A stretch of DNA of 64,000 bases from Dokdonella sp. (GTDB lineage: Bacteria > Pseudomonadota > Gammaproteobacteria > Xanthomonadales > Rhodanobacteraceae): contig NZ_JAHCAQ010000014.1 in assembly GCF_019634845.1 (NCBI RefSeq), forward strand, positions 35,949 through 99,948, in the 5' to 3' direction. This document shows positions 1 through 64,000 of the stretch, piece by piece. The notes beneath the pieces are model-generated. The model searched no databases and had not been told where the DNA came from. It saw only the letters and a list, made by a program, of their open reading frames with translations. Position numbers and translations under genes: made by a program. The first letter of the stretch is position 1; each line of letters starts with the position of its first letter.

Positions 1-147
1 GACGACAACCCGGCCAACCAGTCGGCCCTGTTGCGCGCCGGCGCCAACGACCTCGTGCACAAGCCGATCGAGGAGCGTCTGCTCGTCACCAAGCTGCAGT
101 TCCAGTTGCGCGTGGCGCGTCGCGTGCGCGGCGCTGCGCAGGCATGA
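1..147 (+). CDS. Response-regulator receiver domain protein, C-terminal end (partial)
   Basis: Only the last 48 codons are present; the gene enters from the left edge. The visible text, with an [14 protein letters not shown] stretch, resembles the end of a CheY-like receiver domain. There the invariant Lys (residue 21 of the fragment) precedes a Pro in the beta5-alpha5 loop and contacts the phosphorylated Asp. The protein stops about 25 residues after this KP motif, so no DNA-binding output domain follows the receiver. An output or histidine-kinase part could still lie upstream. The stop overlaps the ung start as ATGA, which suggests translational coupling. The receiver assignment rests on a short fragment. 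Confidence 0.6.
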
Positions 148-854
148 GCGGGGCGGCGCAGGTCCGACTCGAACCATCCTGGCTCGAGCGCGTCGGCGAG
201 CAGTTGGCGACACCGCGCATGCAGGCGCTGGCGCGGTTCCTGCGCGAGGAAAAGGCGGCCGGGCGGCGCATCTATCCGGCCGGTTCGCGCATCTTCGCCG
301 CGTTCGAGCAGACGCCGTTCAGCGCGACCAAGCTCGTGATCCTCGGCCAGGATCCCTACCACGGCCCGGGCCAGGCACATGGCCTGTGCTTTTCCGTGCT
401 GCCGGGCATTGCGGTGCCGCATTCGCTCGACAACATCTTCCGCGAACTGGCGCGCGACCTTGGCACCACGCGCCCCGATCACGGTTGCCTGCTGCCGTGG
501 GCGCGCCAGGGCGTGCTGCTGCTCAATGCCGTGCTCACGGTCGAGCACGGCCACGCCGGCTCGCACCAGGGCAAGGGCTGGGAGGAGTTCACCGACGCCT
601 GTGTCGATGCGCTCAACCGCGGGCGCGAGCACCTGGTGTTCCTGCTGTGGGGCAGCTACGCCCAGGCCAAGGGCAAGCTCATCGACCGCCAGCGCCATCT
701 GGTGCTGCGCGCACCGCATCCCTCGCCGCTGTCGGCCCATCGCGGCTTCCTCGGCTGCGGCCACTTCTCGCGCGCCAACGCCTACTTGCGTGATCACGCC
801 ATCGCCCCCATCGACTGGCAGCTGCCGCCGGCTTCGCACCTGCAGATCGACTAA
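144..854 (+). CDS. ung: Uracil-DNA glycosylase (family 1)
   Basis: Removes uracil from DNA to start base-excision repair. The 236-residue length is usual for bacterial family-1 UDG. The water-activating motif [13 protein letters not shown] places the catalytic Asp at about residue 70. The central LLLNAVLTV strand follows, and the leucine-loop motif [10 protein letters not shown] carries the catalytic His at about 192. The ATG overlaps the stop of the upstream receiver gene by four bases, so the two are probably co-transcribed. The 236 bases downstream hold the rpoH control region. Confidence 0.97.
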
Positions 855-962
855 GCCGGCGTTCATCGACGCCGCCGGCGTGCGCGCAAAAATGCCGCAT
901 AATCAACAAGTTGAGAATTCGGCACGCAACACAGTGTTGCCGCAGGCGGTGCTGTCGTTGTC

Positions 963-989
963 GAACTTGGCAGTACACTAATGGTCAGA
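963..989 (+). promoter_or_regulatory. Sigma-E (RpoE)-like promoter of rpoH
   Basis: GAACTT (963-968), a 16-base spacer and TCAGA (985-989) match the consensus for envelope-stress ECF sigma-E promoters (GAACTT, about 16 bases, TCTGA). Transcription would start near 995, giving a 5' leader of about 95 bases that contains the CIRCE operator. Control of rpoH by RpoE is established in E. coli; here it is inferred from the motif alone. Confidence 0.5.
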
Positions 990-997
990 ACAGGGCC

Positions 998-1019
998 CCG
1001 TGGCGAGCTCCGGCCACGG
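998..1019 (+). other. Hairpin in the rpoH 5' leader
   Basis: CCGTGGC (998-1004) and GCCACGG (1013-1019) form a perfect 7-bp stem with an 8-base loop between the predicted start of transcription and CIRCE. It has no T-tract, so it is not an obvious terminator. It may simply structure the leader. Confidence 0.4.
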
Positions 1020-1033
1020 AACCTTCAGGCACC

Positions 1034-1060
1034 TTAGCACTCCAATGACGCGAGTGCTAA
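1034..1060 (+). promoter_or_regulatory. CIRCE element (HrcA operator) upstream of rpoH
   Basis: TTAGCACTC (1034-1042), nine spacer bases and GAGTGCTAA (1052-1060) are a letter-perfect CIRCE inverted repeat, the operator of the heat-shock repressor HrcA. It lies 30 bases before the rpoH start codon and just before the Shine-Dalgarno run AAAGGGG. It could therefore block transcription, and the RNA hairpin could also affect translation. hrcA itself is not in the window. Confidence 0.93.
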
Positions 1061-1090
1061 AGTGCGACAAGTCAAAGGGGATCCAAGATC

Positions 1091-1951
<861 letters not shown>

Positions 1952-1984
1952 GCCAATCCGCGCCGGGTTGCCGGCATGCTGACC

Positions 1985-2012
1985 ACGACGGCCCGCCTCG
2001 GCGGGCCGTCGT
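1985..2012. terminator. Bidirectional hairpin between convergent rpoH and priA
   Basis: ACGACGGCCCGCC (1985-1997) pairs perfectly with GGCGGGCCGTCGT (2000-2012), a 13-bp arm repeat. It lies 33 bases after rpoH and 17 bases after the priA stop on the other strand. There is no long T-tract, but position and strength suggest shared termination. Confidence 0.7.
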
Positions 2013-2029
2013 CGTTGCGGGGGATGGTT

Positions 2030-4192
2030 TCAGTACAGATCGAGCGGGTCGACGTCGAGCGACCACCGCAGCGCGCGTGGCTGCGGCAGTGCGCGCAGCG
2101 CCGGCAGCCAGGCGTCGAGGAAGGCCTGCAGCGGCTTGCGCGCCGCGGATTCGACCAGCACCTGGCCGCGCTGCGCACCGGCGCGGCGCGGCATCGGCGC
2201 CGCCAGTGGTCCGTGCACGGCCACTCCAGCCGTGCTCGGCGCGGCCGCCACGGCCGCCGCGAGGAAGGTCTGCAACTGTTCGGCGGCGGGCGCCTCGGCG
2301 CGCAGCAGCGCGAGCTGCGCATACGGCGGCAGCGATGCGGCCCGGCGTTCGGCGAGCAGGTCCTGCGCGAGCGCCGCATAGCCACGTTCGATGAGGCCGC
2401 GCAGCAGCGGATGGCCGGGATCGTGGGTCTGCAGGATCACCTCGCCCGCCTGCCGCGCGCGGCCCGCGCGACCGGCCACCTGCACGATGAGCTGGGCCAA
2501 TCGCTCGCCCGCGCGGAAATCGACGCTGTACAGGCCCTCGTCGACGCCGACCACGACGACGAGCGTGAGCCGCGCCAGGTCATGTCCCTTGGCCAGCATC
2601 TGGGTGCCGACCAGCAGACGCGCGCCGGGCGCATCGAGGCTGTCGAGCAGCGCCTCGCGCGTGCGCCGGCCACGCGTGCTGTCGCGGTCGATGCGCACCA
2701 CCGGCACGCCGGCGAAGCGTGCCGCGAGTGCCTCCTCGAGGCGTTCGGTGCCCTCGCCCAGTGGTTGCAGGGCCAGTCCGCCACACTGCGGACAGGCCTG
2801 CGGCAGGCGCTGGCCGGCGCCGCAGTGGTGGCAGCGCAGCGCGCGCTCGCCGCGGTGCAGCGTGAGCGGGCGATCGCAGGCCGCGCAGCGCGCGCTCCAG
2901 CCGCAGTCGTGGCACAGCAGCACCGGCGCATAGCCGCGCCGGTTGCGGAACACGAGTGCCTGTTCACCACGCGCCAGGCAGGCCTCGAGCGCCGCCAGCG
3001 CCGGCGCGGCCAGGCCATGCTGCAGGCGCTGGTGGCGCAGATCGACGACCCGGATCCGCGGTGGCGGCGCGCCGCTCGCGCGCTCGTGCAGGTGCAGGGC
3101 GCGGTAGCGGCCCGCCGCGACATTGGCCAGGCTCTCGAGCGAGGGCGTGGCGCTGCCGAGCACGATCGGCACCTGCCACACGCGCGCGCGCACCACGGCC
3201 AGGTCGCGCGCGTGATAGCGCCAGCCCTCGTGTTGCTTGTAGGAGCCGTCGTGTTCCTCGTCGACGATGATCGCGCCGGGCCGTGCCAGTGGCACCAGCA
3301 CGGCCGAGCGTGTGCCGAGCACGACACTGGCCTCGCCGCTCGCCGCAGCGAGCCAGGCGCGGGCGCGCTCGGCGTTGCCGAGGCCCGAATGCAGTACCGC
3401 GACCTCGACGCCGAGGCCGTCGCGGAAGCGGCGGATCGCCTGCGGCGTGAGTGCGATCTCGGGCACCAGCACGAGTGCCTGCCGCCCGCGCGCGAGCGCG
3501 GCGCGCACGATCGCCAGGTACACCTCGGTCTTGCCGCTGCCGGTGACGCCGTCGAGCAGGAACGGCGCGTAGCCGGAACTGGCCAGCACCGTATCGACCG
3601 CGGCCTGCTGCGCGGCGTTGAGCGCATGACGCTGGCTCGAAGCGGTGGCCGGTGGTGTCGCCACCGCCACCGCCTCGATCCAGCCGCGCCCGGCGGCGCT
3701 GCGCAGCGCCGCCGGGCCGGCCAGTTGGCGTGCCTGCGCGCTGGTCAGGACCTGTCCGGCGAGCGCCAGCAGCAGGGCTTCGATGCGGGTGCCACGGCGG
3801 CGCAGCGGTTCCTGCAACGCCGCCCGACCGGCGTCGGTCAGCCGCCAGCCGCCGGCGGCTCTGGCCGGCGCCGGCGCCGCCGCGTGGCGCAACGTGACCG
3901 GCAATGCCTGGGCGAGCACCTCGCCGAGCGGATGCTGGTAGTAGCGCGCGGCCCAGCGCAGCGTCGCCAGCAGCTCGGCGTCGAGCAGCGGCGCCCGGTC
4001 GAGCACCGCGTCGATCGGCCGCAACGGGCCGGAAATGGTTGTCTGGGCGCCCAGTTCGACGACGATGCCGACCAGTTGGCGGCGTCCGAACGGGACGCGC
4101 ACGCGGCAGCCGACCGCCACCTCGGCCTCGGCGAGATAATCGAACAGCTTCGGCACCGGCACCGGCAGCGCCACGCGCAGGATCGTAGACAT
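2030..4192 (-). CDS. priA: Primosomal replication-restart helicase PriA
   Basis: PriA recognises stalled forks and reloads the replisome. The 720-residue length matches the family (E. coli 732). The N-terminal fork-binding region begins with a VALPVPVPKLFDYL stretch. The helicase core has Walker A in a GVTGSGKTEVYL stretch and the Walker B box DEEHD. The insertion of paired cysteines typical of PriA zinc sites follows (CHDCGW, CAACD, CHHCG, CPQCGG). The helicase motif QMLAKGHD and the arginine-finger region VAGRAGR are present. It converges on rpoH and is divergent from an ECF sigma gene across a 475-bp region that carries two perfect DnaA boxes. Confidence 0.97.
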   Translation of the reverse strand: MSTILRVALPVPVPKLFDYLAEAEVAVGCRVRVPFGRRQLVGIVVELGAQTTISGPLRPIDAVLDRAPLLDAELLATLRWAARYYQHPLGEVLAQALPVTLRHAAAPAPARAAGGWRLTDAGRAALQEPLRRRGTRIEALLLALAGQVLTSAQARQLAGPAALRSAAGRGWIEAVAVATPPATASSQRHALNAAQQAAVDTVLASSGYAPFLLDGVTGSGKTEVYLAIVRAALARGRQALVLVPEIALTPQAIRRFRDGLGVEVAVLHSGLGNAERARAWLAAASGEASVVLGTRSAVLVPLARPGAIIVDEEHDGSYKQHEGWRYHARDLAVVRARVWQVPIVLGSATPSLESLANVAAGRYRALHLHERASGAPPPRIRVVDLRHQRLQHGLAAPALAALEACLARGEQALVFRNRRGYAPVLLCHDCGWSARCAACDRPLTLHRGERALRCHHCGAGQRLPQACPQCGGLALQPLGEGTERLEEALAARFAGVPVVRIDRDSTRGRRTREALLDSLDAPGARLLVGTQMLAKGHDLARLTLVVVVGVDEGLYSVDFRAGERLAQLIVQVAGRAGRARQAGEVILQTHDPGHPLLRGLIERGYAALAQDLLAERRAASLPPYAQLALLRAEAPAAEQLQTFLAAAVAAAPSTAGVAVHGPLAAPMPRRAGAQRGQVLVESAARKPLQAFLDAWLPALRALPQPRALRWSLDVDPLDLY

Positions 4193-4331
4193 GGGGGTGA
4201 GCTAAGCGTGTTGTGCGGGCCGGCGCAAGGCCTGACGCGACGCAGGAAGGCCGCCCCGGACTTGCGCGTCCTTTCTCAGCGATCGGCTCAGCAGTGGGCT
4301 CTAAGTCGCCGCCTCGCAAACAAAAATTTTC

Positions 4332-4354
4332 TTATCCACATGTGCTGTGGATAA
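4332..4354. promoter_or_regulatory. Palindromic pair of perfect DnaA boxes
   Basis: TTATCCACA (4332-4340) and its reverse complement TGTGGATAA (4346-4354) are both exact consensus DnaA boxes, separated by 5 bases and flanked on the left by an A/T-rich patch. A degenerate third copy (TGTGGACGA) begins at about 4359. Possible roles are DnaA control of priA or a non-oriC DnaA-titration or reactivation site. The usual oriC neighbours (dnaA, dnaN, rpmH, gyrB) are absent. Confidence 0.7.
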
Positions 4355-4416
4355 CTATGTGGACGAAGCAGTCCGCGCCTGCGCCAAGCCCCGCAAAAAA
4401 TGCCGCAACCTCATCT

Positions 4417-4433
4417 TGGTCACTTATTGACCA
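4417..4433. promoter_or_regulatory. Small palindrome, possible operator
   Basis: TGGTCA (4417-4422) and TGACCA (4428-4433) form a perfect inverted repeat with a 5-base spacer. This geometry suits a dimeric helix-turn-helix regulator. No specific regulator can be named. Confidence 0.35.
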
Positions 4434-4609
4434 GTTTTGATTTGCCCTTTCGATTCAATGTCTTGCGATCGCGGTCCGGTCGCTGTTGACGATCGGTTCA
4501 GGCTTGGTGCAGGCGTTCACGGCGCGCCTGCACGATTGTGCACAACCCATTGAAACCACGTCGCGGCGGCCATGTCGGCCAAGCCGTCAACCGCTGCCGT
4601 CATTGCGCG

Positions 4610-4637
4610 TTGCACAGCCTGTTCCCTGCGCGAGAAT
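4610..4637 (+). promoter_or_regulatory. Weak candidate sigma-70 promoter for the ECF sigma operon
   Basis: TTGCAC (4610-4615) and GAGAAT (4632-4637) are spaced 16 bases apart and end 30 bases before the chosen ATG. Both hexamers deviate from consensus, so this is tentative. Confidence 0.3.
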
Positions 4638-4667
4638 GTCGGCGACGTGTACGCGACCAGTCATCAG

Positions 4668-5246
4668 ATGAGCCAGCTTGATCCCGCCGCGGATGCCGCT
4701 GCGCCGGCACAGGCCAAACGGCTGGATGCCTTCCTGCGCGGCGTCGAGCGGCGCGCCTGGCGCATGGCCGAGCTTGCCACGCGGCAGCGCGAGGACGCGC
4801 TGGAGCTCGTGCAGGAGGCGATGCTCGGTTTTGCCAGCCGCTATGGCGCGCAACCACCGGAGCAATGGCCGCCGCTGTTCTGGCGCGTGCTCGACAGCCG
4901 CATCCACGACTGGCAGCGCCGCCATGCGGTACGCAGCCGCTGGAGCGTGTGGTTCGCTCGCGGCGGCAGCGACGAGGAGGAAGCCGGCGATCCGCTGCTC
5001 GCGATCGCCGATGGCCGCGAGCCGGGGCCGTTGGCACGCCTAGCCGATCGCGAGGCCGGCCTGGCCCTCGACGCTGCGCTGCGCGCCTTGCCGCTGCGCC
5101 AGCGCCAGGCCTTCCTGCTGCGACTGTGGGAAGGACTCGACGTGGCGCAGACCGCGACCGCGATGCGTTGCAGCCAGGGCAGCGTCAAGACTCATCTGTC
5201 GCGCGCGCTGGCGCGGCTGCGCGGGCAATTGGAGGCCTACCGATGA
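4668..5246 (+). CDS. ECF-type RNA polymerase sigma factor
   Basis: An alternative sigma-70-family factor of 192 residues. Region 2 is recognisable (EDALELVQEAMLGFASRYG). Region 4 has ALPLRQRQAFLLRLWEGLD followed by a helix-turn-helix (VAQTATAMRCSQGSVKTHLS). The ATG at 4668 was chosen because sigma homology begins just after it. It overlaps the next gene by ATGA. A sigma factor, a small membrane protein and a DUF3106 protein in a row is an arrangement seen in beta- and gammaproteobacteria; its regulon is not known to me. Confidence 0.9.
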   Translation: MSQLDPAADAAAPAQAKRLDAFLRGVERRAWRMAELATRQREDALELVQEAMLGFASRYGAQPPEQWPPLFWRVLDSRIHDWQRRHAVRSRWSVWFARGGSDEEEAGDPLLAIADGREPGPLARLADREAGLALDAALRALPLRQRQAFLLRLWEGLDVAQTATAMRCSQGSVKTHLSRALARLRGQLEAYR

Positions 5247-5608
5247 ACGATTCCATGCGCGAACCCTGGCTCGAGCGCTCGCTCGCCCTGCTCGACGCCT
5301 CGCTCGACACGCTCGATGCGGCCACCCTGTCGCGCCTCAATCAGGCGCGCCAGCGCGCCCTCGCGCATGGTCGGCGCCGGCAGCGACGGGTCTGGTTCGG
5401 GGTCGGAGCCGTCGGCGCCAGCGCGGCCCTGCTGCTCGCGCTGGGACTCGGGCACCGCTTGCAGCGCACGGCGGCGCCACCGGCAGCCGCCAGCGGCCTG
5501 AGCGCCGCCAGCGACGGCCTGCTGACCGGCGACGACAGTGTCGACCTGTACGAGGACCTCGACTTCTACGCCTGGCTCGATGCGCGCCAGGACCGTGAGC
5601 TGGACTGA
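5243..5608 (+). CDS. Small single-pass membrane protein, probable anti-sigma partner (DUF3619-like)
   Basis: A 121-residue protein with an N-terminal helical cytoplasmic part (about 1-50, ending in RRRQRR), one membrane span (about 53-72) and an acidic C-terminal tail rich in Asp/Glu (DSVDLYEDLDFYAWLDARQD). It starts inside the sigma gene stop (ATGA), which fits an anti-sigma or sensing partner made in proportion to the sigma factor. The family name is an inference from context and the tail; no enzymatic motif is present. Confidence 0.6.
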   Translation: MNDSMREPWLERSLALLDASLDTLDAATLSRLNQARQRALAHGRRRQRRVWFGVGAVGASAALLLALGLGHRLQRTAAPPAAASGLSAASDGLLTGDDSVDLYEDLDFYAWLDARQDRELD

Positions 5609-5617
5609 GGCACGCGC

Positions 5618-6307
5618 ATGCACCAACCACCGTCCGCCGCCACTCGTTGGGCCCGCTGGCTGCTGCTGGCCGCGGCCGCGTTCGGCGCGCTGCCGTGGCT
5701 GCCGGCGCCGCCGGCGTGGGCCGCCGCCAGTGCCGATGCAGCCGCGCCACTGGCCTGGGACGCGCTCGATGCGCAGCAGCAGGCCGCACTGGCACCGCTG
5801 CGTGCGCAATGGGACGGGTTCGCCGGCGCGCGTCAGCAACACCTGCTGCAATTCGCGCAGCGCTGGCAGCAAGCGCCGCCGCCGCGGCGTGCCGCGATGA
5901 CGCAGCGGCTCACCTGGTGGGCCACGCTCACGCCCGCGCAGCGTGAGCGGCTGGCCGCCGACTATGGACGCTTCAGGGCGATGCCGGCGGATGCCCAACA
6001 ACGCCTGCGCGACACCTTCCGCCACTTCCGCGAATTGCCGCCGGCGCAGCGCGCGGCGCTGCGCGCGCAGTACCAGGCACTGACACCGTCGCAGCGCGCC
6101 GCCTTTCTCGCCGGCGCGCGTGCCGGGCAGGGCAGTGCGGCACAGGCGCTCTGGCGCCAACTCGAGCCGGCCGAGCGCGCGGCGATCCGCGCCCACCTGC
6201 ACGACCTGCCCGAGGCGGCGCGCGCCGCCGAGCGCCAGCGCCTGCGCAGTCTCGACCTGAAGGCGCTGCGCGACTACGCGGCCACCTTGCCGCGCGCGGG
6301 CGAGTGA
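5618..6307 (+). CDS. DUF3106-domain exported protein
   Basis: A 229-residue protein with a signal peptide (positive start, hydrophobic stretch at about 13-27, AWA cleavage region near residue 35). The rest is repeated helical PxxRxAxxxRxxxxxxLTPxQR units (LTPAQRERLAADYGRF, LPPAQRAALRAQYQALTPSQR), typical of DUF3106. It follows the putative anti-sigma gene by 9 bases and is probably in the same operon. A periplasmic role in sensing or stress linked to the ECF sigma factor is inferred only from position. Confidence 0.8.
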   Translation: MHQPPSAATRWARWLLLAAAAFGALPWLPAPPAWAAASADAAAPLAWDALDAQQQAALAPLRAQWDGFAGARQQHLLQFAQRWQQAPPPRRAAMTQRLTWWATLTPAQRERLAADYGRFRAMPADAQQRLRDTFRHFRELPPAQRAALRAQYQALTPSQRAAFLAGARAGQGSAAQALWRQLEPAERAAIRAHLHDLPEAARAAERQRLRSLDLKALRDYAATLPRAGE

Positions 6308-6310
6308 GAC

Positions 6311-7507
6311 TCAGGTCAGGGCCAGGCTCGCCACCAGGGCGCCGCTGATGCCGAGCGCAAGCAACACCAGGTAGCAAGTGCCGACGAAGCCGTATTTGAG
6401 CAGCGTCATCAGCCAACCCTGGCGATACACGCGCTTGGCCATCAGCAACGGGTACACGAACAGCCAGCTCCACATCGCTGCCGTCAGCAGCGTGAAGGCG
6501 CCTGCCGTCGCCGGCCAACGCGGCACGAGCCAGCCGCCGAGCAGGTCCACGAGCACGAGCAGCAGCAACGACAGGAAGGCGAAGGCGTGGCTGTGCAGCG
6601 CCACCATCAGGTGTTCCATGTAGAGGCGACGCTTGAACACGTAGGCGAACTTGAGCAGCAGCGCAAACAGCGGCATCAGCACGAACATCGTCTGCGGCAG
6701 CACCGACAGCACGCCCTCGACGAGGTGCGACGGTTCGCGGCGCGCGAGCACCAGGTTGTCCTTCACGCGCTGGGCGGCGATGAACAGGCGTTCGTTGAGG
6801 ATCTCGGGCAGCCAGGCCACCCGCACGCTCTCGCGCGTGGGCTGCCACGCCACGCCGTCGATCTCGATCGTGCCGCCCGCCGCCGGATCGGTTGGGGTGG
6901 GTTGGCCATTGGCAATGGCCTGCGCACGCTCGCGCAGGAAGCGCGCACGCTCGGTTGCGGCGGCCTGCGCCGCGGCAACCTGGGCGTCGAGCCGCGCCTT
7001 GGCGCGCGGCGCGCCGGCGGCGGCCGGTGCCGCCGCCTCGAGCAGGGCCAGGTAGGCCTGCCGGCGTGCGTCCAGTTCCTCGGGCGTCTGCGCGCTGCGG
7101 ATGTCGCCGAGCGTGACCTCTCCGCGACCGAACTCGTCGATCATCGTGAGGTTGATGCCGAACTGGATGGCGAAGAACGCGACCACGCACAGGAAGAAGA
7201 ACAGCCGGAACGGCGTCACGTAGCGCGTGCGCCGGCCGGCCAGGTACTCGTTGGTGAGGAAGCCCGGCCGCAGATACAGCGGCAACAGGCTGCGGAAGAT
7301 GCGCGAGTCGACATTGAACAGCGTGTCGCCGACGTCGGACATCACGCTGGCCAGATGCCGCACCATGCCTTGCACCGGTTGGCCGCAGGCATGGCACCAC
7401 GGGCCCTGCAGCACGGTGCCGCAGTCGCCACAGGTCGCGGCGGCTGCAGGTTCCGGCGCGATCGGCGGCGCCGCCGGCGTGCTCGGCGCGATGTCGTGCG
7501 CAGTCAT
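6311..7507 (-). CDS. DUF3667 family membrane protein with N-terminal zinc ribbon
   Basis: A 398-residue protein. Four cysteines at about residues 26, 29, 38 and 41 (CGDCG, CHACG) form a zinc ribbon. After it comes the DUF3667 signature region (SVMSDVGDTLFNVDSRIFRS, RPGFLTNEYLAGRR), then a helical insertion of about 120 residues rich in Ala/Arg and four or five membrane spans to the C-terminus. The ATG at 7507 has GGGAG upstream. It is convergent with the DUF3106 gene (3-base gap) and divergent from the MATE gene. Function unknown. Confidence 0.85.
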   Translation of the reverse strand: MTAHDIAPSTPAAPPIAPEPAAAATCGDCGTVLQGPWCHACGQPVQGMVRHLASVMSDVGDTLFNVDSRIFRSLLPLYLRPGFLTNEYLAGRRTRYVTPFRLFFFLCVVAFFAIQFGINLTMIDEFGRGEVTLGDIRSAQTPEELDARRQAYLALLEAAAPAAAGAPRAKARLDAQVAAAQAAATERARFLRERAQAIANGQPTPTDPAAGGTIEIDGVAWQPTRESVRVAWLPEILNERLFIAAQRVKDNLVLARREPSHLVEGVLSVLPQTMFVLMPLFALLLKFAYVFKRRLYMEHLMVALHSHAFAFLSLLLLVLVDLLGGWLVPRWPATAGAFTLLTAAMWSWLFVYPLLMAKRVYRQGWLMTLLKYGFVGTCYLVLLALGISGALVASLALT

Positions 7508-7638
7508 CGACGTGCTCCCATGGCACCCCTCGCTCCAGGCTCGCATCGTACGCAATTTTCCGCCGCGGCAAGCGCGCGTGGCCCCAGCGCGCACAGCAGT
7601 CGTGCCACACTTGGCGTCCGCACCTCGTCCACCGACCG

Positions 7639-9048
7639 ATGCTCCCAGCCGTCCTTTCCCTGTCGCCCGCGCGTCGCGGTGAAATGCGCGAGACGCTGCA
7701 GCTTGCGGTGCCGCTCGTGCTCGGCCAGTTGTCGGCAGTCGGCATGAACGTGGTCGACGCGCTGCTGGCCGGCCATCTCGACGCACACACGCTCGGCGCG
7801 GTCGCGGTCGGCACCAGCATCTGGGCCATCGTGATCGTGGTGGCGATCGGCGTCATGATGTCGCTGCCGCCGTCGGTGGCCCAGCTCAACGGCGCCGGCC
7901 TGCGCGAGCGCATCGGGCCGCTGTTCCGCCAGGCGCTGTGGCTGGCGCTCGTGCTCGGCTGCCTGCTCGGCGTGGCCGTGTACTTCGGCGGACCACTGCT
8001 CGTCTCGCGCATCGGCATCGACCCGCCGCTGGTGGCCGACGTGGTGCGCTTCCTGCACGCGATCGCGTTTGGCGCCCCGGCGCTGGCGCTGTTCTTCACC
8101 CTGCGTGGCCTGGGCGAAGGCGTCGGCGTGACGCGACCGACGTTGTACTTCAGCCTGCTCGGTCTGGTCCTGCTGGCGCCGATCGGCTACGTGCTCATGT
8201 ACGGCGCCTTCGGCGTGCCGCGCCTGGGCGCGCGCGGCAGCGGCATCGCCACCGCGCTCGTTCTGTGGTTGCAGTTGGCCGCGTTCGCGCTCTACGTCAT
8301 GCGCAGCCGCCACTACCGCGACCTGCATGCGTTCGCGGCGCTGGAGTGGCCGCAGCGTCGCGCGATCGGCGAGCTGCTGCACATCGGCGTGCCGATGGCG
8401 GTGACGCTGTTCGCCGAAGCGAGCCTGTTCGTCGGCGTGGCGCTGGCGATCGGCACGCTCGGCACCGACATCATTGCCGGCCACCAGATCGCGATCAACG
8501 TCGCCTCGGTCGCGTTCATGCTGCCGCTCGGGGTGGCGATGGCGACCACCGTGCGCGTGGGGCACGCGGTCGGCGCCGGTGACTCGGCGCGCGTGCGCGA
8601 CGCCGGCGCGGTCGGCTTCATGCTCGTGCTGGTGACGCAGTCGCTGACCTCGGGCGCGATGCTGCTGGCGCCGCAGCTCATCGCGCGTGCCTACACGCAC
8701 GATGCCGCCGTCATCGCGGTGGCGGTGCAACTGCTCATGCTGGCCGGCATATTCCAGTTTTCCGACGGCATCCAGTGCGCCGCCAACGGCGCCCTGCGCG
8801 GCCTCAAGGACACGCGCGTGCCGATGGCGATCACGTTGTTCGCCTATTGGCTGGTCGGCTTGCCGATCGGCTGGTGGCTGGCCTTTGGCCGCGGCTACGG
8901 TGCGGCCGGGCTGTGGGTCGGCCTGATCGCCGGCCTCAGCATGGCAGCCATCCTGCTGACGCGCCGCTTCTGGCGTCTGGCGCGGCGCCCGCTGGCCGGA
9001 TTTGGCCATGACTCCCGCACCATGCCGGCTGCCGACGGATTGGGGTAG
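7639..9048 (+). CDS. MATE family multidrug/cation exporter (NorM-like)
   Basis: A 469-residue inner-membrane protein with about 12 hydrophobic spans in two six-helix repeats, as in MATE antiporters that export cationic drugs using Na+ or H+ gradients. Family features include the N-terminal PLVLGQLSAVGMNVVDALLAGHL stretch in TM1, PSVAQLNGAG in the loop after TM2 and the repeat-2 equivalent VPMAVTLFAEASLF. The substrate cannot be predicted. The start follows the CGACCG region with little Shine-Dalgarno support. Confidence 0.93.
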   Translation: MLPAVLSLSPARRGEMRETLQLAVPLVLGQLSAVGMNVVDALLAGHLDAHTLGAVAVGTSIWAIVIVVAIGVMMSLPPSVAQLNGAGLRERIGPLFRQALWLALVLGCLLGVAVYFGGPLLVSRIGIDPPLVADVVRFLHAIAFGAPALALFFTLRGLGEGVGVTRPTLYFSLLGLVLLAPIGYVLMYGAFGVPRLGARGSGIATALVLWLQLAAFALYVMRSRHYRDLHAFAALEWPQRRAIGELLHIGVPMAVTLFAEASLFVGVALAIGTLGTDIIAGHQIAINVASVAFMLPLGVAMATTVRVGHAVGAGDSARVRDAGAVGFMLVLVTQSLTSGAMLLAPQLIARAYTHDAAVIAVAVQLLMLAGIFQFSDGIQCAANGALRGLKDTRVPMAITLFAYWLVGLPIGWWLAFGRGYGAAGLWVGLIAGLSMAAILLTRRFWRLARRPLAGFGHDSRTMPAADGLG

Positions 9049-9165
9049 GCTGCCCGGCAAGCGAATTGCGCGCCGCCGCGGGCGGCACGTCCATCCACTG
9101 CGCGTGGCCGCTCGCGGCGCACGCATCCTTGGCATTGCGCGCCACGTGCGCCACTGGAGTCACCG

Positions 9166-11010
9166 ATGTCAACCAGCTCCCACGGCCCGATCTACCGCCT
9201 GTTCCGCGCGCTCTGGGACGCGCTCAACTTCGCCCGCCGGCTCGTGTTCAACCTCATCTTCGTCGCCATCGTCGTCGCGATCCTGGTCAGCCTGTCGAGT
9301 GGCACGCGCAAGATCGACGCGCGCACCGCGCTCGTGTTCGACCCCAGTGGCGCCGTGGTCGAGCAGTACTCGGTCGACCCGACCGGACGCGCGCTCGCGC
9401 GCCTCAGCGGCAACGAGCAGGCCGAAGTGCAGTTGCGCGACCTGCTCGAGGCGATCGATGGCGCTGCCGCCGACGCCCGCATCGAGCGCATGGTGTTCGT
9501 ACCCGACCAGATCACGAGCCTGGGCCTGGCCACTGCGCGCGAGCTCGGCGCCGCGTTCGAGCGCTTCAAGGCCGCCGGCAAGGAAATCGTCGTGGTCAGC
9601 ACCGGCATGGAGCAGAACGTGTACCTGCTCGCGGCGCATGCCAACCGCATCCTGCTCGATCCCGACGGCGCCGTCGTGCTGCAAGGCCTGTCCAACTACC
9701 GCAGCTACTACAAGGACGCGCTCGACAAGCTCGGCGTGCAGGCGCATCTGATCCGCGTGGGCACCTACAAGTCGGCCGGCGAGCCGTATGTGCTCGATCA
9801 TGCCTCCGAGGCCGCCAAGCAGGCCGACGCCTACTGGATGGGCGGCATCTGGCAGGAATACATCGACGAAGTCGCCGGCCTGCGCAAGATCGACGCCGCC
9901 GCGCTCAGCGACGACATCAACCATTTCGACCAGCGCGTCACCGCCCAGCACGGCGACCTGGCCCAGCTGGCGCTCGAGCAGAAGCTCGTCGACGAGCTTG
10001 CCACTGGCGCGCAGGCGCGTGCGCAGTTGCGCGCGCTCGGCGTGGCCGACGGCGACAGCTTCCGCCAGATCGATTTCGCCGACTACCTGGGTTCGCGCCA
10101 GGCCCAGCGCCTGCCGCGCGCGGGCAAGGCTGTTGCGGTGGTGGTGGCACAGGGCGAGATCGTGCCCGGCGAGCGCCCGCCCGGCATGATCGGCGGCAAG
10201 TCGACGGCCGACCTGATCCGCCGCGCCCGCGAGGACGCCGGCGTCAGCGCGATCGTGCTGCGGGTCGATTCGCCCGGTGGTGACGCCACCGCCTCGGAGC
10301 AGATCCGCCGCGAACTCGCGCAGGCGCGCGAGGCCGGCAAGCCGGTGGTGGTGTCGATGGGCGATGTCGCGGCCAGCGGCGGCTACTGGATTTCGATGGC
10401 CAGCGACGAGATCTGGGCGCAGCCCAACACGATCACGGGCTCGATCGGCATCTTCGGCCTGTTCGTGACGATCCCCGACACGCTGGCCCGGATCGGCATC
10501 AACACCGATGGCGTCGGCACCACGCCGCTGGCGGGCGCCTTCGACATCCGCCGCCCGCTGTCACCGCAACTGGAGGCGGTGCTGGCCAGCGTGATCGGGC
10601 GCGGCTACGCGCAATTCATCGGCAACGTGGCCAAGGCGCGCAACAAGACGCCCGAGGAGGTCGACGCGATCGCGCAGGGTCGGGTGTGGACCGGCGCCCA
10701 GGCCAAGGAGCGCGGCCTCGTCGACAAGCTCGGCGGTCTCGACGATGCGATCGCGGCCGCGGCCGCGCTGGCCAAGCTCGACAAGGACCATCCCGTGCGC
10801 TACATCGAGCAGCCGCTGAGCCCCTGGCAGCGGCTGGCGATCACGCTCGGCGGCAGCGATGCCACGCTGCAGTTCGCGCGCTGGAGCGGCCTGCAGTTGC
10901 CGCCCGGCCTGCTCGGCCGGCACGAGATGCGCGAACTGTCGGCGATTGCCGAGGTGTTGCGCGGCAAGCGCTTCGCCGCCTGGGCGCACTGCCTGTGCGA
11001 GCCGCATTGA
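9166..11010 (+). CDS. sppA: Signal peptide peptidase SppA, long (67K) form
   Basis: A membrane-anchored serine protease that degrades cleaved signal peptides in the periplasm. It has 614 residues (E. coli 618), one N-terminal span (about 28-46) and two tandem ClpP-fold domains. The catalytic Lys lies at about residue 202 (GTYKSAGEP) in the first domain and the nucleophilic Ser at about 404 (DVAASGGYW) in the second, very close to E. coli Lys209/Ser409. GGAGT precedes the ATG. The last 20 residues contain two Cys and look non-conserved. Confidence 0.96.
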
Positions 11011-11084
11011 GCCGCACGGCGGTACCGCGTCGCTGCAGTCAGGCCGCCGGCAGGCAGTGACCGGCGGCGTGGCGGTGGCCCCTG

Positions 11085-12140
11085 TCAGCGCAGGGCCGCG
11101 TTGATGCGGTCGAGCGCCGCGGCGCCTGGGCACAGCGCGGCGGTGTCGAGCGTGTTGAGCGGGGTGGCGACGGTCTTGAGATGGGCGTGCAGGTCCTGCG
11201 CGCCTTCATCGACGTAGAGCAGGCCGGTGACGATCTCGCCGGCGGCCTGGCGCTCGTGCAGGTAGTTCATCGCGGCGACGCGGTCGGATGGATCGTAGGC
11301 GGCATCGAGCTTGCGCAGGCGCAGCAGGCTGCCATCGTGCTGGGTGACCTCGATGAGTTCACCGGGTGCGTAGTCGACCGTGATCTCGGCCCGCGGCTCG
11401 ATGAAGTCGAGCCGGTTGATCGAATCGTTGTGCTCGCGCACGTAGTCGTAGCTCTTGGTGCTGCCGGCATGGTTGTTGAACGTGACGCAGGGACTGAGCA
11501 CGTCGAGGATCGCGGCGCCGCGATGCGCGATCGCGCCCTTGATCAGCGGCACGAGCTGTTCCTTGTCGCCCGAAAAGCTGCGCCCGACGAAGCTGGCGCC
11601 GAGCTGCAGCGCGAGGCCGACGAGGTCGAGCGGGGCGTCGGTGTTGACCACGCCCTTCTTCGACACCGAGCCGGCGTCGGCGGTGGCCGAGAACTGGCCC
11701 TTGGTGAGGCCATACACGCCGTTGTTCTCGACGATGTAGACCATGTTCACGCCGCGGCGGATCGCGTGCACGAACTGGCCGATGCCGATCGAAGCCGAAT
11801 CGCCGTCGCCCGATACGCCCAGATAGAGCAGCTCGCGGTTGGCGAGATTGGCGCCGGTCAACACCGAGGGCATGCGTCCGTGCACGGTGTTGAAGCCGTG
11901 CGACGGGCTGAGGAAATAGTCCGGTGTCTTGCTGCTGCAGCCGATGCCGCTGAGCTTGGCCACGCGATGGGGTTCGATCGCCAGTTCCCAGCAGGCGCGC
12001 ACGATCGCGGCCGAGATCGAGTCGTGGCCGCAGCCGGCGCACAGCGTCGACACGCGCCCTTCGTAGTCGCGCCGCGTATAGCCGAGCGCATTGCAGGCCA
12101 GCGAGGGGTGATGCAGCCTGGGTTTGGCGATGTAGGTCAT
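11085..12140 (-). CDS. korB: 2-oxoacid:acceptor oxidoreductase, beta (TPP-binding) subunit
   Basis: The 351-residue beta subunit of a CoA-acylating 2-oxoacid oxidoreductase. It binds thiamine pyrophosphate and the proximal 4Fe-4S cluster. Visible motifs are CAGCGH and GIGCSSK (cluster cysteines) and the GDGDS...ENNGVYGLTKGQ pattern of TPP/Mg binding. KorB-type enzymes usually act on 2-oxoglutarate; pyruvate or branched-chain 2-oxoacids cannot be excluded. The ATG overlaps the stop of the alpha-subunit gene (ATGA). It is last in a minus-strand operon KorC-like / 22-codon ORF / KorA / KorB. Confidence 0.9.
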   Translation of the reverse strand: MTYIAKPRLHHPSLACNALGYTRRDYEGRVSTLCAGCGHDSISAAIVRACWELAIEPHRVAKLSGIGCSSKTPDYFLSPSHGFNTVHGRMPSVLTGANLANRELLYLGVSGDGDSASIGIGQFVHAIRRGVNMVYIVENNGVYGLTKGQFSATADAGSVSKKGVVNTDAPLDLVGLALQLGASFVGRSFSGDKEQLVPLIKGAIAHRGAAILDVLSPCVTFNNHAGSTKSYDYVREHNDSINRLDFIEPRAEITVDYAPGELIEVTQHDGSLLRLRKLDAAYDPSDRVAAMNYLHERQAAGEIVTGLLYVDEGAQDLHAHLKTVATPLNTLDTAALCPGAAALDRINAALR

Positions 12141-13984
12141 GCGCGGACCGCCTCGACGGGATGCAGATGGGGTGCCGCTTCGCGCAGTTGGCCGGCGATC
12201 GCGGCGATGATGAAGCGTGCGGTGATCGGCGTGCCGTCGTAATGCAGCACCGGCACCAGCCGCGCCGGGTCGATGTCGAATTCGTTGATGAGCATCGAAC
12301 GCAGCTGGGCGTCGCGGTTCTGCTCGACCACGAACACGCGCTCATGCGCGGCGATGAACTGGGCCACGCTGTCGGCGAACGGGAACGCGCGGATGCGCAG
12401 CGTGTCGAGCGCGAGGCCGTCGGCCTCGAGCGTGCTGATCGCCTCGTCCATGGCCGGCGCGGTGGAACCGAAGTGGATCGCGCCGAACGCGGTTGCGCGC
12501 GCGGCCTTGCGCGACAGCGGCTGCGGTACCAGCGTCTTGGCCGTGTCGAACTTCCGCAGCAACCGCTGCATGTTGTAGACGTAGTCGGCGCCGCGTTCGG
12601 AATAGCGCGCATACGGATCGCGCGAGGTGCCGCGCGTGAAGTAGGCGCCCTTGCTCGGGTGGGTGCCGGGCCAGGTGCGCCACGGGATGCCGTCGCCGTC
12701 GACGTCCTTGTAGCGGCCGAAGTCCTTGCCCGCTTCCAGTTCGGCCGCGCTCATCACCTTGCCGCGGTCGAGCCGGCGCGCATCGTCCCAGGCGAAGGGC
12801 TCGCACAGGCGCTGGTTCATGCCGATGTCGAGGTCGCTCATCAGGAACACCGGCGTCTGCAGGCGGTCGGCGAGGTCGAGTGCGCTGGCGGCGAACTCGA
12901 AACATTCGTGCGGGTCCTGCGGCAACAGCAGCACGTGGCGGGTGTCGCCGTGCGAGGCGTAGGCGCAGGCGATGAGATCGGCCTGCTGCGTGCGCGTGGG
13001 CATGCCGGTCGACGGGCCGCCGCGCTGCACGTTGATGACGGTGGCCGGGATCTCGGCGAAGTGCGCCAGACCGAGGAACTCGGTCATCAGCGACACGCCG
13101 GGGCCCGAGGTGGCGGTGAACGCGCGCGCGCCATTCCAGCCCGCGCCGACCACCATGCCGATCGACGCGATCTCGTCCTCGGCCTGCACGATCGCGCAGC
13201 GGCGCTCGCCGCTGGCGGCATCGGTGCGGAATTTGCCGCAGTACTTGTCGAACGCCTCCACCACCGATGTCGAGGGCGTGATCGGATACCAGGCGCAGAC
13301 CGTGGCGCCGCCGTAGACGCAGCCCAGTGCCGCCGCGCTGTTGCCGTCGGTGAAGATGCGCTGGCCGACCGCGTCGGCGCGGCGTACCGCCAGTCCGATC
13401 GGTGCAGCGGAAAAATGCTCGCGCGCGTGGTCGCGGCCAATCCGCAGCGCATGCACGTTGGGCTCGTACAGCTTGGGCTTGTTGCGGTACTGCTCGCCGA
13501 TCAGGGTCTCCAGCACCTGCGTCTCGATGCCGAGCAACTGCGCCAGCGCGCCGACATAGATGATGTTCTTGAAGATCTGGCGCTGGCGCGGATCGCTGTA
13601 GGTGGCATTGCAGATCTGCGTGATCGGCATCGCCAGCACGCGCACATCGTCGCGGAACTTCGACTTCGGCAACGGCTTGGTGGAGTCGTGGAACAGGTAG
13701 CCGCCCGGCTCGATTTCCTTGAGGTCGGCATCCCAGGTCTGCGGATTCATCGCCACCATGAGATCGACGCCGCCACGGCGCCCGAGCCAACCGGCCTCGC
13801 TGACGCGCACTTCATACCAGGTCGGCAGGCCCTGGATGTTGGACGGAAAGATGTTGCGCGGACTGACCGGCACACCCATGCGCAGGATCGCCTTGGCGAA
13901 CAGTTCGTTCGCCGACGCCGAGCCCGAGCCATTGACGTTGGCGAACTTGACGACGAAGTCGTTGACGGCCGTGATCGGGTTCAT
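12137..13984 (-). CDS. korA: 2-oxoacid:acceptor oxidoreductase, fused gamma-alpha subunit
   Basis: A 615-residue subunit with an N-terminal gamma domain (about 1-185, CoA and product side, beginning VNDFVVKFANVNGSGSASAN) fused to the alpha domain (from about 210; WYPITPSTSVVEAF, EDEIASIGMVVGAGWNGARA, TSGPGVSLMTEF). This is the usual KorA layout. The start at 13984 was chosen because it overlaps the stop of the preceding small ORF as ATGA and because family homology begins there. The longer open frame upstream is antisense or frame-shadow sequence of the KorC-like gene. Confidence 0.92.
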   Translation of the reverse strand: MNPITAVNDFVVKFANVNGSGSASANELFAKAILRMGVPVSPRNIFPSNIQGLPTWYEVRVSEAGWLGRRGGVDLMVAMNPQTWDADLKEIEPGGYLFHDSTKPLPKSKFRDDVRVLAMPITQICNATYSDPRQRQIFKNIIYVGALAQLLGIETQVLETLIGEQYRNKPKLYEPNVHALRIGRDHAREHFSAAPIGLAVRRADAVGQRIFTDGNSAAALGCVYGGATVCAWYPITPSTSVVEAFDKYCGKFRTDAASGERRCAIVQAEDEIASIGMVVGAGWNGARAFTATSGPGVSLMTEFLGLAHFAEIPATVINVQRGGPSTGMPTRTQQADLIACAYASHGDTRHVLLLPQDPHECFEFAASALDLADRLQTPVFLMSDLDIGMNQRLCEPFAWDDARRLDRGKVMSAAELEAGKDFGRYKDVDGDGIPWRTWPGTHPSKGAYFTRGTSRDPYARYSERGADYVYNMQRLLRKFDTAKTLVPQPLSRKAARATAFGAIHFGSTAPAMDEAISTLEADGLALDTLRIRAFPFADSVAQFIAAHERVFVVEQNRDAQLRSMLINEFDIDPARLVPVLHYDGTPITARFIIAAIAGQLREAAPHLHPVEAVRA

Positions 13985-14049
13985 GCGCCGGTTGCCTTGC
14001 GATGCACGGTGGGGGCGCGGCGGGCGGCCGGACGCGCGGGCTCGCTCAT
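13981..14049 (-). CDS. 22-codon coupled micro-ORF between korC-like and korA
   Basis: An ATG at 14049 inside the stop of the KorC-like gene opens a 22-residue frame (MSEPARPAARRAP..., ending TGA) whose stop overlaps the korA start. Both junctions are ATGA, so a ribosome could be handed on twice without leaving the mRNA. The peptide is Arg/Ala/Pro-rich with no recognisable domain. It may be a coupling relay, a regulatory leader or a genuine small basic subunit. Existence as a translated product is inferred from junction architecture only. Confidence 0.5.
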   Translation of the reverse strand: MSEPARPAARRAPTVHRKATGA

Positions 14050-15869
14050 GCCGCCTCCTGTTTGCCGTCGCGCGGGTTGCCGTCGCCGGCGTGGGCGAGT
14101 TCGAGGAAGAACTTGCGCATGTCCCAGGCGCCGGTCGGGCAGCGCTCGGCGCACAGGCTGCAGTGCAGGCACACGTCCTCGTCCTTGACCATGACGCGGC
14201 CGGTCTTGACCGGCGCCGACACGTACAGCGCCTGCTCGACATTGAGTGCGGGCGCCGACAGCCGCGTGCGCAGCTCGGCTTCCTCGCCGTTGTGCGTGAA
14301 GGTGATGCAGTCCATCGGGCAGATGTCGACGCAGGCATCGCACTCGATGCACAGGTTGTCGCTGAACACGGTCTGCACGTCGCAGTTGAGGCAGCGCTGC
14401 GCTTCCTTCCAGGCCAGTTCGGCGTCGTAGCCGAGTTCGACCTCGAGCTTCATGCTGGTGAGCGACTTGGCCGGATCGGCCCATGGCACCTTGTAGCGCG
14501 CGTCGTTGGAGACGTCGTTGTCGTAGCTCCACTCGTGGATGCCCATCTTCTGCGAGATGAGCTCCACCGCCGGCCCGGGCCGGTCGCGCGTGTCGGCGCC
14601 ACCGAGCAGGAGGTCGATCGACAGCGCCGCCTCATGGCCGTGGGCGACCGCCCAGATGATGTTCTTGGGCCCGAACGCGGCATCGCCGCCGAACAGCACG
14701 TGCGGCAGCGTCGATTGCAGCGTGAGCTTGTCGACCACGGGCATGTCGGACTTGGCGTCGAACACGATGCCGATGTCGCGCTCGATCCACGGGAAGGCGT
14801 TTTCCTGCCCGACCGCGACCAGCACTTCATCGCATGCGTGCACTTCGTCGGGCTCGCCGGTCGGCACCAGTCGGCGCCGGCCATCGAGGTATTCCACGCG
14901 CACCTTCTCGAAACTCATGCCGACGAGGCGGCCACCTTCGTGCAGGAACGCCTTCGGCACCCGGCAGTCGAGGATCGGGATGCCTTCGTGCATCGCATCC
15001 TCCTTCTCCCACGGGCTGGCCTTCATCTCGTCGAAGCCCGACCGCACGATGACCTTGACATCCTCGCCGCCGAGCCGGCGCGCCGAGCGACAGCAGTCCA
15101 TCGCGGTGTTGCCGCCGCCGAGCACGATCACGCGCTTGCCGACGCGGCTGACGTGGCCGAAGTAGACCGAGGCCAGCCAGTCGATGCCGACATGGATGTG
15201 GGCAGCGGCCTGGTGGCGCCCGGGCAGGTCGAGATCGCGCCCGCGCGGCGCACCGCTGCCGATGAAGATCGCGTCGTAACCCTCGCCCAGCAACGCGCGC
15301 ATCGATTCGATGCGGCGCCCGCCGACGAATTCCACGCCGAGGTCGAGGATGTAGCCGGTTTCCTCGTCGATCACGGCCTCGGGCAGGCGGAAGCGCGGCA
15401 CCTGCGTGCGCATGAAGCCGCCCGGTTTGGCGTCGGCTTCGAATACCGTGACGCGGTAGCCGAGCGGGGCGAGGTCGCGCGCCACGGTGAGCGAGGACGG
15501 GCCCGCACCGACGCAGGCCACGCGCATGCCGTTCCACTTCGTGGCCGGTTTGGGCAGGTGCGCCCGCACGTCGTCCTTGAGGTCGGCGGCGACGCGCTTG
15601 AGGCGGCAGATCGCGACCGGTTCGGGCTTGTTGCCGGCGCTTTCCTCGACGCGCGAGCGCCGACAGGCCGGTTCGCAGGGGCGATCGCAGGTGCGCCCGA
15701 GGATGCCCGGGAACACATTGGCCTTCCAGTTGACGAGATAGGCGTCGGAATAGCGCCCGGCTGCGATCAGGCGGATGTATTCGGGTACCGGCGTGTGGGC
15801 CGGACAGGCCCACTGGCAATCGACGACCTTGTGGAAATGGGCGGGGTTGCGGATATCGGTCGGTTGCAT
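14046..15869 (-). CDS. KorC-like NAD(P)H:ferredoxin-type FAD/Fe-S oxidoreductase (GltD family)
   Basis: A 607-residue flavoprotein. The N-terminal Fe-S region has Cys at about 18, 22, 61, 65 and 69 (CQWACPAHTP, CDRPCEPAC). A GltD-type FAD site follows (VACVGAGPSSL), then an NAD(P) site (VIVLGGGNTAMDCC). The C-terminus has extra cysteines (CLNCDV) and two 4Fe-4S motifs (CIECDACVDICPMDC and CLHCSLCAERCPTGA). KorC of Thauera aromatica links KorAB to NADP, so this subunit probably moves electrons between the oxoacid oxidoreductase and pyridine nucleotide. It is first in the operon. Confidence 0.85.
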   Translation of the reverse strand: MQPTDIRNPAHFHKVVDCQWACPAHTPVPEYIRLIAAGRYSDAYLVNWKANVFPGILGRTCDRPCEPACRRSRVEESAGNKPEPVAICRLKRVAADLKDDVRAHLPKPATKWNGMRVACVGAGPSSLTVARDLAPLGYRVTVFEADAKPGGFMRTQVPRFRLPEAVIDEETGYILDLGVEFVGGRRIESMRALLGEGYDAIFIGSGAPRGRDLDLPGRHQAAAHIHVGIDWLASVYFGHVSRVGKRVIVLGGGNTAMDCCRSARRLGGEDVKVIVRSGFDEMKASPWEKEDAMHEGIPILDCRVPKAFLHEGGRLVGMSFEKVRVEYLDGRRRLVPTGEPDEVHACDEVLVAVGQENAFPWIERDIGIVFDAKSDMPVVDKLTLQSTLPHVLFGGDAAFGPKNIIWAVAHGHEAALSIDLLLGGADTRDRPGPAVELISQKMGIHEWSYDNDVSNDARYKVPWADPAKSLTSMKLEVELGYDAELAWKEAQRCLNCDVQTVFSDNLCIECDACVDICPMDCITFTHNGEEAELRTRLSAPALNVEQALYVSAPVKTGRVMVKDEDVCLHCSLCAERCPTGAWDMRKFFLELAHAGDGNPRDGKQEAA

Positions 15870-15997
15870 CTCGGTCTCGCCGTCAACGCGCCGCGCGGGC
15901 TGGGCGCGAGCCTAGCCTTGCCATCGTGCCCGGCAAAGGTGCGCCGCACCATGCGGCCAAGGTCGATGCCGCGGCCGCGGCCGCGTCCACCTCGCGC

Positions 15998-16243
15998 TCA
16001 GGAGCCCGCGTCACCCTTCTCCTGCGCTTCGATCTGCTTGTCGTGCCGCTCCTTTTCCTGCATGAGCTGCTGTTCGACACCCTTGGCCTTGTCGATCGCC
16101 TTGAGCTGGTCGTCGAACACGGTCTTCTGGCGTTGCTCGGGTGCCGGTGCGGCGGCGGGCTGGTCGGCTTGCGCCGGCGGTTTGCCGCCACCGCAGCCCG
16201 CGAGGGCGAGCAGGGCAAGGCTGAGGACAGAGGTGCGGATCAT
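15998..16243 (-). CDS. Small predicted lipoprotein with charged helical tail
   Basis: 81 residues. The start MIRTSVLSLALLALAGC is a textbook lipoprotein signal with lipobox LAGC. A Gly/Pro/Ala-rich linker and a charged helix (QLMQEKERHDKQIEAQEKGD, probably coiled coil) follow. A longer frame to 16315 lacks a sensible signal, so the ATG at 16243 is preferred. It is divergent from the SDR gene (75 bases apart). Function unknown; probably envelope-located. Confidence 0.75.
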   Translation of the reverse strand: MIRTSVLSLALLALAGCGGGKPPAQADQPAAAPAPEQRQKTVFDDQLKAIDKAKGVEQQLMQEKERHDKQIEAQEKGDAGS

Positions 16244-16318
16244 GGCGCGGCTCCGGGGCTGGGGATCGGCTAAAGTCTGCGCCGCGCCCTGCCGCGCGAC
16301 AAGCACGAGGAGCATGCG

Positions 16319-17098
16319 ATGACGACGCCATCACGCTGGCGGCTCGAAGGCCGCACCGCGCTCGTCACCGGCGCCAGTCGCGGCATCGGCCTGGCCTGCG
16401 CGCGCGAGCTGGCAGTGCTCGGCGCCGACGTGCTGCTCGTTGCGCGCGACGAGGCCCACCTGGGCAGCGTGCGCGACGAACTGGCCGAGGAGTTTCCGGC
16501 CAGCGCCTGGCATGCCTGCGCCGCCGATCTTGCCGTGGCCGAGCAGCGGCTCGAAGTGTTCGACTGGATCGCCGATCTCGATGTCGAGCTGTCGCTGCTC
16601 GTCAACAACGTCGGCGCGAACGAAGTCAGGCCCGCGCTCGACTATGCGCTGGCCGAGGTGCGCGAACTGATCGAGACCAATCTCGTGAGCGCCTTCGACA
16701 TGTGCCGGCTCGCGCATCCGCTGCTGGTCGAGCATGGCCATGCCGCGATCGTGAACGTCGGCTCGGTATCGGGACTCACGCATGTGCGCACCGGTGCGCC
16801 CTACGGCATGAGCAAGGCTGCGCTGCACCAGCTCACGCGCAACCTTGCCTGCGAATGGGCCGAGGACGGCATCCGCGTCAATGCGGTTGCGCCGTGGTAC
16901 ATCCGCACGCGCCGCACCGAAGGCGCGCTGGCCGATGCGGACTATCTCGACGAGGTGCTGCTGCGCACGCCGATGGGCCGCATCGGCGAGCCCGACGAGG
17001 TCGCTGCCGCGGTCGCCTTCCTGTGCCTGCCGGCCGCCAGCTACATCACCGGCGAATGCATCGCCGTCGATGGCGGGTTCCTGCGCTACGGGTTCTAG
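16319..17098 (+). CDS. Short-chain dehydrogenase/reductase (tropinone-reductase-like)
   Basis: A 259-residue NAD(P)-dependent oxidoreductase. It has the cofactor motif TGASRGIG (residues 18-25), NNVG at 96-99, the catalytic Ser at about 149 and the YxxxK pair Tyr162/Lys166 (YGMSK). The C-terminal family tail [13 protein letters not shown] is present. GAGGAG lies 7 bases before the ATG. The substrate is not evident. It precedes the ada-alkA gene by 56 bases, but nothing links the functions. Confidence 0.9.
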
Positions 17099-17154
17099 GC
17101 AGCGATGGCCGAAAACGGCCAGTTCGGACACGGCGCAGGCGCTACCATGCGGCC

Positions 17155-18615
17155 ATGGCCATCCGCGTCGCTCCGCTCGAGCTCGATCTGCGCACCTGCG
17201 AGCGGGCGCGCCTGGCACGCGATGCGCGCTTCGACGGGTTGTTCTACACCGCCGTCACCAGCACCGGCATCTATTGCCGGCCGACCTGTCCCGCGCCGGC
17301 TGCGCGCACGCGCAATCTGCGCTACTACGCCAGCGCCGCGGCGGCCGCTGCGGCGGGATTCCGGCCCTGCCTGCGTTGCCGGCCCGAAGCGGCGCCCGGG
17401 TCGCCGCTGCATCGCGCGCGCAGCGAGCTCGTCGCGGCCGCGTTGCGCCTGATCGAGCAGGGCGCGCTCGATGCCGCCGGCCTGCCGACGCTGGCCGCGC
17501 GCATCGGTGTCGGCGAGCGCCACCTGCGGCGGCTATTCGCCGAGGAGCTCGGCGCCAGTCCGCTCGAGGTTGCCGCGACGCGGCGCCTGCTGTTCGCCAA
17601 GCAGCTCGTCACCGACACCGAGCTGCCGTTGGCGCAGGTTGCGGCTGCGGCCGGCTATGCGAGTCTGCGCCGCTTCAATGCCGCGTTCCTCGCCAGCTAC
17701 GGCAGGCCACCGCGCGCGGTGCGCCGCGCCCGCGCGGCGCTGCCCGGCACGGACGCCGCACTCGTGCTGCGATTGCCGCGCCGCGCGCCGCACGACTTCG
17801 CCCAGCTCATCGAGTTCTTCGCGCGGCGCGCGATACCGGGCGTGGAATCGGTCACCGACCACAGCTATCGACGCAGCTTCCAGCTCGATGCCGCGCCGGG
17901 TTGGTTCGAGGTCAGCGCCGACGGCGCTGCCGCGCTGACGCTGCGCGTGCATCATCCGGCCAGCGCGGCGCTCGGCGACATCGTCGCGCGCGTCAAGCGC
18001 ATGTTCGACCTCGATGCCGATCCGCGGGCGATCGCGCGCGTGTTGCGCGGCGATGCGCTGCTCGCTCCGCTGCTGCGCCGCTGGCCCGGCCAGCGCCTGC
18101 CCGCTGCCTGGGATGGATTCGAGATCGCGGTGCGCGCGGTGCTCGGCCAGCAGGTCAGCGTGGCCGCCGCGCGCACGCTGGCGGCGCGCGTGGTTGACGC
18201 GCATGGCGGCCGCTGTGCGCAAGGCGAGCCGTTCGGCGTCGGGCGCCTGTTCCCGCTGCCGGCCGCGCTGGTCGAGGCGCCGCTCGAACGCCACGGGGTG
18301 ACACGGGCGCGTGCGGCGACGATCCGCGGCCTCGCACGCGCCGTGCTCGATGGCCGCATCAGCCTTGGCGGCGAGCAGGGCCTGGCGCAGTTCGAGCGCA
18401 CGCTCGTGGCGCTGCCCGGCATCGGTGCCTGGACGGCGCACTACATCGCGATGCGCGCGCTCGGCCATCCCGACGCGTTTCCGGCCGCCGACCTCATCCT
18501 GCGCCGCGCGGCCGGCCAGGGCCGCACGCTGACCGCGCGCGAGCTCGAGGCGCTGAGCCAGCGCTGGCGACCCTGGCGCGCCTATGCGGTGATGCTGCTG
18601 TGGCGCGCGAGTTGA
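17155..18615 (+). CDS. Ada-AlkA fusion: methyl-sensing regulator and 3-methyladenine glycosylase
   Basis: 486 residues combining adaptive-response parts. The Ada zinc/methyl-acceptor domain has Cys 41, 45, 72 and 75 (YCRPTCP, PCLRC), the exact spacing of E. coli Ada 38/42/69/72, so Cys41 should be the phosphotriester methyl acceptor. An AraC-type helix-turn-helix region follows (about 90-190). From about 195 there is an AlkA N-domain and a helix-hairpin-helix glycosylase with LPGIGAWTAHYIAMRALG and catalytic Asp at about 446 (FPAADL). The O6-methylguanine transferase half of Ada is absent; it is supplied by the next gene. Confidence 0.93.
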   Translation: MAIRVAPLELDLRTCERARLARDARFDGLFYTAVTSTGIYCRPTCPAPAARTRNLRYYASAAAAAAAGFRPCLRCRPEAAPGSPLHRARSELVAAALRLIEQGALDAAGLPTLAARIGVGERHLRRLFAEELGASPLEVAATRRLLFAKQLVTDTELPLAQVAAAAGYASLRRFNAAFLASYGRPPRAVRRARAALPGTDAALVLRLPRRAPHDFAQLIEFFARRAIPGVESVTDHSYRRSFQLDAAPGWFEVSADGAAALTLRVHHPASAALGDIVARVKRMFDLDADPRAIARVLRGDALLAPLLRRWPGQRLPAAWDGFEIAVRAVLGQQVSVAAARTLAARVVDAHGGRCAQGEPFGVGRLFPLPAALVEAPLERHGVTRARAATIRGLARAVLDGRISLGGEQGLAQFERTLVALPGIGAWTAHYIAMRALGHPDAFPAADLILRRAAGQGRTLTARELEALSQRWRPWRAYAVMLLWRAS

Positions 18616-18695
18616 GCCGCGCCGCAGTGCGGTCGCCGAGCGCCCGCACGGCCATCCCCGATCCGCCCACCCACACGACAACGGAAGCCACCACG

Positions 18696-19196
18696 ATGCA
18701 CTACACCTACCTCGACACTGCGATCGGTCGCCTGCTGCTGGCGGGCGCTGCCGATGGCCTGCACCATCTGCGCTTCGACCAGCCTGATCGCGATGCCGTG
18801 ATCGCGCCCGATTGGCGGCGCGAGGACGATGGCCTGCACGATGCGCTGGCGCAGCTGCGCGAATACTTCGCCGGCGAGCGGCTCGGCTTCGAGCTCGCGC
18901 TGGCGCCGCGCGGCACGCCGTTCCGCCTCGCCGTCTGGCGCCAGCTGGCGCGCATCCCCTACGGCACGACGATCAGTTATGGCGAACTGGCACGGCGCAT
19001 TGGCAAGCCGGCGGCGAGCCGCGCCGTCGGCGCCGCGAACGGCGCCAATCCGTTGCCGATCATCGTGCCCTGCCATCGCGTGATCGGCGCCAGCGGCAGG
19101 CTCACCGGTTTCGGCGGCGGCCTGCCGGCCAAGCAATGGTTGCTCGATCACGAGCAGCGCGTGCTGGCCACACCGCCTCACCGCCGCGCGTCGTGA
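18696..19196 (+). CDS. ogt: Methylated-DNA--[protein]-cysteine S-methyltransferase
   Basis: A suicide repair enzyme for O6-methylguanine and O4-methylthymine. It has 166 residues, an N-terminal domain and the C-terminal DNA-binding domain. The acceptor motif is PCHRVIGASGRLTGFGGG with acceptor Cys at about 126. The start at 18696 follows CGGAAG and fits Ogt N-termini; an in-frame ATG at 18600 would add an unlikely Pro/Thr-rich extension. It lies 80 bases after the Ada-AlkA gene, forming an alkylation-repair unit. Confidence 0.95.
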   Translation: MHYTYLDTAIGRLLLAGAADGLHHLRFDQPDRDAVIAPDWRREDDGLHDALAQLREYFAGERLGFELALAPRGTPFRLAVWRQLARIPYGTTISYGELARRIGKPAASRAVGAANGANPLPIIVPCHRVIGASGRLTGFGGGLPAKQWLLDHEQRVLATPPHRRAS

Positions 19197-19211
19197 ACGC
19201 GGCGCTGCCGT

Positions 19212-19976
19212 TCAGGCGCTGGCGGGCGGATCGAAGATCAGCGGCGGCGTCGAATGCGAGGCGCGGTAGCTGCGCACGACGCTGCCGTAGTGCACCACGC
19301 GGCGGATCGTGTACCAGGTGATGCGCGTGACATCACGCACCGGGCGGAAATGGCTGCCGCGGAATTCGCCGTGGTAGCGCACGTCGATCGGCACCGATAC
19401 CACGCCCAATCCCTGGTCGCGCACCGCGGCAATCAGCAGCGCGGCCTCGAACACGAAATCGTCGGCGGCGAGGTCGGCCAGGTCGAGCGCCGCACGCGGG
19501 TAATAGCGCTGCCCGCTCTGCGTGTCGGCGACCGGGATGCCGCAGCCCCACGAAATGCCCCAGTCGGCCACCGCGTTGGCGCGGCGCCGCGCGCTGGGCT
19601 GGCTGTCCTTGTTGCGGATGCGCGCGCCGATCACGATGTGTTCGGGATGGGCGCGCGCGGCCGCGAGCAGGCGCGGGATGTCCTGGGCCAGGTGCTGGCC
19701 GTCGCCATCCATCGCGATCACGGCGTCGAAGCCCAGTTCGCGCGCCTTGCGAAAGCCGTCGCGCAGTCCCTGGCCCTTGCCGAGCGGACGCGGGTGGCGG
19801 ATCAGCGTGATCGGCAGGTCGGCGATGCACGGCACGGTCGCGTCGCTGGAACCATCGTCGATGACGATGACGTGCGGGCAGATCGCGAGCACCGATTCGA
19901 CCACGCCGCGGATGGCGCGCTCCTCGTTGAGCGCGGGGATGACGACGGCGATGCGATCGGCGCTGGTCGCGCTCAT
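19212..19976 (-). CDS. Glycosyltransferase family 2 (DPM1-like) of the aryl-polyene locus
   Basis: 254 residues. GT-A features include VVIPALNEE at the N-terminus, IDDGSSD, LGKGQGLRDGF and the metal-binding MDGDGQH. It is last in a three-gene minus-strand unit (ketosynthase, chain-length factor, glycosyltransferase) joined by ATGA overlaps. Glycosyltransferases of this type occur in xanthomonadin/aryl-polyene clusters, where one is thought to act on the polyene head group or carrier lipid. No membrane span is visible. Confidence 0.85.
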   Translation of the reverse strand: MSATSADRIAVVIPALNEERAIRGVVESVLAICPHVIVIDDGSSDATVPCIADLPITLIRHPRPLGKGQGLRDGFRKARELGFDAVIAMDGDGQHLAQDIPRLLAAARAHPEHIVIGARIRNKDSQPSARRRANAVADWGISWGCGIPVADTQSGQRYYPRAALDLADLAADDFVFEAALLIAAVRDQGLGVVSVPIDVRYHGEFRGSHFRPVRDVTRITWYTIRRVVHYGSVVRSYRASHSTPPLIFDPPASA

Positions 19977-20719
19977 GGCGTGATCTCGATCTCGAGTTGA
20001 CGGTGGATGCCGGCGGGCAAGGCGAGCGCCGCCGGCTGCTGCAGCGCCAGCGCACGCAGCAGTTCGGCGGCGGTCGCGGTGGCGGTCGCGGTGGTCGCGT
20101 GCTGGCGCAGGCGCAGGCGCGACCCCGCCGCAGCGGGGTCCGGATCGAGCACGAGCGCGAGGGCCTGCGTCGAATCGGCGCCGAGCACGCGCGCGAGCGG
20201 GCCCTCGGCGGCGGCCTCGTAACAGGTGAACAGCACGGGTCGCGATTCGGCGCAGGCGAGCACGGCGGCTTCGAACAGGCCCGCGCCGAGCGTGCCGTGC
20301 CAGGCCGACAGCGCACTCGAGGCCTCGTGGCACTGCGTGGCCAGCGTCCAGTAGCCGACGGCGGCGTTGTGCACCGAGTTGTGGAATCGCGTCGGTGACA
20401 GTGCCAGCGGCTCGCTGGCGAGCGTGGCGCACATGTCGTGCGAGATCGCGACCTCGCCGTGCGCCGAGCTGAACACGCACGGCAGGTCGGCGCCGGCGTG
20501 GCCGGCCATCGCGCAGGCCTGCGCCGCGACCTCGCAGGCGAGCAGCACGGTCAGCGGCGCGCGGCGGCGCTCGCCCTGCGGCAACACGCCGGCCGGCGGC
20601 CGCGCCGCGATGGCGCCGCCAATGGCCTCGCCGCGCAGCCAGGCGCGCAGTTGCGGCCAGTCGCCGCGCTGCGGCCACCAGGCACCGATGCCGGTGATGC
20701 GCAGCTCGAGCGCGTTCAT
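19973..20719 (-). CDS. Beta-ketoacyl synthase-like chain-length factor (ApeC type)
   Basis: 248 residues resembling only the N-terminal half of a ketosynthase (Ketoacyl-synt_2 type; ITGIGAWWP, FSSAHGE, FHNSVHNAAVGYW, CHEASSALSAW). The C-terminal half with the catalytic histidines is missing, as expected for a chain-length partner that pairs with the active ketosynthase encoded directly upstream. Both ends overlap neighbours by ATGA. The gene contains a 12-base tandem duplication at 20070-20093 that encodes part of an Ala/Thr run. Confidence 0.85.
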   Translation of the reverse strand: MNALELRITGIGAWWPQRGDWPQLRAWLRGEAIGGAIAARPPAGVLPQGERRRAPLTVLLACEVAAQACAMAGHAGADLPCVFSSAHGEVAISHDMCATLASEPLALSPTRFHNSVHNAAVGYWTLATQCHEASSALSAWHGTLGAGLFEAAVLACAESRPVLFTCYEAAAEGPLARVLGADSTQALALVLDPDPAAAGSRLRLRQHATTATATATAAELLRALALQQPAALALPAGIHRQLEIEITP

Positions 20720-21909
20720 GCCTGACCCCGCCCGAACACGAGCGCGCAGTTGTTGCCGCCGAAACCGAACGAGTTGCTGAGCGCGGTGCGCAGCGTGCGC
20801 GTCTCGTTGGCCAGTGCCAGTTGCGGCCCGCAGGCGGCCGCAGGCGTGGTGGTGTTGAGCGTGCCGGGCACGCAGCCATGTTCGAGCGCGAGCAGGCACA
20901 GCACGGCCTCGACGATGCCGGCCGCGCCGAGCGTGTGGCCGGTCCAGCCCTTGGTCGAGCTGGCGCGCGTGGTGGGCGGAAACAGCGCCGCGATCACGGC
21001 CGCCTCGACCTCGTCGTTCTTGGCGGTGGCGGTGCCGTGCAGGTTGATGTAGTCGATGTCGGCGGCAGCCAGCCCGGCGCGGGCCAGCGCCGCCTCGATC
21101 GCGAGCCGCGCGCCGAGACCCTGCGGATGCGGCGTCGACATGTGGTGGGCGTCGGAGGACTCGCCATGACCGAGCAGGTGAGGCGCGCCGGGCGGGCCGT
21201 CGCGCTCGAGCAGGACAAAGCCGGCGGCTTCGCCGATCGAGATGCCGTTGCGCTGCGCATCGAACGGCCGGCACGGCTGCGGCGCGACGAGCTCGAGCGC
21301 GTTGAAGCCGAACAGCACGCTGCCACACAACGAATCGACGCCAGCGAGCACCACCGCGTCGGCAAGGCCCAGCCGCAGCAGGCGTTCGCCCTGGGCAAAG
21401 ATCTTCGCGCTCGACGAGCAGGCCGTGGACTGGCTCATGCAGGGGCCGCGCGCACCGATCACGCGCTCCAGCAGCAGGCCGAGCGAGTGCAGCGTATGCA
21501 GTTCCGGCGCCGCCAGGCTGGCCGGAAAGCGATCCCCGGCGAGTTCGCTGTACGCGGCTTCGGTGGCGCCGATGCTTGCGGTCGAGGTGGCCGCGAGCAG
21601 GGCCACGCGCGCTGCGCCGTGGCGCGCGACCGCCGCGCGGGCGGCATCGATGAAGCCATCGCCGTGCAGGCCGAGCCAGGCCAGGCGGTGGTTGCGGCTG
21701 TCGAGGTCGCGCAGTTCAGGCGGCAGGGTGACGTCCTCGATGCCCGCGACGCGACCGACCGCGCACGGCAACGGGCTGCGGGTGAAGTCATTGGCGCGCA
21801 GGCCGCTGCGCCGCTCGCGCAACGCGCGCAACTGCGCCTCGCGGCCGCGGCCGAGCGCGGTCGTGACGGTGGCGGCAGTGATGGCGAGCGGCGGAATCCG
21901 GCAGGGCAC
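20716..21909 (-). CDS. Beta-ketoacyl-ACP synthase of aryl-polyene type (ApeO/ApeR-like)
   Basis: A 397-residue elongating ketosynthase. The full Cys-His-His triad is present: Cys164 (STACSSS), His291 (NLHGTAT) and His325 ([11 protein letters not shown]). The C-terminal NSFGFGGNN motif is intact. Next to an ApeC-type chain-length factor, it is better read as a polyene-forming ketosynthase than as housekeeping FabF. A GATAAT -10-like element lies about 30 bases upstream on this strand. Confidence 0.88.
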
Positions 21910-21938
21910 GTGGACGACACGGCGAAGTCGTGGCCGGC

Positions 21939-21986
21939 ATTATCGCATGGCGCGCGCGCGGCGCCGTGATGCACGCCCGCTACAAT
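21939..21986. promoter_or_regulatory. Divergent -10 elements for the ketosynthase operon and hemF
   Basis: GATAAT read on the minus strand (21939-21944) would serve the ketosynthase gene starting at 21909. TACAAT on the plus strand (21981-21986) would serve hemF starting at 22016. Neither has a clear -35 hexamer, so these are suggestions from position and -10 match. Confidence 0.4.
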
Positions 21987-22015
21987 GCGCGGTCTTTTCC
22001 GGCAGTGGAGGCAGC

Positions 22016-22990
22016 ATGGCCACCGATGGGCAAACCGCAGCCGCCGCGCGGGCCGTGGCGGCGGACCACATCGAAGCCGTGCGCGGCTTCTTCATGGCGC
22101 TGCAGGATCGCATCTGCGCGGCGCTCGAGCAGGCCGACGGCGGGGCGTGTTTCGTCGAGGACGCCTGGCAGCGCGAAGCCCAGCCCGACGGCGGCGCGCT
22201 CAGCGGACTGGGCCGCACGCGCGTGCTCAAGGAAGGCGCCGTGTTCGAGCAGGGCGGCGTCAATTTCTCCGCGGTGTCGGGTCCGCAGATGCCGGCGTCG
22301 GCGACCGCGCACCGGCCCGAACTGGCTGCCGCGCCATGGACCGCGATGGGTGTGTCGCTGGTGCTGCATCCGCGCAATCCCTACCTGCCGACGACCCACA
22401 TGAACGTGCGTTTCTTCCAGGCCCATGTGGACGGCAGTGAGCGCAACTGGTGGTTCGGTGGTGGCTTCGACCTGACGCCGTTCTATCCGTTCGACGAGGA
22501 CGTGCGTCACTGGCACACGGTCGCGCGCGAGGCGGTGGCGCCGTTCGGCGACGATGTGTATCCACGGCTGAAGCAGTGGTGCGACGAATACTTCTTCCTG
22601 CGCCACCGCGGCGAAACGCGCGGCGTCGGCGGCCTGTTCTACGACGACCTCAGTGCCGGCGGCTTCGAGCGCTGCTTCGGCATCACGCGCCATGTCGGCA
22701 ATGGCTTCCTCGACGCCTACCTGCCGATCGTGGCGCGACGCAAGGCGATGGCATGGGGCGAACGCGAGCGCGAGTTTCAGTTGTACCGGCGCGGTCGCTA
22801 TGTCGAGTTCAACCTCGTCTACGACCGCGGCACGCTGTTCGGCCTGCAGTCGGGCGGCCGCGCCGAATCGATCCTCATGAGCATGCCGCCGCGCCTGCGC
22901 TTCGAATACGGCTATACCCCCGCGCCCGGCAGCGCCGAGGCGCGCCTGGCCGATTACCTGCGACCGCGCGACTGGCTGGCCGGCGGCTGA
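22016..22990 (+). CDS. hemF: Oxygen-dependent coproporphyrinogen III oxidase
   Basis: Converts coproporphyrinogen III to protoporphyrinogen IX with O2 in haem synthesis. At 324 residues it is close to E. coli HemF (299). Conserved blocks are [57 protein letters not shown] and the MSMPP region near the end. AGTGGAGG is the Shine-Dalgarno 4 bases before the ATG. The presence of the aerobic enzyme fits a respiring organism. A role in supplying haem to the nearby NirS and cytochromes is only contextual. Confidence 0.97.
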
Positions 22991-23096
22991 CGCGGTCGCT
23001 GGCCGCAGCGCACGCGGCCGCCGCGCTGCGTGCAAGTGGACGCGAGCCCGCCGCACGAGGCACCATGCGTGGTTGCCTTCCCTCGCGCCGGCGCAA

Positions 23097-26000
23097 ATGG
23101 ACGAGACGACCTTTCGCGATCTGCTTGCACGACACTGGACCGCCCTGTTCGATCCGCGCACGCTCGAACGTGGCGCCGACTACCAGCGTCGTGGCCTCGT
23201 GCAGGAGCTGCAATACAAGGACGACGTCGGCGAAGGGGTGCTGATCGGTACCGTGCAGGGCTCGGCGCGCGACCCCTACCTGGCCGGCGTGCGGCTGGAG
23301 TGGGACGGCGGGCGCACCCGGCTCGACAGCTACTGCACCTGTCCGCTGCAGGCGGCGTGCAAGCACGTCGCGGCGACGATCCTGCAGGAACTGCGCGCGA
23401 CGACTGAAACGCCAGCCGCTGGCGGCGCGGTGGCGCCGCCGCAACTGGGCGCGTGGAAGACCTGGCTCGATACGCTGCGTGGCGATGCCGGCGAGTCCGC
23501 GACCGATGCGGCGGTGGCCGGCACGCAATCGGTGTGCGCGATCCTGCTGCGCAGCGATGGCAGCCAGCCGTTGCCGGCATTGCAGGCGCAGATCGTGCGC
23601 GTGCAGCCGGGCAAGCATGGCGGCTACGCGACGCCGCAGCCGCTGCAGCCGTCGTGGGCCGATCCCGAACCCTGGCGCGGACTCGACGCGACCACGTTCC
23701 AGCTCGTCGCCGGGCTGCGCATGCGGGCACCGGCGTTCGGCGGCAGCGGCGGCTGGTTCCGCCTGGCCAATCAGGCCGACGAGCCGCTGGTCGACACGCT
23801 GCTGGCCTCGCTGCCGTGCTTCTTCGACAAGGTTTCGGCAGGACGGGTCGCGCCCGGCCCGGCGCGCGCGCTGCGCATCGGCTGGGAGGCGCGCGACGAC
23901 GGCACCCAGAAGCTCGCGTTGAGCGTCGACGGCGCGCCGCGCGCGCGTCTGCTCAAGGTCGGACACCTGTGGTACTTCGATGCCGCTGGCCGCGAGCTCG
24001 GTCGCGTCGATGGCGACGTGCGTCTGGCCGAAGCCGTGCTGCGCGCGCCGCCGCTGTTGCCCGAACAGGTGCCGCTGCTGATGGAACGCTGGCGCGACAC
24101 TCCGCTGCTGGCGGCCTTGCCGCGGCCGGCCGAACCGGTGGTCGAGAAGCTGCGCGCGGCGCCCGTGCCGGTGTTGGCGCTGCGCGTGGTGTCGGCGTTC
24201 GCGGCGCCCGGCCGGTCCTACCAGGCCGGCGTGGCCAGGCTGTCGTTCGACTACGGCGGGCTGCGCCTGCCGATGTTCCCGGCGCCGGCGCGCGAGCGCC
24301 GCCGCCAGGGCGAGCGCGTGGTCGAGGTGGCGCGCGATCGGGCGCGTGAAGGCGCCGCCATCGAGCAGCTCGAGGCGCTCGGGCTCGTGCCCGCCGAGAT
24401 GCGCGCCTCGCTGCGCGGGTTGCCTGCGCAGGCGATCGACGACAACGACTTCGTGCTGGTGCAGGCGCGCAGCCAGATCGCCGGCGCCGACCAGCTGTTC
24501 GCGCTCGCGCCGCGGCTGCGCGAGCTCGGCTTCCGCCTCGAATCGGGCGAGGGTTTTCCGTTCGAGCTGCTCGACGCGCCCGACGGCTGGCAGTTCGACA
24601 TCGACGAGGGTGCCGGCAACGCCTGGTTCGACCTGCGTCTGGGCATCGACATCGGCGGCGAGCGCATCGACCTGCTGCCGGTGTTGCACCGCTTGCTCGC
24701 CGACCCGCTGTTTCCGCTCAACGCACGCAAGGGCGAGGCCGGGGATGCGACCTGGCTGGTGCCGATCGATGCGCGCCGGCGCATGCCGTTGCCGCTGACG
24801 CAGTTGCGCGCACTGATTGCGCCATTGCTGGAATGGCTGCAGGGCCCGCTGCACGAACACGATGGCGCCTTGCGCCTGCGCCGCGCCCAGTCCGACGTGG
24901 TCGAGGCGCTGGCGCCGGCGCTGCCCAAACCCTGGCGCGGCGGCGAGCGCCTGCGCGCGCAGATCGAACGTCGCCAGCAGCCGCGCCCCGCGATGGCCGA
25001 GCCGGTGGGCCTGCGCACGACGCTGCGCCCCTACCAGCACGACGGCCTGGCCTGGCTCGGTTTTCTTGCCGACGCCGGCCTCGGCGGCATCCTGGCCGAC
25101 GACATGGGCCTGGGCAAGACCGTGCAACTGCTCGCCCATCTGCTCGCCGAGAAGCACAATGGCCGGCTCGATCGCCCCGCGCTCGTGCTTGCGCCGACCA
25201 GTCTGGTCGGCAACTGGCGTGCCGAAGCCGCGCGCTTCGCGCCCGATCTCAAGGTGCTCGTCGTGCACGGCCCGCAGCGCCACGGCCTGCACGATGAGAT
25301 GGCGCGGCATGATCTGGTCATCACCACCTATCCCTTGCTGCTGCGCGACCACGCCCAGCTCATCGCGCAACCGTGGTCGGTGCTCGTGCTCGACGAGGCA
25401 CAGGCGATCAAGAACGCGCGCAGTCGCGCCGCTCGGCTCGTGCGCGAGATCGACGCGCGGCAGCGCATCGCGATGACCGGCACGCCGCTGGAAAACCATC
25501 TCGGCGAGTTGTGGGCCTTGTTCGACGCCGTCGAGCCGGGACTGCTCGGTGACGAGAAGCACTTTGCGCGCTTCTTCCGCACGCCGATCGAGAAGCACGC
25601 CGACGCCGAACGGCAGGCGCGCCTCAACCGCCGCATCGCGCCGCTGATGCTACGCCGGCGCAAGGAAGACGTGCTGTCGGAGTTGCCGGCCAAGACCGAA
25701 ATCGTGCGTCGCATCGAGCTCGAAGGCCGCCAGCGCGAGCTGTACGAGACCTTGCGCCTGGCCCAACACCAGCGCGTGGTGGAGGAGATGCGCCGGCGCG
25801 GCCTCGCGCAGAGCGGCATCGTGGTGATCGACGCCTTGCTCAAGCTGCGCCAGATCTGTTGCGACCCGCGACTGGTCAAGCTCGAGCGCGCACGCAAGGT
25901 CAACGACAGCGCCAAGCTCGACCACCTCGTCGAGATGCTCGACAGCCTGCTCGCCGAGGGGCGCCGCGTGCTCGTGTTCAGCCAGTTCGCGCAGATGCTG

Positions 26001-26426
26001 GCGCTGGTGGAGCAGGCCCTGCACGAGCGCAAGCTGCCGCACCAGACCCTGACCGGCGATACACCGGGCACCCAGCGTGCGGCGCTCGTCGAGCGTTTCC
26101 AGCAGGGCGCCGTGCCGCTGTTCCTGATCAGCCTCAAGGCCGGCGGCGTCGGCCTCAACCTGACGGCCGCCGACACCGTCATCCACTACGACCCATGGTG
26201 GAACCCCGCCGTCGAGGCGCAGGCGACGGACCGCGCCCATCGCATCGGTCAGGACAAGCCCGTGTTCGTCTACAAGCTCATCTGCGCCGGCACCGTCGAG
26301 GAAAAGATCCAGGACCTGCAGCAGCGCAAGGCCGAGCTTGCGCGCGCCGTGCTCGAAGGCGGCAGCACGCAGGCGCTGCGTTTCGATGAAAGCGACATCA
26401 GCGAGCTGTTCGCGCCGATGCAGTAG
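23097..26426 (+). CDS. SWIM-domain SNF2/Rad54-family helicase
   Basis: A 1109-residue protein. The N-terminal SWIM zinc finger is CTCPLQAACKH (CxC...CxH) at about residues 80-90. A long middle region follows without motifs I recognise. The SNF2 ATPase core starts at about 640: DDMGLGKT (Walker A), DEAQAIKN (DEAQ box), TGTPLENHLGELW, VFSQFAQML and ISLKAGGVGLNLTAADTVIHYDPWWNPAVEAQA..RAHRIGQ. Such SWIM-SNF2 proteins are widespread and poorly characterised; DNA translocation or remodelling is the likely activity. The ATG at 23097 is preferred over an upstream TTG at 23073. Confidence 0.9.
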   Translation: MDETTFRDLLARHWTALFDPRTLERGADYQRRGLVQELQYKDDVGEGVLIGTVQGSARDPYLAGVRLEWDGGRTRLDSYCTCPLQAACKHVAATILQELRATTETPAAGGAVAPPQLGAWKTWLDTLRGDAGESATDAAVAGTQSVCAILLRSDGSQPLPALQAQIVRVQPGKHGGYATPQPLQPSWADPEPWRGLDATTFQLVAGLRMRAPAFGGSGGWFRLANQADEPLVDTLLASLPCFFDKVSAGRVAPGPARALRIGWEARDDGTQKLALSVDGAPRARLLKVGHLWYFDAAGRELGRVDGDVRLAEAVLRAPPLLPEQVPLLMERWRDTPLLAALPRPAEPVVEKLRAAPVPVLALRVVSAFAAPGRSYQAGVARLSFDYGGLRLPMFPAPARERRRQGERVVEVARDRAREGAAIEQLEALGLVPAEMRASLRGLPAQAIDDNDFVLVQARSQIAGADQLFALAPRLRELGFRLESGEGFPFELLDAPDGWQFDIDEGAGNAWFDLRLGIDIGGERIDLLPVLHRLLADPLFPLNARKGEAGDATWLVPIDARRRMPLPLTQLRALIAPLLEWLQGPLHEHDGALRLRRAQSDVVEALAPALPKPWRGGERLRAQIERRQQPRPAMAEPVGLRTTLRPYQHDGLAWLGFLADAGLGGILADDMGLGKTVQLLAHLLAEKHNGRLDRPALVLAPTSLVGNWRAEAARFAPDLKVLVVHGPQRHGLHDEMARHDLVITTYPLLLRDHAQLIAQPWSVLVLDEAQAIKNARSRAARLVREIDARQRIAMTGTPLENHLGELWALFDAVEPGLLGDEKHFARFFRTPIEKHADAERQARLNRRIAPLMLRRRKEDVLSELPAKTEIVRRIELEGRQRELYETLRLAQHQRVVEEMRRRGLAQSGIVVIDALLKLRQICCDPRLVKLERARKVNDSAKLDHLVEMLDSLLAEGRRVLVFSQFAQMLALVEQALHERKLPHQTLTGDTPGTQRAALVERFQQGAVPLFLISLKAGGVGLNLTAADTVIHYDPWWNPAVEAQATDRAHRIGQDKPVFVYKLICAGTVEEKIQDLQQRKAELARAVLEGGSTQALRFDESDISELFAPMQ

Positions 26427-26449
26427 CGCGGCGCCGCGCCGCGCACCGT

Positions 26450-26455
26450 TACAAT
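26450..26455 (+). promoter_or_regulatory. -10 element abutting the uvrD start codon
   Basis: TACAAT ends 6 bases before the uvrD ATG. If used, transcription would start at or within a base or two of the A of the ATG, giving a leaderless mRNA. No -35 match and no Shine-Dalgarno sequence is visible. Confidence 0.4.
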
Positions 26456-26461
26456 CGCGCG

Positions 26462-28690
26462 ATGGATGTCTCGCACCTGCTCGACGGGCTCAACGATGCG
26501 CAGCGCAGCGCGGTCGCCGCGCCGCCCGGCCACCATCTCGTGCTGGCCGGCGCAGGTTCGGGCAAGACGCGCGTGCTCACCCACCGCATCGCCTGGCTGG
26601 TCGAGGTGGAGCACGTTTCGCCGTGGTCGGTGCTGGCGGTGACCTTCACCAACAAGGCCGCCGGCGAGATGCGCGCGCGCGCCGAGCGCCTCGTCGCGGG
26701 CAATCCGCGTGGGCTCACGATCGGAACCTTCCATGGCATCGCCCATCGCCTGCTGCGGCGGCACTGGCGCGAGGCGAACCTGCCCGAGACGTTCCAGATC
26801 CTCGATGCCGACGACCAGCAGCGGCTCGTCAAGCGCGTGCTGCGCGAGCTCGGTGTCGACGAGGCGCGCTTTCCGCCGCGGCAAGCGACCTGGTTCATCA
26901 ATGCGGCCAAGGACGAAGGCAAGCGCGCCGCCGCGCTCGACGCCGGCTACAGCCCGGCCAACCGCGTGCTGATCGACGTCTATCGCGCCTACGAGGCGGC
27001 GTGCCAGCGCGGCGGACTGGTCGATTTCGCCGAACTGCTGCTGCGCGCACACGAACTGTGGCTGCGTGACGAGGCGCTGCTCGCGCATTACCGCGAGCGT
27101 TGGCGCCACTTGCTGGTCGACGAATTCCAGGACACCAACACGTTGCAGTACGCCTGGTTGCGCGTGCTCGCCGGCAGCAGCGGCCAGCTGTTCGTGGTCG
27201 GCGACGACGACCAGGCCATCTACGGCTGGCGCGGTGCGCGGGTCGAGAACGTGCAGCACTTCCTGCGCGACTTTCCGCAGGCGCGCACGATCCGGCTCGA
27301 GCAGAACTATCGCTCCACCGGCACCATCCTCGCCGCCGCCAATGCCGTCATCGCGCACAATCCCGACCGCCTCGGCAAGCAGTTGTGGACGGCCGGCGCG
27401 AGCGGCGCGCCGATCGACCTGTATGCGGCCTACAACGAGCAGGACGAGGCGCGCTACGTGGTCGAGCGCATCGCCGCGCAGGTGCGTGAGGGCGCCGCAC
27501 CGAGCGCGCACGCGATCCTGTACCGGTCCAATGCGCAGTCGCGCAACTTCGAGGAGCAGCTTGCGCAGCGTGGCATCGCCTACCGCGTCTACGGTGGCCT
27601 GCGCTACTTCGATCGCGCCGAGGTCAAGGATGCGCTGGCCTACCTGCGCCTGGTGGCCAACCGCGGCGACGATGCCGCCTTCGAGCGTGCCGTCAACACG
27701 CCGCCACGCGGCATCGGCGAGCGCACGCTCGACAGCCTGCGCCAGCGCGCGCGCGGCGCCGACACCTCGTTGTGGCAAGCGGCCCTCGCCGAGCTGGCGC
27801 AAGGCGCGCTGGCATCGCGCGCGAAGAATGCCTTGCGCGGTTTCCTCGACCTGATCGAGCGGCTCGCGCGCGACTGCGGCGGCGGCGCGCCCGCAGACGA
27901 CGCGGCTGCGGTCGCCGTCGATGAAGCCGGGCCGGAGGCGGCGGCGCTGACCCTGGCCGAGCAGATCGAACATGCGGTGGCGCGCTCGGGCCTGCGCGAG
28001 TATTACGAAAAGGACAGCCGCGGCAGCGCCGAGTCGCGCGTCGAGAACATCGACGAGTTGCCGAACGTGGCCGCCCGTTTCGAGCGCACGTCCGAGGACA
28101 TCGAAGCCGGCCTGTCGGAACTGGCGGCCTTCCTCGCCCATGCCGCACTCGAAGCGGGCGAAGGGCAGGGCGAGGCCTGGCAGGACTGCGTGCAGCTCAT
28201 GACGCTGCACTCGGCCAAGGGCCTGGAGTTTCCGCACGTGTTCCTGGTCGGCCTCGAGGACGGACTGTTCCCGAGCCAGAAGTCGCTCGATGAGCCGGGG
28301 CGGCTCGAGGAAGAGCGGCGGCTGGCCTATGTCGGCATCACGCGCGCGCGCGACCAGCTCGTGCTGTGCCACGCCGAGTCGCGCCGCCTGCATGGCGTGG
28401 AGTCCTACGCGCGGCCATCGCGTTTTCTCGGCGAAATCCCGCCCGAGTTGCTGCGCGAGGTGAGGCCGCGTGCGCAGGTAAGTCGCCCGGCCTTCGGCAG
28501 CGCGGCGCGAGTGGGCGGCGACGCGGCCGTACCGTTCCGGCTCGGCCAGCGCGTCGAGCACGCGAGCTTCGGCGAAGGCGTTGTGCTCGGCTACGAGGGC
28601 GCCGGCGCACATACGCTCATCGAGGTCAATTTTGCCGCCGCGGGCCGCAAGCGCCTCGTGCTCGCCTATGCGAACCTGAGCGGTCTTTGA
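26462..28690 (+). CDS. uvrD: DNA helicase II, UvrD
   Basis: An SF1 3'-5' helicase for nucleotide-excision and mismatch repair. The 742-residue length is near E. coli (720). Motifs appear in order: Walker A AGAGSGKTRVLTHRI, VTFTNKAAGEM, TFHGIAHRLLR, DEFQDTN, GDDDQAIYGWRGA, LEQNYRS, the MTLHSAKGLEF block and YVGITRAR. The C-terminal tail ends in a small Tudor-like region (GQRVEHASFGEGVVLGYEG) typical of UvrD. It has no visible Shine-Dalgarno and a close -10 element. Confidence 0.96.
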   Translation: MDVSHLLDGLNDAQRSAVAAPPGHHLVLAGAGSGKTRVLTHRIAWLVEVEHVSPWSVLAVTFTNKAAGEMRARAERLVAGNPRGLTIGTFHGIAHRLLRRHWREANLPETFQILDADDQQRLVKRVLRELGVDEARFPPRQATWFINAAKDEGKRAAALDAGYSPANRVLIDVYRAYEAACQRGGLVDFAELLLRAHELWLRDEALLAHYRERWRHLLVDEFQDTNTLQYAWLRVLAGSSGQLFVVGDDDQAIYGWRGARVENVQHFLRDFPQARTIRLEQNYRSTGTILAAANAVIAHNPDRLGKQLWTAGASGAPIDLYAAYNEQDEARYVVERIAAQVREGAAPSAHAILYRSNAQSRNFEEQLAQRGIAYRVYGGLRYFDRAEVKDALAYLRLVANRGDDAAFERAVNTPPRGIGERTLDSLRQRARGADTSLWQAALAELAQGALASRAKNALRGFLDLIERLARDCGGGAPADDAAAVAVDEAGPEAAALTLAEQIEHAVARSGLREYYEKDSRGSAESRVENIDELPNVAARFERTSEDIEAGLSELAAFLAHAALEAGEGQGEAWQDCVQLMTLHSAKGLEFPHVFLVGLEDGLFPSQKSLDEPGRLEEERRLAYVGITRARDQLVLCHAESRRLHGVESYARPSRFLGEIPPELLREVRPRAQVSRPAFGSAARVGGDAAVPFRLGQRVEHASFGEGVVLGYEGAGAHTLIEVNFAAAGRKRLVLAYANLSGL

Positions 28691-28873
28691 GCCCCGTCAT
28701 GCGCTGCCGCCGTCGGATGCACGGCAGCGGCAGGGATGCGCGCATGGCGGACTCCATGCGCAGCGCCGGGCCGGTCAGCGCCAGGCTGGGCCGAATGCGG
28801 CGCAACGGCACCGCATCGTCGGCGCCGGTTGCGATGCGGTTGCCGCGGCGGTCACGCCATGCGCTGCGGCCAC

Positions 28874-28902
28874 AAAAAAACGGCGCCGTTGCCGGCGCCG
28901 TT
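28874..28902 (-). terminator. Rho-independent terminator of the Ser/Thr kinase gene
   Basis: Read on the minus strand: an ACGGCGCC arm, a short loop, the GGCGCCGT arm and then a run of T. It lies 24 bases after the kinase stop. On the plus strand the same hairpin has no T-run, so it mainly serves the kinase gene. Confidence 0.88.
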
Positions 28903-28925
28903 GGTCATCAAGCGGGATTGCACGA

Positions 28926-30863
28926 TCAGCCGCGACCACCCCGCTGGCGGAACTCGGCGATGCGGCTGTCGATCGTGTCGAGCAGCGGTTCGATCGCCTC
29001 GCGCGCCTTCTCGGCCGCATTGAGGCTCGTGAAGTTGACCTGCTCGCCGCCGCCGCGCCACATCACGCTGCCGTCAGACACGCGGTAGGCGCGTACGCCC
29101 AGTTGCACCGTGTACAGCGTCGAGGCCTGGCCGTAGTAGGTCATGACCTGTGAACCGACCGGCCGCGCATGCACGAACACCACGGCATCGGCCTTGCCGG
29201 CCAGCGCGCGCAGGTTGGGCGAGTCGCCCCGTCCACGACCGCCTTCGATGACGCGGAAACCGCGGCTCTTGAGCAGGTCGATGAGGGCGTCCTCGGCCGG
29301 GCCCGAGATCACGTCGTCGCCGCTGGCGATGACGGCGATCGTCGGCACGCGCGGCCGCGGCGGTGCAGCGGGTTGCTGCGGCGGAGTTGCCGTCGCGACC
29401 TGCTGACCGCTGGCGGCCGCGTCGGCGGCGGCCTTGGCGGCCGGCAGTTCCTGCAACGCTTCGGCGCCGGCCTGCGAGGCGCGTGCGGCCGGCGCGCCGG
29501 CATCATCATTTGCCGCCGGTTGGGCGGCCACGCTGTCGCTGCCGACGCTCGTCGGGCTGGCACTGGCTGGCGCCGGCTCGCTCGCCTGGCTTGCCGGTGC
29601 GGGCGGGGTCGTGCTCGCGATCTGCGTGGCCGGCGCGGTGACGGCAGGCGGCGCGTCCGCAACCGTCGCGGCCGGCGCCGCCGGCTGGCCGAACAGGCCG
29701 GCCAGCATCGGCACGCGCGCGCGCATCGCATAGGCACCGCCGACCACGAGCAGCAGCGCCGCTGCGGCGATCGCCCACGGCAGCGCCGAACGGCGCGGCG
29801 CGGTCTGGCCACGCAACGTGGTGGGTTGGCCCAGCACCGACTGGTGTGCGGCGGCGCCAGCCACCGGCGGCGGCTGCGGCTGGCCGCTGGTGGTGATGTG
29901 GGTGTTGGCCTGGGCGCCCAGCGCGGGCATCGGCGTGCGTGGCGTCTGCGGCAGCGACACCTGGCCCGAAGCAGGCGTCTTCTGGCCGATCATCGTCGCC
30001 GCGGCGGCCGAGATCCTGGTTTGGATCGTGATCGGGCCACCCTTGGCCACCAGCGGGTGTTGGTTGATGTCGGCGACGACCGCATGGCAGTCCTGGTAGC
30101 GATCGGCCGGATCCTTGGCGATCATCTTGGTCAGGATGGCGGCGATCTGCGGGTCGACGTCGGCGTTGAGTGAGCGCACGTCGGGAATTTCCGCCTTGAC
30201 GACCTCGAGCATGAGGCCCAGCGGCGATTCGTCGTTGAACGGCATCTTGCCGGTCAGCATCTCGAACAACACGATGCCGAGCGAGAAGATGTCCGAACGG
30301 CGATCGACCGGCTTGCCCAGGCACACCTCGGGCGAGAGATAGCCGGGCGTGCCGACGAACTCGCCGGTGGTGGTGAGCTTCTTGGACAGATCCTGGTTCG
30401 ACAGCGCGATGCCGAAGTCGGCGATCTTGACCGAGCCACGGCTCGTGATCATGAGGTTGCCAGGCTTGATGTCGCGGTGGATCACGCCGTGGTCGTGCGC
30501 GGTGGCCAGGCCCAGCGCGGTCTGCTGGATGACCTTGGCCGCTTGTTCCACCGTCAGGCGATGGTCGCGCTTGAGCATCGAGCCCAGCGACTCGCCCTCG
30601 ACGAACTCCATCACGAAGTAGGTCTGGCCCTCGTCTTCGCCGATGAAGTAGATCTGGATGATGTGCGGATCGTTGAGCGCAGCCATGCTGCGCGCTTCGC
30701 GCAGGAAACGCTCCTTGACCGCAGCATCATGTGCGAGCGAGTCGGCCAGCACCTTGATCGCGACATAGCGGTTGAGTGATGCCTCGTAGCCCTTGTAGAC
30801 CACACCCATGCCGCCGCGGCCCAGTTCGGCAACGATGTCGTAATGGCCCAGACGCGTTTTCAT
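28926..30863 (-). CDS. Transmembrane Ser/Thr protein kinase (PknB-like) with periplasmic domain
   Basis: 645 residues. The kinase domain spans about 8-270: glycine loop GRGGMGVVY, Lys37 (VAIKVL), catalytic HRDIKPGN with Asp131 and DFG at 149-151, plus the activation segment GTPGYLSPE. A Gly/Pro/Ala-rich linker follows, then one membrane span (about 357-379), a low-complexity Ala/Pro linker and a C-terminal domain of about 140 residues (from TIAVIASGDDV). The latter resembles periplasmic alpha/beta domains that test for a second copy of an activity but cannot be named. GGAGGAATG supports the start at 30863. The substrate is unknown. Confidence 0.9.
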   Translation of the reverse strand: MKTRLGHYDIVAELGRGGMGVVYKGYEASLNRYVAIKVLADSLAHDAAVKERFLREARSMAALNDPHIIQIYFIGEDEGQTYFVMEFVEGESLGSMLKRDHRLTVEQAAKVIQQTALGLATAHDHGVIHRDIKPGNLMITSRGSVKIADFGIALSNQDLSKKLTTTGEFVGTPGYLSPEVCLGKPVDRRSDIFSLGIVLFEMLTGKMPFNDESPLGLMLEVVKAEIPDVRSLNADVDPQIAAILTKMIAKDPADRYQDCHAVVADINQHPLVAKGGPITIQTRISAAAATMIGQKTPASGQVSLPQTPRTPMPALGAQANTHITTSGQPQPPPVAGAAAHQSVLGQPTTLRGQTAPRRSALPWAIAAAALLLVVGGAYAMRARVPMLAGLFGQPAAPAATVADAPPAVTAPATQIASTTPPAPASQASEPAPASASPTSVGSDSVAAQPAANDDAGAPAARASQAGAEALQELPAAKAAADAAASGQQVATATPPQQPAAPPRPRVPTIAVIASGDDVISGPAEDALIDLLKSRGFRVIEGGRGRGDSPNLRALAGKADAVVFVHARPVGSQVMTYYGQASTLYTVQLGVRAYRVSDGSVMWRGGGEQVNFTSLNAAEKAREAIEPLLDTIDSRIAEFRQRGGRG

Positions 30864-31123
30864 GGCATTCCTCCGAAGCGACGCCTTGCAAGTGGGAGGG
30901 TTGCCTTGCAGTGCCGCTGCGGGCATCCCCCGGCGGCCCCATCCGCGAGCAGCGCCGAAATGGCGCTGGCGGCGGGTACCGTTGCGGTGAATCCTACACC
31001 GCGCCCATGCGGCGATGTCCGGAACCCTTCGACCCCGGCTTGTGCGCCTGCATCACGGCCAAAGCGTGATGCATTGGGCACTCCGGGGCACGCGCCGGCG
31101 ACCGGCGTTGCTGCCGCTGCTCG

Positions 31124-31942
31124 TCAGGGCAGCGCCGGCAGGGCCAGCAACAGCGCCCCGAGCACGATCCGGTACACCGCGAATGGGGTGAAGCGGTGCC
31201 CGCGGATGTAGCCGAGCAGCCACCTGACGGTGGCGAAGCCGGTGACGAGCGAGACCGTGAAGGCGAGTGCGAGCGCCCCCCAGTCCTCGTGCAGGCCGTC
31301 GTGTCCGATCGCCTTGTACAGTTCGTAGCCGCTGGCCGCGAACATCGTCGGGATGCCGACGAGGAAGGCGAACTCGGTGGCCGCGGCGCGGTTGTTGGCG
31401 CCGGCCAGCATGGCGATGAAGATCGTGGCGGCCGAACGCGAGGTGCCCGGGAACACGCCGGCTACCACCTGGGCCAGGCCGACCAGCACCGCCACGCGCC
31501 AACTGATCGCGGCATGCTCGGGCCGCCGCCCGGCCAGCCACTCGGCGGCGAGCATCCACACCCCGCCGAGGATCAGTGCCCAGGCGATCGGCGCCACCGT
31601 TTCGGGCAGCTTGAAGCCGCCCCTGGCGACGATGAAGCCAAGCACGCCGGTGATGAGGAATGCCACGCCGAGCTTGAATGCGTAGTCGCGGTTGGCGCGT
31701 TGGGCAAGGCCGGTCGCCAGTTGCCACAGGCGTTCGCGGTAGATCAGCGCGACGGCGAGGATCGCGCCGGCCTGGATCACCACGTTGAAGACATCCGAGC
31801 GCGCGCCGAGCCAGTGTTCGGCGATCAGCAGGTGGCCCGTGCTCGAGATCGGCAGGAATTCGGTGACGCCTTCGATGAGGCCGAGCAGCAGCGTGGCGGC
31901 GAGGTCGGACACGGCCAGTCCTGGAGCGGTGGAATCGTCCAT
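31124..31942 (-). CDS. uppP: Undecaprenyl-diphosphatase UppP (BacA)
   Basis: Dephosphorylates undecaprenyl diphosphate to recycle the peptidoglycan carrier lipid. The 272-residue inner-membrane protein has about 8 spans. Both signature motifs are present: the N-terminal EGVTEFLPISSTGHLLI and the internal PGTSRSAATI. The ATG at 31942 was preferred to a GTG at 31957 because it gives the usual short N-terminus. It is divergent from glnA. Confidence 0.96.
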   Translation of the reverse strand: MDDSTAPGLAVSDLAATLLLGLIEGVTEFLPISSTGHLLIAEHWLGARSDVFNVVIQAGAILAVALIYRERLWQLATGLAQRANRDYAFKLGVAFLITGVLGFIVARGGFKLPETVAPIAWALILGGVWMLAAEWLAGRRPEHAAISWRVAVLVGLAQVVAGVFPGTSRSAATIFIAMLAGANNRAAATEFAFLVGIPTMFAASGYELYKAIGHDGLHEDWGALALAFTVSLVTGFATVRWLLGYIRGHRFTPFAVYRIVLGALLLALPALP

Positions 31943-31982
31943 TCTAAGCCGCGGCACGGGCCGGGCCGGTGCTGCCGGTTGG

Positions 31983-32024
31983 GCGCACCATTAAAGTGCA
32001 GATGACGCACCATAATGATGCGTC
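31983..32024 (+). promoter_or_regulatory. Two NtrC-like enhancer sites upstream of glnA
   Basis: Site 1 (31983-32000) has halves GCACCA and AAGTGC. Site 2 (32004-32024) has arms GACGCA and TGCGTC with core GCACCA-3-TGATGC. Both resemble the GCACCA-3-TGGTGC consensus of NtrC sites. They lie about 95 and 118 bases before the predicted sigma-54 start, similar to the E. coli glnAp2 enhancer arrangement. Confidence 0.65.
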
Positions 32025-32083
32025 GCTTACATTCGCCGGTATCGCCTGTCGCGCTGGGCCGCCCTTGGCGACCGTGCCGGCGC

Positions 32084-32099
32084 TGGCACGGGCCTTGCT
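32084..32099 (+). promoter_or_regulatory. Sigma-54 promoter of glnA
   Basis: TGGCAC (32084-32089), 5 bases and TTGCT (32095-32099) match the -24/-12 consensus exactly, with GG and GC separated by 10 bases. Transcription would start near 32110, 27 bases before the ATG. Confidence 0.88.
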
Positions 32100-32136
32100 G
32101 CAGTGTCGCCATCCTTTCCCAATCACGGATCGCGCC

Positions 32137-33549
32137 ATGACCGCCGTTGCCAACCTGCTCAAGAAGATCGCCGACGAGGAGATCGAGTTCGTCGACCTGC
32201 GTTTTGCCGACATGCTCGGCAAGGAACACCACGTCACCTATCCGGAGCATTCGGTCGATGAAAGCCTGTTCGAGGACGGCAAGATGTTCGATGGCTCCTC
32301 GATCGCCGGCTGGAAGGGCATCGCCGAATCGGACATGGTGCTGATGCCCGATGCCGAGGCCGCGTTCGTCGATCCGTTCATGTCCGACAAGACCCTGGTC
32401 GTGCAATGCGACGTGCTCGAGCCGAGCACGATGCAGGCCTATGCGCGCGACCCACGCTCGATCGCGCGCCGCGCCGAGGCCTTTCTCAAGTCCACCGGCA
32501 TAGCCGACGCCGCGTACTTTGGCCCCGAGCCCGAGTTCTTCATCTTCGACTCGGTGCGCTATCGCAACGACATGGGCCATGTGTCCTACCAGATCGGCTC
32601 GGAAGAGGCGGCCTGGTCGACCCACAAGGGCTTCGACGGCGAAAACCATGGCCACCGCGGCGGCGTCAAGGGCGGCTACTTCCCGGTGCCGCCGGTCGAC
32701 AGCTTCCAGGACCTGCGCAGCCAGATGTGCAAGGTGCTCGAGCAGATCGGCCAGGTGGTCGAGGTGCACCACCACGAAGTGGCCAATGCCGGCCAGTGCG
32801 AAATCGGCACGCGCTTCAACACGCTGCTGCGCAAGGCCGACGAACTGATCGCGATGAAATACGTGGTCAAGAACGTCGCCCACCAGTACGGCAAGACGGT
32901 CACCTTCATGCCCAAGCCGATCGTCGGCGACAACGGCTCGGGCATGCACGTGCACCAGTCATTGGCCAAGGCGGGCCAGAACCTGTTCGCCGGCGATCTC
33001 TATGGCGGCCTGTCGCAGACGGCGCTGCATTACATCGGCGGCATCTTCAAGCACGCGCGTGCGATCAACGCCTTCGCCAACTCGAGCACCAACAGCTACA
33101 AGCGGCTGGTACCGGGTTTCGAGGCGCCGGTCATGCTGGCCTATTCGGCGCGCAACCGTTCGGCGAGCTGCCGCATCCCGTTCGTGCACAGCGCCAAGGC
33201 GCGTCGCATCGAAGTGCGCTTCCCCGATCCGGTCAACAGCGGCTATCTCACCTTCAGCGCGCTGCTGATGGCGGGTCTCGACGGCATCATCAACAAGATC
33301 GATCCGGGCGCGCCGTCGGACAAGGATCTCTACGATCTGCCGCCCGAGGAAGAGAAGAACATTCCGACCGTGTGTTCCTCGCTCGACCAGGCGCTGGAGG
33401 CGCTCGACAGGGATCGCGGCTTCCTCAAGGCCGGTGGCGTGTTCACCGACGACTTCATCGACGCCTACATCGAGACCAAGATGGCCGAGGTGACGCGCTT
33501 CCGCGCCGCCACCCATCCGCTCGAATATCAGATGTACTACGCGATCTGA
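32137..33549 (+). CDS. glnA: Glutamine synthetase type I
   Basis: ATP-dependent amidation of glutamate. 470 residues, the size of GSI-beta (E. coli 469). Signatures include [31 protein letters not shown] and the GSI-beta adenylylation loop [14 protein letters not shown] with target Tyr at about 399. That loop implies control by a GlnE adenylyltransferase in addition to the sigma-54/NtrC elements upstream. The ATG at 32137 was chosen by homology; upstream in-frame codons cover the promoter. Confidence 0.98.
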
Positions 33550-33757
33550 GCGCAGTCGCGCGCGAAGCCGCCGAGCGGGCCGCGCGTCGCAACGCAGGAA
33601 ATCGCCCAGCGGACTCGACTGCCCCAGGCATCGCTTGGGCCGTCGAGCAGGTTCAACTGGCGCGGTCTGCAGTGTCCGACCCTCATCGTCGGCATGCCGA
33701 GGCCGAGGAAGCCCGCGCCTATCGACATCGACAACCGCTGCGCGCCACCAGAACGAA

Positions 33758-33783
33758 ACAAGGGCCGGATGCCCGGCCCTTGT
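33758..33783. terminator. Bidirectional hairpin between glnA and the GlsB/YeaQ gene
   Basis: ACAAGGGCCGG (33758-33768) pairs with CCGGCCCTTGT (33773-33783) around a 4-base loop. It lies 208 bases after glnA and 19 bases after the convergent membrane-protein gene. T-rich sequence on both exits is short. Confidence 0.75.
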
Positions 33784-33802
33784 CGCTTTCGCCCGCGCCA
33801 GC

Positions 33803-34057
33803 TCACGCTCGCTTGATCAAGCCGATCAGTACCAGCAGGATCACCGCGCCGATCAGCGCATGGATGATCGCAGCGATGATGCCGCCACCGATCGAGAGCC
33901 CGATCGCCGGCAGCAGCCAGCCTGCGATGAACGCGCCGACGATGCCGACCACGATGTTGCCGACGAGGCCGAAGCCGTGACCCTTGACGATCTGCCCCGC
34001 GAGCCAGCCCGCCACCGCACCCACAACCAGGAAGATGAGAATCGATTCGACTGCCAC
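33803..34057 (-). CDS. GlsB/YeaQ/YmgE family stress-response membrane protein
   Basis: 84 residues with three glycine-rich membrane segments; most of the chain is hydrophobic (FLVVGAVAGWLAGQIVKG, GNIVVGIVGAFIAGWLLP). This is the transglycosylase-associated family induced in stress in several bacteria; its biochemical role is unknown. The GTG at 34057 is chosen because GGAGAG lies 5 bases upstream and the family starts there; the longer frame adds unrelated sequence. Confidence 0.88.
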   Translation of the reverse strand: MAVESILIFLVVGAVAGWLAGQIVKGHGFGLVGNIVVGIVGAFIAGWLLPAIGLSIGGGIIAAIIHALIGAVILLVLIGLIKRA

Positions 34058-34231
34058 GCCACTCTCCGCTGAGGTCGTCGCTCGTGCGACCGACCGATTC
34101 TGCCGCAGCGGGACGGCCGATGCATGGTGCGATGCCGCGATGCGGCCGCGCCCCAATCGCAGGCAGGGCGAGTTCGGCCACTTCGCCGCGCCTGGACGCG
34201 ACCGTGGCGCGACCGGCAGCGGCCCGCCACG

Positions 34232-35068
34232 TCACGGCGCAGCCGGGTCGATCGCGGCCATGTGGTCGGACAGACGCATCAACGTGACCACATCCTGGCG
34301 GTTGTGGTCGAGCACGCGGGCGAGGTTGCGGCTCGACTCACCGCGCAGGAAGGCCAGCCATGCCGCCGGCGCCTGCGCACCGGGCAGGTCGTCATCGCGC
34401 ACGATGCGCAGCGCCTGACGTTCGATCGTGGCGAGGCGGCAGTTCTCGAACACGCCACGGTAGCGGCGTCGCACCGGATGCAGCCAGTCCAGGTGCGGCA
34501 GTTCGGCGAGGCGATGATCAACGTGGTTGAGGCGCAGACGCCCCTTGAGCAGCGGCGCGTCGTAGCTCTTGCCGTTGTAGCTGACGAGGATCGCCGCGGG
34601 GTCGAGCCAAGCGTTGAACAGGCGCAGCATCGCCGCCTCGCCCGCCATCGTCGTGAGATAGAGCTGGCGCACCGTGAGGCGGTCGGCGCACCAGCGGGCG
34701 CTGCCGATCATGAAGGCACGTGTGCCGACGCCGCCGGCCAGGCCCGTGGTCTCGGTGTCGAAGCAGACCAGACGCGAGCGTTCGATCGGCGCCTGCGCCA
34801 GCCACGGCAGCATCAGTCGCGGATTGGCCGCGTAGGCGAACGTGCGCTCGACGAGGTACACGCCGGCGGCGACTTCCACACCCGCTGGCGCCGCCAGCAC
34901 GGGGCGCGGCGCTGCACGCCGCTGTTCGCGCGCGTGCAGCAGTGCGCGCAAGGCATCGGGCGGTCGCGGCGCCAGGGCCGTCGCGCCCAGCAACGGCGCC
35001 GGCGTGGCGAGCGCGCCGGCGCCGGCCTGCGCGCGCAGCCGCGCCAGCCGGTCGTGCAAGGCGCTCAT
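34232..35068 (-). CDS. MrfB-like DEDD exonuclease (YprB family)
   Basis: A 278-residue RNase H-like nuclease. Exonuclease motifs: Exo I FDTETTGLAGG, Exo II VSYNGKSYDAPLLKGR and Exo III HNRQDVVTLMRL. It starts inside the stop of the upstream helicase gene (ATGA), so the two are translationally coupled. In Bacillus subtilis the pair YprA/YprB (MrfA/MrfB) repairs mitomycin C adducts independently of UvrABC, and this pair matches it in order and domain content. Function here is inferred from that parallel. Confidence 0.85.
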   Translation of the reverse strand: MSALHDRLARLRAQAGAGALATPAPLLGATALAPRPPDALRALLHAREQRRAAPRPVLAAPAGVEVAAGVYLVERTFAYAANPRLMLPWLAQAPIERSRLVCFDTETTGLAGGVGTRAFMIGSARWCADRLTVRQLYLTTMAGEAAMLRLFNAWLDPAAILVSYNGKSYDAPLLKGRLRLNHVDHRLAELPHLDWLHPVRRRYRGVFENCRLATIERQALRIVRDDDLPGAQAPAAWLAFLRGESSRNLARVLDHNRQDVVTLMRLSDHMAAIDPAAP

Positions 35069-37452
35069 GCCGCCAACAGGCTCAGCACCGCGACCGCCAG
35101 CTCGGCCTGGCTCGGCTGCGGCGTGTCGCTGGCGAGGATCGGGCCGATGCAGGCCGGGCAGCCGCCGTTGCAGTCGCACGACTCGACCAGATCGAGCGCC
35201 GCGCGCACGAGTCCGGCGGCGCCGTGGAACAGCGGCTCGGACAAGCCGATGCCGCCGGCGAAGTTGTCGTACAGGAACAGGGTCGGGCTGAAGCTCGCCG
35301 CGCTGCCGACGGCCACCGCCTCACCCTGCGCATTGCGCCACTGGCCACGCCCCTGCGCGTCGCGGCTGGCGAACCAGGCCGCGTCGCCCGAACCGACGGC
35401 CTTCTGCAGATCGTGGCCATCGGCCATCGCGCGCACGCGCGCCACCGTGTGCAGCGCGTAGGCCGCACCGAGAAAACCGTCGAGCGCATCCTGACGCCGC
35501 TCGAAGGCGGCCTCGAGCACGTCCTGTTCGAGTTGCCACCACAAGGCCGTGGTGTGCAGTTCCTGGTCGGGCAGGTTGACCGGTCCGTAGCCGATGTTCT
35601 CGTGGCTGTAGTAGCGGATCTTCTTGTAGCCCGACACGCGCCGCACCACATGCACCTCGCCGTGGTGGCAAAGGCCCTGGCCACTGCGGCTGCCATCGAA
35701 GCGCGCCAGCACCTTGAGTTTGGTGTAGTCGATCGCGTCGGTGTAGTAATCGGCGTGGGTGGTGGTGACGAAGGCCTTGCGGCCGGCCCAGTCGAGGTGC
35801 TCGACCTGCCATGGCCGCGACTGCACGAGGTAGATCGCGCCCTCGTACAGGGTCAGCGCGGCGCTGGCGTAGTCGACCTCGGCGATGATGGTCTGCCGGC
35901 CCTCGCTGCGGTCGACCACCACGAAGTTGCCGTCGGCGACCGCGCGCAGGTTGACCGCGCCGGCCGGATAGCTGTCGGCGATCCAGTCCCAGCGCGTTCC
36001 TTCCTGGTGCAGCACGCCGGCTTCGGCGAGTACGCCGAGGAACTCGTCGACCGGTGCCTCGCCGAACCGGTCACCCGAGGTGAACGGCAATTCGAACGCG
36101 GCGCAGCGGATGTGATCGAGCAGGATCAGCAGCTGGTCGGGCGCGATGCGGGCCTGTTCCGGCGTGGCCGCGGCGAAGAACTCGGGATGGCGCACCACGT
36201 ACTGATCGAGTGGCGCACTGCTGGCGACGAGCACGCCCAGTGCGGGCCGCTGGCGCCGGCCGGCGCGGCCCAGGCGCTGCCAGCTCGCCGCGATCGAACC
36301 CGGAAAGCCGTTGAGGATCGCGACATCGAGCGCGCCGATGTCCACGCCCAGCTCGAGCGCCGAGGTGCTGACCACGCCGTCGAGCGCGCCGGCGCGCAGC
36401 GCGCGCTCGGTCTGCCGGCGCTCGTTGGGCAGGTAGCCGCCGCGATAGGCGCGGATGCGCTCGCGCTCGCGCGGATCATGGTCGAACACGTCCTTGAGAT
36501 ACTTGGTCAGCACCTCGACCATGAGCCGCGATTGCGCGAACACGATGGTCTTGAGCCCGGCGCGGATTGTCTGCCGCGCCAGTCGCATCGACTGCGAGCG
36601 CGCCGAGGCGCGGATGCCCAGGTCGGGGTTGATGACCGGTGGATTCCACAACAGCACGTGGCGCTCGCCGCATGGCGCGCCGCTGTCGGTGATCGCATGC
36701 ACGGTTTCGCCGACCAGTGCCTCGGCATGCTCGCGTGGGTTGCCGATCGTCGCCGAGCACAGGATGAAGACCGGCTGCACGCCGTAGAACGCGCACACGC
36801 GCTTGAGCCGGCGCACCACGTTGGCGACGTGCGAGCCGAACACGCCGCGGTAACTGTGCACCTCGTCGATCACGATGTAGCGCAGCGACTCGAAGAACTG
36901 CGCCCACTTGGTGTGATGCGGCAGGATCGCCTGGTGCAGCATGTCGGGGTTGCTGACGACGATGTCGCCCTTGAGCCGGATCGCCTGCCGCGCATCGGCC
37001 GGGGTGTCGCCATCGAAGGTGCAGGCGCGCAGACCGAGCGCACCGGCCGTGTTGAGCTCGAGCAGCTCGGCGACCTGGTCCTGCGCCAGCGCCTTGGTCG
37101 GGAACAGGTACAGCGCCTTGGCGCGCTGCGCATGCACGGCGGCAAGCACGGGCAGGTTGTAGCACAGCGTCTTGCCCGACGCGGTCGGCGTGACCACCAC
37201 CACATGCTCGCCCGCCGTCACGTGGTCCCAGGCCTCGCGCTGGTGGCTGTACAGCCGCTCGATGCCGCGCGCCGCCAGCGCGGTGCCGAGCGCCGGTGCC
37301 AGATCGGGCGGAAATTCGCGCCAGCGTGCCGGCTGCGCCGGGCGTTGCAGGTGGCCGCTGATGCGCTCGCCGTACTTGTCGAGCCAGCGCGCGACGAGGC
37401 GCGTGACCGGCGCAGCGGCACGATCGGTCGGGGTGGCGTCGACGGACGACAT
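35065..37452 (-). CDS. MrfA-like DEAD/DEAH helicase with DUF1998 (YprA family)
   Basis: A 795-residue SF2 helicase. Walker A is TPTASGKTLCYNLP and Walker B is IDEVHSYRG. Motif III is LCSATIGNP, followed by STSALELGVDIGALD and the Arg-finger motif QRLGRAGRR. The C-terminal DUF1998 region ends in the four-cysteine cluster CDCNGGCPAC typical of MrfA. It is the partner of the exonuclease encoded next (ATGA overlap). The pair forms a candidate UvrABC-independent excision system for mitomycin-type adducts. Confidence 0.9.
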   Translation of the reverse strand: MSSVDATPTDRAAAPVTRLVARWLDKYGERISGHLQRPAQPARWREFPPDLAPALGTALAARGIERLYSHQREAWDHVTAGEHVVVVTPTASGKTLCYNLPVLAAVHAQRAKALYLFPTKALAQDQVAELLELNTAGALGLRACTFDGDTPADARQAIRLKGDIVVSNPDMLHQAILPHHTKWAQFFESLRYIVIDEVHSYRGVFGSHVANVVRRLKRVCAFYGVQPVFILCSATIGNPREHAEALVGETVHAITDSGAPCGERHVLLWNPPVINPDLGIRASARSQSMRLARQTIRAGLKTIVFAQSRLMVEVLTKYLKDVFDHDPRERERIRAYRGGYLPNERRQTERALRAGALDGVVSTSALELGVDIGALDVAILNGFPGSIAASWQRLGRAGRRQRPALGVLVASSAPLDQYVVRHPEFFAAATPEQARIAPDQLLILLDHIRCAAFELPFTSGDRFGEAPVDEFLGVLAEAGVLHQEGTRWDWIADSYPAGAVNLRAVADGNFVVVDRSEGRQTIIAEVDYASAALTLYEGAIYLVQSRPWQVEHLDWAGRKAFVTTTHADYYTDAIDYTKLKVLARFDGSRSGQGLCHHGEVHVVRRVSGYKKIRYYSHENIGYGPVNLPDQELHTTALWWQLEQDVLEAAFERRQDALDGFLGAAYALHTVARVRAMADGHDLQKAVGSGDAAWFASRDAQGRGQWRNAQGEAVAVGSAASFSPTLFLYDNFAGGIGLSEPLFHGAAGLVRAALDLVESCDCNGGCPACIGPILASDTPQPSQAELAVAVLSLLAA

Positions 37453-37522
37453 CGCAGGCTCCGCAGTGGCGATGCCGTGATATCGGCGTTCGCCGTCTCA
37501 GATCCTGCGACTGGCGCTGGAC

Positions 37523-38248
37523 TCAGCCCATGCCACCATTGATGCCGATGACCTGGCCGTTGATGTAGGCGGCTGCATCCGAGCACAGGAAGGCGACGAG
37601 CGCGGCGACCTCGTCGGGCCGGCCCATGCGCGCCGCCGGCACCATCGCCTTGAGCTGTGCCTCATCGAACAGGTCCTGGCTCATGCGCCCGGCGATCACA
37701 CCCGGCGCGACCACGTTGGCGCTGATCCCGCGCGAGGCCATCTCGCGCGCCAGGCAGCGCACGGCACCGTGCAGGCCGGCCTTGGCCGCCGCGTAGTTGG
37801 CCTGGCCGCGGTTGCCGAGCACGGCGGCAACCGACGACAGCGCCACCACGCGGCCCCAGCGCTGGCGCGCCATCGTCAGCAGCAGTGGCTGGCTGACGTG
37901 GAAGAAGCCATGCAGCGAGACGTCGATGACGCGTCGCCACTGCGCTTCCTGCATGCCGGCCAGCGGTGCATCGTCGTGGATGCCGGCGTTGTGGACGAGG
38001 ATGTCGATGGCGCCGTCGGCAAGCTCGGCTTCGAGCGCAGCGCGCGTGGCGGCGCCATCGGCGAGGTCGAAGCACACCGCGCGGGCCTGCCCGCCGGCGG
38101 CGTGGATGGCCTCGACCACCGCCTGCGCGCGCTCGGGCGCGCTGTGCGCGTGCACGAGCAGGGCGCAGCCGCGCGCCGCCAGCTCGCGCGCGATCGCCGC
38201 GCCGATATCGCCGCTGCCTCCCGTGACCAGTGCGCGTCGTTGCCTCAT
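37523..38248 (-). CDS. 3-ketoacyl-ACP reductase of aryl-polyene type (ApeQ/FabG-like)
   Basis: A 241-residue SDR. Cofactor motif TGGSGDIG at 9-16, NAG at 87-89, catalytic Ser139, Tyr152 and Lys156, and C-terminal YINGQVIGINGGMG. All features match FabG. The GGMG ending and short length are shared with the ketoreductases of xanthomonadin/aryl-polyene clusters. It stands alone between a repair operon and a peptidase, on the same strand as the other aryl-polyene genes and in the position expected between ApeP (48.1-48.6 kb) and the ketosynthase (20.7-21.9 kb). Confidence 0.82.
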   Translation of the reverse strand: MRQRRALVTGGSGDIGAAIARELAARGCALLVHAHSAPERAQAVVEAIHAAGGQARAVCFDLADGAATRAALEAELADGAIDILVHNAGIHDDAPLAGMQEAQWRRVIDVSLHGFFHVSQPLLLTMARQRWGRVVALSSVAAVLGNRGQANYAAAKAGLHGAVRCLAREMASRGISANVVAPGVIAGRMSQDLFDEAQLKAMVPAARMGRPDEVAALVAFLCSDAAAYINGQVIGINGGMG

Positions 38249-38279
38249 GTCCGCTCCATCGCTTCGCCGCGTGGCGGCC

Positions 38280-40379
38280 TCACCACACCTTCACGCGCTG
38301 CGCCGGCTCCAGATACAGCGCCTGGCCGGGCTGCACATCGAAGGCCGGATACCAGGCGTCGAGGTTGCGCACCGTGAGTGCGCGGTACTGGCCCGGCGCA
38401 TGCACATTGGTCAGCAGCGCATTGCGCAGCGCGGCTTCGCGCATCTTGCCGCGCCAGGCTTGCGCCCAGCCGAGGAACAGGCGTTGCGGCGCAGTGAAGC
38501 CTTCGAGCGCTGCACCCGGATCCGGATGGGCGAGCTGGTAAGCGTCGAAGGCGGTGGCGAGGCCGGCCACGTCGGCGATGTTCTCGCCCAGGGTCAGCTT
38601 GCCGTTGACCGCGAGGTCGGGCAATGGCCGGTAGTTGTCGAACTGCGCGGCCAGCGCGGCGCCGGCGGCCTCGAAGTGCTCGAGATCCTGCGCCGTCCAC
38701 CAGTTGGCGAGCTTGCCGGTCTCGTCGAACAGCGCGCCCGAGTTGTCGAAACTGTGGCTGATCTCGTGACCGATCACGGCACCGATCGCGCCGTAGTTGA
38801 CCGCGTCGTCCGCCGCGCCATCGAAGAACGGCGCCTGCAGAATCGCGGCCGGGAAGATCAGGCGGTTCTCCAGTGGCACGTTCAGCGCGTTGACGGTCTG
38901 CGGCAGCATGAACCACTCGCCGCGGTCGATCGGCCGGCCCAGCTTGGCGAGGTTGCGACGGTATTCGAACAGGCTCGCGCGCCGCGCATTGCCGAGCGCG
39001 TCGTCGCGCCGCGCCTCGAGCGCGCCGTAGTCGCGCCAGTGCTGCGGATAACCGACCTCGACCTTGAGGCCGGCGAGCTTGGCCCGTGCGCGCTGCTTGG
39101 TCTGCGCGCTCATCCACTCCAGTTTGTCGATGCGGCCACCGAACGCGGTGACGAGGTTGGCCACCATCGCCTCGGCGCGTTGCTTGGTCGGCGCCGAAAA
39201 ATGCCGCGCGACATAGATGCGGCCGACCGCATCGCCGAGCGCATCGTTGACCTCGTCGACGGCGCGCTTCCAGCGCTCGCGCTGCTGCGGGGTGCCGGCC
39301 AGTGCGGTGCCGTGGAACGCGAAGTGGGCCTCGGCGAACGCCTTGGGCAGGTAGCTGGCGGCGTCGTCGATCGCGTGGAAGGCGAGCCAGTCCTGCCAGG
39401 CGCGCAGCGGCTGCGCCGCCACCAGCGCGGCGATGCCGCTGACCGCGGCCGGCTGCCAGACGATGAACTCGGGTTGCCGGCCGAGGCCCGCCGCAGCGAA
39501 GTACGCGGCCCAGTCCAGCCCCGGTGCGCGGCGCGCAAAGTCGGTGATGCGCCAGGCGTTGGCGCCCTTGGCGACGTCGTTGGTTTCGAGCTGGCTCGCA
39601 TGTACGCGCGCGATCGCGGTCTCGAGCGCGAGGATGCGCTGCGCGCGCGCCGCGCCGTCGGCGATCCCGGCCAGCTCGAACAGTTGCGCGATGTAGGCCG
39701 CGTACTGCGTGCGCAGCTCGGCCATGCGACCGCCTTCGAGGTAGAAATCGCGGTCGGGCATGCCCAGCCCGCCCTGCACCAGATACGGCGCATATTCGTT
39801 CGGGCGCAGCAGGTTCGGCGCGACCCACAGGCCAAACAGGTTCGGCGTGTAGTAGTCGGTGGCGTTGAGCAGGTCGACGTCGGCCCGCAATGCCGCGCCG
39901 AGCGCCTTGGCCAGCGCATGCTTGTCGGCGATGGCCTCGATCGCGGCGAGACTCGGCCGCAGCGGTGCGAGGCCCTTGGCCTCGATGCCGGCCTCGTCCA
40001 TGAAGGCGGTGTACCAGGCACCGATGCGGGCTTCGTCGCCCGCCGCAGCGGTGTTGCCGGCGGCGGCCTCGAGGATCGCGCGGGTGTCGCTCAGGGCGCG
40101 TTCGCCGAGCGTCGAGAAGCTGTTCCAGCTCGAGCGGTCGGGCGGAATCTGCACGGACTGCAGCCAGCCGCCGTTGGCGTAGCCATAGAAGTCGTCACCC
40201 GGCGTGAGACTGCGATCCATGCCGGCGGTATCGAAGCCGAAGCTGCCCAGTGCCGGCGCGGCCGCGGGAGGCGTCGCGGCGGTTGGCGCCGCTGCATCCG
40301 GCGCCGGTGGCGTCGCATGGTCGCAGGCGCCCAGGGCGATGCTCAGGGCCAGGCACAGCAGGCGCAGCGGATGGGACAT
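38280..40379 (-). CDS. M13 family metallopeptidase (neprilysin/PepO-like), lipoprotein
   Basis: A zinc endopeptidase of 699 residues. The signal ends in a lipobox (IALGAC), so the mature protein is probably membrane-anchored. Family features: FYGYANGGWL near the N-terminus, HExxH at 538-542 (GHEISHSFD), the third zinc ligand Glu599 (GENIADVAG) and the PGQYR/VKVW C-terminal region. Upstream open sequence without a signal was ignored. It is divergent from the M14 peptidase gene. Confidence 0.95.
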   Translation of the reverse strand: MSHPLRLLCLALSIALGACDHATPPAPDAAAPTAATPPAAAPALGSFGFDTAGMDRSLTPGDDFYGYANGGWLQSVQIPPDRSSWNSFSTLGERALSDTRAILEAAAGNTAAAGDEARIGAWYTAFMDEAGIEAKGLAPLRPSLAAIEAIADKHALAKALGAALRADVDLLNATDYYTPNLFGLWVAPNLLRPNEYAPYLVQGGLGMPDRDFYLEGGRMAELRTQYAAYIAQLFELAGIADGAARAQRILALETAIARVHASQLETNDVAKGANAWRITDFARRAPGLDWAAYFAAAGLGRQPEFIVWQPAAVSGIAALVAAQPLRAWQDWLAFHAIDDAASYLPKAFAEAHFAFHGTALAGTPQQRERWKRAVDEVNDALGDAVGRIYVARHFSAPTKQRAEAMVANLVTAFGGRIDKLEWMSAQTKQRARAKLAGLKVEVGYPQHWRDYGALEARRDDALGNARRASLFEYRRNLAKLGRPIDRGEWFMLPQTVNALNVPLENRLIFPAAILQAPFFDGAADDAVNYGAIGAVIGHEISHSFDNSGALFDETGKLANWWTAQDLEHFEAAGAALAAQFDNYRPLPDLAVNGKLTLGENIADVAGLATAFDAYQLAHPDPGAALEGFTAPQRLFLGWAQAWRGKMREAALRNALLTNVHAPGQYRALTVRNLDAWYPAFDVQPGQALYLEPAQRVKVW

Positions 40380-40562
40380 GGTCACTCTCGCAGGGGTGGC
40401 AGGCTGCGAGCGTAGGCGGGCGCGGCCCGCGCGACAACGTGCCGATGGTCCTGCACCGGGTATCGCGCGCGACGCTGCGCCGCAACATGCGGCGGACCGC
40501 GTGCGCGCCGCTGCCGCCTGCCCGCGAGGGCTTATGATCGCGTCTTTTGCGGGGAGACCACG

Positions 40563-43055
40563 ATGTCGCACAAGCGCCTGCTGGCGGTTGCCTTGAGTGT
40601 TGCCACGTCCGCCGCGATGGCGCAGGACGCGGTCGATGCCGCTTGGATCATCCAGGCGCACTACCCGGACGCGGCGGCGCTTGCGCGCGTCGCGGCGCAG
40701 TTCGACCATCTGCAGGTCGATCGCAAGCAGCGCACCGTGCGTGTGCTGGCCGACGCCGCCGGTGAAGCGGCCTTGCGTGCCGCGGGTCTGGACGCCGTGC
40801 AGGTCGATCTCGCCGCCACGGCGCGCCTGCATGGCTTCGAGCGCACGCGGCTGGCGGCAGTGCGCAGCGGCATGGGGGCGAAGTCGATCCCGGGCTTTGC
40901 CTGCTATCGCACGGTCGAGGAAACCTACACGACGATGGACCAGCTCGCGGCGGCGCATACCGACATCGTCGCCGCCGACAGCTTCGGCAAGAGCTGGAAG
41001 AAGACCCAGAACCCGACCCAGGGCTATGACCTGCGCGCACTGCGCATCACCAACTTCGCGACGCTGGCGAGTGATCCGGATCGCCCGGCGATGGTCGTGT
41101 TCGGTTCGATCCATGCGCGTGAATACGGCCCGGCCGAACTCACCACGCGCTTCGGCGAGTGGCTCGTCAACAACTACGGCAGCGACCCCGAGGCAACCTG
41201 GCTCGTCGACCACAACGATTTCCGTCTCGTGCTCGAGGCCAATCCCGATGGGCGCAAGGTGGCCGAGCAGCAGGTCTACCAGCGCAAGAACATGGACACG
41301 GTATTCGGCTCATGCAGCAGTTCGCCCGGCATCGACCTCAACCGCAATTTCCCGTTCCACTGGAACATCACCGGCGGACAGGGCTCCAGTGGCAACACCT
41401 GCAACGAGACCTATCGCGGCCCGACGCCGATGTCCGAGCCCGAGACCCAGCACCTCGTGCACTACGTGGTCGGCGACTGCACGGCCGCAGGTGTGTGCAC
41501 GGGCGGCGTGTTTGCCGATCGCCGCAGCGGGCCGATGAGTCCGCCCAGCGTCGGCGGTGATGGTGGCGCGGCTGCGCCCGACGACACCACCGGCGTGTTC
41601 TTCGACATCCACAGCAACGCCAGCCTCGTGCTGTGGCCGTGGGGCGACACCACGAACGGCGCGCCCAACCAGGCCGGCCTGCGCACGCTCGGCCGCCGCA
41701 TGGCGTTCTTCAACGATTACACGCCCGAGCAGTCCGATTCGCTGTATCCGACCGACGGCACCACCGACGACACGATGTACGGCCTCGTCGGCGTGCCGGC
41801 CTACACGATCGAACTCGATGGTGTCGACTTCTTCCAGCCCTGTGCCGACTTCGAATCGTTCACGCTGCCGGCCAACCTGGCTGCCTTGCGCTACACCGCG
41901 CGCAGCCTGCATGCGCCCTACCGGCTGCCGGCCGGGCCCGACGCGCTCGAGGTCGCGGTCGGCTCCGACCTCGTGGTCGCCGGCGATTCGCTCAGCGTGA
42001 GTGCGCGCATCGACGACACGCGTTTCAACCAGTCCACCGCCGACGACCCGGTGCCGGGCACGATCCGCAACATCGGCAGCGCCCGCGCGAGCGTCGATGC
42101 GCTGCCGTGGCACAGCGGCGCCAATCCGGTCACGCTCGCCGCCAGCGACGGCAGCTTCGACGCGCCCGTCGAAGCGGTGGTCGGCACGATCGCGACGGCC
42201 GGTCTCGCCCCCGGTCGCCATCTGGCCTTTGTCCAGGGCAGTGACGCGCTCGGAACCGGCGGCACGCCCAACGCTGCGCAGTTCGACATCGTCGCTGCCG
42301 CCAGCGTCGGCACCTTGCAGGGCCAGGTGCGCGACGGTGCCACGCTGGCGCCACTCGTCGCGCAGATCACGCTCACTGCAGGCGCCCAGTCGCACCAGGG
42401 CGTCAGCGGTGGCGGCAGCGGCAACTACCAGGTGCATGGTTATCCCGCCACCTATCAGGTGCACGTGACCGCGCCAGGGCATATGCCGGAGGATCTTGCG
42501 GGCGTGGTGCTCAGCGCCGGCGCGAGTGCCAGCCACGATTTCATGCTCTACCCGAACTGCAGCGTGTTCGACGACGACGTCGAGCACGGCATCGCAGGCT
42601 GGACCGCCGCATCGCCGTGGGTGATCCAGAGCAACATCGGTGGCAACACGAGCCATGTCTGGAACACGCCCAACTACGGCAACAACCTCAACAGTTCACT
42701 GACCTCGGCCAGCATCAACCTGACCGGCTACGCCGATCTCGTGCTCACATTCGACGATCGCTGCGACACCGAGGCCGGCTACGACTTCGGCAACGTCGAA
42801 TACAGCAGCAACGGCGGCAGCTCGTGGACCAGCCTGTATACCTGCAGCGGTCGGGACCAGTGGCAGTCGCATCGACTGCAGCTGCCGGCCGGCGTCAATG
42901 GCGTGGCCGGGTTCAAGCTGCGCATGCGCCTGCAAAGCGACGTTTCGGTCACCCGCACTGGCTGGGCGATCGACAACATCCACCTCGAAGGTGGCGGCCC
43001 GGCCTGCCGCGCGGTGTGGGACGACCACATCTTCGTCGATGGTTTCGAGGACTGA
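40563..43055 (+). CDS. Secreted M14 zinc carboxypeptidase with C-terminal beta domains and IFVDGFED tail
   Basis: 830 residues. Signal peptide at about 1-20 (AMA cleavage). The M14 domain spans about 115-450, with zinc ligands His184 and Glu187 (SIHAREYG) and His350 (FFDIHSN), and catalytic Glu417 (YTIELDG). Then comes a carboxypeptidase-regulatory-like domain (TLQGQVRDGATLAP...) and a jelly-roll-type domain with paired cysteines. The protein ends exactly in DDHIFVDGFED, the short terminal motif also found in the protein at 57.0-58.1 kb. TATGAT at 40533-40538 is a plausible -10. Confidence 0.92.
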   Translation: MSHKRLLAVALSVATSAAMAQDAVDAAWIIQAHYPDAAALARVAAQFDHLQVDRKQRTVRVLADAAGEAALRAAGLDAVQVDLAATARLHGFERTRLAAVRSGMGAKSIPGFACYRTVEETYTTMDQLAAAHTDIVAADSFGKSWKKTQNPTQGYDLRALRITNFATLASDPDRPAMVVFGSIHAREYGPAELTTRFGEWLVNNYGSDPEATWLVDHNDFRLVLEANPDGRKVAEQQVYQRKNMDTVFGSCSSSPGIDLNRNFPFHWNITGGQGSSGNTCNETYRGPTPMSEPETQHLVHYVVGDCTAAGVCTGGVFADRRSGPMSPPSVGGDGGAAAPDDTTGVFFDIHSNASLVLWPWGDTTNGAPNQAGLRTLGRRMAFFNDYTPEQSDSLYPTDGTTDDTMYGLVGVPAYTIELDGVDFFQPCADFESFTLPANLAALRYTARSLHAPYRLPAGPDALEVAVGSDLVVAGDSLSVSARIDDTRFNQSTADDPVPGTIRNIGSARASVDALPWHSGANPVTLAASDGSFDAPVEAVVGTIATAGLAPGRHLAFVQGSDALGTGGTPNAAQFDIVAAASVGTLQGQVRDGATLAPLVAQITLTAGAQSHQGVSGGGSGNYQVHGYPATYQVHVTAPGHMPEDLAGVVLSAGASASHDFMLYPNCSVFDDDVEHGIAGWTAASPWVIQSNIGGNTSHVWNTPNYGNNLNSSLTSASINLTGYADLVLTFDDRCDTEAGYDFGNVEYSSNGGSSWTSLYTCSGRDQWQSHRLQLPAGVNGVAGFKLRMRLQSDVSVTRTGWAIDNIHLEGGGPACRAVWDDHIFVDGFED

Positions 43056-43105
43056 ACCTGCCGGCGGCGGCGCACCGCCGGCGCCGCCGCGCATCGATGC
43101 GTCCA

Positions 43106-43122
43106 TGCGTGGTTCGTCCCGC
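43106..43122 (+). repeat. 17-bp extragenic repeat, copy 1
   Basis: TGCGTGGTTCGTCCCGC, identical to 58162-58178. Both copies lie shortly downstream of genes whose products carry the IFxDGF motif. Confidence 0.6.
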
Positions 43123-43135
43123 ATCCCGGCGGGCC

Positions 43136-43171
43136 GGTTTCTTTCTCTTGCTTGTCCAAGAGAAAGAAACC
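43136..43171. repeat. 15-bp perfect inverted repeat
   Basis: GGTTTCTTTCTCTTG (43136-43150), a 6-base loop and CAAGAGAAAGAAACC (43157-43171). The stem is purine-rich on one strand and would form a very stable hairpin. It sits 81 bases after the peptidase stop and might terminate that transcript. The sequence is A/T-richer than its surroundings, and similar elements recur in Xanthomonadaceae intergenic DNA as far as I recall. Confidence 0.7.
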
Positions 43172-43406
43172 AAAGAGAAGGACACCCCCAAGCGCGCCGC
43201 CCGCGAGGCATCCTGCCTCACGGGTGCGTGAACGCCGGCCGGGGTTCGCCGACGGTGCATCCGTGCGCCCACGGCGAACGCGCGCGCATCGTGCGCGCGC
43301 CCCTGCGGGCCTTTGCGTCCGCCGTTCACCGGCGCGCACGGGGCCCCGGTGGAAAAGCGGCGCGCTCCTGCGCGCAGAAGCAGACGTCGAACGTCCCGTT
43401 CCCTCT

Positions 43407-43428
43407 GTAGAGCGGAGTTTGCTCCGCT
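43407..43428 (+). repeat. GTAG-type REP hairpin, forward copy
   Basis: GTAG (43407-43410) followed by a perfect hairpin AGCGGAG-TTTG-CTCCGCT. A 5' GTAG tetranucleotide with an imperfect or perfect stem is the form recognised by RAYT (TnpA-REP) transposases. Confidence 0.65.
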
Positions 43429-43468
43429 GGTCGTGGTGATCGGTTGTCACGCGGTGGCCGTGGCGTTT

Positions 43469-43491
43469 GAGCCGAGCAAGCGCGGCTCTAC
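43469..43491 (-). repeat. GTAG-type REP hairpin, inverted copy
   Basis: On the minus strand, GTAG followed by a GAGCCG/CGGCTC stem with an 8-base loop. Together with 43407-43428 it forms an inverted REP pair (BIME-like) spanning 85 bases. Confidence 0.6.
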
Positions 43492-43614
43492 AGGCAAAGC
43501 CGTTGCGCCTCGCGCGGTGCCAAAGCCGCTTTCCGTGGGCACGGCTTCAGCCGCGAACATGACGCGGCGCGGCGGCAACGGTGGTGACCGCGATCGGTCC
43601 CTCCGCTGTCGCCA

Positions 43615-43648
43615 AAGAAAAAGGCGCAGGTCCTTGCGGACCTGCGCC
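43615..43648 (-). terminator. Rho-independent terminator of nirS
   Basis: GGCGCAGGTCC (43623-43633) and GGACCTGCGCC (43638-43648) form an 11-bp perfect stem with a 4-base loop. On the minus strand it is followed by TTTTTCTTT. It lies 23 bases after the nirS stop. Confidence 0.92.
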
Positions 43649-43671
43649 TGGCAACCAACACTGCAGCGCGA

Positions 43672-48146
<4,475 letters not shown>

Positions 48147-48175
<29 letters not shown>

Positions 48176-48593
48176 TGACCGCCGCGCGCCCGCGCGCGAG
48201 CAGAAGGCCGGCGTGCTCGACGCGGAACGCATACTGCCAGTGGCCATCGCCGCCGAGCAGGTGCTGCGCATGCACCTCGAGGGCCGCATCGATGTCGTCG
48301 ATGCGGGCGCGGTGCAGCTCCACCTCGCGCAGCGACACCAGATAGCCCGGCGTGGCGACGCGCCCCTGCGCGCGCGCGAGCAGGCCGCCATGGATCGCCA
48401 TCGCCTGCGCGCCGTACTCGCACAGGTGCAACGCGCGCAGCATGCCGTCGCTGCGCAGCGGGTTGTCGGTGCGCGCATGCGAGTGCGTGCGGGCGTGGAT
48501 CGTGGCCGCGTCCCAGGCGATGACTTCGTCGAGCAGGCACATCGCACCCGCATGCGGAATCAGCGTGGCCCACTGTGGGCGCGGCAGGCTCAT
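48147..48593 (-). CDS. ApeP-like 3-hydroxyacyl-ACP dehydratase (hotdog fold)
   Basis: A 148-residue hotdog protein. The motif LIPHAGAMCLLDEVIAWD is the start seen in ApeP-type dehydratases of aryl-polyene clusters, followed by RALHLCEYGAQAMAIHGGL, which forms the central helix. It would dehydrate 3-hydroxyacyl-ACP during polyene elongation. The start overlaps the MMPL exporter stop by ATGA. The last 29 bases run antisense into the TonB receptor gene. Confidence 0.85.
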
Positions 48594-50905
48594 GGCTTGC
48601 CGCGCGCCATCAGGATCGACAGGCAGAAATGGAAGCCGACGCCAAGCGCGACGGTCAGCCCGATCGCGCGCAGCACCGGCAGCGAGGACAGCGCCTGCAG
48701 GCCGAACACGAGCAGCGCGGCGAGCACGCACACGAGCGTGGCATGCAGCGTGCGCCGCGCATCGGCCGCATCGCGCGGACGCTGCTCGAAGAACAGCGCA
48801 TAGTGCAGGCCGAGGCCAGCCGCGAGCGTGACCGCGACGAGGTGGAACAGCGACAGCGGGATGCCGGCGGCACGCTCGACCACGACCACGAGCAGCGTCG
48901 CCAGCGTCATCGGTGCCAGCACATGCCAGGCCCGGCGCAGGCTGCGCAGGGCGATGGCCACCGTCAGCGCGAGCAGCAGCAGGGCCACGCCGAGCGCGCG
49001 CAGGATGCGCTCGCGATAGGCGGCCACCAGCGACTCGGAGGCGGCCTTGAGGTCGATGAGGCGCACCGCGCCGGCGGTCGACTGCGCCCAGTGCTGCAGC
49101 GCCGCCGCGTCGTGCACGCCCGTCAGCGTGGCCAGCGCCAGACTGGTGTCGCCGCGGCGCACGAGCATCGCAGCCAGGCGCGCTCCGAACGGACTGCTGG
49201 CGAACGCCTGCGGCGTGAGTGGCGCGAGTTCGCGCGCGGTCTCCACGTCGTCGACGAACGGCTCGAACAGGCCCTGCCGGAACGGCAACCCGTCGCTGGC
49301 GGCCGCCAGCGCGGCCTCGAGCGCGGCGCGCGCGGGCAGGCGCGCCTGGCGCGCGCGCTGGGTGGCAAGGCTCGGCAGATAGCGGCTCGGCAGTTCCACG
49401 CCGTCGAGGGCGCCGCGCGCGACCAGTGCCTCGAGCGGTGCCTGCAGGCGTTCGGACAGCGCCAGCACGGCTTCGTCGTCGTTGCCCTGCAGCACGAGCA
49501 GGTAGCGCACGTCGGGCGCGCCGAGTTCGGCGCGCAACTGCGCGTCGCGTGCGAGCCACTGCGCCGGCACCGGGGTGAGTGCGGCGAGATCGTTCTGCCA
49601 CAGCGGGCCGGGCGCGCGCCACAGGATCACGCCACCGGCCAGTGCGAGCAGCCACGGCAGCCAGCGCAGGCGCGGCACGCGCTCGAGCAGTGCGCTCGCG
49701 CGGGCGAGCCCCGGGAGCGTGGCCACGTCGCGAAAGCGCCTCGGCAGCGCGCGCGGCAGCAGATGGCGCGTGGCCAGCCCGGCCGCGAGCAGGCCCGCGA
49801 TCGTGAACAGCGCCAGCTGCTGCAGACCGGGCACGCCCGAGGCGAAGAACGCCAGATAGGCGATCGCCGCCGACACGATCGCGGTGGCCAGCAGCGGCCA
49901 CAGCGCGCGCACGCTGGCCAGCGCGTCCTCGCCGGCGCGGCGGTGGCTGAGCACGCGCAGCGGATACTCCTGTGCCACGCCGAGCAGGGTGAAGCCGAAC
50001 GCGAGCGTGATGCCATGCGCCTGTCCGTACCACAGCGCGAGTGCGGCCAGTCCCGCCAGCGCGCCGGTCGCGACCGGCAGTGCGCCGAGCAGCAACGCGG
50101 GCAGGCTGCGGTAGGCGACGAGCAGCAGCACGATGAAGCCGAGCGTGCTGGCCGCGCCGAGGCGGTCGGCCTCGCCGCGCGTGCGGGCATCGATCTGCAT
50201 GCTGAACCAGCCGGGACCACTGATCTCGAGCCGCGCCTCGCCGCGCGCGGGCAGCGCCGCGAACGCGGCTTGCAGCGCTGTGATCGCGTCGCGTTGCGCA
50301 GCCGGGTCGAATCCCGCCGCGCGCGTCTGCGCGAGCAGCAGTGCGGCGCCGTCGCTGGCGAACCACACGCCGTCGTGCAGCGCGGGCATCTTGGGTGGGG
50401 CCCAGCGCTGTGCGAGGTTGAGCGTCTCCAGGGTCGGATCGCGCGCGAGCCAGGGCTTGAGCAGCGTCGCCGCCGGCGAGGCCAGGTCGGCGGCACGCTG
50501 CTCGAGCGCATCGCGCAGCCAGGCCGCGTCGAAGGCCTGCCGATCGAGCGTCGGCGTGAGCAGCCAACGGTAGGGCAGCCACGGCGATGGAATCGCAGCG
50601 GCGTCGAGCGCGCCGTTGAAAGCCTGCTCGAATCGCGCGTCACCGCGCAGCCAGGCCAACAGTCCGCGGCTGAGCTGCGCCAGCGTGGCCTCGTCGGCGC
50701 CCTCGATGGCAAGCAGCAACAGGCGCGAGGCCGGGCCATCGCCGATCTGGTCCATCACCAGTTGCTGGTCGGCCGTGCGCGGCGGCGGCATGAAGCTGCG
50801 CAGGTCGGTGCCGATGCGCAGCTGGCGCCAGGCGAGCGCGCCCAGTGCGGCGAGCGCGAGCAGCCACAGTGCGAGCAGCAGGGTGCGAGGTGGCTCAACG
50901 CGCAT
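48590..50905 (-). CDS. MMPL/RND-family exporter of the aryl-polyene locus (ApeM-like)
   Basis: A 771-residue inner-membrane protein with an RND-like duplication. One N-terminal span is followed by a large periplasmic loop (about 30-245) and five spans. A second periplasmic loop (about 400-600) and the remaining spans follow. Such predicted exporters in xanthomonadin and aryl-polyene clusters are thought to move the polyene lipid to the outer membrane together with a LolA-like carrier, which is encoded 9 bases upstream here. Confidence 0.85.
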   Translation of the reverse strand: MRVEPPRTLLLALWLLALAALGALAWRQLRIGTDLRSFMPPPRTADQQLVMDQIGDGPASRLLLLAIEGADEATLAQLSRGLLAWLRGDARFEQAFNGALDAAAIPSPWLPYRWLLTPTLDRQAFDAAWLRDALEQRAADLASPAATLLKPWLARDPTLETLNLAQRWAPPKMPALHDGVWFASDGAALLLAQTRAAGFDPAAQRDAITALQAAFAALPARGEARLEISGPGWFSMQIDARTRGEADRLGAASTLGFIVLLLVAYRSLPALLLGALPVATGALAGLAALALWYGQAHGITLAFGFTLLGVAQEYPLRVLSHRRAGEDALASVRALWPLLATAIVSAAIAYLAFFASGVPGLQQLALFTIAGLLAAGLATRHLLPRALPRRFRDVATLPGLARASALLERVPRLRWLPWLLALAGGVILWRAPGPLWQNDLAALTPVPAQWLARDAQLRAELGAPDVRYLLVLQGNDDEAVLALSERLQAPLEALVARGALDGVELPSRYLPSLATQRARQARLPARAALEAALAAASDGLPFRQGLFEPFVDDVETARELAPLTPQAFASSPFGARLAAMLVRRGDTSLALATLTGVHDAAALQHWAQSTAGAVRLIDLKAASESLVAAYRERILRALGVALLLLALTVAIALRSLRRAWHVLAPMTLATLLVVVVERAAGIPLSLFHLVAVTLAAGLGLHYALFFEQRPRDAADARRTLHATLVCVLAALLVFGLQALSSLPVLRAIGLTVALGVGFHFCLSILMARGKP

Positions 50906-50914
50906 CGACGCCGC

Positions 50915-51568
50915 TCACCGCTTGAGTCCGCGGCACAGCGCATCGAGCTGGCCCAGCGTCACGCGCGGTGCCAGCGGCGTGGCGGCGAGCGCACCGACCA
51001 GCAACACGCTTTCATCACCATCGGCCTCGCGCGTGCGGAAGCAGGTCGGTTCGCTGCCGCTGCCATCGACGCGCAGCCATTGCACGCGCCGCGCCAGGCG
51101 CGCATCGCGCGGCTCGAGTCGAAGCTGCCAGTGCGCCGCGTTGCCCGAGGCGCTCAGGCTGAAGTCGCGCGCGAGTGCGGCGGCGTCACCGCCGAGCAAG
51201 GCCGAGAACCCACGCAGGAAACTGTCGAGCTCGGGCACCTGCGCCAGCGGCAGGCTGCGCGCCGGCCGGTCGCCACGTTGCAGGCTCGCGTTGCCGCCAT
51301 CGACCGCCGTCAATTCGCGCCAGGGCGTGTCGACGCGCTTGGCGAGCTTGCCGGGGCCGAGGTACTGCATTTCGCCGCGCAGGATCAGCGGTCGTTCGAG
51401 CAGGCCGGAATAGCGCACCTCGACATAGGCGGTGACGGCCGGCACCTCGCGTTTGAGCGCGGCGACCAGCGCGGTTGCATCGGGGGCGGCGTCAGGCGCG
51501 GCCAGGGCTGTCGGCGCCAACGCCAGCAGCAGCGGCCACGCCACGCCCTTCGGGATTCCAGAAATCAT
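50915..51568 (-). CDS. LolA-like periplasmic carrier of the aryl-polyene locus
   Basis: 217 residues with a signal peptide (GVAWPLLLALAPTALA, cleavage before about residue 24). The mature part has the antiparallel-strand pattern of LolA-like lipoprotein carriers (YSGLLERPLILRGEMQYLGPGKLAKRV, then FLRGFSALLGGD). It probably shuttles the hydrophobic polyene across the periplasm in partnership with the MMPL exporter. Its first 77 bases overlap the end of the acyltransferase gene, an unusually long same-strand overlap. A later ATG is not obvious, so the start is tentative. Confidence 0.75.
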   Translation of the reverse strand: MISGIPKGVAWPLLLALAPTALAAPDAAPDATALVAALKREVPAVTAYVEVRYSGLLERPLILRGEMQYLGPGKLAKRVDTPWRELTAVDGGNASLQRGDRPARSLPLAQVPELDSFLRGFSALLGGDAAALARDFSLSASGNAAHWQLRLEPRDARLARRVQWLRVDGSGSEPTCFRTREADGDESVLLVGALAATPLAPRVTLGQLDALCRGLKR

Positions 51569-52445
51569 GCCAGTTGAACCAGTTGCAGGGGTCTTGTCGC
51601 ACATGGTGTTCGAGCCGTGCCGCGTAGGCCTGCGCCAGCGCCTGCACCGCTGCCGTGCGCTCGCCGCGGCCGACCGGCAGCGCATCAGCCAGTGGCTCGA
51701 AGTACAGATCGTAGCGGTTGCCGCCACGATACATGCCCAGGCACAGCACGACCGGCACCTTGAGGATGCCGCCCAATGCGAACGGCGCCACCGGCAGCGG
51801 CGCCGGCGCACCGCAGAAGTCGACCATCACGCAGCGTTCGTCGGCGCGTGCGCGATCGGCCAGCAGGGCGATCAGCGCACCTTCGGCAGCGGCTTCGGAC
51901 AGTGCCAGCACGATCTCGGTGGGCGGCCGGCCGGCGTCGATCACGCCATGGCCGATGGCCGGGTTGAGTGCATGCAGCAGCGCGGTCTGCGCCGGCGTCT
52001 TGTGGGTGTCGAGCACGACGCGCAGCTTGACCTCGGGATGTGTGAGCGTGGCCACGCGCAGCACCTCGAAACTGCCGACGTGGGCGCCCAGCAGCAGCAC
52101 GCCACGGTCGGGTTGCATGCGCGTGACGAGCTCGTCGAGGCCGTGCATGCGCACGTCGAAGCGGGTGTAGCGGTCCGACAGCAGGAAGACGCGGTCGAGC
52201 AGCGTGCTGGCGAAGCGGTGGATGTGGCACATGACGCGCCACGCCGATGGACGCCGACCCTCGATGCGATCGAGCGCGGCGTACGACACGCGGCGCTCGT
52301 AGGGGCGCCGCAGGAAGAAATACAGCGTGATCGGATACAGGCACAGCCGCGCCACCGGCCGCCCGAGCCGCAGCGCGATCGTGCGGATCAGCCAGATCGC
52401 AACGCGGCCACCGCCTTCCCTGCGCTCGCGCCAGTGCTCGCTCAT
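51492..52445 (-). CDS. LpxL/HtrB-type lysophospholipid acyltransferase of the aryl-polyene locus
   Basis: 317 residues with an N-terminal membrane-associated segment. The catalytic block is GVLLLGAHVGSFEVLR, an HxxxxE-like acyltransferase motif (H-V-G-S-F-E). It is followed by [34 protein letters not shown], which resembles the second LpxL block. It presumably esterifies the polyene acid to a glycerolipid or carrier. It overlaps ApeI by ATGA and the LolA-like gene by 77 bases. Confidence 0.85.
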   Translation of the reverse strand: MSEHWRERREGGGRVAIWLIRTIALRLGRPVARLCLYPITLYFFLRRPYERRVSYAALDRIEGRRPSAWRVMCHIHRFASTLLDRVFLLSDRYTRFDVRMHGLDELVTRMQPDRGVLLLGAHVGSFEVLRVATLTHPEVKLRVVLDTHKTPAQTALLHALNPAIGHGVIDAGRPPTEIVLALSEAAAEGALIALLADRARADERCVMVDFCGAPAPLPVAPFALGGILKVPVVLCLGMYRGGNRYDLYFEPLADALPVGRGERTAAVQALAQAYAARLEHHVRQDPCNWFNWHDFWNPEGRGVAAAAGVGADSPGRA

Positions 52446-52738
52446 GCCAGCGCCGCCGTGCCGCGCAGCACCACGCGACCGTCGTGCAGCAGGCGAAAGC
52501 GCAGCTGCGTGGCGTCGCGTTCGATCTCGCAGTCGAGCGCCTGCCCCGGCAGCACCGGGGCAAGGAACTTGACCGCCTCGATGCGCGCCAGCGGCCCCAG
52601 GCCGGCGCGCGCGAGCACGCTGGCGATGCGGTCGAGCAGCACCACGCCAGGGACCACCGGCTGTCCCGGGAAATGGCCGGGCAGGCTCGGATGGTCGGCG
52701 TCGATGCACAGGCGCTCGCGCAGCACGTCGGCGGTCAT
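52442..52738 (-). CDS. ApeI-like 3-hydroxyacyl-ACP dehydratase (hotdog fold)
   Basis: 98 residues. HPSLPGHFPGQPVVPGVVLLD carries the hotdog catalytic His of the FabA/FabZ type in GHFP, and IEAVKFLAPVLPGQ is the second strand. The short length matches ApeI dehydratases, which work alongside ApeP in polyene formation. ATGA overlaps on both sides tie it tightly to the membrane-protein and acyltransferase genes. Confidence 0.85.
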   Translation of the reverse strand: MTADVLRERLCIDADHPSLPGHFPGQPVVPGVVLLDRIASVLARAGLGPLARIEAVKFLAPVLPGQALDCEIERDATQLRFRLLHDGRVVLRGTAALA

Positions 52739-53460
52739 GGCGCGTCCCGCGGCGTGTCATCGAGTGCACTGCGCAGCAGCGCCGGCCACTGCCGCACGAT
52801 CGCGACGAGGAAGGTCGCCAGCGCGGGGTGGGCGAGGCCGCGCAGGTGCCAGCGCCGGTAGCCGTATTCGCCGGCGAGCAGGGCGCCGACCACGACCCCG
52901 CTGCCCACGTGCAGGTAAGCGCGCCAGGCCGCCGCGCCGAGCGCGGCCGGGCCGATGCCGACCTGCGCCAGTGCGATCGCGCCGAGCAGTGCAGCCTGCG
53001 CGCCGAGCACGAGCGCCCAGCATGCGGTGAGTCCGCGCGCATAGGTGGCCACGCGCGGTTCGGCCAGCCGCTGCGGCCCTTCGAGGATCGCGATGAAGCG
53101 TGCGATGAGCGGCGCGCGCCCGCGCCGCAGGCTGCGCGCGAACAACAGGCACAGCGCGCCATTGATGAGCGCCGGCACGGCATCGACGAGCAGCCAGCCC
53201 ATGCCGTGCCAGGCCGCGGCGACGGCGGCGAGCGCGGTCGCGGCGAATGCCCACCAGGCGCGGCGCGCACCGCGGCACAGGGCCGGTGCCAGCGCGCCGC
53301 CGGCCAGCACGACCACGGCCAGCGCGGCGAGGTCGTCGCGTTCCAATTGCGCGGCCAGCAGCACGAGCACGATGTAGAGGACGATCGCGCCGAGCAGCGC
53401 GCGGCCACGCCGCGGCGTCGGCGTGATGGTTCCGGAACCGGGCAGGCTGGCGGCACTCAT
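52735..53460 (-). CDS. COG4648-type membrane protein of the aryl-polyene locus (ApeG-like)
   Basis: 241 residues with five or six hydrophobic segments, including LLGAIVLYIVLVLLA near residue 25 and others near 50, 75, 140 and 170. Family-like stretches are PALINGALCLLFARSLRRGRAPLIARF and RVATYARGLTACWALVLG. Proteins of this kind sit between the ACP and the ApeI dehydratase in aryl-polyene clusters; their role is unknown. The start at 53460 is 31 bases after the ACP stop. Confidence 0.78.
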   Translation of the reverse strand: MSAASLPGSGTITPTPRRGRALLGAIVLYIVLVLLAAQLERDDLAALAVVVLAGGALAPALCRGARRAWWAFAATALAAVAAAWHGMGWLLVDAVPALINGALCLLFARSLRRGRAPLIARFIAILEGPQRLAEPRVATYARGLTACWALVLGAQAALLGAIALAQVGIGPAALGAAAWRAYLHVGSGVVVGALLAGEYGYRRWHLRGLAHPALATFLVAIVRQWPALLRSALDDTPRDAP

Positions 53461-53491
53461 GCGTGGAAGCCGTGGCCGGCGCGCCGCGCGC

Positions 53492-53788
53492 TCAGCTCGC
53501 GCCGCGGTGCTGCTCGATGTGCGCCGACAGCGCGCGCAGGCTGGCGAAGATCTGCTTGTTGTCGGGATTGTCCGAGCGCAACTGGAAGCCATAACGCTTG
53601 GACACCGCCAGTGCGAGCTCGAGCGCATCGATCGAGTCGAGGCCAAGTTCGCCGCCGCCGAACAACGGCGCCTCGGGCGCGATCGCCTCGGGCTTGATCC
53701 AGTCGATGTTGAGGCTGGCGACGATGAGGCGGGCCAGATCCTGCTCGGCCGGCGACTGCGTGGACTCGGGGCAGTGGGTCGTATCCAT
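53492..53788 (-). CDS. Acyl carrier protein of the aryl-polyene locus
   Basis: 98 residues with the phosphopantetheine site GLDSIDALE (Ser52) and an ACP helix pattern. It is first in the minus-strand block ACP / membrane protein / ApeI / acyltransferase / LolA-like / MMPL / ApeP. It is divergent from xanB2. Many clusters encode two ACPs here; I see only one. Its partner in chain extension should be the ketosynthase at 20.7-21.9 kb. Confidence 0.92.
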   Translation of the reverse strand: MDTTHCPESTQSPAEQDLARLIVASLNIDWIKPEAIAPEAPLFGGGELGLDSIDALELALAVSKRYGFQLRSDNPDNKQIFASLRALSAHIEQHRGAS

Positions 53789-53884
53789 GAGATTGGGGCG
53801 GCCGATGGCGCGGGTTGGACAATCGGGCAGTGTATCATCCGCGGCCGTTTTGACCGCGTTTGCGCCCCCCGCGCCGTTGCCCCG

Positions 53885-54850
53885 ATGAATCACGCCACGC
53901 CACCATTGCCAGCGCTGGAGCAGTGTTACGAGCAGGCCGATGTGGGCACGCTGCTCGCCGACGCGCGCGTGCTGGCGGTGATCGGTTTCGGCAGCGGCTT
54001 CGCTGCCGCTGACGATCCGCGCGTGGTGCGCGTCGCGCTCGAACCACTGGCCGCGCCCTGCGTGGAGGTATGGCGCGGGCGCGCCCCGGTGCGGCATGGG
54101 CGCGCGGGCGACCTGCGCTGGAGCAGCGACGGCGATTACCTGTTCGTGGCGATCGAGGTGGCCGAGGTCGATGGCGACATCGAGCGCGCCAGCCACGACG
54201 CCTACCGGCAGTTGCTGGCCTTCGTGCAGGCCAGCGCCACGCCGCACTGGCTGCGCCTGTGGAACTATTTCGATGCGATCAATGCCGGCGTCGGCGATGC
54301 CGAACGGTATCGGCGATTCTGCGCAGGACGTGCGCGTGGCATGGCGCAATGGCTGGCCGGCAGCTATCCGGCCGCCTGCGCGATCGGCCATCAGGTCGCG
54401 AGCGGGAACCTGCTCGTCTACGGTCTGGCCGCGCGCGAGCCCGGCACGCGCGTCGAGAATCCGCGCCAGCTCAGTGCCTGGTGCTATCCGCGCCAGTACG
54501 GCCCGAGCGCACCGACCTTCGCGCGGGCGCTGCGCAGCGCGGCCGGGCAGTTCTTCATCTCCGGTACCGCGGCCGTGGTCGGGCATGCCTCGCAGCACGA
54601 GCAGGACCTGGCCGCACAGCTCGCCGAAACCTTCACCAACCTCGAGCACCTGCTGGCGGCCGCGCATGGCCGCTTCGGCACCGATGCCCTGCTCAAGGCC
54701 TATGTGCGTGAGCGCGACGATGGCGCCGCGGTGGCGCATGCGCTCGCGCAGGCCGTGCCAGGCCATGCGGGCGCGCTGATCCTTGGCGGTGACATCTGCC
54801 GCCGTGAACTGCTGGTGGAAATCGATGGCCTGCAGTCACTGGCGCGCTGA
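53885..54850 (+). CDS. xanB2: XanB2-type chorismatase (FkbO/Hyg5 family)
   Basis: 321 residues. In Xanthomonas XanB2 hydrolyses chorismate to 3- and 4-hydroxybenzoate, the former a xanthomonadin precursor and the latter a ubiquinone precursor. The family is recognised by GFGSGFAAADDPRVVRVALEP-like N-terminal sequence, the ASATPHWLRLWNYFDAIN core and the C-terminal ISGTAAVVGHASQH and QLAETFTNLEHLL blocks. It is divergent from the ACP gene across 96 bases that contain TATCAT at 53833-53838. There is no clear Shine-Dalgarno. It overlaps the cytochrome c gene by 26 bases. Confidence 0.9.
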   Translation: MNHATPPLPALEQCYEQADVGTLLADARVLAVIGFGSGFAAADDPRVVRVALEPLAAPCVEVWRGRAPVRHGRAGDLRWSSDGDYLFVAIEVAEVDGDIERASHDAYRQLLAFVQASATPHWLRLWNYFDAINAGVGDAERYRRFCAGRARGMAQWLAGSYPAACAIGHQVASGNLLVYGLAAREPGTRVENPRQLSAWCYPRQYGPSAPTFARALRSAAGQFFISGTAAVVGHASQHEQDLAAQLAETFTNLEHLLAAAHGRFGTDALLKAYVRERDDGAAVAHALAQAVPGHAGALILGGDICRRELLVEIDGLQSLAR

Positions 54851-55307
54851 ACGCCGCTGCCGGGCAGGGTTGGCGCTGCTGCTGGTGGCCGCGCTCGCCG
54901 CCTGCGGGCCGGGCCGGCGCGGCAGTGATCCGCCGCTGGGCGCGACCGGTCGGCAAACCGCGCATGGCCTGCCCGAGCTGCGCAATCCGTTCGCCGGCGA
55001 TGCCGCGGCGAGTGCGGCCGGCGCGCAGATCTACGCGCAGCGCGCCTGCGTCACCTGCCACGGCAACAAGCTCACCGGTGCGATGTGCCCTTCGCTCGTC
55101 AACCAGCGCTGGGTGTATGGCGATGACGACACCACGCTGTTCTTCCTGCTGCGCGATGGCAGCGTCGCGCTGCGCGGCCACGGCTATACGCGCAGCGGCC
55201 AGGAACCACAGGTCGGCGACATGGCGGGCTTCGGCCGCCTGCTCGACGACCGCGAGCTGTGGCAGCTCGTGAGCTTCGTGCGCGCACAGCAGCTGCGCGC
55301 CGATTGA
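54825..55307 (+). CDS. Lipoprotein c-type cytochrome
   Basis: 160 residues. Hydrophobic signal with lipobox VAALAAC (Cys27). One haem site CVTCH (Cys75, Cys78, His79), with a likely Met ligand in VGDMAGF. Compact class-I fold size. The chosen ATG lies within xanB2 (26-base overlap); later starts would shorten the signal. It is probably anchored in the inner or outer membrane and passes electrons in the periplasm. No partner is evident, and a link to xanB2 is only positional. Confidence 0.8.
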   Translation: MACSHWRAERRCRAGLALLLVAALAACGPGRRGSDPPLGATGRQTAHGLPELRNPFAGDAAASAAGAQIYAQRACVTCHGNKLTGAMCPSLVNQRWVYGDDDTTLFFLLRDGSVALRGHGYTRSGQEPQVGDMAGFGRLLDDRELWQLVSFVRAQQLRAD

Positions 55308-55335
55308 GCCGCGCCGCGCGCTCGCGCTATGGTGA

Positions 55336-56475
<1,140 letters not shown>

Positions 56476-56581
56476 TGCGGCGCCGCGTGCTGGCCGAGGC
56501 CGCGGCTGCGGCAAGTCCAGCCGCGGCCATCCGTGGCCGCACTTTTCATGAGGCTCGCTGCGAGGCACGCGAGGGATCGGC

Positions 56582-56923
56582 TCAGGCCTTGCGCAGGAAG
56601 CAGGTCTTGAGCACGAGGTCGCGGATCTTGTCGCTGTGACCCTCGATGTGCTCGGCGTCGTCGGCAACGAGGCGGATGTTGCGGATCAGCGTGCCCTGCT
56701 TGAGCGGGATCGAGGAACCCTTGACCTTGAGGTCCTTGATCACGACCACGCTGTCGCCATCGGCGAGCGCGTTGCCGTTGCAGTCGCGCACCACGTGCGC
56801 GGGTTCGGTATGCTCGGTCGCATGCTGCGGCCATTCGTGCCCGCAATCGGCGCAGACGAACAGCTCGCCGTCGGGGTAGGTGTGTTCCATGGCGCAGCGC
56901 GGGCAGGCGGGAATGGCGGACAT
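56582..56923 (-). CDS. yjdM: Zinc-ribbon protein YjdM (PhnA family)
   Basis: 113 residues. N-terminal zinc ribbon CPRCAMEHTYPDGELFVCADCGHEW with two CxxC pairs, then the PhnA C-terminal SH3-like domain (GDSVVVIKDLKVKGSS, KQGTLIRNIRLV). Despite the old name PhnA it is not a proven phosphonoacetate hydrolase. It is convergent with frmA. Confidence 0.95.
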   Translation of the reverse strand: MSAIPACPRCAMEHTYPDGELFVCADCGHEWPQHATEHTEPAHVVRDCNGNALADGDSVVVIKDLKVKGSSIPLKQGTLIRNIRLVADDAEHIEGHSDKIRDLVLKTCFLRKA

Positions 56924-57048
56924 GCGGCAGGTTCCGATGGCGGCGGGCGCGCATTCTAGCCGGACCGGCGAGTGCGAGGTCCGTCACGCCGGCTGACGGG
57001 ACAAGCTGGCAGGCTGGCGGCGTTGAACGACAACCAAGGGGGGCGATC

Positions 57049-58125
57049 ATGCGCAAGAGCTTGTGGTTGGCACTGGCCTGCATGTTGAGCAGCGGCGTCG
57101 GCGCGGCCGAGGTCACGATCAAGAACGATTCGCTCACCGATTTCGGCGGTGCCGCGATCATCTGGGGTTTCGCGGCCGGCGAGATGGCCGGTTCATGGCT
57201 CACCAGTCCCTGCGACGGCAACCTCGTCGCGGTGCAGATCTTCTGGCGCTCGCCGACCGGCACCGCGGCGGCCTCGATCCAGGATTCGATCAACATTTAT
57301 CGTAGCGGCACCTTCCCCAACCCCGGTGCGCTTGTGCAGTCGATCGGCGGTCCCGTGCTCAACGACAATGCGCTCAACGAATGGCGCTACCTCGATGAGA
57401 ACAACACGCTGCCGCTCAGCGTGCCGGTGAGCGCGAACGAGACCGTGGTGGTGGCGCTGCAGTTCGCCGAGCTGCCGGTAGCGGGCTCCGATCCGAGCGT
57501 CGTGCGCGACACTGACGGCAACACGCCCGGACGCAACGTGATCTACGCCTCGATCAACAACCAATTCGGGTGGTTTAACAGCGCGACGTTCGGCGTTGGC
57601 GGCGACTGGGTCATCCGTGGCGTGGTCAACTGCCAAGCGACAGCGACCACGGCCGATGTCGGCGTGACGATGAGCGCGAATCCGCCGGCCTACACGGCGG
57701 GCGCTGCGCTGCACTACACGATCACGGTCGCCAATGCCGGTCCGGCCAGCGCCAGCACGACGCTCGTCGATACATTCCCGGCGGCCTACCAGTCGCCGAC
57801 CTGGACCTGCACGCCGAGTGGCGGCGCCAGCTGTCCGGCCGGCAGCAGCGGCAACATCGTTGGCGCGGCCATGCTGCCGTCGGGCAGCCAGCTCAGTTTC
57901 GTGGTCAGCGGCACGGTCGCGGCCGGCTTCAGCGCCACGCTCAGCAACTCGATGACGGCCGTCGTCGGCGCGCCGATCACCGATCCGAACCCGGCCAACA
58001 ACACCGGCACCCTCGATCTGGAAGCGGCGGTGAGCGACCTCATCTTCCGCGACGGCTTCGACGGCGTGCAGCCGGGGCTGCGCCTCGTGCCCGCCCGCGC
58101 GCTGGGGTATCGCGGCGGGCGTTGA
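57049..58125 (+). CDS. Secreted DUF11-domain protein with internal IFRDGFD motif
   Basis: 358 residues. Signal peptide at about 1-20 (GVGAA). An N-terminal beta domain (about 21-195) without a name I recognise is followed by a DUF11 repeat (about 200-315; [34 protein letters not shown]), an Ig-like module of surface proteins. The motif [11 protein letters not shown] then occurs 30 residues before the end, whereas the M14 peptidase ends right at the same motif. AAGGGGGCG is the Shine-Dalgarno. Extracellular or surface function unknown. Confidence 0.82.
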
Positions 58126-58161
58126 TGGTGGCCGCGGTGCGCGGGGGACGACCCGCGTCGG

Positions 58162-58178
58162 TGCGTGGTTCGTCCCGC
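58162..58178 (+). repeat. 17-bp extragenic repeat, copy 2
   Basis: TGCGTGGTTCGTCCCGC, identical to 43106-43122, located 37 bases after the DUF11 gene in the gap before tex. Confidence 0.6.
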
Positions 58179-58354
58179 GGGGACGCGAGGCGGTGGTCGC
58201 GTTGCGATACGAAGATCTGATCGCGGCCGCCGCCACGCCTACGAAAACCATCCCCCGCGCGCAAGTCTCGACGCATCGCGGCGACGCTGCGAACATCGCG
58301 GCGGGTCGCGCGGGCGGCCTTCCGTTTCTCCGGCCGACGAGGATTTCGCAGCCC

Positions 58355-60694
58355 ATGCTTTCGATCGAGGCGCGCATCGCGCAGGACATCGCCGCGCAGC
58401 CGGCACAGGTGCAGGCCGCCGTGGCGCTGCTCGACGGCGGCGCCACCGTGCCGTTCATCGCGCGCTACCGCAAGGAAGCCACCGGCGGCCTCGACGACAC
58501 CCAGTTGCGCCTGCTCGAGGAACGCCTGGGCTACCTGCGCGAGCTCGAGGAGCGGCGCAGCGCGATCCTTGCCAGCATCGACGAGCAGGGCAAGCTCGAC
58601 GCCGACCTGCGCGAGCGCATCCTCGCCGCCGACACCAAGGCGCGGCTCGAGGATCTGTACCTGCCCTACAAGCCCAAGCGCCGCACCAAGGCGCAGATCG
58701 CGCGCGAGGCGGGTCTCGAACCGCTCGCCATCGCGCTGCGCGAGGACCCGACGGTCGCGCCCGAACTGCGGGCGGCGGCCTTCGTCGATGCCGCGCGCGG
58801 CGTCGAGGATGTGAAGGCCGCGCTCGACGGCGCGCGCCACATCCTCATCGAATCGATCGCCGAGGATGCGCTGCTGGTCGACTCGCTGCGCGAGTGGGTC
58901 TGGCAACACGGCCAGATCCGCGCCAGCGTGATCGCGGGCAAGCAGGCCGAAGGCGCCAAGTATCGTGACTACTTCGAGCACGCCGAGCCGATCGCGAAAA
59001 TCCCCTCGCACCGGTTACTCGCGCTGCTGCGTGCGCGCAACGAGGGCGTGCTCGCGCTCGAGCTCGCGCCCACTGCCGATGCCGAGCAGGGCCACGCGCA
59101 GGGCGAGGCGCGCGTCGCCGCGCACGCGGGCTTCGCCGCGCGCGGCCGCGCCGCCGATGCCTGGCTGATGGACACCGCGCGGCTGTGCTGGCGCGTCAAG
59201 CTGCATCTGACGCTCACGCTCGACCTGTTCACGCGCGCGCGGGAGGCTGCCGAGGAGGCCGCGATCGGCGTGTTCGGCGACAACCTCAAGGACCTGCTGC
59301 TGGCCGCGCCCGCTGGCCCGCGCACCGTGATGGGGCTCGATCCCGGCATCCGCACCGGCGTCAAGGTTGCCGTCGTCGATGGCACCGGCAAGCTGCTCGC
59401 GACCAGCACGGTCTATCCGCACGAGCCGCGTCGGCAGTGGCAGCAGGCGCTGGCCGAACTCGGCGCGCTGTGCCTGCGCCACGGCGTCGAACTGATCGCG
59501 ATCGGCAACGGCACCGCCTCGCGCGAGACCGACCAGCTCGCCGGCGAGCTGATCCGCAAGCTCGCGCCGCAGGCCAGCATCGCCAAGCTCGTGGTCAGCG
59601 AGGCCGGTGCTTCGGTGTATTCGGCCTCCGAGCTCGCCGCGCGCGAGTTTCCCGACCTCGACGTGTCGCTGCGCGGCGCGGTGTCGATCGCGCGGCGCCT
59701 GCAGGATCCGCTCGCCGAGCTCGTCAAGATCGAACCCAAGGCGATCGGCGTGGGCCAGTACCAGCACGACGTCAACCAGTACCGCCTCGCGCGCGCGCTC
59801 GATGCGCGCGTGGAGGACTGCGTCAACGCGGTCGGCGTCGACGTCAACACCGCATCGGCGCCGCTGCTGGCGCGTGTGGCCGGCTTGAGCGCGTCGGTTG
59901 CCGACAACATCGTCAGGTATCGCGACGAGCACGGCGCGTTCGCCACCCGCGCGGCGTTGAAGAAAGTGCCGCGCCTGGGCGACAAGGCCTTCGAGCAGGG
60001 CGCGGGCTTCCTGCGCATCAGCCAGGGCAGCAATCCGCTCGACGCCAGCGGTGTGCATCCGGAAGCCTATGGCGTGGTCGAGCGCATGGCCGCGGCCAAC
60101 GGCCGCACGCCGCAGCAGCTGGTGGGTGATGCCGCCTTGCTGCGCCAGTTGCGCGCCGAGGACTACACCGACGCGCGGTTCGGCCTGCCGACCGTGCGCG
60201 ACATCATCAGCGAACTGGAAAAACCCGGTCGCGATCCGCGCCCGAGCTTCGTCGCACCGACGTTTGCCGAGGGTGTCGCCGACGTCAAGGATCTCGTCGT
60301 CGGCATGGTGCTGGAAGGGCGTGTCAGCAACGTCGCCGCGTTCGGTGCCTTCGTCGACATCGGCGTGCACCAGGACGGCCTCGTGCATGTGTCGGCGCTC
60401 GCCCACCGCTACGTGCGCGATCCGCGCGAGGTGGTCAAGGCCGGCGACATCGTCAAGGTCAAGGTGATGGAAGTGGACCTGCAGCGCCAGCGCATCGCGC
60501 TGAGCATGCGCCTGGATGAAACCGGGAACGCGGCGGCACGGCGGGAAGGCGCTTCGCGCCCTGCGGATTCCGGCCCCGGACGCCGTCAGCCTGACGGCCG
60601 GCGCCCTGCGGCACGGCCGGGAGGGGGAGGGGCCGGGCGGGCCGCAGAGCCGATGAACGCCATGGCGCTGGCGTTCGCGAAGTTGAAGAAATAA
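58355..60694 (+). CDS. tex: Tex family RNA-binding transcriptional accessory protein
   Basis: 779 residues, the usual size. Domains in order: N-terminal Tex helical region ([22 protein letters not shown]), YqgF-like RNase H fold ([21 protein letters not shown]), helix-hairpin-helix motifs ([42 protein letters not shown]) and a C-terminal S1 domain ([23 protein letters not shown]). Binds nucleic acid and transcription complexes. The ATG at 58355 is chosen by homology over an upstream in-frame codon at 58193. After S1 there is a Pro/Gly/Arg-rich linker of about 50 residues. Confidence 0.96.
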
Positions 60695-61003
60695 TCCGCG
60701 GAAGGCGGGCCGTCCGGCGCGGAACTGCATTTTCCGGGGTTGTTCATGTTGCACGGCGACGGTCCGGTATGCGGCCGGTGCCGCACGGCGGACATGCTGA
60801 TGGAAACAAAACCGCCGTTCCGGCGTCACAGGGACGGCAATTGGTTTTCCGGAAGCGGATGTTCTCGCTTATCATCAAAAAAACCGGCAATTCTGTGGCG
60901 GCAATGTTGACAGGACCGGAGTTTGTGCCGATGCACATCTCCAGGGCGCCGCCGGCAGCGCGTTAACAGAAACAGACATAGACATTTTTTCGACCAGCCA
61001 TCG
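60695..61003. other. 309-bp intergenic region before the mrp operon
   Basis: No gene recognised. It is visibly A/T-richer than the surrounding DNA, with AAAAAAA at about 60885 and TTTTTT at about 60985. It contains a consensus -35 hexamer TTGACA (60907-60912) with only a weak GATGCA at the -10 position. The composition change here may mark the edge of an acquired segment. Confidence 0.5.
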
Positions 61004-63913
61004 ATGCTTGTCCTTTCTCTCGTACTGATCCCGTTCCTGGGCAGCGCCATTGCCGCGGTGCTGCCGCAGCGCGCGCGTAACAGCGAGTTCTGGCTGGCGG
61101 CGGCGGTCTGCGTGTATGCCCTGGTCGCGGCGGCCAGCCTGTATGCCGAGGTGGCGACCGGCGCCGTCCTGCGCGAGGAGTTCGCCTGGCTGCCGGCGCA
61201 GGGCCTGGATTTCGTTCTGCGCGTCGACGGCCTGGCCTGGGTGTTCACCATGCTGGTCCTCGCCATCGGGCTGCTGGTCGTGCTGTACGCGCGTTATTAC
61301 ATGTCCCCGGAAGACCCGGTGCCGCGCTTCTTCTCGTTCCTGATGGCCTTCATGGGATCGATGCTCGGCGTCGTGCTGTCCGGCAACCTGGTGCAGCTGG
61401 TGGTGTTCTGGGAGCTCACCAGCCTGACTTCGTTCCTGCTGATCGGCTACTGGCATCACCGCGCGGATGCGCGGCGCGGCGCGCGCATGGCGTTCACGGT
61501 GACGGCCACCGGGGGGCTCTGCCTGCTGGCCGGGGTGCTGGTGCTGGGATACATCACCGGCAGCTACGATCTGGACATCGTGCTGGCGGCCGGCGACCAG
61601 ATCCGCGGACACGATCTCTATCCGGCGGCGCTGGCGCTGATCGCGCTGGGCGCGCTGACGAAGAGCGCGCAGTTCCCTTTCCATTTCTGGCTGCCGCACG
61701 CGATGGCCGCGCCGACGCCGGTGTCCGCCTTCCTGCATTCGGCGACCATGGTGAAAGCCGGCGTTTTTCTTCTGGTCCGCCTGTGGCCCGCGCTGTCCGG
61801 GACGCCGGAATGGTTCTGGATCATCGGCGGGGCGGGGGCGATGACCCTGCTGGTCGGGGCGTTCATCGCCATCTTCCAGCACGACCTGAAGGGGCTGCTC
61901 GCCTATTCGACGATCAGCCATCTCGGACTGATCACGCTGCTGATCGGCATGGGCACGCCGCTGGCCGTCGTGGCCGCCATCTTCCATATCCTGAATCACG
62001 CGACGTTCAAGGCATCGCTGTTCATGGCGGCGGGCATCATCGACCACGAAACCGGAATCCGCGACATGCGCATCCTGCGCGGCCTGCGCCGCAAACTGCC
62101 GGTCACGGCAGTGCTGGCCATCTGCGCCAGCGCGGCCATGGCGGGTGTGCCCCTGTTCAACGGCTTCCTGTCGAAGGAGATGTTCTTCGCCGAAGCCTTT
62201 TCCCACGGCGGCGGCCAGGACTGGGGGCTGTCGGCCATGGCGCTGGCCATGGGCATATTCAGCGTGACCTATTCGCTGCGCTTCATTTCGATTTTCTTCG
62301 GCGAGTTTTCGAAGGACTTGCCGCGCGACCCCCATGAGCCGCCGCGCTGGATGCGGCTGCCGGTCGAACTGCTGGTGCTGGCCTGCCTGGTGGTGGGCGT
62401 CGCCCCCGGCGTGAGCATCGAGCCGCTACTGCACCTGGCGGTGGTCGCCACCCTGGGCGAGGACGCGCCGGCCTACGACCTGGCGGTGTGGCACGGCTTC
62501 AACCTGCCGCTGCTGATGAGCGTGTGCGCGCTCGTGGGCGGCATGCTGCTTTACGGGGTGCTGCGCCGCCATTTCGACCTGGCGCGGCGCGAGCGCGTGC
62601 CGCTGCTCCACCGCCTCAACGGCGCGCAGGCCTACGAGACGACGATGCTGCAGCTCACCCGCGGTGCGGAGTGGCTGCTGCGCCGCGTCGGCACGCGCCG
62701 GCTGCAGCCGCAGCTGATGCTGATGATGCTCGCGCTGCTGTTGATTCCGCTCCTGCTGGCGGGCGCTCCGCCGGCGTGGACCGTGATCCCCGTGCGGGGC
62801 TTCGACCCCATCTTCGCCGGCATGTGGCTGATCGGCGCCGGCTGCGCGCTGGCGGCGGCGTGGATGGCGAAGTACCACCGCCTGGCCGCGCTCGCGCTCG
62901 TCGGCGGCACCGGCATCGTCACCGCGGCGACCTTCCTGTGGCTGTCTGCGCCCGACCTGGCGCTGACTCAGCTGATGGTGGAGACGGTGACCACGGTGCT
63001 GATCCTGCTCGGCCTGCGCTGGCTGCCGCCGCGGATCGAGTCGATCGCCGGCCCGGTGCAGCCGCCGTGGCAGGTATGGACGCGACGCACGCGCGACCTC
63101 GCGCTCGCCGTCGGCGGCGGCCTCGCGCTGGCGGCGCTGACCCATGCGGTGCTGGTGCATCCGGCCTCGGACACGATCGCGGACTTCTTCCTGCTCAACG
63201 CCCTCGGCGGCGGCGGGGGCAGCAACGTGGTGAACGTGCTGCTGGTGGATTTCCGCAGCTTCGACACCCTGGGCGAGATCACCGTGCTCGCCGTCGTCGC
63301 GCTCACCGTGTATGCGTTGCTGCGCCGCTTCCGCCCGGCGCCGGAAAGCGCCGGCATCCCGCCGCAGCAGCGCTTCGAGGGCGATCCGGCGAGCCGGCAG
63401 AGCCCCGCCGAGCAGGCCGGCAGCGGCTACCTGCTGGTGCCGGGGATCTACCTGCGCCTGCTGCTGCCCTTCATGGGGGTGATCGCGGTGTATTTCTTCA
63501 TGCGCGGGCACAATCTGCCGGGTGGCGGCTTCGTCGCCGGGCTGATCTTCGCGGTGGCGATCCTGGTGCAGTACATGCTCGCCGGCACGGTGTGGGTGGA
63601 GAGCCGCCTGAACCTGCGCCCGCATCGCTGGCTGGGCTTCGGACTGCTGCTGGCCTGCACCACCGGCCTGGGGGCGTGGTGGTTCGGGCATCCCTTCCTC
63701 ACCACCCACACCGCGCACGTGGAGTGGCCGCTGGTGGGCGAGCTGCACCTGCCGAGCGCCTTCGTGTTCGACCTCGGCGTGTTCGCGGTGGTGGTCGGCA
63801 CCACGATGCTGATGCTGGTCGCGCTCGCGCACCAGTCGCTGCGCGCGCACCGCCACCCGGGCGAGGACCTGACGGCGGACGGACAGGGCGGTGCCGAGGG
63901 GAGGCGGATCTGA
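61004..63913 (+). CDS. mrpA: Mrp-type Na+/H+ antiporter subunit A (MrpA/MnhA with fused MrpB domain)
   Basis: 969 residues with about 20 membrane spans. The NuoL-like core includes YYMSPEDPVPRFFSFL, VVFWELTSLTSFLLIGYW, KSAQFPFHFWLPHAMAAPTPVSAFLHSATMVKAG and HDLKGLLAYSTISHLG. These carry the Lys, Glu and His residues of proton channels. The C-terminal part (about 820-930, FFMRGHNLPGGGFVAGLIFA) is an MrpB/MnhB domain, so A and B are one polypeptide, as in Pha/Mnh AB fusions. The stop overlaps the mrpC start. Leucines are mostly CTG, more so than in genes to the left. Confidence 0.95.
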   Translation: MLVLSLVLIPFLGSAIAAVLPQRARNSEFWLAAAVCVYALVAAASLYAEVATGAVLREEFAWLPAQGLDFVLRVDGLAWVFTMLVLAIGLLVVLYARYYMSPEDPVPRFFSFLMAFMGSMLGVVLSGNLVQLVVFWELTSLTSFLLIGYWHHRADARRGARMAFTVTATGGLCLLAGVLVLGYITGSYDLDIVLAAGDQIRGHDLYPAALALIALGALTKSAQFPFHFWLPHAMAAPTPVSAFLHSATMVKAGVFLLVRLWPALSGTPEWFWIIGGAGAMTLLVGAFIAIFQHDLKGLLAYSTISHLGLITLLIGMGTPLAVVAAIFHILNHATFKASLFMAAGIIDHETGIRDMRILRGLRRKLPVTAVLAICASAAMAGVPLFNGFLSKEMFFAEAFSHGGGQDWGLSAMALAMGIFSVTYSLRFISIFFGEFSKDLPRDPHEPPRWMRLPVELLVLACLVVGVAPGVSIEPLLHLAVVATLGEDAPAYDLAVWHGFNLPLLMSVCALVGGMLLYGVLRRHFDLARRERVPLLHRLNGAQAYETTMLQLTRGAEWLLRRVGTRRLQPQLMLMMLALLLIPLLLAGAPPAWTVIPVRGFDPIFAGMWLIGAGCALAAAWMAKYHRLAALALVGGTGIVTAATFLWLSAPDLALTQLMVETVTTVLILLGLRWLPPRIESIAGPVQPPWQVWTRRTRDLALAVGGGLALAALTHAVLVHPASDTIADFFLLNALGGGGGSNVVNVLLVDFRSFDTLGEITVLAVVALTVYALLRRFRPAPESAGIPPQQRFEGDPASRQSPAEQAGSGYLLVPGIYLRLLLPFMGVIAVYFFMRGHNLPGGGFVAGLIFAVAILVQYMLAGTVWVESRLNLRPHRWLGFGLLLACTTGLGAWWFGHPFLTTHTAHVEWPLVGELHLPSAFVFDLGVFAVVVGTTMLMLVALAHQSLRAHRHPGEDLTADGQGGAEGRRI

Positions 63914-64000
63914 TGGAACTGGTACTGGCGATTTCCGTAGGCGTGGTGTTCGGCGCGGGGATCTGGCTGATCCTGCGTCCGCGCACCTTCCAGCTCATCA
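63913..64000 (+). CDS. mrpC: Mrp antiporter subunit C (MrpC/MnhC), N-terminal fragment
   Basis: The first 29 codons are visible; the gene runs off the right edge. MELVLAISVGVVFGAGIWLI is the first membrane span of a NuoK-like MrpC and RPRTFQLI follows. Its ATG shares one base with the mrpA stop (TGATG), normal for the mrpA-mrpC junction. Confidence 0.88.
   Translation, partial: MELVLAISVGVVFGAGIWLILRPRTFQLI

Follow-up and report, generated by a model that had tools for sequence, protein, structure and literature searches.

Why should the genes of one pigment pathway lie in three islands, separated by other genes and reading the same way? This question is raised by the window analyzed here, a 64,000-nt stretch of a Dokdonella genome. 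The preliminary description offered two answers: an ancestral cluster pulled apart without rearrangement, or islands that are reassembling. We favor a different history. The three islands are real and represent one aryl-polyene/xanthomonadin-type pathway. With a probability of roughly 0.8, this pathway was once encoded by a compact cluster of two convergent operons, which chromosomal rearrangement in the genus then dispersed; we infer that the products act in trans.

Identity of the pathway

All the pathway genes in the window are on the minus strand, xanB2 excepted (Table 1). Family matches confirmed the three islands and the genes assigned to them, apart from the membrane protein and ApeP, which were recognized by orthology and position; the ApeP-position protein has an orthologue in 15 of the 16 genus genomes. 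The membrane protein lies where it was described, but its earlier label, COG4648, was confirmed by no tool, there being no match in Pfam or NCBIfam. The genes in the gaps are also as described. Between ApeP and the ketoreductase (KR) are M13 and M14 peptidases, cytochrome cd1 and a TonB receptor; between KR and the ketosynthase (KS) are SNF2 and UvrD helicases, a Ser/Thr kinase, BacA, glutamine synthetase, an MrfA-like helicase and hemF. The repeats mentioned with them are not conspicuous: the whole window has 12 arrays, whose short units reach no more than 3.7 copies.

Table 1. Pathway genes, the accompanying hemF and two derived junctions in the window
Feature	Position	Strand	Basis or remark
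Derived junction, ogt/GT, tail to tail	19197-19211	.	Shared with G002, G004, G005
GT2 family glycosyltransferase (GT), island 3	19212-19976	-	PF00535; after ApeC in relatives
ApeC-like chain-length factor, island 3	19973-20719	-	PF13723; 6qsp_B, E 8.3e-12
Ketosynthase (KS, ApeO-like), island 3	20716-21909	-	NCBIfam PRK09185 over cut-off; 6qsp_A; CSSS, LHGTAT, GH motifs
hemF, travelled with island 3	22016-22990	+	PF01218; divergent from KS in relatives
Derived junction, hemF/SNF2 helicase gene	22991-23096	.	Also in G002
Lone ketoreductase (KR, ApeQ-like), island 2	37523-38248	-	NCBIfam PRK05653.1-5 over cut-off
ApeP-position dehydratase-like protein, island 1	48147-48593	-	Orthology and position only; no family match
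MMPL exporter, island 1	48590-50905	-	PF03176
LolA-like carrier (LolA_3), island 1	50915-51544	-	PF19574
LpxL-type acyltransferase, island 1	51492-52445	-	PF03279
ApeI/FabZ-like dehydratase, island 1	52442-52738	-	PF07977; ApeI-like model 27.0 bits, cut-off 28.5
Membrane protein between ACP and ApeI, island 1	52735-53460	-	Position and orthology only
Acyl carrier protein (ACP), island 1	53492-53788	-	PF00550, NCBIfam PRK09184; GLDSIDALEL
XanB2-like chorismatase, head of island 1	53906-54850	+	PF21168; PDB 5ag3

The KS and ApeC-like genes adjoin, and the best PDB matches of their products, 6qsp_A and 6qsp_B, are two chains of one solved complex, which we take to be ApeO:ApeC. A dedicated ACP and KR, as expected of an aryl-polyene type II PKS, are present, and the lone KR matches cluster KRs from other genera at 64–74%. 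There are two candidate dehydratases, ApeI (by PF07977, its own model falling just under the cut-off) and ApeP (through orthology and position only). For hydroxybenzoate supply there is XanB2, supported by PF21168 over its cut-off; its NCBIfam TIGR04444 score, 194.5 bits, falls short of the cut-off of 325. No second copy of the cluster was found in this genome (G000), in which ApeC, MMPL and xanB2 have one match each. Checks on the two doubts raised at the outset, that another cluster might exist elsewhere or that KR and KS might serve ordinary fatty-acid synthesis, both favored an aryl-polyene pathway. Contiguity, which is usual but with which the chemistry can dispense, is absent: the genes occupy at least four places, the three islands in the window and a candidate ligase on another contig. 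The system is a scattered version of one already known, and its parts would function in trans.

The ligase is indeed absent from the window, but there is a candidate elsewhere in the genome. Contig C23 carries the old flank of hemF, yrdC-ligase-polA-DUF2782, and the candidate is the 452-aa AMP-binding protein encoded there, whose activity is predicted. Choosing a ligase by family alone was rejected, with seven AMP-binding matches in the genome; solely the 452-aa protein was compared with the loci of relatives, where it has orthologues. These lie ~4–14 kb from hemF in all 10 of the other genus genomes for which both loci were read (the search left out G002, G004 and G005), and adjoin xanB2 in G048 and G050, two genomes outside the genus. 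In eight other outside genomes, the sequence read around xanB2 or hemF showed no ligase. As for neighborhoods, the ligase gene is found with polA, KS with hemF, and KR behind the M13 peptidase gene.

Probable ancestral arrangement and the moved block

Contiguous clusters occur in other genera and families, and those in other families run hemF< KS> ApeC> GT> (exchanger, halogenase) <KR <ApeP <MMPL ... <ACP (halogenase) xanB2>. The relatives' cluster consists of two convergent operons, KS-ApeC-GT facing ACP...ApeP-KR. Seven outside genomes have such two-operon clusters; those of G031 are separated by other genes spanning 9 kb. Where KR and ApeC are no more than 25 kb apart, their strands differ in 12 of the 14 outside genomes and in 9 of the 10 from the genus. 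The genome studied here is the sole exception in the genus, and G045 and G055, outside it, likewise carry both genes on the same strand. MMPL and KR, where both are present, are within 1.5 kb of each other in 15 of 17 outside genomes but in none of 14 genus genomes, and in the genus KR no longer adjoins ApeP. In nine outside genomes where MMPL lies near ApeC, no KR reached 59% identity. These strand and distance counts leave out 12 of 56 ApeC matches (28–34% identity), 12 of 53 MMPL matches (11 at 30–33%, plus a second fragment in G033) and 21 of 52 KR matches (at most 56%). For xanB2, which was not used in the counts, 21 of 51 matches were left out, such that a missing value does not mean an absent gene. 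The genomes compared are for the most part drafts. Arrangements within the genus are graded: at one end the genes span ~17–24 kb, in between they form islands, and at the other end the pieces are separated by tens to hundreds of kb, the orthologues being retained.

Could other genes have split an intact, co-oriented cluster while leaving its order and strand as they were? All the islands do share the minus strand, their order is the one that a parts list would suggest, and insertion between ApeP and KR, of the M13 peptidase and other genes, did happen. However, the strand counts show that the KS operon faces KR in relatives, and hemF, counted among the inserted genes, is the usual divergent neighbor of the KS operon and travelled with it. 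Simple splitting is therefore very unlikely, and the present order is not that of one intact cluster, as had been supposed. The idea that an ancestral cluster was pulled apart does hold, given contiguity elsewhere, orthologous KR and KS, and the lack of a second cluster; the qualifier “without rearrangement” does not, since hemF-KS-ApeC-GT has been inverted and has new neighbors.

Relative to KR, this block (19.2–23.0 kb) lies in inverted orientation, and it meets ogt tail to tail. The same-strand appearance of the islands is a by-product of the inversion. The GT-ogt junction is common to four species of the genus, G000, G002, G004 and G005, and in all four the block has been separated from the KR side. 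In the remaining genus genomes, hemF is followed by DUF2782 and polA, in some cases after intervening genes. We also considered whether the KS block had been inserted into a single, intact ogt spacer. Gene positions in relatives do not support this: in the nine genus genomes searched besides G004, ogt is either on another contig from the helicase and kinase genes that now lie past hemF or separated from them by at least 27 kb, the distance being shortest in G014. A search with the G004 KR-flank genes, in the stretches around ogt, did not find a reciprocal breakpoint. We rejected an assembly artefact at the GT-ogt junction and in the ApeP-KR gap because three other assemblies have the same junction and G002 has the same gap genes. 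The junction at 31.07–31.13 kb, present only here among the compared genomes, may be a misjoin.

Are the islands instead drawing together again, their present closeness being a step in reassembly? KR and hemF are 14.5 kb apart here versus ~38 kb in the nearest relative, G002 (a distance inferred across two contigs). Islands 2 and 3 are closer here because the 22-kb segment between KR and hemF in G002 lies elsewhere in this assembly, on C18 and the start of C27. The gap has thus been shortened, but nothing indicates selection for the shortening. Moreover, a single event is involved, seen in a single draft assembly; the original strands have not been restored, and the candidate ligase is on another contig. 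We consider reassembly very unlikely, and dispersal of a two-operon cluster remains our preferred explanation.

Retention of the dispersed genes

A halogenase is found in 10 of the 16 genus genomes and the cluster Na+/H+ exchanger in nine; G000, G002, G004 and G005 have neither. Their loss is what would be expected if the genes were decaying relics of a disused pathway, scattered for lack of selection, and ApeI, ApeC and the membrane protein have the highest dN/dS among the pathway genes. Nonetheless, the reading frames of the pathway are open, the evolutionary rates of KR and KS are about as low as that of hemF, and relatives keep KR, ApeC and ApeP even where these are detached. Across 35 gene comparisons, dN/dS was 0.09–0.65. 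The dispersed genes appear to have been kept in working order, and decay is a very unlikely explanation.

A 13-gene tree in which many data are missing gives the clade of the four species a support of 100 (14 proteins were entered, and one, present in three genomes only, was dropped). The three genes common to all five key genomes fail to recover this clade (nodes 55–60), and in the KS-ApeC-GT tree G011 groups with G000 and G002 (92). The three-gene and single-gene trees are weak and mutually discordant, and the KR-only tree did not resolve. It is possible, and we suggest it tentatively, that un-clustering is a trend in which the pathway has been “domesticated” into housekeeping neighborhoods, with halogenation lost in one group, and has become like core metabolism, for which linkage is neither needed nor kept.

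Known systems and significance

How might the scattered genes make a pigment? We propose that XanB2 would produce hydroxybenzoate, which the unlinked ligase encoded on C23 would put onto the ACP. KS and ApeC would then extend the ACP-bound hydroxybenzoate, and KR with ApeI and ApeP would form the polyene. The acyltransferase, LolA and MMPL proteins would deliver unbrominated pigment to the outer membrane. This genome, which is ~90% complete, has no match to the flavin-dependent halogenase (PF04820, E 1e-8) expected of a brominated-xanthomonadin producer. Since there is no halogenase match in any of the four species, their pigment is predicted to be unbrominated.

The genetically tested xanthomonadin-like cluster of Lysobacter enzymogenes OH11 shares with this system a XanB2-like protein, ACP, two dehydratases, acyltransferase, LolA-like protein, exporter, KR, KS, a chain-length-factor-like protein and a dolichyl-phosphate-mannose-synthase-like gene; it likewise has no halogenase and, as in the window, no ligase or thioesterase is named among its genes (PMC3691225). 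In contrast to the three islands in 36 kb, off-contig ligase and inverted KS block seen here, OH11 has one 17-ORF cluster (PMC3691225). The apeA-R cluster of E. coli shares ACP, ApeI, acyltransferase, LolA-like, RND exporter, KS, ApeP, KR and ApeC functions (PMC8253772). That system is one 18-gene cluster with a ligase, ApeH, and a thioesterase, ApeK, and the published gene table has no XanB2, whereas the genes here are scattered and include XanB2 (PMC8253772). The arcuflavin genes of Azoarcus sp. BH72, which include a XanB2-type enzyme and an AMP-ligase, are at two physically unlinked loci (PMC3949708). They are a precedent for unlinked genes, although arcuflavin is a hybrid pigment and Azoarcus a betaproteobacterium (PMC3949708). 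The graded series of arrangements in this genus has no counterpart in the material consulted on the arcuflavin loci (PMC3949708). Judging by titles and abstract openings, we found no publication on such dispersal in this group.

Our findings predict which species produce unbrominated pigment. Genome-mining tools that depend on contiguity would be expected to split or miss this pathway. What keeps the genes of a pathway together is a long-discussed problem. Because its genes are scattered yet apparently kept working, this genus is a natural test of the need for neighboring genes.

Gene content and ancestral layout

The window spans 35949-99948 of contig C6. Gene calls and family scans bear out the genes and strands that the preliminary description gave for this aryl-polyene/xanthomonadin pathway. 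Neither the membrane protein nor the protein in the ApeP position matches Pfam or NCBIfam, and these two assignments come from orthology and position. The best PDB matches of the ketosynthase (KS) and the chain-length-factor-like ApeC are to chains A and B, respectively, of a single solved complex, 6qsp, which we take to be ApeO:ApeC. The ketoreductase (KR) is 64–74% identical to cluster KRs of other genera, and no second KR-like match was found in this genome (G000) at E 1e-50. A second cluster elsewhere was looked for and not found in the assembly (3.26 Mb, 27 contigs, ~90% complete), since ApeC (E 1e-3), the exporter MMPL (E 1e-20) and xanB2 (E 1e-10) match once each.

Marker searches over 61 genomes and 40 fetched regions show that the cluster in relatives is two convergent operons. 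The first reads hemF< KS> ApeC> GT> (GT, glycosyltransferase), after which some relatives have a Na+/H+ exchanger gene and halogenase-like genes, identified by Pfam. Facing it on the opposite strand is <KR <ApeP <MMPL <LolA <acyltransferase <ApeI <membrane protein <ACP; a second halogenase-like gene may follow, and then comes xanB2>. Seven genomes outside the genus have this layout, with ~9 kb of other genes between the operons in G031. The counts of marker distance and strand that follow were made after weak rows had been removed and, the genomes being related, represent non-independent events. Where KR and ApeC lie within 25 kb of each other, their strands are opposite in 12 of the 14 outside genomes (all but G045 and G055) and in 9 of 10 genus genomes, the exception being G000. 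MMPL and KR are ≤1.5 kb apart in all but two (G039 and G055) of 17 outside genomes and in none of the 14 genus genomes. Nine more outside genomes have MMPL and ApeC ≤4 kb apart, yet no KR at ≥59% identity. Neither KR nor ApeC was found in two genus genomes, G001 and G008 (80% and 86% complete).

The KS block also lies apart from the rest in some genomes outside the genus. G020 has it on another contig and G023 at a distance of ~400 kb, adjoining hemF in both; in G039 the distance is >1 Mb. The xanB2 matches of G019 and G050 each contain one in-frame TGA.

Dispersal across the genus

All four markers lie within ~17–24 kb in G006, G010, G011 and G012, with 5–11 kb from MMPL to KR. In G007, G009, G013, G014 and G015, KR is still with the KS operon and the ACP-exporter operon is detached: the distance is 61 kb in G007 and 229 kb in G013, and otherwise the operon is on a different contig. 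The exporter operon, KR and KS operon occupy three separate places in G004 and G005; G003 is too fragmented to place. In G000, its nearest relative G002, G004 and G005, hemF-KS-ApeC-GT is joined tail-to-tail to ogt. One of the two readings offered in the preliminary description was a cluster pulled apart with its collinear, same-strand order intact. Strand comparison contradicts the intact order: relative to KR, G000 carries the KS block in inverted orientation, so the same-strand appearance is a by-product rather than a sign of conserved collinearity.

The position of the lone KR behind an M13 peptidase gene gives the impression that a new transcription unit has taken it over. In G004, G005 and G009, the predicted peptidase and KR genes overlap by 4–7 bases. 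The alkylation-repair pair of the window now adjoins the GT gene.

Features with coordinates (window positions unless a contig is named)
Feature	Position	Remarks
ACP	53492-53788	gene call and family scans
M13 peptidase gene, then lone KR	37523-40385	31 bp apart
hemF-KS-ApeC-GT/ogt junction	19197-19211	
486-aa protein and O6-methylguanine methyltransferase gene	17155-19196	Ada zinc-binding, AraC-type and AlkA domains in the former; genes adjoin
Cytochrome cd1-type protein	43672-46287	871 aa with extra cytochrome c domains from a longer start; gene call gave 687 aa
AMP-binding protein, 452 aa	G000:C23:73.2-74.5 kb	adjoins polA and yrdC
2965-aa open frame	G000:C25:112950-121837	KS and AMP-binding matches; second AMP-binding gene adjoins

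The main claim, that of dispersal, rests on synteny. The four species with the ogt junction group together with UFBoot 100 (12 taxa, 13 genes, 6846 columns, much missing data), and again in a nine-gene tree of pathway genes and hemF (support 79). Against this grouping, the three genes that all five key genomes share fail to recover it (nodes 55–60), and a KS-ApeC-GT tree places G011, whose arrangement is the older one, with G000 and G002 (92). If that tree is correct, either G011 would have reverted or the shared junction would have arisen in parallel.

Could the islands instead be reassembling, as was also proposed? The KR-hemF gap is 14.5 kb in G000 vs ~38 kb in G002, where a ~22-kb segment of other genes intervenes between kinase and BacA, spread over two contigs whose join is inferred from both tails being collinear with contig C18 of G000. 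Much of this segment adjoins the kinase gene in G004. In G000 it sits on C18 and the start of C27, not at window positions 31069-31134, hence the shorter gap. The lone KR and the KS block are thus closer in G000, as reassembly would have it, but this is one event in one draft assembly. G009 and G014 carry some gene families of the segment (f27-f32) downstream of ApeP.

A candidate ligase on another contig

The preliminary description is right that the window holds no ligase, but a candidate, the 452-aa AMP-binding protein, sits on contig C23. In each of the 10 other genus genomes where its orthologue and hemF were both read (G003, G006, G007 and G009-G015), the two are ~4–14 kb apart, with DUF2782 and polA, and in some genomes further genes, between them. 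This linkage, together with the C23 position, indicates that the candidate remained beside polA while the KS block acquired new neighbours. A candidate orthologue adjoins xanB2 in G048 and G050; the regions read around xanB2 or hemF in G016, G020, G024, G027, G029, G031, G037 and G058 showed none. In the sections consulted of the respective papers, the AMP-ligase Xcc4015 is reported essential for the Xanthomonas pigment (PMC3949708), and the Lysobacter enzymogenes cluster, tested by gene deletion, is described with neither ligase nor thioesterase (PMC3691225). The large open frame on C25 looks like part of a separate PKS/NRPS-type locus.

Retention of the pathway genes and its significance

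All twelve pathway genes in the window are open. dN/dS (NG86) against G002, G004 and G011 is 0.09–0.65 in 35 comparisons, ApeP being absent from the G004 loci used. Values are 0.15–0.23 for KR and 0.20–0.22 for KS, near those of hemF (0.18–0.26), and higher for ApeI, ApeC and the membrane protein. ApeP is retained in 15/16 genus genomes, far from MMPL in G004, G005 and G007. The open genes, dN/dS values and retained ApeP argue for pathway genes that may function in trans.

Halogenase matches (PF04820, E 1e-8) occur in 10/16 genus genomes; the Na+/H+ exchanger of the cluster is matched in 9/16 (E 1e-30). Neither was matched in the four species with the ogt junction or in the incomplete genomes G001 and G008, nor was the exchanger in G014. 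From the missing halogenase match, we predict an unbrominated pigment in those four species, as has likewise been proposed for Lysobacter (PMC3691225).

The pathway chemistry is already known, and an unlinked two-locus arrangement is described for Azoarcus (PMC3949708). A literature search of titles and the starts of abstracts found none that describes dispersal of this kind for the group. We regard the locus as a known system in dispersed form; what makes it of interest is that a single genus offers a graded series of natural arrangements.
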